A DNA stretch of 36,953 nucleotides from Blautia sp. (GTDB lineage Bacteria; Bacillota; Clostridia; Lachnospirales; Lachnospiraceae): contig JAFVGK010000052.1 of assembly GCA_017475035.1 (NCBI GenBank), forward strand, positions 1-36,953, in the 5' to 3' direction. Under the pieces are notes generated by a model. That model saw only the letters and a list, made by a program, of their open reading frames with translations. It had not been told where the DNA came from and did no database searches. The translations under genes were made by a program, and so were the position numbers. Within the stretch, counting starts at the first letter, position 1. The number at the start of each line of letters is the position of its first letter. This document shows positions 1-36,953 of the stretch, piece by piece.

Positions 1-250
1 ATTCCCAATCAAATGGGATGGAGGGTGGGCGTTACATCCGGTTGTAGTAAATATGGCATAAGCCATATTGAACAACAGAGAAAAGTGATTTACATAAATA
101 ATTTAATAATATTTATTGTATTTATCATTTTTCATAACGTGACTTATGACACAGCTTTCAGGCTGCCGCAGAATCAGGCTTCTGTCGACGCTGTCATAGA
201 ATGATTGCCGAAAATGCATTTCCCCTTTTCAAATATATGGGCAAATATGG

Positions 251-279
251 TTGAACAAAAGGGCTGTGTAGTGTATCAT
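251..279 (+). promoter_or_regulatory. Probable sigma-70 promoter of the FAD-oxidoreductase operon
   Basis: TTGAAC at 251-256 and TATCAT at 274-279 are separated by exactly 17 bases. This matches the housekeeping consensus at four of six and five of six positions. Transcription would begin near 286, so the leader element at 295-335 would form almost the whole 5' untranslated region. Confidence 0.4.
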
Positions 280-294
280 ATTTGTAGATTCTGC

Positions 295-335
295 TTAGGA
301 TTGAGTCAACCTGCAAAACTGTATTTTGGGAGGAG
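295..335 (+). repeat. Dispersed leader element, copy A (carries the SD)
   Basis: TTAGGATTGAGTCAAC (295-310) is followed by CAAAA-ctgta-TTTTG (314-328), a 5-bp stem with a 5-nt loop, running directly into the Shine-Dalgarno GGGAGGAG (328-335). The ATG follows at 344. The same arrangement precedes genes at 8642, 30845 and 35332, and in diverged form at 14947 and 19238. Copy A lacks the large upstream hairpin found in copies B and C. Its first 14 bases closely match the ends of the palindrome at 8351-8517. Confidence 0.65.
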
Positions 336-343
336 AAATACAG

Positions 344-1807
344 ATGAAGAAATTTGATGTATTCATCATCGGCGGTGGTGTGATCGGCAGCGCCATAGCC
401 AGAGAGCTTAGCCGTTACCGTCTGAGCATCGGCGTCGCGGAAAAAAATACGGATGTCTGCAATGAGACCAGCGGCAGGAATACAGGCGTCTGTCATGGAG
501 GCTTTGCCTATGACGTCGGCTCCCTGAAAGCAAAATTATGTGTGGAGGGCAATCGGATGATGGACGATCTGGCCAGAGAGCTGGATTTCCCCTTCAGACG
601 CTGCGGAAAAGTCCTTGTCGGAAATACCGAAGAGGAATACGCCAGACTCCTGGAGGTGATCGAGCAGGGGAATGCGAACGGCGCTTCCGGATTGCGGATG
701 ATTTCCGGGAAGGAACTGAAGGAGCTCATCCCTCAGGTAGAAGGAAGCTTCGCTCTGTTATCTGAAAACAGCGGAATTCTTGATCCCTTCCTGATGACAA
801 TTGCCCTTGCGGAAAACGCCGCGCAAAACGGGGCCGAATATTTCCTCGGCCATGAAGTCACAGGGATCCAAAGAGATACGGACGGCTACCTGATTGAAGC
901 CGGGGGAGAGATCTTCCGGAGCCGCTGGGTAATAAACAGCGCCGGACTTGGCTGCGGAAAGATTTCAGAGATGCTGGGAATCACCGGTTACCATATTGTC
1001 GGCTCAAAGGATGATTACATCATCCTGGATGAACGGCTGGGGCGCGGTCTTCCGATGCCGATCTATACCGTACCGTCCAATACCTATATGGGCATCCACG
1101 TTACCCCGACGACCGATGGAAATGTGCTTCTGGGTCCCACAGCCGAACAGACAGATAATATGTCCTGGTATGGCGTAGAACAGAAAAACCTGGATTATCT
1201 GTATGAAGAAGCGATGAAGCTGTGGCCGAATTTTACGCGCGGGGATTATATCCGGACATATTCCGGGATTCTGCCGAAATGGGTGGATGAGGAAGGCAGG
1301 ATCCAGGACTATAAAATCGAAATCAGGGACGATATTGCCCCAAATGCGGTAAACCTGATCGGGATGGAATCTCCCGGACTGACCGCATCCGTCGCCATAG
1401 CCCGATATGTGATCGCAATGATGCAGGAAAGGGAAGCCTTCATTGAAAATACGGATTTCAATCCAAATCGAAAAGCGATTGTCCGCTTCGAGAAGCTGGA
1501 CGGAAACACGCAGGCGAAGCTGATCAAAGAAAACCCGGATTACGGGGAACTGATATGCCGGTGCGGGAAGGTGACCAAAGCCGAAATCTTACAGGCGATT
1601 CATAATCCGCTGGGAGTGCATACCATGACAGGAGTCAAATACCGGACGCGCGCAATGATGGGACGCTGCCAGGGCGGGTATTGCCAGATGAGGATCACCC
1701 GGATGCTTGAGGAAGAGCTCGGGATAGCTCCGACAGATATAACGTATGCGCAGGAGGGTTCCCGGATGTTTTTCGGAAAAGTGCGGGAGGTGAATGAAGA
1801 TGAATAA
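344..1807 (+). CDS. GlpA-like FAD-dependent oxidoreductase with C-terminal [2Fe-2S] domain
   Basis: A 487-residue cytoplasmic flavoprotein of the DAO/GlpA family. The N-terminus has the FAD dinucleotide motif GGGVIGSAIARE (about residues 10-21). The C-terminal BFD-like domain has the cysteine pattern CRC (405/407) and CQGGYC (442/447), as in the iron-sulfur tail of GlpA-type dehydrogenases. ATG 344 was chosen over an upstream TTG at 326 because the TTG overlaps the GGGAGGAG ribosome site. It is the first gene of a five-gene operon and overlaps the next. Relatives with the same three-gene order are usually annotated as anaerobic glycerol-3-phosphate dehydrogenase. Here no glycerol kinase or facilitator is nearby and the surroundings are hexuronate genes. 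The substrate could therefore be a sugar acid or other hydroxy acid, which is inference. Family is sure, substrate is not. Confidence 0.9.
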   Translation: MKKFDVFIIGGGVIGSAIARELSRYRLSIGVAEKNTDVCNETSGRNTGVCHGGFAYDVGSLKAKLCVEGNRMMDDLARELDFPFRRCGKVLVGNTEEEYARLLEVIEQGNANGASGLRMISGKELKELIPQVEGSFALLSENSGILDPFLMTIALAENAAQNGAEYFLGHEVTGIQRDTDGYLIEAGGEIFRSRWVINSAGLGCGKISEMLGITGYHIVGSKDDYIILDERLGRGLPMPIYTVPSNTYMGIHVTPTTDGNVLLGPTAEQTDNMSWYGVEQKNLDYLYEEAMKLWPNFTRGDYIRTYSGILPKWVDEEGRIQDYKIEIRDDIAPNAVNLIGMESPGLTASVAIARYVIAMMQEREAFIENTDFNPNRKAIVRFEKLDGNTQAKLIKENPDYGELICRCGKVTKAEILQAIHNPLGVHTMTGVKYRTRAMMGRCQGGYCQMRITRMLEEELGIAPTDITYAQEGSRMFFGKVREVNEDE

Positions 1808-3059
1808 AAGGGAGACAGCACAGATATCCGAAAAGCAGAAAACAGATGTGCTCATCGTTGGCGCAGGCCCTGCCGGCCTGGCGGCAGCAGTCAGACTTTA
1901 TGAGCTGGGCATACATGATATTCTCGTAATAGAACGGGAAAACAGACCGGGAGGTATTCTAAGGCAATGCATTCATGACGGATTCGGGGTAACCCGTTTT
2001 GGGGAAAGCCTCACCGGCCCGGAATATGCCTCCCGTTTTATCGCAAAAGCTCTGGAATACGGGATTCGCATCATCAGCAATGCGGCGGTAACAGATATTA
2101 CGGCGGATCGTGAAGTCACCGTGGTATCGAGAGAAGGAAGAACGATCTGGCAGGCAAAGGCCGTCATTCTGGCAATGGGCTGCAGGGAACGGACCCGCGG
2201 CGCCGCGGCAATTCCCGGAGAACGTCCCTGCGGCGTATTTACCGCCGGCGTTGCGCAGGCATATATAAATATATATAACAGAATGCCCGCAAGAGAAACG
2301 GTCATCCTTGGCTCCGGTGATATCGGGATGATTATGGCCAGAAGACTGACCCTGGAAGGCGCTCATGTAAAGGCCGTCTATGAGATCCAGCCATATCCGA
2401 GCGGCCTGCCGAGAAATATCCGGCAATGCCTCCTGGACTATGATATCCCGCTCATTCTTTCCCATACGGTAACGCAGATCCACGGATCCCGCCGTCTCGA
2501 AGGAGTCACTGTGTCAGAGGTGGATGAAACCCTTCGCCCGGTCCCCGGAACGGATGAATATATCCCCTGTGACACCCTCATTTTATCCGTAGGTCTGATC
2601 CCTGAAAATGAGCTTTCTCTGGATGCAGGAGTAAGTCTGGATCCCAGAACCCATGGAGCCTTTGTGGATGAACATTTCCAGACAGATGTGCCGGGTATTT
2701 TTGCGGCAGGAAATGTGCTGCATGTCCATGATCTGGTCGACTTTGTTTCCAAAGAAGCGGAAGCAATGGCAGAGGCTGTAAAGAGCTATCTGGAAGAGGG
2801 AATTCTTGCGAAAGGCGGCATAAAGATTATCGCCGGGGAGGGAATTCATCATACGGTTCCTCAGGCTGCGGAAGGCAGGGAACCGTTTACCCTGAGCCTC
2901 AGGGTGCGCAGGCCGATGAGGGATGTCACAATCTGCGCGCGGCAGGGAAATGAAATCCTGGGAAGAAAGAAAATGAAACAGGCCCTGCCGGCGGAGATGA
3001 TCTGGCTGCCGCTGAAGCCTCTCAAAGGAACGGAGGATGTGGAGGTGTATGTGGAATGA
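1800..3059 (+). CDS. FAD/NAD(P)-dependent pyridine nucleotide-disulfide-type oxidoreductase
   Basis: A 419-residue flavoprotein. It has an N-terminal FAD motif (VGAGPAGLAAAVRLYELG), a central second dinucleotide fold (ILGSGDIGMIMARRL, the NAD(P)H site), and the FAD-closing segment VPGIFAAGNVLHVHDLVD. No redox-active CxxC disulfide is present, so it is not a thioredoxin-reductase type. It is the usual partner of the preceding GlpA-like protein and of DUF1667. It probably passes electrons between the substrate-oxidising flavin and NAD or another carrier. The start overlaps the previous gene by 8 bp. ATG 1800 is preferred over ATG 1794 because GGGAGG ends at 1790, giving 9 rather than 3 bases of spacing. 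The C-terminal 80 residues are a beta-rich tail also seen in this subfamily. Confidence 0.88.
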   Translation: MNKRETAQISEKQKTDVLIVGAGPAGLAAAVRLYELGIHDILVIERENRPGGILRQCIHDGFGVTRFGESLTGPEYASRFIAKALEYGIRIISNAAVTDITADREVTVVSREGRTIWQAKAVILAMGCRERTRGAAAIPGERPCGVFTAGVAQAYINIYNRMPARETVILGSGDIGMIMARRLTLEGAHVKAVYEIQPYPSGLPRNIRQCLLDYDIPLILSHTVTQIHGSRRLEGVTVSEVDETLRPVPGTDEYIPCDTLILSVGLIPENELSLDAGVSLDPRTHGAFVDEHFQTDVPGIFAAGNVLHVHDLVDFVSKEAEAMAEAVKSYLEEGILAKGGIKIIAGEGIHHTVPQAAEGREPFTLSLRVRRPMRDVTICARQGNEILGRKKMKQALPAEMIWLPLKPLKGTEDVEVYVE

Positions 3060-3427
3060 AAAAAGAATATACCTGTATTGTCTGTCCGAATGGCTGCCTG
3101 GTGACAGCCGAACGTGACACAGATCATGAAGAGTATACAATTACCGGACACGGCTGTGCAAGAGGGGTGGACTATGTCCGCCAGGAATTGACTGATCCGA
3201 GAAGAACGGTCTCTACAACGGTCGGCGTTAAGGGCGGGGACATGCCGTTGGCAAGCGTCAGGGTAACGTCGCCGATTCCGCTGGGAAAAATTCCCGAAGC
3301 CATGCGCCTGATCCATGCAAAGACCCTGACCGCGCCTGTGCATGCCGGAGATATTGTGATCCATAGCCTTCTTGGGCTTGATTGTGATGTAATCGCTGCC
3401 TGCTCCGTCTCAAAAAGGAGGATCTGA
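3056..3427 (+). CDS. DUF1667 small cysteine-motif protein, third subunit of the oxidoreductase trio
   Basis: A 123-residue protein with an N-terminal cysteine cluster (CIVCPNGC at residues 7-14, then HGCARG near 31-36) that could bind an iron-sulfur cluster. A conserved basic middle (DPRRTVSTTV) and a VTSPIPLGKIPEAM segment are typical of DUF1667. DUF1667 proteins occur almost only beside GlpA-like and FAD/NAD oxidoreductase genes, so a role as small electron-transfer or assembly subunit is the common guess. The start ATG overlaps the upstream stop as ATGA, implying coupled translation. The family call is firm and the function is inferred. Confidence 0.88.
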   Translation: MKKEYTCIVCPNGCLVTAERDTDHEEYTITGHGCARGVDYVRQELTDPRRTVSTTVGVKGGDMPLASVRVTSPIPLGKIPEAMRLIHAKTLTAPVHAGDIVIHSLLGLDCDVIAACSVSKRRI

Positions 3428-4149
3428 TGGAAGCCAAAGTAACTTATGAACAGATATTGCCGTTTTTGCTGGCGATCGGACTGATTTTTATCCTGCCTAT
3501 GCTGATGCGCAGGTACGGACTGCGATGGGAAGATCTGCTGCGCATGCTGACTTCACGTTTCCGCAAAAATGATTACGACTCGGAATCCAGACGCCTCCGG
3601 GAAAAGCAGAAAAACCGGCAGGAGCCTTATCTGACGAACAGCCGCAGCGGAGATCTGAAAAGCCTGGTATCTTCCCTGATTATTCTGGCCAGGCGGAATA
3701 AGCTCGGGCTTGTCTACCCGGGAACCGTCGCCTGGCAGGGAAAAATCGCAGGGCTTCTGGCTTTGGTCGTGACCAGAAGAAAAGTCATAGGGCTGAATTG
3801 CTTTGGCTACGGAGGTACGATCACCGAGGGAAAGAACAGCGGTAACTGGAACCAGCATATGAACGGTACGGACCAGTCTTTCGAAAATCCGCTTTTGGGA
3901 AATGAAAAGCAGAGGAAGCTTGTGAGGGCATCGATGGATGCGCATGGGATGCAGAATATTCCGTTGGAAGTTGTTTCTGTTTTTACCAGCAGAGGAGTAA
4001 CCGTAAAAACAAGCCATCATCGGGAAGTATTTGATACCGAAGGGTTGATTGCCTATCTGAAGGAAATGGCGGTACAGGATGGAGAACTGGATCCCTCCGA
4101 GACAGCCCTGAAGCTGAATGAACAGGTTCAGCGGATAAAGAAAAAGTAG
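3427..4149 (+). CDS. Membrane-anchored NERD-like protein without recognisable nuclease residues
   Basis: A 240-residue protein with one N-terminal membrane segment (about 10-27), a charged linker, and a soluble domain (about 75-200). That domain follows the NERD (nuclease-related domain) layout: a hydrophobic strand LLALVVTRRKVIGLN, then FGYGGTI, a tryptophan (NWNQ), then ENPLLGNEKQ and a late strand VVSVFTSRG. In canonical NERD proteins the first strand carries an Asp (IDhiv) and the next an E-x-K pair. Here those places read LLALVV and LNCFG, so the restriction-type catalytic triad appears lost. It overlaps the DUF1667 stop by one base (TGATG) and sits 16 bp before the regulator, so it is a true operon member. 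It may be a binding or sensor module. The fold assignment is by eye, without a profile search. Confidence 0.65.
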   Translation: MEAKVTYEQILPFLLAIGLIFILPMLMRRYGLRWEDLLRMLTSRFRKNDYDSESRRLREKQKNRQEPYLTNSRSGDLKSLVSSLIILARRNKLGLVYPGTVAWQGKIAGLLALVVTRRKVIGLNCFGYGGTITEGKNSGNWNQHMNGTDQSFENPLLGNEKQRKLVRASMDAHGMQNIPLEVVSVFTSRGVTVKTSHHREVFDTEGLIAYLKEMAVQDGELDPSETALKLNEQVQRIKKK

Positions 4150-4165
4150 AAAGGCCGAAATAAAT

Positions 4166-4879
4166 ATGGTGCTGAGCGTAAGCAAAGAGACGACCCAGGA
4201 TGCGGTGTATGCATTATTAAAAAAAGGAATCATGACATTAAGTCTTCCCCCGGGTACAGCGATGAGCACCCAGGAGATGGCGACAAAGCTGAATGTCAGC
4301 CGGACGCCGGTACGGGAAGCCTTTATCCGTCTGCATGAAGAAGGTCTGGTTGATATTTTTCCACAGCGTCAGACGATCGTTTCAAGAATCAATTTTACCC
4401 GTGTCCTTCAGGAACGATTTATCAGGGAAAGCCTTGAAATTGCCTCGCTGCACCTTTTGATGGAAAAAGGTCCTTCTGCCGCCTGTCTGGAGAAAATGGA
4501 AGAAAAAATCCTCGCCCAGGAACAATGTCAGAAAAAAAAAGATTACTCTGCATTCATTCTTCAGGATAATGAGATGCACAGAGTTATTTTTGACGAAGCC
4601 GGACAATCATTGGCCTGGGAAACCATCATGAGCGTGAACGGAAATTATGACAGATTCCGCGTGCTGACGGTTTCCAATGAAGAAACCATGAACAGTACGG
4701 TCCGCCAGCATAAGCTGTTGATTGATCTGATGCGGCGCGGGGAGAGCCAAAAGGTGTTCGATGAGATGTATGACCATGTAAGAAAGCTTCATTATGAAAA
4801 GAATGATCTGATCAGGCAATATCCGGATTATTTTTCTGCAGATGAAGATACAGGCGGTTTCCAGATAGGTTCTCTCTGA
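4166..4879 (+). CDS. GntR-family (FadR/FCD type) transcriptional regulator
   Basis: A 237-residue DNA-binding protein. The N-terminal winged helix-turn-helix (about 10-75) contains the family signature LSPPG-like LSLPPGTAMSTQEMATKLNVSRTPVREAFIRLHEEGLV. The C-terminal all-helical FCD ligand domain (about 80-225) has putative metal-binding residues in DNEMHRVIF and the RQHKLLIDLM helix. Regulators of this type (UxuR, ExuR, LgoR, KdgR-like) respond to hexuronate or aldonate intermediates. It is the last gene of the oxidoreductase operon and lies directly upstream of the TRAP/Uxu genes. The 26-bp palindrome at 5053-5078 is its most likely operator. The ribosome site (AGAAAGG) is weak, so coupling to the upstream gene may matter. 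Confidence 0.92.
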   Translation: MVLSVSKETTQDAVYALLKKGIMTLSLPPGTAMSTQEMATKLNVSRTPVREAFIRLHEEGLVDIFPQRQTIVSRINFTRVLQERFIRESLEIASLHLLMEKGPSAACLEKMEEKILAQEQCQKKKDYSAFILQDNEMHRVIFDEAGQSLAWETIMSVNGNYDRFRVLTVSNEETMNSTVRQHKLLIDLMRRGESQKVFDEMYDHVRKLHYEKNDLIRQYPDYFSADEDTGGFQIGSL

Positions 4880-4897
4880 AATCAAAGCAATTGTATG

Positions 4898-4937
4898 GGC
4901 AGGAGGATCTGATCTTTGATCTATCTGCCTGCTTTTC
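4898..4937 (+). terminator. Possible weak terminator after the GntR gene
   Basis: GGCAGG near 4898 can pair with CTGCC near 4925, enclosing GATCTGATCTTTGATC, and is followed by TGCTTTTC. The stem is imperfect and the T-run short. The reading is tentative. Confidence 0.3.
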
Positions 4938-5045
4938 TATCATGACATTTCATGGCAGATTAACCGAACCGGGATGATGAGGTTGTTAAATAATTATCAA
5001 AAAATTGCACAAATTCACAGTCAGATGTTTAGTTAAAATGTCATA

Positions 5046-5078
5046 TTGACAATAACATACTAGCATGTTAGTATGTTA
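5046..5078 (+). promoter_or_regulatory. Promoter of the TRAP/Uxu genes with a 26-bp operator palindrome
   Basis: TTGACA (5046-5051), a spacer of exactly 17 bases, and TAGTAT (5069-5074) form a strong -35 with a fair -10. The stretch 5053-5078 is an inverted repeat in which 12 of 13 base pairs match, centred on CATG at 5064-5067, with core half-sites TACTA and TAGTA. It fills the spacer and covers the -10. A bound dimer would block RNA polymerase, the usual mode of GntR/FCD repressors. An extra half-site (ATGTTAGTA) at 5074-5082 extends the 3' side. The binding protein is inferred to be the GntR regulator encoded at 4166-4879. Confidence 0.7.
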
Positions 5079-5134
5079 GTACAAAAGATACACGGAAACC
5101 CACTCACATTTTTTACCTGATAAGGAGGAGAAAC

Positions 5135-6115
5135 ATGAAGAAACTTGTAGCCGCTGCCATCGCAGCAACCATGACCCTGGCGCTGGGCATCAGCGCAAAC
5201 GCCGCCGAGTACACCATCAATATCGGACACATCAATGCTGAGAATGACTCCTGGCATCTGGCTGCCCTCGCTTTTGAGGAGTATGTCGAGGAGAAGTCCG
5301 AAGGCCGCATCGAGGTCGAGGTTTATCCCAACTCCCAGCTTGGCTCTGAGGTAGACATGCTGACTTCTATCCTGATGAATTCCGGCTGTGACATCACTTT
5401 CACAGGCGAATCCATGCAGACCTATGAGCCGGATCTTGGCATGATCGGCATGCCGTACCTGATCCAGTCCGATGAGCATATGGCTGCTGTCCTTGAAGGC
5501 GAACCTGGCAAAAAGTTTGAAGAGCTGATGGAAAATGCAGGGATGAAGGTTATCGGTTACTTTACCAGAGGCCCGAGATATATCACTTCCAACAAGAAGA
5601 TTGAGTCCATCGCTGATTGCCAGAATCTCCTGATCCGTACCCCGCAGTCTCCCATGACCGTCGCCGCTTTTGAAGCTGTCGGCGCGAAGCCTACCCCGAT
5701 GGCTCTGTCCGAGGTATTCACCTCTCTGCAGCAGGGAACGATCGAAGCGCAGGAGAACCCGCTGGCTATGATCCAGAACCAGTCCTTCTATGAAGTCCAG
5801 AAGTATCTCATCAGGACCGCTCACCTTCGCGCATGGGTTTACATCGCCATGGGCAAGGCTCAGTTTGATGCCCTTCCGGAAGACCTGCAGCAGGTCGTTC
5901 TTGACGGCGGCAAATACTGCCAGGATTATGAGCATGAGCTGTTCCTTGAGAACGAAGAGAAGTTCGAAGAGCAGCTTCAGGAAGAGGGTATGGAATTCGT
6001 CGATGTTGATCAGGCCGAGTTTGCGGAAGCTATGATCAATGGCGTTCTTCCGATCCTTACCGACAGCCAGAAGGAGATCTATGAAGCCATCGAGGCTGTA
6101 AATCCTGAAAAATAA
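5135..6115 (+). CDS. dctP: TRAP transporter solute-binding protein (DctP family)
   Basis: A 326-residue exported binding protein for a carboxylated solute. It has a clear Sec signal peptide (KK then AAAIAATMTLALGISANA-AEYT) and the DctP hallmarks: NSQLGSEVDML, the carboxylate-binding arginine in LLIRTPQSP, and MALSEVFTSLQQGTIEAQENP. The neighbours DctQ, DctM, UxuA and UxuB suggest a hexuronate or aldonate ligand. There is no lipobox cysteine, unlike most Gram-positive binding proteins. GGAGGAG lies 7 bases before the ATG. Strong hairpins after the gene would let it be made in excess over the membrane subunits, as is usual for binding proteins. Confidence 0.94.
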   Translation: MKKLVAAAIAATMTLALGISANAAEYTINIGHINAENDSWHLAALAFEEYVEEKSEGRIEVEVYPNSQLGSEVDMLTSILMNSGCDITFTGESMQTYEPDLGMIGMPYLIQSDEHMAAVLEGEPGKKFEELMENAGMKVIGYFTRGPRYITSNKKIESIADCQNLLIRTPQSPMTVAAFEAVGAKPTPMALSEVFTSLQQGTIEAQENPLAMIQNQSFYEVQKYLIRTAHLRAWVYIAMGKAQFDALPEDLQQVVLDGGKYCQDYEHELFLENEEKFEEQLQEEGMEFVDVDQAEFAEAMINGVLPILTDSQKEIYEAIEAVNPEK

Positions 6116-6171
6116 TGCCGGACGTTTCGTTTCGCGCAGCGATATGATCGGGCAGGAGACATGGACTGTTC

Positions 6172-6214
6172 CTGTCGCCTGCCTTGCGGGCCGCCGGTCG
6201 CCGACAGGCGACAG
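6172..6214 (+). promoter_or_regulatory. Long-loop hairpin in the dctP-dctQ gap
   Basis: CTGTCGCCTG (6172-6181) and CAGGCGACAG (6205-6214) form a perfect 10-bp stem around a GC-rich 23-nt loop. It lies between the dctP stop and the terminator at 6244. It may protect the dctP transcript 3' end. Confidence 0.5.
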
Positions 6215-6243
6215 CTTTCTTCGGGCAGCTCTATGATAAAAAA

Positions 6244-6279
6244 GACCAACAGCTGAAACGATGCTGTTGGTCCTTTTTA
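6244..6279 (+). terminator. Internal terminator/attenuator between dctP and dctQ
   Basis: GACCAACAGC (6244-6253) pairs perfectly with GCTGTTGGTC (6263-6272), followed by CTTTTT. An A-run precedes it. Its place inside the transport operon suggests partial termination that favours the binding protein over DctQ and DctM. Confidence 0.8.
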
Positions 6280-6322
6280 AAACATACTGAAATGGCGTTT
6301 GACGGATAAAGAGGAATCAGAA

Positions 6323-6877
6323 ATGAAGAAATTTGACAAATTTGTCAAGATTTATACAGAAATACTGTGCGCATTCGGCTGTGTATTTTATCTTGCTTTC
6401 TGTGTCTGTGTCATGGTGCAGATCGTCAGCCGTAATCTCTTGCCTTCTGCCCCGTCCTGGACAGAGGAGGCCGCCCGCTATACCTTTATCTATATGGTCG
6501 CATTTGGCTGTGGTGTAGCGGTATTGAAGGATGAGTTTGTTTTTGTCGAATTTTTAAAGGATGCATTGGAAGCAAAAGGCCTTCACAAACTGAACAAAGC
6601 AATCCGTATCCTGGTGACGATAGCCATGCTTGTATTAAGCGTATTTCTTTTAACCAAATCCGTTCCCGGGCTGGCATTCATTAAATTCAGAATGGTTTCT
6701 ACTGCCATGCAGATTCCGATGCAGTTGGTATATTTCTCACAGATTCTGTTATTCGGTTTCCTGTGTTTCAGTCTGGTTCTCCGCTTGATCCAGATGTTCC
6801 GGGACTGGAACAGTACCGAGGTTGATCCTCCGGAGTGGGAGAAGGAAGTAGAAGAAGTCAAAAAGGAGGTAGGCTGA
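6323..6877 (+). CDS. dctQ: TRAP transporter small permease (DctQ family)
   Basis: A 184-residue four-helix membrane protein: helices at about 10-32, 48-66, 88-110 and 130-152. The family motif SWTEEAARYTFIYMVAFGCG lies between the first two helices. It pairs with DctM to form the sodium-driven TRAP permease. ATG 6323, with AGAGGA just upstream, is preferred over an earlier TTG at 6299. It ends 3 bp before dctM. Confidence 0.92.
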   Translation: MKKFDKFVKIYTEILCAFGCVFYLAFCVCVMVQIVSRNLLPSAPSWTEEAARYTFIYMVAFGCGVAVLKDEFVFVEFLKDALEAKGLHKLNKAIRILVTIAMLVLSVFLLTKSVPGLAFIKFRMVSTAMQIPMQLVYFSQILLFGFLCFSLVLRLIQMFRDWNSTEVDPPEWEKEVEEVKKEVG

Positions 6878-6880
6878 TCC

Positions 6881-8161
6881 ATGGTATCAATGTTATTTAT
6901 TACCTTTGTTGTCTGCCTGGCTGTCGGTGTTCCGGTTGCTTTTAGTCTGGGCATTGCATCCTGCGTATATTTTGTCGGGACAGGCATGCCGATCGTCCAG
7001 TTTGCCCAGCGTTTTTTCGCCGGCATGGATTCTTTTACCCTGCTTTGCATACCGGGATTTACCCTGGCCGGAAACCTGATGAACCAGGGCGGTATCTCTG
7101 ATAAGCTTCTGGAGTTTGCCGATGCGCTGGTCGGCCATCTGCGCGGTGGTCTGGCTTATGCCAACATTCTTGCTTCCATGGTTTTTGCCGGTATTTCCGG
7201 AACTGCTCTGGCTGATACCGTGGCCCTTGGCGGAATCGAGATTCCGATGATGGTAAATCAGGGTTATGACACTCCTTTCTCAGTCGCGGTCACTGCCGCG
7301 AGCTCCTGTATGGGTCCGATCATCCCGCCTTCCGTGCCGATGATCATTGCCGCGACTATGACAGGCCTTTCCGTATCAAAGATGTTCATGGCCGGAATCT
7401 TCCCTGGAATTCTGATGGGCGGCGGTATGTGCCTGGTCTGCTATATCCAGGCGAAGAAACATAATTATCCCAAGCGTGACAAGATGCTTCCCTTTAAGGA
7501 AATCATGCATGCCGGAAAAGAAGCGATCTGGGCGATCATTATGACGGCCATTATTCTGTTCGGCATCATGGGCGGTGTCATGACGCCTACAGAGGCCTCC
7601 ATCGTCTGTGTGGTATATGGCACCATCGTCAGCTTCTTTATTTATAAAAAGCTTACGATCAAATCATTTTATGCCTGCCTGAAACAGACACTTTCCAGTG
7701 CGGCGGCAATTATGGCTCTCGTCGCATTTGCGAACGTATTTGCCTATATCCTGACAAAAGAGCGTATTCCGAACCTGATCGCTGATGCCATGCTGAATCT
7801 GACAAGCAACAAATTCCTCATCCTTCTGCTGATCAACCTCTTCCTTATTTTTGTAGGCATGTTCATGGAGACAATCGCGGCGCTGCTGATTCTCTTCCCT
7901 GTTCTGCTGCAGGTTGCGATGCAGGTAAATGTGGATCCGATCCAGTTTGGCCTGGTTGTTGTTATGAATCTTGTTCTGGGGTTAACGACGCCCCCGGTTG
8001 GTGTCTGCCTCTTTGCCGCAACGGCAATCGGCGGAAATAAGCTTTCCGAAAACGTAAAGGCTCTTGTCCCATTCCTGATTTCGAATTTCATCGTTCTCGC
8101 TCTTGTGACTTATGTCCCGGCGGTATCTGTAGGTGTAATGAGGCTGTTTACCGGAGGCTGA
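6881..8161 (+). CDS. dctM: TRAP transporter large permease (DctM family)
   Basis: A 426-residue, roughly 12-helix membrane protein that forms the transport channel of the TRAP system. Typical DctM segments are visible: IPGFTLAGNLMNQGGIS, FAGISGTALADTVALGGIEIPMM, SCMGPIIPPSVPMII, GGVMTPTEAS and NLVLGLTTPPVGVCLF. A strong site AAAAGGAGG sits at the end of dctQ, giving coupled expression. It is full length with no sign of damage. Confidence 0.95.
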   Translation: MVSMLFITFVVCLAVGVPVAFSLGIASCVYFVGTGMPIVQFAQRFFAGMDSFTLLCIPGFTLAGNLMNQGGISDKLLEFADALVGHLRGGLAYANILASMVFAGISGTALADTVALGGIEIPMMVNQGYDTPFSVAVTAASSCMGPIIPPSVPMIIAATMTGLSVSKMFMAGIFPGILMGGGMCLVCYIQAKKHNYPKRDKMLPFKEIMHAGKEAIWAIIMTAIILFGIMGGVMTPTEASIVCVVYGTIVSFFIYKKLTIKSFYACLKQTLSSAAAIMALVAFANVFAYILTKERIPNLIADAMLNLTSNKFLILLLINLFLIFVGMFMETIAALLILFPVLLQVAMQVNVDPIQFGLVVVMNLVLGLTTPPVGVCLFAATAIGGNKLSENVKALVPFLISNFIVLALVTYVPAVSVGVMRLFTGG

Positions 8162-8350
8162 TGCGCGATAATATATACTTGATAACGTAAATATCTGCCG
8201 GTACGATTACCGTATAACGAGTGAACGCGCGGAGTGTTCAAAATGAAACGGCAGTTTATTGCGTTCATGAGTATAATTTCCGCTGCCCGGGCAGCTCTCA
8301 GCTCCGCTGCCCGGCAGCGAAATCGTCATCCGGACGGTATGTCAGTTTTC

Positions 8351-8517
8351 GATTAGGATAGAGTCAGAAATAAATGTCTCGAATAACGCAGGATTTTTGT
8401 TTGGGAGTGAACCTCAAAAATCAGGCGCATAGCGGGCTATGTAACTGATTTTTGAGGTATGCTCCCGGACAAAAAGACAAGTAATTCGGGACAGTAATTT
8501 CTGACTCAATCCTTATC
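8351..8517. repeat. 167-bp imperfect palindrome (MITE-like or giant hairpin)
   Basis: The left arm (8351-8424) and right arm (8445-8517) are roughly 80 % complementary over about 73 bases by hand alignment. The inner 14 bp are perfect (ACCTCAAAAATCAG with CTGATTTTTGAGGT). GAGTCAGAAAT (8361-8371) pairs perfectly with ATTTCTGACTC (8497-8507) near the outer ends. The 20-nt apex folds again (GCATAGC with GCTATGT). Both ends read GAT-A-GGAT-GAGTCA outward to inward, almost the same motif as in leader copy A. It carries no gene, and no target-site duplication is obvious. It may be a non-autonomous insertion or a stable transcript hairpin. Confidence 0.75.
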
Positions 8518-8532
8518 ATTACAGGAGGAGCA

Positions 8533-8633
8533 GGAGACATATTTTGCCCACGGCTGCGCTTTGTGCAGGCGTGGCTGCAAAACAGTCATCCGCGGCCATT
8601 GAGTCAGCGTACAAAACTTTGTTTTGGGAGGAG
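8533..8633 (+). repeat. Dispersed leader element, copy B (101 nt, full type 1)
   Basis: The element starts GGAGACATATTTTGCC and folds into a long hairpin: TTTTGC 8542-8547 with GCAAAA 8577-8582, CACG 8549-8552 with CGTG 8570-8573, CTGC 8554-8557 with GCAG 8565-8568. It continues with CAGTCATC, ATTGAGTCA (8598-8606) and CAAAAC-ttt-GTTTTG (8612-8626). It ends in the ribosome site GGGAGGAG (8626-8633), 8 bases before the ATG at 8642. An ungapped 101-nt copy on the other strand lies at 35383-35483. Confidence 0.8.
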
Positions 8634-8641
8634 AAATAAAT

Positions 8642-9679
8642 ATGGCAGAAAAAATGAAAGCAGTTCAAATCGTTAAGCCGGAGGAGCTCAGAATCATCGA
8701 GATGGATAAGCCGGTCATTGACGGGAAAAATAATGTGCTTGTAAAAATCAAAGCGGCCGGAATCTGCGGCTCCGACGTAGGAATCTATCATGGGACAAAT
8801 GCCGCCGCCACATATCCCCGCGTCATCGGCCATGAAATGGTCGGCGAGGTTGTAGAAGCGGGAGAAACAGCGACGAAGGTAAAGGTCGGCGACCGTGTGA
8901 TCATCGATCAGGTAACAGCCTGCGGCAAATGCTATGCCTGCCGTCACGGACGCCCCAATGTCTGTCAGCATCTCGCTGTACGCGGCGTGCATATCGAAGG
9001 CGGCTACAGGGAATATATGGCTGTTCCGGACACGGACTGCTATCTGCTGCCGGATCAGCTCCGGTATGAGGACGCTGTCCTCATTGAGCCGACTACGATT
9101 GCGATCCAGGCCTGCTCCAGAGCAGAGATTTCCGCTGAAGATGAAGTTCTGATCATGGGTGTCGGCGCACTGGGAACCCGTATGCTGAGCATCGCAAAGC
9201 TTAGCGGCGCAAAGATTATCGTAGCGGACGTCGTGGATGATAAGCTTCAGGAAGCTCTGGACAGCGGCGCAGATTACGCGATCAATCTTCTGAAGGAGAA
9301 TATTGACGAGAAAGTCAAAGAATATACTACGGATGCATACGGGCCGACGTTATCCATCGACTGTGCCTGCACGAAGGATTCCCTTGGAACTCTGATCCGC
9401 GTAACCGGCAACGCCGGACGTGTGATTACGATGGGCTTCTCCGTTGCCCCGACAGAGGTTACACAGTTCGGCATCACCTCCAAGGAATTGGATATCCGCG
9501 GTTCCAGACTGCAGAACCGCAAATTCCAGAAGGCGATTGATCTGATCAACGAAGGAAAACTGGATCTTGATCATAAGATTTCCCATACTTTCCATTTTCT
9601 GGATGCACAGAAGGCCTTTGATTTTAACGATTCCCGCGATCCTTCCATCCGGAAGATCGTTTTGACCTTTGACGATTGA
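8642..9679 (+). CDS. Zinc-dependent alcohol dehydrogenase (sugar-acid type)
   Basis: A 345-residue medium-chain dehydrogenase. Catalytic zinc residues are Cys 42 (AGICGSD) and the HE pair at 64/65 (VIGHEMVGE). The structural zinc loop has cysteines at 94, 97, 100 and 108 (ACGKCYACRHGRPNVC). The Rossmann motif GVGALGTRML and the acidic IIVADVVDD strand end suggest NAD(H). Position before uxuA and uxuB resembles L-galactonate or L-gulonate 5-dehydrogenase (LgoD/YjjN-like), which feeds tagaturonate or fructuronate into this pathway. The exact substrate is inferred from context. ATG 8642 is used because the upstream TTG overlaps the ribosome site. It is probably translated from leader element copy B. 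Confidence 0.88.
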   Translation: MAEKMKAVQIVKPEELRIIEMDKPVIDGKNNVLVKIKAAGICGSDVGIYHGTNAAATYPRVIGHEMVGEVVEAGETATKVKVGDRVIIDQVTACGKCYACRHGRPNVCQHLAVRGVHIEGGYREYMAVPDTDCYLLPDQLRYEDAVLIEPTTIAIQACSRAEISAEDEVLIMGVGALGTRMLSIAKLSGAKIIVADVVDDKLQEALDSGADYAINLLKENIDEKVKEYTTDAYGPTLSIDCACTKDSLGTLIRVTGNAGRVITMGFSVAPTEVTQFGITSKELDIRGSRLQNRKFQKAIDLINEGKLDLDHKISHTFHFLDAQKAFDFNDSRDPSIRKIVLTFDD

Positions 9680-9721
9680 TTTTATGCAAGCATTTAATGT
9701 TTGAGGAATGGAGAAAAAAAT

Positions 9722-10807
9722 ATGGAAATGACAATGCGCTGGTACGGTTCCAGATACGATACCGTCACCCTTCAGCAGATCCGCCAGGTTCCGGGAGTCA
9801 CAGGCGTGATTTCCACCTTATATGATACGACCCCCGGTGAAGTATGGACCAGAGAAGCGATTCACGCATTGAAGGAAGAAGTCGAAGCCGCCGGTCTGCG
9901 GTTATCCGGAATCGAAAGTGTCAACGTCTGTGATTCGATTAAGGTCGGTGATGCGGACAGAGACAAATATATCGCGAACTACATCGAGACACTGGCGAAC
10001 CTGGGAAAAGAAGACATTCACCTGGTATGCTACAACTTCATGCCGGTTTTTGACTGGACCCGCACAGAATTAGCCCGTGTACGCGCGGACGGTTCCACAG
10101 TTCTGGCTTATAACCAGAAGGCGATCGACGCGATCGACGCAAACGATCTTGCCGCTTCCATGGACAAGATGTCCAACGGTACGGTACTGCCCGGCTGGGA
10201 ACCCGAGCGTATGGCAAAGGTACAGGAGCTTTTTGAGATGTACAAGGATGTGGACGGCGAGAAGCTGTTCCAGAATCTGGTGTATTTCCTGAAAGCGATC
10301 ATGCCGGTCTGCAACGAATATGACATCAAGATGGCCATCCATCCGGATGACCCTGCCTGGAGCGTATTCGGCCTGACCCGCATCATCAATTCGGAAAAGA
10401 ACATTCTCCGGCTGATGGAGGCGGTAGATGATGTCCATAACGGCGTAACCTTCTGCTCCGGCTCCTATGGAACCAATCTGGAAAATGATCTTCCGCATAT
10501 GATCCGCGTGCTGAAGGGAAGGATTCATTTTGCCCATGTCCGGAATCTGCATTTCAATGATACGTCCAGAGAGAACTACGATTTTGAGGAAGCATGCCAT
10601 ATTTCCAAAGACGGGAATTTCGATATGTACGAGATCGTAAAGGCCTTGTATGAGACAGGCTTCGACGGACCGATCCGTCCGGATCACGGACGCATGATCT
10701 GGGGAGAAAAAGCGATGCCCGGCTATGGACTGTATGACCGCGCCTTAGGGGCAACATATATCCAGGGTCTTTGGGAAGCCATCGAAAAGAATGCGCAGAG
10801 AGGCTGA
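9722..10807 (+). CDS. uxuA: Mannonate dehydratase
   Basis: A 361-residue TIM-barrel enzyme that dehydrates D-mannonate to 2-keto-3-deoxy-D-gluconate in the cytoplasm. The N-terminus MRWYGSRYDTVTLQQIRQVPGV is typical of UxuA. Metal ligands are visible in the expected order: His near 207 (AIHPDDPAW), Cys near 245 (TFCSGSYG), His near 272 (HFAHVRN) and Asp near 321 (RPDHGRMIWGE). ATG 9722 follows GAGGAATGGAG and lies 42 bp after the dehydrogenase. Length is normal for the shorter Firmicute enzymes. Confidence 0.96.
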   Translation: MEMTMRWYGSRYDTVTLQQIRQVPGVTGVISTLYDTTPGEVWTREAIHALKEEVEAAGLRLSGIESVNVCDSIKVGDADRDKYIANYIETLANLGKEDIHLVCYNFMPVFDWTRTELARVRADGSTVLAYNQKAIDAIDANDLAASMDKMSNGTVLPGWEPERMAKVQELFEMYKDVDGEKLFQNLVYFLKAIMPVCNEYDIKMAIHPDDPAWSVFGLTRIINSEKNILRLMEAVDDVHNGVTFCSGSYGTNLENDLPHMIRVLKGRIHFAHVRNLHFNDTSRENYDFEEACHISKDGNFDMYEIVKALYETGFDGPIRPDHGRMIWGEKAMPGYGLYDRALGATYIQGLWEAIEKNAQRG

Positions 10808-10849
10808 TCCAGGGAGCTGCCTGAACAATATCAATCTGCATTGCTCTTT

Positions 10850-10866
10850 CGGGACATAAGGTCCCG
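10850..10866 (+). promoter_or_regulatory. Small hairpin just before the uxuB ribosome site
   Basis: CGGGAC (10850-10855) pairs with GTCCCG (10861-10866) around ATAAG. It ends five bases before CGGAGG. It may tune mRNA processing or translation between uxuA and uxuB. Confidence 0.35.
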
Positions 10867-10884
10867 TCATCGGAGGAAAATATC

Positions 10885-12516
10885 ATGAAACTTTCATTAG
10901 AAGGATTGAAACAGGCTGATGCCTGGAAAGCAGCCGGAGTGAAGCTTCCTGCTTATGATATCTGCCAGGTTGCGGAAAACACGCGCAAAGCCCCTGTGTG
11001 GGTACATTTCGGGATCGGAAACATCTTTCGTATTTTTATCGGCGGGCTGGCCGACAGGCTGATCGAAGAAAAGGAAACCGACAAAGGAATTATCTGCGTG
11101 GAATCTTTTGACTTCGATGTTGTAGACAAAATCTATGATGCTTATGACAACCTTGTCCTCGGCGTTACTTTGAAAGCGGACGGTTCTACGGATAAGCAGG
11201 TGATCGGATCTCTGGCAGAGGCTATCAAAGCCCAGACCGGCATCGAAGCCACCTGGAAACGGCTGCGCGAGATCTTTACCGATCCCGGTCTGCAGATGGT
11301 TTCCTTCACGATCACCGAGAAGGGTTATGCCCTGAAGGGATCGGACGGCAGCTTCTTCCCCTTTGTGCAGGCGGATATCGATGCAGGTCCGGGCAGCGAG
11401 GAATGCGCTCCTGCATATAATTCCGCAATGTCCGTCGTGGCAGCGCTTTTGTATGAGCGCTATAAAACAGGCAAATATCCGATGGCTGTCGTATCCATGG
11501 ATAACTGTTCCCATAACGGCGAAAAGCTGATGAGCTCCGTCGTCGGAATGGCGAAGGCATGGGCGGATAAAGGCCTGGTTCCGGCGGAATTCTGCGCATG
11601 GCTTCAGGATGAATCCCAGATTGCCTTCCCCTGGTCTATGATCGACAAGATTACCCCGCGTCCGGCGGAATCCGTACAGGCTGAGCTGGAAAAGCTCGGT
11701 ATCGAGAACATGGCTCCCGTGATCACATCCAAGCGTACTTATATCGCGCCATTTGTCAATGCGGAAGGCCCCCAGTACCTGGTCATCGAGGATAAATTCC
11801 CCAACGGACGTCCTGCGCTGGAAAAAGCCGGCGTCTATATGACCGACAGGGATACTGTCAATAAGGTAGAGCGCATGAAGGTAACAACCTGCCTGAATCC
11901 GCTTCACACTGGATTGGCAGTATACGGCTGCCTGCTGGGTTATACCCTCATCGCGGATGAGATGAAGGATCCTCAGCTCAAGGAGCTGGTACACCGGATC
12001 GGACCGGTCGAGGGCATGCCGGTTGTGACTGACCCCGGTATTCTTTCCCCGGAGGCTTTCGTGGACGAGGTCATCAATATCCGTATTCCGAATCCCTTCA
12101 TGCCTGACACGCCGCAGCGTATCGCTACGGATACCTCCCAGAAGGTCGGCATCCGTTACGGCGAAACGATCAAATCCTACGTGGAGAAATACGGCGATGC
12201 GAAGAAGCTCGAAGCGATCCCGCTGGCGCTTGCAGGCTGGCTGAGATATCTGCTCGGTGTGGATGATGAGGGCAAGGTCTTTGAACGTTCCTCCGATCCT
12301 ATGCTGGATGAGCTGACGGCAGCCCTTGACGGCCTGAAGCTTGGCGATACCACAGCCGATATCCACGGCAAGCTTGCTCCGATCCTGAGTAATGCCAACA
12401 TCTTCGGCAGCAATCTGTACGAAGCGGGCCTCGGCGAGAAAATCGAAGAGCTCTTCCGCGAAGAGCTGGCCGGCCCGGGCGCGGTAAGAGCAACCCTGGT
12501 GAAATATTTAGGATAA
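10885..12516 (+). CDS. uxuB: Mannitol dehydrogenase-family protein, probable fructuronate reductase
   Basis: A 543-residue NAD-dependent enzyme of the polyol-specific long-chain dehydrogenase family. The N-terminal Rossmann segment has VHFGIGNIFRIFIG. The central SMDNCSHNGEKL carries the conserved Asn/His region. TSKRTYIAPFVNAEGPQYLVIED and KVTTCLNPLHTGLAVYGCLLGY mark the second domain with the catalytic lysine region. With UxuA next to it, the reaction is most likely D-fructuronate to D-mannonate. The ribosome site CGGAGG is well spaced. The gene ends with a strong terminator at 12572. Mannitol or tagaturonate specificity cannot be excluded from sequence alone. Confidence 0.9.
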   Translation: MKLSLEGLKQADAWKAAGVKLPAYDICQVAENTRKAPVWVHFGIGNIFRIFIGGLADRLIEEKETDKGIICVESFDFDVVDKIYDAYDNLVLGVTLKADGSTDKQVIGSLAEAIKAQTGIEATWKRLREIFTDPGLQMVSFTITEKGYALKGSDGSFFPFVQADIDAGPGSEECAPAYNSAMSVVAALLYERYKTGKYPMAVVSMDNCSHNGEKLMSSVVGMAKAWADKGLVPAEFCAWLQDESQIAFPWSMIDKITPRPAESVQAELEKLGIENMAPVITSKRTYIAPFVNAEGPQYLVIEDKFPNGRPALEKAGVYMTDRDTVNKVERMKVTTCLNPLHTGLAVYGCLLGYTLIADEMKDPQLKELVHRIGPVEGMPVVTDPGILSPEAFVDEVINIRIPNPFMPDTPQRIATDTSQKVGIRYGETIKSYVEKYGDAKKLEAIPLALAGWLRYLLGVDDEGKVFERSSDPMLDELTAALDGLKLGDTTADIHGKLAPILSNANIFGSNLYEAGLGEKIEELFREELAGPGAVRATLVKYLG

Positions 12517-12571
12517 TTCCATTCCCGGCGGAATATTCAGGATAACTCCATTCCGTTTACGGATAATCAGA

Positions 12572-12619
12572 AAAAGCGGCTCAGCTGTCAGGTGATTCCC
12601 CGGCAGCTGAGCCGCTTTT
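12572..12619. terminator. Bidirectional terminator between uxuB and the GH3 gene
   Basis: AAAAGCGGCTCAGCTG (12572-12587) and CAGCTGAGCCGCTTTT (12604-12619) form a perfect 16-bp stem with a 16-nt loop. A and T runs on the two sides let it serve the converging uxuB and beta-glucosidase transcripts. Upstream, AGGATAA-TCCATTCC occurs twice about 29 bp apart (near 12510 and 12539). Confidence 0.9.
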
Positions 12620-12661
12620 CACATTCCGGAAACAATCGGGAGCCTTACAGAAAACCTCCCG

Positions 12662-14947
12662 TCACAATTTCTTCAGCATCTCAGCCAGCTCATCATACCC
12701 CAATTTGCCGCCCGAGAAGCTGACCATTCCGCGCAGGGGCAGATAACGCAGCATGGCGTTCCCCATCTCGTCTGATACAGCCTCCTCCTGCATGTCCGTT
12801 TTCTTCTCTTCCCCTTTCTCTTTTCCGGAACCGAACAATCCTCCCATGACTTCCTCGATCATCGGCTGTATTACCTTCAGTACCTCCGGCCGCTCTTCCA
12901 GATCCATAAAGATCGTGTTCACCGTCACCGGCTCGGCAGGAAGGGCTTTGGTGCCCTCCATTTTTATGCTCCGGCCAAGGACAATATCCCTGCTGCTCTT
13001 TCCGATCTCGATGTCATAGACGCCGTCTTCCACATACCAGTCATGAAGGCTTTCATTCCAATAGGCAAAGGCCCGGGAATCCAGCGTAAAGGATACCTGT
13101 TTTGTTTCTCCCGGCTGAAGGAAGATTTTTTCGATGCCGCGCAGCTCCCGGACAGGCCGGAACACCCGTGAATCTTTCGGATTCTTCACATAAAGCTGAA
13201 CCACTTCCTTACCGGCGCATGCTCCGGTATTCGTGACCTCCACCGATATCCTGACCGTATCCGTATCCTTTGCGCACTCCGGCTCCACCTTCAGGTTTTC
13301 ATAGGCAAAGGTGGTGTAACTCAGCCCATATCCAAAGGGAAACAGTACGTCCATCTTCTTTTTATCATAATATCGATAGCCGACAAAAATCCCCTCTGTA
13401 TAAACCGCTTTATTCCCCTCACCGCCATAAGACAGATACGAAGGATTGTGTTCCAGCTTCAGCGGAAAGCTCTCCGGAAGCCTGCCGCTTGGAGCGACAT
13501 CGCCCCACAGGACGTCCTTTGTTGCGCTTCCTGCAGCCTGACCGCCCAGGTAAGCTTCAATCAGGCCCTTCACATCCCCGATCCAGGGCATCTCGACCGG
13601 GGAACCGTTGTACAGCACCACCACGGTATCGGGATTTACCTTCGCCACACGCCGGATCAGCACCTCCTGGCAGCGGGGAATCCGCATATGGCTGCGGTCA
13701 TACCCTTCGCTCTCAAAGCTGTCCGGAAGACCTGCCACAATCACCGCCTTATCTGCTTTTCCGGCGGCTTCCTCGGCAAGGGAGATCAATTCCTCATCCG
13801 GTTCCTCTCCCTGGATATCATACCCCTGTGCATACAGAACATTCGGATTGTCCTTCAGCGCATCCATCAGGCTGTCCACCCGGAAGCTGTTGATATGGGA
13901 GCTTCCTCCTCCCTGATAGCGCGGGGCAGCGGCGAACCTGCCGATCACTGCCACCTTCTCCTCCTGCTTCAGCGGAAGGATCTGATCCTCATTCTTCAAA
14001 AGCACCATACATTCTCCGGCCAGCTTCCTGGCCAGGACATGCTGCGCTTCCATATCCCACGGAGTATCCGGTTTTCTGTTTGCCAGATACCTGTCTATAA
14101 TCCGCAGGATACGGCGGACGCTTTCATCCACTGCTTCCTCTGAGAGTTCGCCCTTCTTCACCGCTTCCACAATCCGGCGGTCGTTGCTTCCTCCGCTTCC
14201 GGGCATTTCCAGGTCCAGTCCTGCCGCCACGCCTTTTACCCGATCGCTGACCGCGCCCCAGTCACTGACGACAAAGCCTTCAAAGCCCCACTCCCTGCGG
14301 AGCACCTCTGTCAGAAGCCACTCGTTCTGAGAAGCAAATTCCCCGTTTACCTTATTGTAGGAACACATGACCGTCCAGGGCTGCGTTTTTTTCACCGCTG
14401 TCTCAAAGGCAGGAAGATAAATCTCCCGCAGCGTGCGTTCATCCATAATGCTGTCCGAAGACATACGACGGTGCTCCTGTGAATTCGCCGCAAAATGCTT
14501 GATGCTTGTGCCGATATTCCGGCTCTGGACGCCTTCGATCAGAGACGCAGCCAATTCTCCCGTAAGGTACGGGTCTTCACTGAAATATTCGAAATTCCTT
14601 CCGCATAGCGGGGAACGCTTGATATTCACCGCCGGACCTAAAATCACACTCAGGTTCTCGTGCTGGCAGGCGTCTCCCACGCTTTCCCCGATCTGACGCA
14701 GCACCTCACGGTCAAAGCTGGCCGCGCTGGCGCAGGCTGCCGGGAAGCATACCGCCTTAATGCTGTCGTTGATCCCCAGGTGATCTCCCTCCGTGTCCTG
14801 TTTCCGCAGACCGTGAGGTCCGTCGCTGACCATCACCTGTGGAATCCCCAGCCTCTCCACTCCTTTCGTATTCCAGAAATCCGCTCCGGAAAGCAGAGAC
14901 GCCTTTTCCTCCAGTGTCATTTCCGCTATCAGTCTTTCAATCTCCAT
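12662..14947 (-). CDS. GH3 family beta-glucosidase
   Basis: A 761-residue enzyme that releases sugars from beta-glucosides by a retaining mechanism. The GH3 N-terminal barrel shows KHFAANSQEHRR (from His 151), the catalytic nucleophile Asp 229 (GFVVSDWGAV) and LDLEMPG. The second GH3 domain (about 300-520) has GGGSSHIN and PLKLEHNPSYLSY. A C-terminal Fn3-like domain contains EVTNTGACAGKEVVQLYV. An extra charged tail of about 85 residues follows. There is no signal peptide, so it is cytoplasmic and would act on imported oligosaccharides. It lies last after the five ABC-transporter genes, separated by 145 bp with leader element copy E. Confidence 0.93.
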   Translation of the reverse strand: MEIERLIAEMTLEEKASLLSGADFWNTKGVERLGIPQVMVSDGPHGLRKQDTEGDHLGINDSIKAVCFPAACASAASFDREVLRQIGESVGDACQHENLSVILGPAVNIKRSPLCGRNFEYFSEDPYLTGELAASLIEGVQSRNIGTSIKHFAANSQEHRRMSSDSIMDERTLREIYLPAFETAVKKTQPWTVMCSYNKVNGEFASQNEWLLTEVLRREWGFEGFVVSDWGAVSDRVKGVAAGLDLEMPGSGGSNDRRIVEAVKKGELSEEAVDESVRRILRIIDRYLANRKPDTPWDMEAQHVLARKLAGECMVLLKNEDQILPLKQEEKVAVIGRFAAAPRYQGGGSSHINSFRVDSLMDALKDNPNVLYAQGYDIQGEEPDEELISLAEEAAGKADKAVIVAGLPDSFESEGYDRSHMRIPRCQEVLIRRVAKVNPDTVVVLYNGSPVEMPWIGDVKGLIEAYLGGQAAGSATKDVLWGDVAPSGRLPESFPLKLEHNPSYLSYGGEGNKAVYTEGIFVGYRYYDKKKMDVLFPFGYGLSYTTFAYENLKVEPECAKDTDTVRISVEVTNTGACAGKEVVQLYVKNPKDSRVFRPVRELRGIEKIFLQPGETKQVSFTLDSRAFAYWNESLHDWYVEDGVYDIEIGKSSRDIVLGRSIKMEGTKALPAEPVTVNTIFMDLEERPEVLKVIQPMIEEVMGGLFGSGKEKGEEKKTDMQEEAVSDEMGNAMLRYLPLRGMVSFSGGKLGYDELAEMLKKL

Positions 14948-14951
14948 TCTG

Positions 14952-15040
14952 TTCCTCCATAAACGAAGTTTTATACGGTGACTCCATGTTTTCCGATGAA
15001 AATGTGCCGTTTCGGCAGTCGGGCTGCCGAAGACAGAATC
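14952..15040 (-). repeat. Dispersed leader element, copy E (type 2 hairpin)
   Basis: Read on the minus strand: TTCTGTC, then TTCGGCAG (15031-15024) paired perfectly with CTGCCGAA (15018-15011) around a 5-nt loop, then a GGAGTCACCG motif. Next comes TAAAACTTCGTTTA, and the ribosome site GGAGGAA (14958-14952) before ATG 14947. Copy F at 19252-19334 shares the order and the 8-bp hairpin, with one G-C pair replaced by A-T. Confidence 0.65.
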
Positions 15041-15092
15041 ATCCTTCTTGCCTTACCTAATATTCGGTAATGAAGCAGAGGATACTTCGCTC

Positions 15093-15956
15093 TCAGACCG
15101 TGGAGAGGTCCCACACCTCATGGATTTTCGGGACATCGCTGATCAGGCGTTTCGTATACTCAGCCTTGGGCGTCAGGATGACCTCATCCGCAAGACCATG
15201 CTCCACAAATCTCCCATGCTCCATGATATAAACCGTATCTGAAATGTAATAAGCCAGACCGATATCATGGGTAATAAAAATGACTGTCATGCCGATCTCA
15301 TCCCTGAGATTCAGCAGCATATCCAGGATCGTCGCCCTGGAACAGGCGTCAATCATGGAGGTAGGCTCGTCCGCCAGCAGGATCTTTGGTTTTAACAGGA
15401 AAATCCTGGCAATCATCAGACGCTGCATCTGCCCGCCGGATAATTCAAACGGGTATTTGTTCGTTAATTCCGCAAATTTCAGGTTGACGAAGCTGCAGGC
15501 TTCCGTCATCAGCCTGACTTTCTCTTCCTTAGGCAGCTTTTTTCCGCCTGTCATATTGATGCAGTCCAAAAGCACCGTATCGATCTTGTTAAACACATTG
15601 AAGGAAGAAAAGGGATCCTGAAAAATTGCCTGGATGTTTTTCCAGTATTCCTTTTTCTTCGCCCGGGTAGAGATATCTCTCTTCTCCCCGCGGAAAAAGA
15701 TTTCCCCTTCTGTCGGCTCCAGAAGCCCCAGCAGCATCTTGGAAAGCGTCGTCTTGCCGCTTCCGCTTTCCCCAACGATACTCACCAGTTCCCCTTCCCG
15801 GAATTCAAAATCCACATGATCCACTGCCACATTCTGCTTCTTCCCCGTACCGAATATACGGGTAATTCCCTTTCCGCTCAGGCACATGGGATTCTGGGAC
15901 ACATCATGGCGGCGTTCGAGGCTGACTGTCGTATTTTTACTCTCTTCAGTCTTCAC
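15093..15956 (-). CDS. ABC transporter ATPase (DppF/OppF type)
   Basis: A 287-residue ATP-binding subunit of an oligopeptide/oligosaccharide importer. Motifs seen are Walker [11 protein letters not shown]-loop FQDPFSSFN, signature LSGGQMQR, Walker [11 protein letters not shown]-loop SMID and switch ITHD. It powers transport together with the neighbouring ATPase at 15946. The start is GTG 15956, with GGAGG nine bases upstream, and overlaps the upstream ATPase gene by 11 bp. It lacks the long C-terminal cysteine domain of its partner, normal for a truncated OppF type. Confidence 0.92.
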
Positions 15957-16956
15957 TTGCGTACACCTCCTTCAAGTGCTTCACCGAATGGCCGCAGCGG
16001 TACATCCGGCCGCCGCCGATATCAATCATCGGCACAGACACGGTCTCGCAGGAAGGCTTCGCATACTTGCAGCGTTCCGCAAAACGGCAGCCCCTGGGCG
16101 GGTTCTTCAGGTTCGGAGGCGTTCCCGGAATGGCGGTCAGCTTGTTCGCCCGGGTACCGTCCTCCGGCACCAGAATGGATTTCATCAGTCCCCTCGAATA
16201 GGGGTGGATCGGATCGAACACCATTTCCTTCGCCGATCCCCGCTCCACAATCTGTCCCGCGTACATGACCATGATATCATCTGTCACATTGTACAGAAGG
16301 GGAAGCTCATGGGTGATAAAGATCATGGATTTGATAAACCCTTTTTCCATCATCTCCCGCAGCATCTTGATGACAACCTTCTGGCTCGTCACATCCAGGG
16401 CGGAGCTGGGTTCGTCGGCAATCAGAACTGTCGGGGACAGAATCGTGGAAACAGCAATAACGACCCTTTGCTTCATCCCGCCGGACAGCTCCACCGCATA
16501 TCTGTCCAGAGCCTCCTGCGGCAGATGAAGTTCTTCAAAACGTTTTCTGGCCATATCCCGGATTTCTTTTCTCTTCCTTCCCGGTTCATGCGCCAGGATC
16601 ACATCTTCTATAAACGCGGAAATCTTCCTCGTCGGATTCAGGGCGTTCATCGCCGCCTGGGGAATATAAGCCACATCCTTTCCCAGGACAGTCCTTCTGA
16701 CCACATCCGGATCCAGTCCGGAAATATTTTTTCCGTCAATGATAATCTCTCCGCTCATATAATGCAGCGGGGGAAAATAATATCCCATCAGGCTCAGTGC
16801 CAGCGTGGATTTGCCGCATCCGCTTTCTCCGGCGATCCCAAGGCTTTTCCCCTCTTCGATCTGCAGGGAGACATGGTCAACGGCATACACGTCCTCATGG
16901 AACCTTGTCACATATTTGGTGGTCAGTTCCCTGACCTCCAGAATGGTTTTTGCCAT
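15946..16956 (-). CDS. ABC transporter ATPase (DppD/OppD type)
   Basis: A 336-residue ATPase. Walker A is GESGCGKST, signature LSGGMKQR, Walker [10 protein letters not shown], switch ITHE. The C-terminal oligopeptide/dipeptide extension (about 260-330) carries a cysteine set, [15 protein letters not shown] and YRCGH, of the kind proposed to hold an iron-sulfur cluster in Opp/Dpp ATPases. GGAGGAG precedes ATG 16956, and 12 bp separate it from the permease gene. It pairs with the ATPase at 15093 as a heterodimer. Confidence 0.93.
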
Positions 16957-16968
16957 GGCGTCTCCTCC

Positions 16969-18219
16969 TTAATCACGCAGTGTGGGGTTAAAGACCTGAT
17001 CCAGTCCGGTATTCATCAGATTCAGAGAGAACGAAATCAGGGTAATCGTCAGAATGACCGGGAAATACGCCCACCAGGAACCATTCAGATGGGCGGAATA
17101 CAGCATCGCCCAGTTCATCATCAGCCCCAGTGTCGGGACTTCCGTGGTCTTAGGACCGAGACCCAGAAGGGACAGCTGAGCCTCTGCCAGGATTCCGCTG
17201 GATACCTGCAGAATAAAGGCCATTACCACATAACTGGCGATATAGGGCAGGATATCCGTCAGGAGTATCCTCACCAGACTGTGACCGGAAAGCCGGGACA
17301 GATTGACATGATCCCGGTTTCTCAGGGAGATGACCTGGGAACGCACGGAACGCGCCGTCCATGTCCAGCTGGTCAGTCCGATGACCAGGGCGACAATGGT
17401 CGCGCCTCTCTGATCCTGTCCGATCGAATAGGAAATCAGGATCAGCAGGACAAAACTGGGAATCACCGTAAAAATGTTCGTGACAAACATGATGATGTCA
17501 TCCACCAGGCCTCCCATGTATCCGGAAAACAGGCCCAGCAACAGACCGATCAGCGTCGCTACGGCTCCCGCGATCAGACCGATCAGGATAGACGTTCCCG
17601 CCGCGGAAACCAGTTCCTTCAGGACATCGCGGCCAAAATTATCCGTGCCGAGAGGAAGAACCTTTACATTCGCCACATCAGACACCCGCACATAATCCGT
17701 ATCCTTAATCGTGGCGACGACATTCTCCTCCCCGCTGGCCCTGTCTTTCTCCGTCACCGTCAAGGTCTCGGATTTACCCATGCTGTTTAATGAATTGTTC
17801 AGACGGTTATAATAATTCCGCTCTGCTTTTGTCATCCCCTGCGGCCGGGCTGCGGGATCAAAATTCTTCTTCCATACCTCCAGCAGCGCGTCCGTGTCCG
17901 AGTAATCCAGCCCATCCACATCCACCTCCATGGCGGTGAGCCATCGCACCATCTTAACCCGGTCTTCATCCGAGAGCACCTTGGCGAGGCGCTTTGCTGC
18001 GGCGTCGGCAATTTTCAGGGTCTGGGTTTCCGTGGTCACACTGTCAAAAACAGACACATAGGTGCCCGGCCTTGAGAATGTGCCCACGCCGATCATCTCC
18101 AGCGGATTTCCGGGATGAAACATGGGATAGAAAAACATCAGGAGCAGAATGGCGGCAAAGATCAAAAAGCCAGCCACAAATTTAGAAGAGTGGAAAACCT
18201 GACGTAATGTATTCTTCAT
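16969..18219 (-). CDS. ABC transporter permease (DppC/OppC type) with large extracytoplasmic insert
   Basis: A 416-residue inner-membrane permease. Helix 1 is at about 12-31. The BPD_transp_1 domain with five further helices begins near residue 205, after the usual [11 protein letters not shown] motif. The EAA loop reads [17 protein letters not shown]. Between helix 1 and GTDNFGRD lie about 160 mostly polar residues. Many OppC proteins have only 40-50 there, so about 110 residues are extra. This insert would face the outside and might dock the binding protein. GGAGGGAG precedes the ATG. It lies 14 bp after the DppB-type gene. Confidence 0.92.
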
Positions 18220-18233
18220 TTTTCTCCCTCCTC

Positions 18234-19238
18234 TCAGCCGAACTGTGCCGCCTTGACCCGCGGGTCAATAAAGCCATAGATAATATCCAGCAGGAAGCTG
18301 ACGACAAGCACCATCAGCGTGATAATCAGGGTCGTCGCGGAAATCAGCGGGTAATCGCCGGAAGTGATGGCGGCATACATGGTGCTCCCCAGTCCGGGAT
18401 AGCTGAATATGATCTCCGCAACCAGGGCGCCGCTCACCATTGTCCCTATGGACATAGCCAGGCCGGTGACCTGGGGAAGCATCGCGTTGCGGAACACATA
18501 CCCCACGATTTTCCTGTCTTTAATGCCCAGGAAACGCGCGTATTTCACGTAATCCGCATTCAGCTCATAAATTGACATCGAACGCATGCCCACAGCCTGT
18601 CCGCCGATGGAGACCAGCACGATGCTCCAGAACGGAAGCTGATAGTGGGAAATCACGGATTTGACAAAACGCCAGCTGAAATTCGGAATCATGTCAAAAT
18701 TGTAGCCCCCCGAAATCGGGGCAATTTTCATCTTCACGGCAAAGAGGACAAGAAGGGTAACCGCCATGCCAAAGGCAGGGACGTTGCTTAAGAACAGCGC
18801 CGCCGGCAGGAGCACCTTATCGAAGCCCTTCTTGATATACGCGGCCAGGGCTCCCAGCAGGTTGCCCAAAAGCCATCCCACAATAATGGCGGGAAACTGC
18901 AGGGCGATCGTCCACCAGATGGAATTTGCCAGAATATTGCTCACTTTTCTTGGATACTGGCTGAAGGAAGTTCCAAGGTCGCCCTTGAACAGGTTTCTCA
19001 CAAAGATGGTAAACTGTTCAATCAGCGGCTTGTTTGTACCGAATTCTTCCTGATACCGCTCATAAATCTGCTGGACTGCGCTGGCATCCGTCATGCCCTG
19101 AGCCATCTTTCCGGTAATGGCAGCCACGGGATCATTAGGCATCAGACGAGGCAGAAGGAAATTCAGCACGACTGCCACGACAAGGGTAGCCAGAAACCAG
19201 ATCAACTTTTTTTCGAAATATTTCCGATAGCCTTTCAT
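18234..19238 (-). CDS. ABC transporter permease (DppB/OppB type)
   Basis: A 334-residue six-helix permease. The N-terminus has [14 protein letters not shown], and the family helix pattern and the EAA-type loop [26 protein letters not shown] are clear. It forms the channel with the DppC-type subunit. ATG 19238, with AAGGAGG eight bases upstream, is preferred over GTG 19244. It is the second gene of the importer operon and is separated from the binding-protein gene by 290 bp of hairpins and leader element copy F. Confidence 0.92.
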
Positions 19239-19251
19239 ATCCACCCCCTCC

Positions 19252-19358
19252 TTCTTATAACTAAGTCTTGTACGTTAACCAAAGTTTTCGTATGACGATT
19301 TTGCTGTTTCGACAGTTGAACTGTCGAAGACAGAATTCGTCTCCTCCCATAACGAAGT
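19252..19358 (-). repeat. Dispersed leader element, copy F (type 2) with an extra SD-like start
   Basis: On the minus strand: a partial element (CTTCGTTATGGGAGGAG, 19358-19342), then ATTCTGTC and TTCGACAG (19328-19321) paired with CTGTCGAA (19315-19308). These are followed by GCAAAATCGTCATACG, GTTAACGTACAAGACTTAGTT and the AAGGAGG of the DppB gene. The 8-bp hairpin differs from copy E by a compensatory G-C to A-T change. GGGAGGAG appears twice if the upstream partial copy is counted, as also happens in copy C. Confidence 0.6.
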
Positions 19359-19383
19359 AAATGGAATCGCTGCTTTCTGTACA

Positions 19384-19495
19384 AACAGGGCATGAAGCCA
19401 CGTCCGACCCTGGGAGGTCCGGCGATCATGGCCGCATGCCCTGTTATGCCCGCGGAAACAAAGACAGGAGGAATTCCCCATTTGTTCCCGCGGGC
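19384..19495 (-). promoter_or_regulatory. Two strong hairpins between the binding-protein and permease genes
   Basis: AACAGGGCATG (19384-19394) pairs perfectly with CATGCCCTGTT (19435-19445). GCCCGCGGAAACAAA (19448-19462) pairs with TTTGTTCCCGCGGGC (19481-19495) with one mismatch. Read in the gene direction neither is followed by a T-run. They look like transcript-stabilising or processing hairpins that raise binding-protein mRNA over the permeases. On the opposite strand the second is followed by CTTTTT and could terminate antisense transcripts. Confidence 0.6.
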
Positions 19496-19528
19496 CTTTT
19501 TATTCTGATGCTTCTGCCGCTATGACCT

Positions 19529-21325
19529 TCAGCCTACCAGTTCCAGGTCATACAGAGCAGCAATGCCATAACCATCCGTGCAGTCTGCCGGCGGAATATT
19601 CCTTCCATCGCCATCCTCCGGATAATTCGTCCATACGGACTCATTTACCGCATGGAATACAGACGGACGATACATCAGGGAGAAGCTCGGGATATCTGTC
19701 AGATAAATCTCTGTGGCTTCCGTGTAAAGAGCTTTCAGCTCTTCTTCATCGGAGGTCAGAGGAATCTGATTTACAATTTCCGTGGCTCTCTCGTTGTAAT
19801 ACTGGCCCCAGTTGCCGGTCCAGTTATTCTCTACGCCCACCAGGCTTCCATCCAGGAACTGACGTACACGACCCCACGGCATGGATGGGCCGGCGCCATC
19901 CGGCGACCACATATAGATATCATACTCGCTCTGGTTCGGGTTGGTGAACACGGTCTGGTAGATATCCCATTCCGGGAACAGCGTCGTGATCTCGATGCCG
20001 ATATTCTTTCCGGCGGCGGCAACTACTTCCATGGCTGCCATCCAGTCGGTCCAGCCGTTCGGGCATACGGAATTCAGGCTGATCTTCTCTCCGTCGATCT
20101 CTCTCCAGCCGTCGCCGTCGCTGTCTACGATGCCGGCCTCATCGAGAAGGGCGTTGGCCCCGTCAATGTCATTGCCTACGAACTGCAGATCGGCAACTGC
20201 CGCCTGATCATAGAGTGCCTGCTCACCGGCGGTAGGATTCATGACCGAACGAGGAACCTCTGCAAAGGACGGGCTCTGATTTGTCATCGCGTTGGCAATA
20301 ATGGTGTCATAATCCACAGCCATGGCGATTGCCTTACGCAGCGCGACATTATCCGCCAGTACAGGATTGTTGAAGTTATACCATGCAGTCGGCATCGTCA
20401 GGCAGATCCCATAGGGAGCTTCTTCCATATAGGTGGAAATCGGCAGGCCTTCCTGGAGCCAGGTGTTCTGGATATTCGGCAGGAACTGCTGGTCCACGTC
20501 GATCTCGCCGGCCTTGAACGCTACCTCTGTAGCGGCGTTGTCCGCGTAAATCGCATGGGCAATATATTTCGGAACAGGGAGGCTTCCCCACATGGACTCA
20601 TCCTGGCCCCAATAATTATCGTCACGGATCAGAACCACCTTCTGATCATCGGAGAAATAAGAGGTATAAGGACCGGACCATACCACGTCTTCCGCCGGGT
20701 CATTGAGAATCGCGGTGGCGTCACCGTTATTGCGCTCAGCCACCGTATCGATCCAGGCTGCCTGGGTAATGAACGCGAAGCCGAGGAAATCCGTCACCTT
20801 CAGCGGATTGACCGGTACTCCGTCTTCTGTCAGCGCTGATTTGATCACGAAAGTCTTGTCATCTACGGCTTCGATCCCGCTGATATATGCGCCGAAGCCC
20901 GTGCCAAGGCTGTTTCCGATCTCAACGCCGATATCGAAGGTACGCACCACATCCGCGGAGGTGATATCTGTGCCGTCGCACCACTTCGCGGCGTCTTTCA
21001 GCTTCACGGTCATCTCCGTCATGTCATCATTCCAGACATAATCGCCGTCCGCCAGCAGCGGAACCAAAGAGCCATCCAGGAAATTATACATATATAATGT
21101 TTCAAACATCAGAGTACGGCTGCCGAACATATTGTTCGTCACTCCCATGGCGTTATTCTGGTTCGTGCCGATGGGGTTCCAGGTATTGACCGTACCCCAT
21201 TGCTGTCCGCCGAAATACAATGTCTCCTCGCGGGGAAGATCCACTACTTCTACCGCGGAAACAGCGGCGGCACCGGAAAGAATCATCGCCGCAGCCAGAA
21301 TAAGGGATAGTCTTTTCTTCATCAT
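19529..21325 (-). CDS. ABC transporter substrate-binding protein (family 5, oligosaccharide/peptide)
   Basis: A 598-residue exported binding protein of the SBP_bac_5 family. The signal peptide (MMKKRLSLILAAAMILSGAAA then VSAVEVV) ends in an AxA-like site with no lipobox cysteine. Family features include the early MFETLYMYNFLDGSLVPLLADG, WCDGTDITSADVVRTFD and NNPVLADNVALRKAIAMAVDYD. Position beside a GH3 beta-glucosidase favours a beta-linked oligosaccharide over peptides. Such Opp-type sugar importers are known, but the ligand is inferred. ATG 21325 has GGAGG seven bases upstream. It is the first gene of the five-gene importer operon. Confidence 0.92.
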   Translation of the reverse strand: MMKKRLSLILAAAMILSGAAAVSAVEVVDLPREETLYFGGQQWGTVNTWNPIGTNQNNAMGVTNNMFGSRTLMFETLYMYNFLDGSLVPLLADGDYVWNDDMTEMTVKLKDAAKWCDGTDITSADVVRTFDIGVEIGNSLGTGFGAYISGIEAVDDKTFVIKSALTEDGVPVNPLKVTDFLGFAFITQAAWIDTVAERNNGDATAILNDPAEDVVWSGPYTSYFSDDQKVVLIRDDNYWGQDESMWGSLPVPKYIAHAIYADNAATEVAFKAGEIDVDQQFLPNIQNTWLQEGLPISTYMEEAPYGICLTMPTAWYNFNNPVLADNVALRKAIAMAVDYDTIIANAMTNQSPSFAEVPRSVMNPTAGEQALYDQAAVADLQFVGNDIDGANALLDEAGIVDSDGDGWREIDGEKISLNSVCPNGWTDWMAAMEVVAAAGKNIGIEITTLFPEWDIYQTVFTNPNQSEYDIYMWSPDGAGPSMPWGRVRQFLDGSLVGVENNWTGNWGQYYNERATEIVNQIPLTSDEEELKALYTEATEIYLTDIPSFSLMYRPSVFHAVNESVWTNYPEDGDGRNIPPADCTDGYGIAALYDLELVG

Positions 21326-21859
21326 CAATGTACCTCCTTATGAAACGCATCAGAAACTATGGTTTCTCCCTTTGTCCGTATTATATGAGATTATGGATTT
21401 TCCTTGGATATAATGAGATACTGGGAAAACTAACAGGAGTGTCAAAAAGATTGTTTGAGCCTGACAGAAATGATACTGAGAAAAATGAAATATGTTACAA
21501 AATAATAATCTCAGTCGCAAAAGAACAGTGGGAGATTTTACCATTTTCCACATCTTATTTATACTCCCTTTGTGCTTTTTTGTCAATTCTTATCTTGGTT
21601 TATTTCCCGATTCCAACATATGCCGATACCATTCATGGACCGACCCATCATTGTGCGAGACGTGAATGGTATCCTGAATAACATTCCTTTGCGCAGGAAG
21701 CACGCAATCCGGTCGATTCACTTGCTTTTACTCCTCTCAGATGCTATATTTGATGTATGCGCGGAATCTGCCGCAGAAACATTCCCCTGACACGCGGGGG
21801 TATCAGGATGGTCTCGTTTTTGATAAAATGAGCATACCTGTGAAAGGAGGATATTTCAG
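21326..21859. other. 534-bp divergent intergenic region
   Basis: No credible gene is seen. It must hold the promoters of the importer operon (minus) and the YugP-like gene (plus). On the minus strand TATAAT occurs at 21385-21380 without a good -35. TTGACA lies at 21455-21450 with only a poorly spaced -10. ATACCATTCA (21626-21635) and TGAATGGTAT (21663-21672) form a perfect 10-bp inverted repeat 27 bases apart, a possible operator or hairpin. Confidence 0.5.
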
Positions 21860-22666
21860 ATGAGCAACCTTATTGATTTTTTCTCAGAGCAGCTGGAGGG
21901 AGCTTCTCCGGCGCTTTCAACCGCATACGCAATCGTGTGTATCCTGATCGTAATCATGGCTGTGGTATGTCTTGTACTGGAGATTAATGTCTGGAGAAAG
22001 TACAGCAAAGCAAACAAAACCGGAATCCGATCACAGATGAGTGGTCTGGACGCCTGCCGCTATGTTCTGGATCAATCCGGCCATAAAGATATCAAGGTTA
22101 TTAAAGCCGGTTTTCTCCGCGAGGCTGTCTTTGGAAATTATTACAACATCGCGACAAAAACAATCTATCTTCGATCTGTGCTCGGTAAAATCGACAACAA
22201 AAAAACCGTAACCTCAACTGCCATGGGCGTGCAGAAGGCTGCCGTAGCAAGGCTCTGTGAAGAAGGTGACGTACAGGCCAGGACGAGAAACAAGTTATCC
22301 CTGCTTGGAATTTTCGGGCCTATTCTTTTCCTTCCCGTCGTTCTCATCGGCTTCCTGCTTGACGTTTATCTGTTGAACAGCACAGGAATCCTTTCCCTGG
22401 TCAGCATCGCCCTGGGAGGCCTCCTGCTGCTTGCAGGTTTTCTTGTAACAATGCTGAATATTCCGGTAGAAAAACGGGCAAACAGCCTGGCTCTGAAGAT
22501 GATCGAAGAATACGGGCTGGCAGACGGCAGCGAAATGTCCATGATGAAAGAGGTCTTTGACGCATACATTCTTTCCTACATCGCGAATTTCATACTCGAA
22601 GTGCTCCGTGTGATCCAGTGGATTCTTGAGATCGTCGCCAAGACAAAGAACAGCAGTAAAAAGTAA
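21860..22666 (+). CDS. YugP-family (DUF/Zn_peptidase_2) membrane protein lacking the HExxH zinc site
   Basis: A 268-residue membrane protein with helices near 22-41, 148-168, 175-196 and a C-terminal amphipathic helix. It follows the YugP layout: SGLDACRYVLDQSGHKDIKVIK, then GNYYNIATKTIYLRSVLG, then QARTRNKLSLLG, and late IPVEKRANSLALKMIEEYGL and DAYILSYIANFILEVLR. In active YugP proteins an AAHEVGHAIQ-type helix lies between the second and third blocks. Here that stretch reads STAMGVQKAAVARL, with neither His nor the Glu of HExxH. The protein is therefore probably a pseudo-peptidase, perhaps a binding or chaperone form. AAAGGAGG precedes the ATG. It stands alone. Confidence 0.75.
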   Translation: MSNLIDFFSEQLEGASPALSTAYAIVCILIVIMAVVCLVLEINVWRKYSKANKTGIRSQMSGLDACRYVLDQSGHKDIKVIKAGFLREAVFGNYYNIATKTIYLRSVLGKIDNKKTVTSTAMGVQKAAVARLCEEGDVQARTRNKLSLLGIFGPILFLPVVLIGFLLDVYLLNSTGILSLVSIALGGLLLLAGFLVTMLNIPVEKRANSLALKMIEEYGLADGSEMSMMKEVFDAYILSYIANFILEVLRVIQWILEIVAKTKNSSKK

Positions 22667-22676
22667 AAAAAGAAAG

Positions 22677-22722
22677 CCGCCGTTCGTAAGATAATTTCTT
22701 TCGAACGACGGTTTTCCTTTTT
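22677..22722. terminator. Bidirectional terminator between the YugP-like and Fn3-like genes
   Basis: CCGCCGTTCG (22677-22686) pairs with CGAACGACGG (22702-22711) with one C-A mismatch, followed by TTTTCCTTTTT. An A-run on the left gives the opposite transcript its T-run. GAACGACGG plus a CTTTCC-like tail recurs near 22761 as a short direct repeat. Confidence 0.85.
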
Positions 22723-22787
22723 AGTTAATTTTCAGTTGATTAAGGGTTTGTTTATAAGGAACGACGGCCTTTCCTTTATCCCGTGTT

Positions 22788-23582
22788 TTACTTCCCGGCA
22801 ATTGCGGACTCCGATGCAGTCCTGGTGCATGCCACGGCCAGCGCAGTGCTTATAGGTTCCGTATAAGGATTGGGATAAAAGCTGGCGGTTACCAGGAATT
22901 TGCAATTCTTGACGGAATTGTACTGCGCAGCGGTCACCGTGTCTGAGGTGATATAAATGCTCTGGATTTTTCCCGCATTTACCTCCATGGCCCATCCGGT
23001 TCCCACCGGAGCCAGATTTCCGCCCCATTTCTTTACGATATCTCCAGTCTTCTTATTCAGAGCATAAATTGTATACTGAACATAATTGCGGGCCGCTTCA
23101 TTCAGCACAAAACCCATTTCCGATTTTGTTTTATTATTGATCAGGATCCGGAAATTGATATGGGACCCGTCGAAGCCGATGTCCGTAATTTTCGCGCTGG
23201 CGGCAAAGATACGGATGGCCTTTGAATATTTGCTTTTCGTGCTGCCGCTGACTGCCCTGACACGGTATTTAAAATCACCGGTAGCTTTCTTTTTGATCGA
23301 TGTATTTGTTGTTTCCGCCCATTTTTTCCAGGCACCGATTCCTCCGGTATTTGGATTTACCTTCGCGCGGAAAATGACATACTTCTTCGCGCCTGTGATC
23401 TTGCCCCATTTTAAGTAGACCTTATCATACATATAAGCGGAAGTATTTGCAAATTTTGGTTTCGCGCTCGGGCTCAGCTTTGCTGCCTGGGCAGAAACCG
23501 GTTTCAGGAACACAAAAGCTGCAGCCAGCATCACCATCAAAAACGAAATCCGAAGGAATCCCTTTCTTGAATTCTTTAACAT
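22788..23582 (-). CDS. Secreted Fn3-like protein of unknown role
   Basis: A 264-residue protein with a strong signal peptide (FLRISFLMVMLAAAFVFLKPVSA, cut before QAAK). A fibronectin type III-like domain (about 38-125) shows VYLKWGKITGAKKYVIFRA and the late FKYRVRAVSG. A second beta-rich part (about 130-255) with KTKSEMGFVLNEAARNYVQYTIYAL could bind a ligand or partner. No catalytic motif is seen. It is probably cell-surface or extracellular, though no sortase or choline-binding motif is present. ATG 23582 is chosen because AAAGGGG lies nine bases upstream. ATG 23591 would overlap that site. It is monocistronic. Confidence 0.72.
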   Translation of the reverse strand: MLKNSRKGFLRISFLMVMLAAAFVFLKPVSAQAAKLSPSAKPKFANTSAYMYDKVYLKWGKITGAKKYVIFRAKVNPNTGGIGAWKKWAETTNTSIKKKATGDFKYRVRAVSGSTKSKYSKAIRIFAASAKITDIGFDGSHINFRILINNKTKSEMGFVLNEAARNYVQYTIYALNKKTGDIVKKWGGNLAPVGTGWAMEVNAGKIQSIYITSDTVTAAQYNSVKNCKFLVTASFYPNPYTEPISTALAVACTRTASESAIAGK

Positions 23583-24059
23583 CTCTTCCATCCCCTTTCT
23601 TCGTCCATACGTGCAGAAATTATTTGTCTGAAATATCCAAACTAAATATACATTATGCAGCAATTGTGCCGCAAATATCTATAATTTACAGTATATCATA
23701 GGATGCGGTAAATTTCAAGCGTCTTATTACAGCCACCCGGAATCCGCCATTTTTGTAGTTACGCTTCACGGCTCAGCCGCTTGAGGCTGAGCCGTGAACT
23801 GCAGCTTTTTGTATGACCTTTCTCGCCTGAATCATAAATTTTCCCTCAGCTTCCGGTGTACGCACCAAAAAATAAAACGACGTATAAGGAAATACTATCT
23901 TCACATAGCTCCTGATCATAGAAAGCACCTGCCGCATAAAATGTTTTCTAAAAATACCGTCTTTTTTTTCAGAAAAGAAACGTATACTTTTTTAAATGAC
24001 TATGCTAAAATAAAAGAGCAGAAACCCTCCGACCCACCCACAAAGAAGGGAGATTCACT
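23583..24059. other. 477-bp divergent region with a perfect hairpin
   Basis: No gene is recognised. CACGGCTCAGCC (23767-23778) pairs perfectly with GGCTGAGCCGTG (23785-23796) around GCTTGA, and CTTTTTG follows 15 bases later. It belongs to neither flanking gene as a normal terminator. Its core CGGCTCAGC also occurs in the terminator at 12572, which may be coincidence. The 3' part is AT-rich and contains the promoter at 23983-24011. Confidence 0.5.
23983..24011 (+). promoter_or_regulatory. Probable extended -10 promoter of the hydrolase gene
   Basis: TGCTAAAAT gives an extended -10 (TGn plus TAAAAT at 24006-24011). A weak -35 TATACT sits 17 bases upstream (23983-23988). An A/T-rich stretch precedes it. 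The transcript would start near 24018 and reach the AAGGGAG site before ATG 24060. Confidence 0.4.
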
Positions 24060-25418
24060 ATGAAAGCAACAGCAGCCTTACTCACCCTGGCGCTCGGCAT
24101 GGCTCTTACCGCATCAGCCTTCGCCGCAGAAACCGACACCTACGAGGCGAAATTAAGCGCAATTGTCACCGACGCCGGAGAGCGTATCAATGACGTGACC
24201 ATCGACTTCGGCGATGACAAAAAGGTTACCGGCGTAGACACAGACACCTTTACCGTTCATGCAAACGCGAATATCAATGATTTTATCGAAGGAACAGAAA
24301 TCACGAGCTACGGCGACTATGATCTGGACCGCACGATTACCGGCGTAGAGACAGACGGACAGAAAGTCATCATCCACATGGATGAAAATGAAGGAGCTAC
24401 TCTTGCCTATACAAGCGGCTCCAGGAATTATCCCGCCGACCTGACCTATACCATCACGCAGAATAAACCGATTACTTTGACAGCCGCAGACGGTACTGTA
24501 CTGAACGAAGAGTATACCGCGGAATACACCTGTGACAATACCTATACAGATGATGAGACAGCTACATTTGCCCCGGTTATCGTTGAAAACGGAATCAATT
24601 ATCAGTTCTATGATGCAGGCGAAGACGCGGATACGCTGGTTGTCTGGTTCCATGGCAACGGAGAAGGGGATCTCCTCGGTTCTCAGAATAACGTCGCTCA
24701 GATGCTGGCAAACCGCGGCACCGTTGCCTGGGCAACCGAAGAATTCCAGGAAATCCTCGGCGGAGCTTATGTCATGTCCTTCCAGGCTCCCGATACCTGG
24801 TACTATGCACAGAAGGATGGTCTTCTGGACATCGCTGCAGATGAAATCAAGGAAGTCATCGAGAAATATCAGATCGATCCGAAGAAGGTTCTTGCTTCCG
24901 GCTGCTCCGCCGGCGGATATATGACCACAAGAATGATCATTGCTCATCCGGATCTTTTTGCAGCAGTCATGATCAACTGCCCGGCCTATGATGTAGCGGA
25001 TGACCGCGGCGGCGAGACCCCGACCGACGAAGAACTGGCAAAGGTGAAGGAATCCGGTGTGGCAGTCTGGCTCGTTCAGGGTGAAACCGACAGTGTCGTG
25101 GCTACTGACGCATGCTCCAAGAGACTGTTCGCTGTCCTTACCGATGGAGCAGAGGTTACAGAAACCCACATCGATCAGGAACATCCTGAGACCTCCGGCT
25201 TTACCACGTATGAGACGGAAGACGGACTGTATAAGCTCTCCCTGTATGAAACCACAGAGGAAGATATGCTCCGCTTCGCAGAGGATTACAACAGAGACGG
25301 TGAGATGGAAGAGATCCAGCATTCCAGCCACTGGTCATGGATTTACACCCTGCGCAACAACCCCGCAGCCGCTGACGGCACTCACATTGTGAACTGGGCA
25401 GCAGGAATCATCGGCTGA
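24060..25418 (+). CDS. Secreted alpha/beta-hydrolase (esterase or prolyl-oligopeptidase-like)
   Basis: A 452-residue exported protein. The signal peptide (ALLTLALGMALTASAFA, cut before AETD) is followed by a beta-rich, acidic N-terminal domain (about 25-165). The hydrolase domain (about 175-450) has WFHGNGEG as the oxyanion segment, nucleophile Ser 283 in GCSAGG, a probable acid Asp 344 (LVQGETDSVV) and His 421 or 424 (IQHSSHWSW). The core resembles feruloyl-esterase and polyhydroxybutyrate-depolymerase-like enzymes, often with carbohydrate-ester or peptide substrates. It has its own promoter and terminator. Substrate is not predictable from sequence alone. Confidence 0.85.
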   Translation: MKATAALLTLALGMALTASAFAAETDTYEAKLSAIVTDAGERINDVTIDFGDDKKVTGVDTDTFTVHANANINDFIEGTEITSYGDYDLDRTITGVETDGQKVIIHMDENEGATLAYTSGSRNYPADLTYTITQNKPITLTAADGTVLNEEYTAEYTCDNTYTDDETATFAPVIVENGINYQFYDAGEDADTLVVWFHGNGEGDLLGSQNNVAQMLANRGTVAWATEEFQEILGGAYVMSFQAPDTWYYAQKDGLLDIAADEIKEVIEKYQIDPKKVLASGCSAGGYMTTRMIIAHPDLFAAVMINCPAYDVADDRGGETPTDEELAKVKESGVAVWLVQGETDSVVATDACSKRLFAVLTDGAEVTETHIDQEHPETSGFTTYETEDGLYKLSLYETTEEDMLRFAEDYNRDGEMEEIQHSSHWSWIYTLRNNPAAADGTHIVNWAAGIIG

Positions 25419-25440
25419 TAAGCTCCTGTCTGCCTCTATG

Positions 25441-25494
25441 AAAAGAAGCCGTCACGCTGTGTGAATCATCCTCCTCAGCGTGATGGCTTCTTTT
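25441..25494 (+). terminator. Terminator of the hydrolase gene
   Basis: AAAAGAAGCCGTCACGCTG (25441-25459) pairs with CAGCGTGATGGCTTCTTTT (25476-25494) with a single mismatch, and ends in TTTT. The stem is near 19 bp. Confidence 0.9.
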
Positions 25495-25552
25495 CGGCTG
25501 CTTTTCTCCGTCATCGCAGAATACAGTCTTTTCGCAGCAGCATTTATCAAAG

Positions 25553-25582
25553 AAAAAACCCGCGTTTTAAGCGGGTTTTCTT
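25553..25582. terminator. Second, bidirectional terminator before the YdcF-family gene
   Basis: AAAACCCGC (25555-25563) pairs with GCGGGTTTT (25571-25579) and is flanked by A and T runs. It fits as the terminator of the minus-strand gene ending at 25622 and as a backstop for the hydrolase transcript. Confidence 0.8.
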
Positions 25583-25621
25583 AATCCATAAAACAGACTG
25601 TCCAAATACCCTCAAAACAGG

Positions 25622-27154
25622 CTATCTGAATACACTCATCGAGATATACGTAAACAGACCGAAGGAAGCGGCAAGCACCAGCATAAGGGTGAGCTCCGGA
25701 ACAATACGGTTACGCAGAAGTCCGACAAATTCCCGGACAAAAGCGTTCGGCCAGAACCACCATTTCGTTTTACTGCCCAGGCCTTCAGCCGGAAGTCCTG
25801 CCAGGCCTGCCCAGACGCCGCTCCTGAATACATGATAGTTCGTTGTCGCAAAAGCTGTCTTTGCCTCTGAGACACTGCCGGTCCGTTCCTCTATGATCTT
25901 TTTCGAGAACTCCATATTCTGATATGTGTTCGCGGACCGGTTCTCAAGGATAATCGCTTCTTTCGGGAAACCGGTACTCAACATATAGCGATACATCGCC
26001 TCTGCCTCTGCCATCGATTCATTCTTACCCTGCCCGCCGGAGGGAATAATAATCGCTTCCTTTCCGGTCCTGTCTTTCTGACGATGCCAGAACTCCATCG
26101 CCTTATCCACTCTGCCCCGCAGCAGCGGCGGCAATGTCCCGTCCTTTCTGAAACCGCATCCCAGGATCAGGATATAATCCCTGTCCATCTTCGGCACATG
26201 CTTTGCCGCACGAAAGCCGCAGACAACAGAGCTGAAAAGAATGCACTCCAGGTAGGTAAAAATAACGCCGAAAATGTTTTCCAACGTAATAACCCGGCGA
26301 AACACCTCGCGGGAACCGGTAAAGAACATGCTATAGAAATAAAAGAAAACCGCCTCTCCGCCAATGATAAGAATCCCGAGCAATATTCCGAGGAAATTCT
26401 GAAATCTATGCGATTCATGACGTAAAAGCGCGATATTACTGATAATCAGCAAGACAGAAAATATTACAGCCAATGGAGCGGAAAGAATCGTGAAATACTT
26501 CCCTCCCGCTCCCAGATCGCTTAATAACGTCCAGATCGAATAGAAGGCAGGATTCCGCAGATGCCTGAAATACAGCGGAGCTTCAAAAAGAATACTGAAA
26601 ACAGAAAAAGTCAGGATTCCTAAAGCCAGTATCGCTTCGTAGGAGTACATGAGCGGACCTCTCAGGCGGATAAAAAAAACCAGCATGATCACTGACAAAC
26701 CCAGATAGAACAAAATTGCAGCCAGGAAAACAGCCTCATCACCGATAAAGTTACCCGTGTTTTTTGAAATAGTGAAGCCTGTCTTTCCCACATAAATCTC
26801 ATCCGCGCTGAGATAGTTCCCTTCAGGATCAAAAATGCTCAGTTTATAATTTCCCGGCTTCTGAGGTTCATAATTCAGGTACATGACAGTCGCGCGAATC
26901 GGCTCATCTCCCTCCCTCTCCTCTTCAAAGCCAATAGTATAATCCGGCAGAGGGGCGTCCGCCTTATCCCATTTCAGCTGCAGATCACCGGGCTGCCAGT
27001 CTTTTTTCTCAAAATTCAGGATCAGCGTAGTATTAAAGCGGTTCTTCGCCAGCATCCTCCCGGCCAGGCATATCAATACGATGATCCCAAACAGAATCCC
27101 CACCTGCATGATCAGGCTCTTTCTTGCCTCCGCAAGGGAGGTAAATGCTTTCAT
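25622..27154 (-). CDS. YdcF/SanA-family (DUF218) multi-pass membrane protein
   Basis: A 510-residue membrane protein. A short N-terminal helix (about 15-35) precedes an extracytoplasmic beta domain (about 40-130), then five or six helices (about 140-320). The C-terminal DUF218 domain (about 330-480) contains ILILGCGFRKDGTLPPLLRGRVDKAMEFW, IIPSGGQGKNESMAEAEAMYRYM, ILENRSANTYQNMEFS and AFATTNYHVFRSG. A last helix follows. DUF218 proteins such as SanA and YdcF are linked to envelope integrity and cell-wall precursors, but the biochemistry is not settled. ATG 27154 with GAGGAG eight bases upstream is preferred over TTG 27160. A 66-codon frame with its own SD (27233 to 27033) overlaps its start. 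Confidence 0.85.
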   Translation of the reverse strand: MKAFTSLAEARKSLIMQVGILFGIIVLICLAGRMLAKNRFNTTLILNFEKKDWQPGDLQLKWDKADAPLPDYTIGFEEEREGDEPIRATVMYLNYEPQKPGNYKLSIFDPEGNYLSADEIYVGKTGFTISKNTGNFIGDEAVFLAAILFYLGLSVIMLVFFIRLRGPLMYSYEAILALGILTFSVFSILFEAPLYFRHLRNPAFYSIWTLLSDLGAGGKYFTILSAPLAVIFSVLLIISNIALLRHESHRFQNFLGILLGILIIGGEAVFFYFYSMFFTGSREVFRRVITLENIFGVIFTYLECILFSSVVCGFRAAKHVPKMDRDYILILGCGFRKDGTLPPLLRGRVDKAMEFWHRQKDRTGKEAIIIPSGGQGKNESMAEAEAMYRYMLSTGFPKEAIILENRSANTYQNMEFSKKIIEERTGSVSEAKTAFATTNYHVFRSGVWAGLAGLPAEGLGSKTKWWFWPNAFVREFVGLLRNRIVPELTLMLVLAASFGLFTYISMSVFR

Positions 27155-27515
27155 AGTCAACGCTCCTCTCCATCACTTCATCGTACAGTCGGATGCCTCG
27201 GGACAATAGATCTTTCCTTTTTACCCGAGTCATAATCAAACCTCCACGCCTTAGCTGACACGATCTTTTCCGGTCTGACCCGGTCTTTTCCGGCCGCATC
27301 CGGTTTACTGTAACATATCGCTCCCACTGCGTCAATCACCTCAGCCGTTCAGAAAAGATATTTTACACAGCTTGTGATACTTGAAAAGATACATCCTGTC
27401 AGGTATACTTTGAATTGACAGGATCCCTGATCCGCCAATTCTCAGGCGGCACCGGCAAAAATTCAGATTTTCCGACCATGTTTTTTTTCCTTTTTTACGA
27501 AAGGGGGAATCAATT
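27155..27515. other. 361-bp divergent region
   Basis: It holds the promoter and operator of the PreA-like/luxS operon (27381-27424). On the minus strand a GGAGG-preceded ATG at 27233 opens a 66-codon frame. Repeated CGGTCTTTTCCGG-like segments lie at about 27264-27302. A T-rich run before GAAAGGGGGA leads into the next gene. No RNA gene is recognised. Confidence 0.5.
27381..27424 (+). promoter_or_regulatory. Promoter with flanking operator palindrome for the PreA-like/luxS operon
   Basis: TTGAAA (27381-27386), a 17-base spacer and TATACT (27404-27409) match the consensus at five of six positions each. ATCCTGTCA (27393-27401) in the spacer and TGACAGGAT (27416-27424) near the start site form a perfect 9-bp inverted repeat. 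Its half-sites are 23 bp centre to centre, about two helical turns. This is a good dimer operator. The regulator is unknown. Confidence 0.65.
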
Positions 27516-29012
27516 GTGTACGTCAGAAAAATATATCGCACGGACATGCTGTCCTGTGCCTTATGCCATGAAGCACCATGTTCGAAAGCATGCGCAAGGA
27601 TCGACCCGGCTGCGCTATTGCGCAGTATCTGGTTCGACGATGAAAAAGCTGCCTCCTTCCGTTTTCCGGAGGAAAATCCCTGCGCAAGCTGCGCGGCTCC
27701 CTGTGAGGCAGCCTGTGTCAGGGCAGGAAAAGTCCCGATCCGAAACCTGATGATACGGCTGCATGACGAGGTAAAACCGGAACTGGAAGCTGCCCTGCCG
27801 GATGAGGAAGGGCTCCTGCGGTCGGAGCTTTGCGGGGTTCCCCTGGAAAATCCCTTCCTCCTTGCTTCCTCTGTTGTGGCCAGTACCTACGACATGTGCG
27901 CGAGGGCTTTTGAGGCAGGATGGGCAGGGGCGGCCTTCAAGACCGTATGTTCTCTGGACATCCATGAGGCTTCACCCCGTTTCTCCGCTGTCAGAGGAGA
28001 CAATGGGAGTATTATCGGATTTAAGAATATCGAGCAGCTCTCCGACCACAGCGTAGCGGAAAATATGGAGATCTTCCGCCGCCTGAAGGAAAACTACCCG
28101 GAAAAGTTCATCCTGGCTTCCATCATGGGACAGAATGAAGCGGAATGGGAAGAACTTGCAGGTCTTTGTGAAGAGAACGGCGCGGACGCCGTTGAGCTGA
28201 ACTTTTCCTGTCCCAACATGGCGGACGGAGGCCTGGGCTCGGATATCGGTCAGGTACCTGAGCTGGTTGAGCAGTTCACTGCTGCAGCCAGACGCGGCGC
28301 GAAAATCCCCGTCCTGGCAAAGCTGACGCCGAATGTCGCAAGCATGAAGCCCGCCGGTGAAGCAGCCAGGCGAGGCGGCGCGGACGGTATCACCGCGATC
28401 AACACAATCAAGAGCATTACCGGGGTGAACCTGCACACCTATGTTTCATCACCCGCTGTCCATGGGATGTCTGCGGTAGGCGGCTACAGCGGCAATGCCG
28501 TCAGGCCGATTGCGCTGCGTTTTCTTGCGGAGCTGGCCCAGGATCCGGCGCTTGCCGGGATGCACCTGTCTGCCGCCGGAGGCGTGGAAAATTGGTCGGA
28601 TGCGCTGGAGTTTATCCTTCTCGGCGCAGGCAGCATTCAGGTCACGACAGCGGTCATGCAGTATGGATACCGGATCATTGACGACCTGAAGGCCGGGTTG
28701 AATATGTATCTGGCGGAAGCGGGCTTTTCCTGCGTGAAAGAAGCGACAGGCCTGGCTCTGGATTCAGTCAGTGAGACTACCAATGTCCTGGAACGGGATA
28801 CGGTGGTCTTTCCCAGATTTGTCAGGAAGAAATGCATCGGCTGCGGACGATGTGTGATCTCCTGCGCGGACGGCGGCCATCAGGCGATTACATTCGGACC
28901 GGACCGAAAGCCGATGTTTCATGGCCGTAAATGCGTAGGCTGCCATCTGTGCGTGCTGGTCTGTCCGCAAAAAGCAATCAGGCCTGCAGGAAAGCGAATC
29001 AAAATGCAATAG
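27516..29012 (+). CDS. PreA-like dihydropyrimidine/dihydroorotate dehydrogenase-type flavoprotein with extra N-terminal Fe-S domain
   Basis: A 498-residue cytoplasmic protein. The N-terminal 75 residues carry two cysteine sets (C14, C17, C22, C26 and C56, C59, C63, C67) like the Fe-S domain that normally begins PreT, GltD or mammalian DPD. The FMN barrel (about 105-410) resembles PreA, with ELNFSCPN, AKLTPNV and GGADGITAINTIKSI. A C-terminal 2[4Fe-4S] ferredoxin follows (CIGCGRC and CVGCHLC). Ordinary PreA lacks the N-terminal part, and no PreT partner is nearby. In the active-site loop, mammalian DPD has ACGQ while this protein reads GSDIGQ, so the catalytic cysteine seems absent. Start is GTG 27516 after AAGGGGGA. 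It is co-transcribed with luxS. Confidence 0.82.
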   Translation: MYVRKIYRTDMLSCALCHEAPCSKACARIDPAALLRSIWFDDEKAASFRFPEENPCASCAAPCEAACVRAGKVPIRNLMIRLHDEVKPELEAALPDEEGLLRSELCGVPLENPFLLASSVVASTYDMCARAFEAGWAGAAFKTVCSLDIHEASPRFSAVRGDNGSIIGFKNIEQLSDHSVAENMEIFRRLKENYPEKFILASIMGQNEAEWEELAGLCEENGADAVELNFSCPNMADGGLGSDIGQVPELVEQFTAAARRGAKIPVLAKLTPNVASMKPAGEAARRGGADGITAINTIKSITGVNLHTYVSSPAVHGMSAVGGYSGNAVRPIALRFLAELAQDPALAGMHLSAAGGVENWSDALEFILLGAGSIQVTTAVMQYGYRIIDDLKAGLNMYLAEAGFSCVKEATGLALDSVSETTNVLERDTVVFPRFVRKKCIGCGRCVISCADGGHQAITFGPDRKPMFHGRKCVGCHLCVLVCPQKAIRPAGKRIKMQ

Positions 29013-29039
29013 CCAACCACCATTCGAAAGGAGACACAT

Positions 29040-29564
29040 ATGGATCTGATTCCCAGTTTTACCGTTGACCACACCAGGATCGTCCCGGGGATCTATACCA
29101 GCAGGGTAGACACCCTTGGCGATCAGAAAGTTACCACCTATGACGTGAGAGTCACAAAACCCAACGTAGAGCCTGCCATTGACGTGGCGGCAATGCACTC
29201 CCTGGAGCACCTCATCGCCACATATCTCAGAAATGACCCCGAATGGAAAGACCAGGTCATCTACTGGGGACCCATGGGATGCCTGACGGGATTTTACCTG
29301 ATCCTGAAGGGAAACCGCGCGCCGGAGGAGATCTATGATCTGCTTCTCAATGCCTTTCGGTCCGTTGAAGCCGCAGAAGAGGTTCCCGGTACTTCACCTG
29401 TAAACTGCGGTACCTACCTCATGCACAACCTTTTGATGGCTAAGTGGCATGCCCGGAAATTCGCTGATTATCTGGCTGAAAACGCAGGCAGGCCTGAAAT
29501 CTTTACGTATCCCGGCTCCGAAAGGCTTGTAACCGGAGATGGCCGCACGTTCTTTGATTCTTAA
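29040..29564 (+). CDS. luxS: S-ribosylhomocysteine lyase
   Basis: A 174-residue metalloenzyme that splits S-ribosylhomocysteine into homocysteine and the autoinducer-2 precursor DPD. Metal ligands His 53 and His 57 (HSLEH) and Cys 123 (NCGTY) are present, with the general base Glu 56 and the catalytic Cys 81 (GPMGCLTGFY). Length is normal to slightly long. It starts 27 bp after the PreA-like gene with GAAAGGAG upstream, so the two form an operon. The usual partner genes of the methyl cycle (pfs, metK) are not in the window. Confidence 0.96.
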   Translation: MDLIPSFTVDHTRIVPGIYTSRVDTLGDQKVTTYDVRVTKPNVEPAIDVAAMHSLEHLIATYLRNDPEWKDQVIYWGPMGCLTGFYLILKGNRAPEEIYDLLLNAFRSVEAAEEVPGTSPVNCGTYLMHNLLMAKWHARKFADYLAENAGRPEIFTYPGSERLVTGDGRTFFDS

Positions 29565-29616
29565 GGAAATGCCTGCATCGACAAAAGCCTGACCCTGCGT
29601 CACTCGGAATCCGATC

Positions 29617-29730
29617 ATTTTGCAGAGAGAAATATTGCATATTTTGCATAGAGAAATTTTCCACAGAATAATTTTGCATAGAGTAATTTTGGATAGAGTA
29701 ATTTTGCATAGAGTAATTTTGCAAAAAGAA
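29617..29730. repeat. 15-bp tandem repeat between luxS and the HipA-like gene
   Basis: Seven full units with consensus ATTTTGCATAGAGTA (29617-29631 and 29641-29730 in frame) plus one 9-base fragment (29632-29640). Three units are nearly identical (29671-29715). The repeat ends eight bases before the minus-strand stop codon of the HipA-like gene. No classical terminator hairpin is seen between these converging genes. Confidence 0.85.
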
Positions 29731-29738
29731 TCTTCTTC

Positions 29739-30845
29739 TCACAGGCTTTGCAGCTCATGGAGCCGTAAAAAAAACATATCCCGGGTAGATTCATCTTTGA
29801 ACCAGGCTGCCTCCACAGGGGCGGTCTGATTCAGGCCGATCTGTCTGACCGCCTCCCGGGCAGCTTCCTGCTGCGTCATGCTTCGCCCGAAGGCATTCCT
29901 TTCGGGAAGGCATGGCGCGCCTTCCGGAGAATCATACGCTTCAAACGTATGGTTAAAATCCATCAGATCATACAGACGAAGAGGACGGTTGCTGCTGTTG
30001 TCAATCAGGAATCCCCAGTTTGCCCAATGCCGGTCGGTATTGCCGGTAAGGTAGTCGAGAATGTTCATCATATAATAGCTGTATCCGTCCAGCTCCAGCA
30101 GATAACTGCCTGCGTCGATGTCGTGATTTAGCGCATAGATTGAAAAAGCTTCCCAGGTCACAAGGCTGCGTTCCGGAGAAGTGATGAGCCGGCTTTCCGT
30201 TACGGGCTGACCGTCATATATCCTTTGTCTGTAGATGACCTGACGGACGCGAAAGCACTGGCAGATCCGGCTTGCAAGCAGCTCGTTCTCTACTGCCTGC
30301 AGGCTTCCGTCCTTGTAGAGGCGGAATCCTTCATCATCACGGATCCACGCCTTCGGAAAAAGACCGGAGGTACTTAAGTCATCCGCGATCAGATGGCTGT
30401 TGCGGATGGTCATCTGCTTTCCACGCAGACAAACGTCTGCAAAAATTGTTTCCAGGTGATTTTCAAATAGGTTAAGATTCTTAAAAAGCACACTCTCCGA
30501 AGATGTCCGGACCCAGAAAATGTCTGTCAGCGAAAGACAATGATAGGAAAGCGCAATCCCGGCACGATCGCGGTCTGTCAGAGCCTGCGGCTGTCCGATA
30601 CTGTTAAGAATTTCCTTGGCGTATTTACGATCCAGGGTGAGAACCCTGGATGCGCACCAATGATAAAAATTATCCAGATTCTGGATCTGAAGATCGATAT
30701 CATTATGATCTGTTTCTTCCAGATAAAGGTCATAGGGAAGCCGTTCTTCATCATAAATACTGCAGAATCCGGCCGGCGAAATCTCTGCTGCCGGCCGTTC
30801 GCCATGCATAATCACATATTTGTCTGTTAAATGTACCCTGCTCAT
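29739..30845 (-). CDS. HipA-like kinase-fold protein (solitary)
   Basis: A 368-residue protein whose C-terminal half has HipA-type kinase features: a possible ATP-binding lysine in GLFPKAWIRDDEGFRLYKDG, the catalytic loop GNTDRHWANWGFL, and the metal-binding aspartate region RPLRLYDLMDFNHTFEAYD. The N-terminal half (about 1-150) is less conserved. No HipB-type antitoxin or other partner lies next to it, so it is not an evident toxin-antitoxin pair. Such orphan HipA-like proteins are common in Clostridia and lack a set function. ATG 30845 follows leader element copy D, with GGGAGGAG ten bases upstream. A longer in-frame extension would run through that element and is rejected. Confidence 0.78.
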   Translation of the reverse strand: MSRVHLTDKYVIMHGERPAAEISPAGFCSIYDEERLPYDLYLEETDHNDIDLQIQNLDNFYHWCASRVLTLDRKYAKEILNSIGQPQALTDRDRAGIALSYHCLSLTDIFWVRTSSESVLFKNLNLFENHLETIFADVCLRGKQMTIRNSHLIADDLSTSGLFPKAWIRDDEGFRLYKDGSLQAVENELLASRICQCFRVRQVIYRQRIYDGQPVTESRLITSPERSLVTWEAFSIYALNHDIDAGSYLLELDGYSYYMMNILDYLTGNTDRHWANWGFLIDNSSNRPLRLYDLMDFNHTFEAYDSPEGAPCLPERNAFGRSMTQQEAAREAVRQIGLNQTAPVEAAWFKDESTRDMFFLRLHELQSL

Positions 30846-31163
30846 TCGAATGAAACTCCTCCCAAAACGAAGCTTTGTACGTTGTTCCAATAAATTACCG
30901 AAAATGATCCGATTTGTCAATTCAGGGAGCCAAAAATGAACCGATTCTTTTTTACAGGCTTGAGGCGGCGCATCAGTAATAATGCCCCGAAAACACATGG
31001 GAGGATGCTCTTGACGTACCACGGAACGAATAGTATGGTCTTTTCATCGTAAGTTCTGAAATACTGAATATCTTTATTGTCAGAAATTCCGGCTGCAAAG
31101 TATGCCTCTTTCGCAGTGCTAAATTCGACACTGCAAACGACCCAAAACGAAAGGAGCAAAAAA
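30846..31163. other. 318-bp divergent region between the HipA-like and GH2 genes
   Basis: It contains leader copy D at 30856-30890, then roughly 220 bp without a clear signal. A minus-strand frame of about 80 codons (31159-30917) with one possible membrane stretch has no ribosome site. GCAGTG (31113-31118) and CACTGC (31129-31134) form a short inverted repeat just upstream of the GH2 site AAAGGAG (31150-31156) and may be an operator. Confidence 0.5.
30856..30890 (-). repeat. Dispersed leader element, copy D
   Basis: On the minus strand: ATTGGAACAACGTAC, then CAAAGCTTCGTTTTG (30877-30863), then GGGAGGAG (30863-30856) and ATG 30845. One A-to-G change breaks one pair of the short stem compared with the other copies. 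No large upstream hairpin is seen here. Confidence 0.6.
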
Positions 31164-32936
31164 ATGGGAGATTCTCTTAAGACCAGATGGGGAAAAACAA
31201 TAGATCCGGAGCATGTTCTCGAAGAATATCCGAGACCTGGAATGAAAAGAAACAGCTACATCTGCCTGAACGGTTTCTGGGATTATGCCATCACAAAATC
31301 GAAGGAATTTCCGGAGGAATATGAAGGCAGGATTCTGGTCCCGTTTTCTCCGGAAGCTTCGCTTTCCGGCGTAAACAAAATCCTTCGTCCCGATCAGTTT
31401 CTTCATTACAGAAGAACGTTTACTGTAGACAGCATGGAGAGCGGGCACCGGCTGATTCTCCATTTCGGGGCGGTAGACCACAGCTGTGAAGTGTACCTCA
31501 ACGGGTGTAAGATCGGAGAACATTCCGGCGGTTACTGGCATTTTTCTTTTGACATTACCGCCTTTGTGCAGACAGGAGACAACCTGCTGCAACTGGTTGT
31601 CCGGGATGTAACGGACAAATCCTACCATTCACGGGGAAAGCAGTCTCTCGAGCGTGGCGGCATGTGGTATACGCCGCAGAGCGGAATCTGGCAGACTGTC
31701 TGGATGGAATTTGTGCCGGACCGGTACATCACAGAGCTGATACTGAATCCGGATTCGGACATGGAATGCCTCCAGATCCAGGTGATGATGAACGGACGCG
31801 AGCGGATGCCTGTAAATATAACAGTACGCCTGAAGGACGAAGTGATTCTCGAGGCGGATGGAATGACCGGCGACACCTGCAGGCTGCAGCTTCCGTCATG
31901 TAAGCTCTGGACACCGGAAGAACCGATCCTGTATGACCTTATTGTCAGGACAGACGAGGATGAGGTGATTTCCTACTTTGCAATGAGAAAGATCTCTCTC
32001 GAAAAGGACACAAAGGGGATTTTCAGGATGTTCCTGAACAACAGGCCATATTACCAGAACGGCGTGCTTGATCAGGGATATTATCCTGACGGTTTGTATA
32101 CCGCTCCTTCCGACGAAGCCATGGTAAATGACATCCTTCAGATGAAAGCGCTTGGGTTCAATATGCTTCGGAAGCATGTCAAGATCGAGCCGGATCGATG
32201 GTATTATCACTGTGACCGTCTCGGGATGTTAGTCTGGCAGGATATGATCAACGGCGGGGATTGGTTCAGGGGACGGCTTGAAACGCAAGCGAACCTTCTG
32301 AAACAGTTAGCCGGAAAAACCCCTCGTGACGCAAACCTCAGAACCTTTTTGCGGGATAACGAAAAGGGCCGGAAAGAGTTTATCCGGGAAGTCGGACAGA
32401 CCATACGGCAGCTGTACAACTTTCCGTCCATCGTCCTGTGGGTTCCGTTCAACGAGGGCTGGGGACAGTTTGAGGCTATAAAGACAACGGAGCTGATCAG
32501 AAAAATGGATCCATCCCGGCTGGTGGACCAGGCAAGCGGCTGGTATGACATGGGTGGGGGAGATGTCTCCAGCATTCACAATTATTTCGTGCCGTTGATC
32601 ATCATCCCGCAGCCCACCAGATGTGTCGCCGTATCGGAATTCGGAGGTTATTCCTGGCATATAGTCGATCACAGCTGGACCGAAAATGAATTCGGATACA
32701 GAAAGTATCACTCCAGAGAAGAACTGACAGAAGCGTTCGTGAATCTCTGGAAGAAGGACGTTATCCCGAATATAAAGAACGGGTTAAGCGCCACCGTCTT
32801 TACAGAACTATCCGATGTTGAGGACGAAACAAATGGTCTGCTGACATATGACAGGGAAATCATCAAAATCAATGCCGAAAAGATCATACAGGCCAACAGA
32901 CAGCTCGCTGATGCTTTTGATGCGGCAGTAAAATAA
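31164..32936 (+). CDS. GH2 family glycoside hydrolase
   Basis: A 590-residue cytoplasmic retaining glycosidase. The sugar-binding jelly roll (about 25-195) shows HYRRTF, HFGAVDHSCEVYLNG and GMWYTPQSGIWQTVWME. An Ig-like domain follows (about 200-280). The TIM barrel has the acid/base Glu near 431 (WVPFNEGWGQ) and the nucleophile Glu near 492 (VAVSEFGGYSW). Beta-galactosidase, beta-glucuronidase or a related exo-activity is possible. There is no signal peptide. ATG 31164 follows AAAGGAG. The in-frame extension to 31077 lacks a ribosome site. It shares its upstream region with the HipA-like gene and ends at a strong terminator. Confidence 0.92.
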   Translation: MGDSLKTRWGKTIDPEHVLEEYPRPGMKRNSYICLNGFWDYAITKSKEFPEEYEGRILVPFSPEASLSGVNKILRPDQFLHYRRTFTVDSMESGHRLILHFGAVDHSCEVYLNGCKIGEHSGGYWHFSFDITAFVQTGDNLLQLVVRDVTDKSYHSRGKQSLERGGMWYTPQSGIWQTVWMEFVPDRYITELILNPDSDMECLQIQVMMNGRERMPVNITVRLKDEVILEADGMTGDTCRLQLPSCKLWTPEEPILYDLIVRTDEDEVISYFAMRKISLEKDTKGIFRMFLNNRPYYQNGVLDQGYYPDGLYTAPSDEAMVNDILQMKALGFNMLRKHVKIEPDRWYYHCDRLGMLVWQDMINGGDWFRGRLETQANLLKQLAGKTPRDANLRTFLRDNEKGRKEFIREVGQTIRQLYNFPSIVLWVPFNEGWGQFEAIKTTELIRKMDPSRLVDQASGWYDMGGGDVSSIHNYFVPLIIIPQPTRCVAVSEFGGYSWHIVDHSWTENEFGYRKYHSREELTEAFVNLWKKDVIPNIKNGLSATVFTELSDVEDETNGLLTYDREIIKINAEKIIQANRQLADAFDAAVK

Positions 32937-32940
32937 GCAG

Positions 32941-32980
32941 CGCAGTTTTCTACGTTGATGTAATGCTTTCGGATGACTAT
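32941..32980 (-). repeat. Degenerate leader-element remnant, copy G
   Basis: Read on the minus strand this stretch gives AGTCATCCG, GCATTACATCAACGTAG and AAAACTGCG. It lines up with the AGTCATCCG...ATTGAGTCA-CGTAC-AAAACTTTG part of copy B but lacks the ribosome site. It lies in the convergent gap after the GH2 gene and precedes no gene, which suggests that the element moves or decays independently of genes. Confidence 0.4.
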
Positions 32981-33034
32981 TTATACAGCAGATCCGGATT
33001 CCCTTGTCGTTGAAGGCGGTGCTGTAGAATAAGG

Positions 33035-33092
33035 AAAGAGGCTGTGAAGAAAAGGGATGAATAATCCCGGACTTCACAGCCTTTTTCTTTTT
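33035..33092. terminator. Bidirectional terminator between GH2 and surface-protein genes
   Basis: AGGCTGTGAAG (33039-33049) pairs with CTTCACAGCCT (33072-33082), with an inner GGGAT/ATCCC pair. TTTTTCTTTTT follows on one side and an A-rich run lies on the other. It serves both converging genes. Confidence 0.88.
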
Positions 33093-33133
33093 CCAAGGTA
33101 ATCCTTTTTATTCTATCATAAAAAATAAAATCA

Positions 33134-35332
33134 TTAGTGCTTACGGTAGTACATGGCAAATAATACTGCAGCTGTCAGGACAAGGACTGAGGCACCTGTT
33201 AACAACCAGACAGTTCTGCCAAGTTCATTCAATGCAGTAAATCCATCTTCTGTTCTGTCAGACGAAAAACCCTCTTCACTGCCGAAAGGATCCGGATGAT
33301 CGAAGCCGCTGTTGTCGTTTTTCTGTGGTTGAGTTTCCATCTCACTGTCAGGCGGAGTCGGTCGTTCCGAATCAGATGCTCCCTCCTGAGCAGGAAATGA
33401 TCCACTTTCAATGCTTTCTCCATCTCCCGACTGCCTATCACCCATTCTACCTGGCTGCATACCGCTCATTCCACCCGGCTGCATACCTCCCATTCCATCT
33501 GGCTGCATACCTCCCATCCAGTCTGGCTGCATACCTCCCTGGTTTCCGGAGCTTCCCACTGCCATGGCGATTGATTCCAATGTCAGTTCGACGCTGTTTT
33601 CACCATAAACTACGGTATAAGTCTCACCGACAGTCAGATCAGGTGAACTGAAGGCTATGGAGGAATAGCTGCATGCAGGCGTATATGAGAGGACTTCCTC
33701 ATCGGCACTATTCGTGATCCGGAATAACGTTCCCGCCTGCACGGCAGAATCAAGATTATACAGTACTGCACACTGCGTACTGCCAGAACTGAATTCCTCC
33801 GCCATACCGGAGGCTCCGAAAGCCAGAATCGTACCGCCTGTGACGATACATTCTCCGCCGCTTTCACTGCCGTAGTCGATGGCACAATTATTGTTGTCAC
33901 CGGGCAGACTGATAAGGATCGTTCCACCATCTATATAGATACTCCCGTTGGAATCAAGCCCGTCAGCGTCCCGTCCGGTCTCGTTGATAATCGTCAAAGC
34001 GCCGCCGCTGATCCGGATATATGTCTCTTCCTGATCAGAAGAACTGCCGTCCTCCGTCTGTCCTGTTTTGGACATTTGAGGCATATCACCGGAGGGCATT
34101 GCCGGCATTCCGTCGGACATTGAAGACTTCTCTACGAATCCTGATGCTGCTTCTCCGGTCACCGATGGCTTTTCTCCGAACTCTGATGCTGCTTCTCCGG
34201 TCTCTGATGGCTTTTCTCCAAACTCTGATGTTCCTTCTCCGGTCTCTGATGGCTTTTCTCCAAACTCTGATGTTCCTTCTCCGGTCACTGATGGCTTTTC
34301 TCCAAACTCTGATGTTCCTTCTCCGGTCACCGATGGCTTTTCTCCATCAGAGAAGTCCGGCCAGCCGGATATCCCATTTGCTTCATCGCCGCTGCCAAAG
34401 CCTCCCGGGTTTCCGGGAAAAGCTCCGCCTCCCATGCCGCCTCCGAAGTCCATGGAAGAGTTGCCGCCGTTGGCGTTGAGACCGTCATCGCTGGGGTAAA
34501 TCGTAATGTCGCCTCCGGCGATATCTATGGTAATTGCTTCAAGACCTTCATAGCAGGATGCGATGAGGATCGTACCACTTTCAATATAAAGCTCATCATC
34601 GCTGTGTACGGCATCGTCTCCCGCGTCTATGGTCAATGATGCCTCCGCAAAACGGAAACTGTCATTCACGTGGATACCGTCCTGCGGCGCGGAAATCGTG
34701 ATGTTTCCTCCGGTTATAACAAGAGAATCATTCACGTCGAAGCCATGCTGATACCCCGCCGTGACCGTCAGGCTTCCGCTTCCGTTGACAGTCAGATCGT
34801 CGTGTGAGAAGATCGTCCCGCCGGTATTGTCAGACAGCGCCTCCTCCGAGTAGCTGCTCCCGCTTGTAAACGCATTCTCTGTGCCTTCTGCCAAAGTCAG
34901 GAATACTTTATCAGCCTGATCGATCTGCAGACAGGCATCATCAGAGCAATTGACCGTCACGCCGTTTAAGCGTATCCAGATCTTGGAGGAATCATAGGCA
35001 TCCACTATAATGCTCCCATCCTCCAGTGTGCCCGAGAGCACGTACCATCCGCCGTTTGAGATCACAAGATCACCATCCAGGAAGTACGCGCCGTTACCAT
35101 CGATTTTTCCCTCGGAGCCATCGAGGGTGATATAGGTCGTGTATGCGTTATCAGCCCAGTCTCCGTCCAGGTCATTTGCCGTGAAATACGCACTGCCGCT
35201 GTACGACTCCGCGTCTTCGTCGGCAATGACCGTGATTCCCAGTTTTTCACCGTTCATAAATGCCACGGTCAGGACAAGCGTCAGCACGAGCACGACAATA
35301 CAGATTCTGTCTATATTTCTGTGTGTAGACAC
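33134..35332 (-). CDS. Surface beta-helix carbohydrate-binding protein (Cthe_2159/DUF4353 type) with repeat linker and C-terminal anchor
   Basis: A 732-residue protein. An N-terminal membrane or signal segment (about 6-26) leads to a right-handed beta-helix region (about 45-290 and 435-590), rich in DDALHSDDELYIESG-like turns: GGTIFSHDDLTVNGSG, DGIHVNDSF, DDGLNANGG. Between them lies a linker with about five 14-residue repeats of the form EKPSVTGEGTSEFG. After the helix come four GGMQPDGM-type repeats, an acidic Pro/Gln-rich stretch and a final membrane helix with RKH. The Clostridium thermocellum relative binds acidic polysaccharide. The protein probably spans the wall. GTG 35332 is used; an upstream TTG overlaps the SD. 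It is third in an operon with DUF4956 and VTC genes. Confidence 0.85.
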   Translation of the reverse strand: MSTHRNIDRICIVVLVLTLVLTVAFMNGEKLGITVIADEDAESYSGSAYFTANDLDGDWADNAYTTYITLDGSEGKIDGNGAYFLDGDLVISNGGWYVLSGTLEDGSIIVDAYDSSKIWIRLNGVTVNCSDDACLQIDQADKVFLTLAEGTENAFTSGSSYSEEALSDNTGGTIFSHDDLTVNGSGSLTVTAGYQHGFDVNDSLVITGGNITISAPQDGIHVNDSFRFAEASLTIDAGDDAVHSDDELYIESGTILIASCYEGLEAITIDIAGGDITIYPSDDGLNANGGNSSMDFGGGMGGGAFPGNPGGFGSGDEANGISGWPDFSDGEKPSVTGEGTSEFGEKPSVTGEGTSEFGEKPSETGEGTSEFGEKPSETGEAASEFGEKPSVTGEAASGFVEKSSMSDGMPAMPSGDMPQMSKTGQTEDGSSSDQEETYIRISGGALTIINETGRDADGLDSNGSIYIDGGTILISLPGDNNNCAIDYGSESGGECIVTGGTILAFGASGMAEEFSSGSTQCAVLYNLDSAVQAGTLFRITNSADEEVLSYTPACSYSSIAFSSPDLTVGETYTVVYGENSVELTLESIAMAVGSSGNQGGMQPDWMGGMQPDGMGGMQPGGMSGMQPGRMGDRQSGDGESIESGSFPAQEGASDSERPTPPDSEMETQPQKNDNSGFDHPDPFGSEEGFSSDRTEDGFTALNELGRTVWLLTGASVLVLTAAVLFAMYYRKH
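34152..34346. repeat. 42-bp in-gene tandem repeat (14-residue units)
   Basis: Units begin at 34152, 34194, 34236, 34278 and 34320 (the last partial), each starting TCTCCGGTC. Units 2 and 3 are identical and unit 4 differs by a few bases. A degenerate unit precedes at about 34110-34151. The repeat keeps frame, so copy-number change would only lengthen or shorten the linker of the surface protein. Confidence 0.9.
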
Positions 35333-35340
35333 GTAATCTC

Positions 35341-35483
35341 CTCCTCCCAAAACGAAGTTTTGTATTCAAAGACAAAATCATTCTCCTCTCAAAACGAAGT
35401 TCTGTATGTTGACTCAATGATCACAGATGACTGTTTTGCAGCCACGCCCGCAAAGAACGCAGCCGTGGGCAAAATATGTCTCC
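35341..35483 (-). repeat. Dispersed leader element, copy C (full type 1 plus a second tandem SD unit)
   Basis: The main 101-nt unit (35483-35383) begins one base after the DUF4956 stop codon. It aligns to copy B without gaps, with about 13 differences counted by hand, nearly all transitions. In the big hairpin TTTTGC/GCAAAA and CACG/CGTG are unchanged, while CTGC/GCAG becomes CTGC/GCGG, keeping the pair as U-G. A second CAAAACGAAGTTTTG plus GGAGGAG unit (35362-35341) follows and supplies the site for GTG 35332. The first unit ends in GAGAGGAG before an ATG that opens a short frame of about 44 codons. Confidence 0.8.
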
Positions 35484-36155
35484 TTATCCCATGTAATCTC
35501 CGTTGTAGCTCACCAGTACCGCGTTCTGCACTCCCGGCATATCTGCCAGGGCGTTGATGAAGTCAGTGTTGTCGTCTTTCAGGCGCACTTCCATGTTCAG
35601 CTCCACGCTGCCCTTACGTGCGGTCTTGCTCTTTACGATGCACTTCTTCGTATTCTGAGCCAGAAACTCCGCTGCGGCCTTTTCACTCTCGTTCCCCTCG
35701 CAGGAGAGGACAACGATATACGGGTTGGAGCTTTCCTTTCTATTGGCAAACACAAGCAGGATAATACCGATCATCACGCTGCCGAATACAGCCAGAGGGA
35801 TCATTCCCGCCGCCAGTACGATACCGACAGCAATGGACCAGAAGAGGAAAGCGATGTCCATCGGTTCCTTAATCGCGGTTCGGAAACGGACGATGGACAA
35901 AGCACCGACCATGCCGAGGGAGAGAACGACGTTGCTCGTTACAGCCAGAATGACAAGGGTCGTGATCATCGTCAGGGCGATCAACGTAACGCCGAAGGAA
36001 GAGGAGTACATCACACCGGCATATGTCTTCTTGTAAATGAAGAAAATGAACAGACCTACGCCAAAGGCCAATGTCAGGGCAAGCGCCATATCCAGAAGGC
36101 TGACGCTGGTTACGTTTTCAAGAAAGCTGGATTTAAAAATATCTGAGAATGACAT
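35484..36155 (-). CDS. DUF4956 membrane protein
   Basis: A 223-residue protein with four membrane helices (about 22-41, 50-70, 74-94 and 105-132) followed by a soluble alpha/beta domain of about 85 residues. The motif LSLGMVGALSIVRFRTAIKEPMDIAFLFW is the conserved core of DUF4956. These proteins regularly neighbour VTC-domain and CotH or carbohydrate-binding genes in Firmicutes and Actinobacteria. A role in handling polyphosphate or surface assembly is a guess. GGGAGGAG precedes ATG 36155. It is 23 bp after the VTC gene. Confidence 0.9.
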   Translation of the reverse strand: MSFSDIFKSSFLENVTSVSLLDMALALTLAFGVGLFIFFIYKKTYAGVMYSSSFGVTLIALTMITTLVILAVTSNVVLSLGMVGALSIVRFRTAIKEPMDIAFLFWSIAVGIVLAAGMIPLAVFGSVMIGIILLVFANRKESSNPYIVVLSCEGNESEKAAAEFLAQNTKKCIVKSKTARKGSVELNMEVRLKDDNTDFINALADMPGVQNAVLVSYNGDYMG

Positions 36156-36178
36156 AGTATAATCTCCTCCCTTTTATA

Positions 36179-36856
36179 TCAGCCGTACACACGGCATTGT
36201 GCATATTTGGAAAATGAACCGACACGTCGGTTCGGTATGGAGACCGCATCCCGGATGATGGCAGGGAGGAATTCGTCCCATTTGACCTCCAAAAGAAGCG
36301 GTGCGTCTCCGGCGGGGATGGTAATCGCCTCCGGATCCAGAAAGTCCGTGCCGTTCAGACCCGTACGGATATCGTAATCCAGCGTAACCCGCACGTTTCC
36401 GGGGCGGAAGACAAATGGCTCTCTGGTGTAGTCCACAATGGTTTTGGGACGCATTCCCTGACAACGCATCTTGCAGTACAGTTCCTGTACCAACGGACGA
36501 TCAGAGCCAAGCATCCAATCCAGCTCACCGTCCACGATCTTCTGCGCTTCCTCCGCGGTCAGACCGGCAGAATACTTAGTCCCAAGTCCGTTCCGTTTGC
36601 TTTTCTTCTCCAGATGGATCACGGAAGGATCACAGTTATATAAACGGATCCTGAACTTCTCACGCATATTGACGCCGTCGATCTTCTCACGCAATGCCTT
36701 ATCGTCGAGGTTGTCGAAGTACAGGCTGCGGATCTGATATTTCCCGTCTGTTGCATGCGGATCGCTCTCCATGACAGCCCGAAGCCGTTGGCGCAGTATC
36801 AGCAGATCTCCGATATTCAGAACATGTTTCCATTCGTGTCTGTATTGCGGAGCCAT
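36179..36856 (-). CDS. VTC-domain (polyphosphate polymerase-like, TTM fold) protein
   Basis: A 225-residue cytoplasmic protein. The triphosphate-tunnel fold is suggested by YRHEWKHVLN at the start, YQIRSLYFDN, KFRIRLYN, IHLEKKSKRNG, LDYDIRTG and LLLEVKWDEFLP. These place several Lys/Arg and Glu residues in the tunnel positions used by yeast Vtc4 for polyphosphate synthesis. It probably makes or binds polyphosphate, but activity is not shown for this bacterial subgroup. It is first in the operon with DUF4956 and the surface protein. The ribosome site GGGAGG (36869-36864) lies in the 3' arm of a 12-bp hairpin just before ATG 36856. Confidence 0.88.
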   Translation of the reverse strand: MAPQYRHEWKHVLNIGDLLILRQRLRAVMESDPHATDGKYQIRSLYFDNLDDKALREKIDGVNMREKFRIRLYNCDPSVIHLEKKSKRNGLGTKYSAGLTAEEAQKIVDGELDWMLGSDRPLVQELYCKMRCQGMRPKTIVDYTREPFVFRPGNVRVTLDYDIRTGLNGTDFLDPEAITIPAGDAPLLLEVKWDEFLPAIIRDAVSIPNRRVGSFSKYAQCRVYG

Positions 36857-36900
36857 AAAAAAACCTCCCTTACATTTGATAAGCTCATTGTAAGGGAGGT
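36857..36900 (-). promoter_or_regulatory. Terminator-like hairpin that buries the VTC gene's ribosome site
   Basis: In mRNA sense ACCTCCCTTACA (36900-36889) pairs perfectly with TGTAAGGGAGGT (36874-36863) around a 14-nt loop. Six to seven U residues and then AUG 36856 follow. GGGAGG is the only Shine-Dalgarno sequence and is fully paired. The shape is that of an intrinsic terminator or translational switch directly on the start codon. Confidence 0.85.
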
Positions 36901-36914
36901 AGATTGAAACTACA

Positions 36915-36953
36915 TTGAAGATTTTTAATTTTGAAGATTTTTAATTTTGAAGA
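36915..36953. repeat. 16-bp AT-rich tandem repeat at the window edge
   Basis: TTGAAGATTTTTAATT starts at 36915 and 36931, and a third partial copy starts at 36947 where the window ends. It lies upstream of the VTC-operon hairpin and may be part of its leader or promoter region. Confidence 0.7.

Follow-up and report, generated by a model that had tools for sequence, protein, structure and literature searches.

The window, by which we refer to the whole analysed stretch of 36,953 nucleotides from Blautia sp., harbours complete and partial copies of a repeat on both strands. Profile HMMs of this repeat match all seven places where the first-pass annotation had proposed a structured leader element. 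The copies and the genes that they serve are listed below, with positions counted from the first letter of the window.

300..335, + strand: 3' third of a copy, serving a FAD oxidoreductase gene (nhmmer model positions 67-102, E 7e-6; Pfam DAO)
8311..8360, + strand: part of an old subfamily-3 copy (nhmmer with the fam3 model, 29.8 bits)
8532..8633, + strand: complete copy of subfamily 1 (nhmmer 111 bits, R1 118 bits)
14953..15048, - strand: complete copy of subfamily 2, serving a GH3 glucosidase gene (nhmmer 83 bits; Pfam GH3)
19251..19345, - strand: complete copy of subfamily 2, serving an ABC permease gene (nhmmer 78 bits; sequence)
30856..30892, - strand: 3' third of a copy, serving a 368-aa ORF without Pfam match (nhmmer model positions 66-102, E 6e-6)
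32939..32991, - strand: remnant of subfamily 2 (nhmmer E 4e-6 in the window)
35341..35365, - strand: 3' fragment consisting of the terminal hairpin and GGGAGGAG, forming the Shine-Dalgarno (SD) sequence of a Cthe_2159-type gene (nhmmer model positions 78-102; sequence)
35383..35484, - strand: complete copy of subfamily 1, upstream of the 3' fragment at 35341..35365 (nhmmer 103 bits, R1 112.5 bits)

The copy at 8532..8633 supplies the SD of a zinc alcohol dehydrogenase gene with its ATG at 8642 (Pfam ADH_N/ADH_zinc_N). Among the genes that had been named as served, Pfam matches bear out the FAD oxidoreductase, the alcohol dehydrogenase, the glucosidase and the ABC permease and identify the surface protein as a Cthe_2159 carbohydrate-binding protein, whereas for the protein described as HipA-like Pfam yields nothing at E≤0.001. 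The two closest copies, described as about 87% identical without gaps, share 86% of their nucleotides over 109 nt with no gaps, and the core 24-mer finds four matches at up to three mismatches compared to none in 100 shuffles. In line with the initial remark that no named repeat or riboswitch class fits, a search of the window with Rfam 15 at gathering score gave no match; at E≤0.5, three matches were obtained in five loci, every one of them located away from the element. The subfamily-3 copy at 8311..8360, an addition to the places named at first, is interrupted by a separate inverted-repeat element of 167 bp (8351-8517), and its 3' end, judged by eye from the sequence, probably resumes at about 8513-8530. 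The copy at 19251..19345 is located directly 3' of a sequence at 19341-19358 that looks like the right end of an older one, although this match is weak (4.7 bits).

Architecture and occurrence of the repeat

The repeat unit spans 92-104 nt and consists of GGAG, AC, a long hairpin, GTCATCCG, a small hairpin, an A/T-rich hairpin and a terminal (A)GGAG. The long hairpin at the left end is imperfect, the small hairpin is of a GAC/GTC type and the A/T-rich hairpin stops a few nucleotides short of the right-end (A)GGAG. Subfamilies differ in sequence but keep this common architecture, and some copies have lost hairpins. In 9 of 15 representatives the right end forms a stem of 5 bp or more, compared to 25% of shuffles, and all six folded copies show stable folding with z values of –2.1 to –4.1. 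In the consensus fold of 16 copies from another element-rich genome (G088), which contains 27 pairs, the left GGA of the element pairs with the TCC of a GTCATCC sequence located 3' of the left hairpin. An alternative pairing, seen by eye, joins strand 1 of the long hairpin to the block following GTCAT in several subfamilies, with at least two where it is missing. On inspection, no guide tetranucleotide that would lie 5' of the foot of the hairpin and pair with the cleavage site was recognized, nor were terminal inverted repeats seen between the two ends in the consensuses of subfamilies 1-3.

Further copies, whose absence from a genome search would have spoken against the first-pass proposal, turned out to be abundant. 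In a sample of 810,764 bases of the host genome, profile HMMs detected 134 copies after removal of antisense overlaps, which extrapolates to about 840 copies in the entire genome. A covariance model applied to 430,764 bases gave 57 matches at E≤0.01, at least one of which is an antisense overlap of another match, and in a genome-wide model search all of the 150 candidates that were scored, out of 2428, matched. The complete genomic copies found are mostly 84-92% alike to the query copy. Within the genus, subfamilies of differing sequence and like architecture are present in 7 of 63 relatives (8 of 64 genomes including the host), and at least seven further genomes carry them as well; each of eight genomes reached via the structural pattern contains 5 to 132 matches. 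Most element-bearing genomes are incomplete MAGs. The structural core pattern is found in at least 91 stretches of a contig collection, whereas a 23-mer taken from subfamilies 1 and 2 has no exact match in this collection, which may omit the host and its near kin. Viral contigs searched with the structural pattern gave no match. A search of phages and plasmids with a single subfamily-1 copy gave no match. Our literature search, which left most subscription papers outside its reach and thus does not prove absence, found no description of such an element.

Insertion at Shine-Dalgarno sites and inside genes

The placement of the element was analysed for 121 copies in the sample with an intact 3' end, applying one SD rule alike to elements and control sites. 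In 82 of these copies, a start codon (of ORFs of at least 60 aa) is located 3-16 nt beyond the end, whereas 17 copies abut a downstream copy. The fraction serving as SD (82 of 104 non-stacked copies) strongly exceeds that of AGGAG sites outside elements (447 of 1928; Fisher p 5e-31) and of intergenic AGGAG sites (116 of 276; Fisher p 1e-10). If restricted to called genes, which are defined as greedy ORFs and not by a gene finder, the respective numbers are 71 of 104 compared to 340 of 1928 (p 8e-28) and 91 of 276 (p 8e-10). Altogether, the element is found at the start of 70 distinct called genes out of 645 in the sample, or about one in nine. Among the high-scoring copies of subfamily 3, only two of five act as SD.

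A target is defined by the junctions between tandem copies. In 14 of 19 such junctions, a single GGAG is common to both copies and the left end follows directly after it, and in 13 of the 19 the joined copies belong to different subfamilies, which together indicate that the element enters at the position right after GGAG and in a single orientation. Of the remaining junctions, three are without GGAG and two contain an altered GGAG.

Copies were also found inside proteins. Subfamily 2 lengthens a gene by 93 nt and can be read through in a single sense frame (ETDFVFGSP..KSSSEDIESTY..FWEE) as well as in a single antisense frame. In the host sample it is present in frame within proteins, with seven copies in five genes that all use one frame; its open frames indicate that it is also tolerated inside genes. 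In a second genome (G062), where the matching flanks are mostly about 65-84% alike to the host, the orthologue of a UvrD-like protein shows a gap of exactly 31 aa at the insert. The orthologue of a CobB-like protein has 18 codons at a place where the host gene contains 130, three copies included. Another copy resides antisense within a gene of 421 aa, whose homologue in G062 has a 39-residue gap, and this orientation implies insertion into DNA instead of mRNA.

These data demonstrate how many copies there are, which target and orientation they use, that they stack and insert in frame, that orthologues lack them and that subfamilies have a common structure. The initial proposal of a mobile REP-like element donating a ribosome site is well supported by the hundreds of copies, the tandems sharing GGAG, the in-frame inserts and their lack in orthologues. 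To that proposal we add the exact target motif GGAG, the division into subfamilies, the copies inside proteins and the genome-wide scale. We consider it very probable that the repeat is a mobile palindromic element of the non-autonomous kind, comparable to the Rickettsia palindromic elements (RPE), with the SD core as target. Such an element would enter DNA at the position directly following GGAG and in a single orientation, leaving a fresh copy with GGAG on either side. At an SD, insertion would shift the old site about 100 nt upstream and the right-end GGAGGAG of the element would become the new SD. Since the gene would remain expressible, insertions at SDs would be tolerated and could stack, with the SD of the old copy providing the entry site for a new one. 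The element thus appears to survive at ribosome-binding sites because it brings a replacement, and its excess at SDs would reflect this tolerance and possibly a preference for the SD context.

With somewhat lower confidence, we favour the full scenario of a hairpin-guided element with the SD core as cognate target, which uses the translation start as safe harbour, carries its own replacement ribosome site, stacks repeatedly, has in this way replaced the ribosome-binding site in roughly every ninth gene of a species and in one subfamily doubles as in-frame protein insert. If true, a selfish element would provide the translation start site for about one called gene in nine (70 out of 645 in the sample) and would also have extended helicases and an enzyme of cobalamin type by additional segments.

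Mode of spread and alternative explanations

The element may move via single-stranded DNA, recognized by a hairpin-binding transposase of the HUH type acting in trans, a route that we put forward tentatively, with reverse transcription (see below) or some other enzyme as alternatives. Neither an autonomous relative nor a dedicated transposase was found. Matches to Y1_Tnp are present in 6 of 10 carriers, with the host containing a contig-edge fragment only, and a Y1 transposase was rejected as partner as it is absent from the other four; it also occurs among relatives that lack the element (18 of 37 genomes). RVT_1 matches, found in 7 of 10 carriers, equally do not track the element, in a set where most genomes are incomplete MAGs. 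A copy was found near only one of 22 transposase or reverse transcriptase loci, a RAYT-like gene (L296), which could be explained by copy density alone. Among the eight left-end-only copies in the sample, none is convincingly paired with a corresponding right end that would enclose a gene; in one case a right end is located 5.4 kb further on but belongs to another subfamily, and the two such loci that were read are decayed copies, so that they were discarded as candidates for an autonomous version with the same ends.

Alternatively, the repeat could be a retroelement resembling a SINE, where a reverse transcriptase copies the element RNA, whose 3' GGAG would act as primer on a CTCC in the target strand. 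Such a mechanism would account for the prevalence of left-truncated over right-truncated copies (32 compared to 8) and is compatible with the changed pairs of the long hairpin in young subfamily 1, where G-U exceeds A-C (38 to 20, p 0.025); this excess would be expected if the top strand folds, which fits either RNA or single-stranded DNA of the top strand. Left truncation was nevertheless dismissed as a sign of reverse transcription, as it is explained equally well by internal hairpin deletion, which at least one short copy resembles by eye, and by selection, which would keep only the right end. Moreover, RVT_1 is missing from three of ten carriers, all of them MAGs, and the reverse transcriptases of the host, judged from motifs on reading, are presumably of group II intron and DGR types. 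We thus regard a retroelement as unlikely.

The other possibility raised initially, a host regulatory RNA, would consist of a shared structured 5' leader, similar to a riboswitch or thermosensor, through which the translation of a regulon is controlled and which selection has dispersed and maintained. The location of most copies in a leader just before a start codon, their stable folds (six of six) and the second pairing option of strand 1, noted by eye for several subfamilies and missing in at least two, speak for such an RNA. Covariation gives a divided answer. In the young subfamily (23 of 26 listed copies, with three omitted, and 16 others from loci) it does not exceed that of shuffles (127 and 146 of 500), whereas in the old subfamily 2 (37 of 43 listed copies, with six of odd length or hairpin omitted) pairing and covariation are slightly above shuffles (reached in 3 and 0 of 500, respectively), which leans towards a control RNA and could reflect some constraint or just sub-subfamilies. 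However, G-U and A-C changes are equal in the old subfamily (51 to 54), the served genes are unrelated and without obvious common feature, copies reside in protein frames and antisense, some have lost hairpins, orthologues lack the element and Rfam provides no match at gathering score. Together these observations make a regulatory RNA very improbable.

The single GGAG found at most tandem junctions would also fit a conventional MITE with terminal inverted repeats, mobilized by a DDE transposase and with AGGAG as 5-bp target duplication, but the ends of subfamilies 1-3 show no such repeats on inspection and the orientation is fixed relative to GGAG, and we consider this explanation very improbable. 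Finally, a chance or convergent likeness around ordinary SD sequences, conceivable as GGAGG near ATG is universal, can be dismissed in light of a similarity that extends over about 100 nt, mostly at 84-92%, and of core 24-mer matches reached in none of 100 shuffles, which rules out the restriction to the SD that had been considered at the outset.

Comparison with known repeat families

The mobile element that we propose behaves most like RPE, a family with a counterpart in Wolbachia. As described in two studies, RPE are repeated, hairpin-forming sequences of 105-146 bp that comprise several families and are found in frame within unrelated protein genes and also between genes (PMC2229807, PMC10969869). 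The Blautia element is likewise short and hairpin-forming, falls into several families and occurs both between genes and in frame inside otherwise conserved protein genes. The likeness is one of behaviour only, and RPE belong to another phylum. A table in PMC2229807 ascribes 12-bp terminal inverted repeats to RPE, whereas none were seen in the Blautia element, which, unlike RPE, has a defined GGAG target, is mostly found at SD sites, takes over their function and stacks there. The same study treats the movement of such repeats as an open question (PMC2229807), and a defined GGAG target together with high-copy subfamilies in several species now makes the movement of palindromic elements testable.

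Elements of the IS200/IS605 and REP/RAYT type have a fixed orientation and no terminal inverted repeats. As outlined in PMC6006769, they also carry hairpins in subterminal position, and their left end is flanked by a short target motif of fixed sequence. The Blautia element similarly inserts 3' of a fixed motif in one orientation and carries hairpins near both ends, but it is a unit of about 100 nt with three hairpins, no recognized guide tetranucleotide and no consistent Y1 partner. The pneumococcal repeats BOX, RUP and SPRITE, as described in PMC3049150, are near species-specific, structured and apparently parasitic and insert into one another, as does the small structured repeat described here. 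They are over-represented between convergent genes, and these and similar repeats are tolerated chiefly in intergenic regions away from gene starts, whereas the Blautia element is located at gene starts and occupies the ribosome-binding site, one of the positions at which a gene is most sensitive.

Copies of the element in the window and in the host genome

Profile HMMs made from the repeat matched nine stretches of the window and confirmed the coordinates assigned to the copies in the first-pass annotation.

Matches of the profile HMMs in the window
300-335, + strand, 3' fragment
8311-8360, + strand, old subfamily-3 copy, split by an unrelated 167-bp inverted-repeat element
8532-8633, + strand, complete copy
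14953-15048, - strand, complete copy
19251-19345, - strand, complete copy
30856-30892, - strand, 3' fragment
32939-32991, - strand, remnant
35341-35365, - strand, 3' fragment
35383-35484, - strand, complete copy

The closest pair of these copies matches at 86% across 109 nt, and a core 24-mer has four matches in the window compared with none in 100 shuffles. Of the six genes served by the element, five contain Pfam domains in line with the names in the first-pass annotation, whereas the 'HipA-like' protein has no Pfam match at E≤0.001. The 167-bp element (8351-8517), which sits within the old subfamily-3 copy, is bounded by inverted ends of 37 nt and contains a second hairpin further in; four more copies are found in the host genome (96-99%) and four in the relative G073 (81-85%). 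The window also contains tandem 15-nt repeats of the ATTTTGCATAGAGTA type between two ORFs (29641-29743), and its Cthe_2159-type gene has internal repeats of 24 and 21 nt (33426-33545 and 34114-34346).

The host assembly comprises 5.08 Mb in 200 contigs, one of which is the entire window. A BLAST search of this assembly with one copy gave at least 49 matches including itself (40 of 182 candidates scored), and a covariance model made from 28 copies (R1) matched all 150 scored candidates out of 2428. In a sample of 39 stretches and the window, covering 810,764 bases from eight contigs, HMMs of three subfamilies identified 134 copies, with 40, 81 and 13 falling to subfamilies 1, 2 and 3, respectively; of the 134, 89 are complete, 32 5'-short, 8 3'-short and 5 short at both ends. 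R1 gave 57 hits in 430,764 bases, at least one being an antisense overlap. Extrapolation to the whole genome yields about 840 copies from the HMM sample and about 670 from the covariance model.

Placement at Shine-Dalgarno sites and within genes

The right end is intact in 121 copies, 82 of which end 3-16 nt ahead of the start codon for an ORF with 60 or more residues; 17 adjoin another copy and 22 are located elsewhere, some within genes. Of the 82, 71 lead into a called gene, together 70 distinct genes among the 645 called. With stacked copies left out and the same rule applied to elements and control AGGAG sites, this placement was found for 82/104 copies, compared with 447/1928 AGGAG sites outside elements (p 5e-31) and 116/276 intergenic ones (p 1e-10). 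Restricted to called genes, the respective values are 71/104, 340/1928 (p 8e-28) and 91/276 (p 8e-10). Among high-scoring, presumably young copies, an excess of this placement is seen in subfamily 1 (14/18) and is not clear in subfamily 3 (2/5). At 14 of 19 tandem junctions, one GGAG is common to both copies and directly followed by left-end sequence; two show GGAG with altered neighbours and three no GGAG. The downstream copy scores higher at 15 junctions, and 13 join different subfamilies and therefore reflect separate insertions rather than simple duplications.

Downstream flanks of 42 copies matched the relative G062, many of these matches being to the element itself. Six Shine-Dalgarno sites from this set were read against G062: five of the orthologues are devoid of the element, and the sixth has a subfamily-2-like copy, shortened, at the same gene, so that at least one insertion may predate the split. 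In G073, the alcohol dehydrogenase is preceded by a plain Shine-Dalgarno sequence.

Five genes contain subfamily-2 copies in their interior, seven in total, which all share one sense frame reading ETDxVFGSP..KSSSEDIEST..WEE with variations. By Pfam, these genes encode two helicases, one UvrD-like and one that we call AddA-like, a CobB/CbiA-type enzyme with a tandem array of three copies, a DUF2264 protein and an ABC permease. In 800,000 bases sampled from G062, the UvrD-like orthologue lacks exactly 31 residues, as one clean gap, where the element lies, and the CobB-like orthologue has 18 codons in place of 130 residues with three copies in the host. For the AddA-like orthologue, the alignment at this place is broken by scattered gaps; the permease has a distant match only, which stops short of the element, and the DUF2264 protein found no hit in this sample. 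One copy is antisense and lies, in its open antisense frame, within a 421-aa gene that has no Pfam match and whose G062 homologue (27% identical) shows a 39-residue gap at this position; GGAG in the coding strand is thus not needed for insertion. The remaining antisense overlaps listed could represent spurious ORFs. For 99 pattern copies from other genomes, 16 stop-to-stop ORFs cross a copy; the expected frame accounts for 8 of these and each of the two others for 4. The three longest of the 8 (1105, 539 and 443 codons) all come from the carrier genome G088, and the shorter ones may be due to chance.

Architecture and possible constraint

Subfamily 1 is organized as GGAG-ACATATTTTG-hairpin-CAAAATAGTCATCCG-block-GAGTCA-GTACAAAACTTCGTTTTGGGAGGAG. 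Subfamily 2 carries ACTGATTTTG and a different long hairpin, with a right end almost as in subfamily 1, while the right-end hairpin of subfamily 3 differs from both. Right-end hairpins vary in sequence with the hairpin kept: when 110 distinct copies were reduced to 15 representatives sharing less than 80% similarity, 9 of these had a stem of 5 bp or more that ends near the final GGAG, compared with 25% of shuffles, and 6 lacked it. The consensus fold of 16 G088 copies, in which the left GGAGAC pairs with GTCATCC, contains 27 pairs, 4 of them changed on both sides. In one subfamily-1 copy (L233 12071-12171, +), the stretch past the long hairpin includes sequence complementary to the left arm of that hairpin, as seen in an alignment, and this copy looks like a recombinant.

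Changed pairs of the long hairpin are G-U in 38 and A-C in 20 cases among 27 subfamily-1 copies (p 0.025), compared with 51 and 54 among 43 subfamily-2 copies. Covariation in subfamily 1 is not above shuffles. In subfamily 2, paired cells amount to 85.3% vs 84.3% in shuffles (reached by 3/500) and covariation to 0.156 vs 0.136 (reached by 0/500), a small excess that relatedness may explain. From these results, we take the structure to be required for spreading, with copies drifting afterwards, although there may be some constraint.

Distribution and relation to known elements

A broader covariance model of 36 sequences (R2), applied at E≤1e-6 with strict filters, found matches in 8 of 64 genus genomes including the host, with 32 in G073, 14 in G062, 13 in G086, 7 in G085, 5 in G032, 2 in G002 and 1 in G018. 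The structural core pattern was found in at least 91 stretches, and the pattern-bearing MAGs listed are titled Clostridia, Clostridiales, Lachnospiraceae or Blautia, several originating from goat, sheep or cattle gut. Eight genomes picked from these hits gave at least 132, 105, 31, 26, 21, 13, 8 and 5 matches (up to 150 candidates scored in each); since that with 13, G094, shares identical match positions with G086, seven of the eight are new. Viral contigs did not match the core pattern, nor did phages and plasmids match the subfamily-1 copy used as query. In G088, the stretch L296 contains a Y1 transposase gene (805-1548, -), which we take to be RAYT-like; iterated coding repeats of the SSLRKF type lie upstream of the gene, and a copy of the element is located at 1699-1794.

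No partner enzyme was found, with Y1_Tnp detected in 6/10 and reverse transcriptase in 7/10 carriers. Our literature search revealed no described element targeting Shine-Dalgarno sites. The present element has a fixed short motif by its left end and a hairpin near each end, as is characteristic of ssDNA (HUH) transposition described for IS200/IS605 and REP elements (PMC6006769). By behaviour, its nearest analogues are the Rickettsia palindromic elements (PMC2229807, PMC10969869), although these are tabulated with terminal inverted repeats. Pneumococcal repeats, as described in PMC3049150, favour convergent intergenic regions, unlike the present element.
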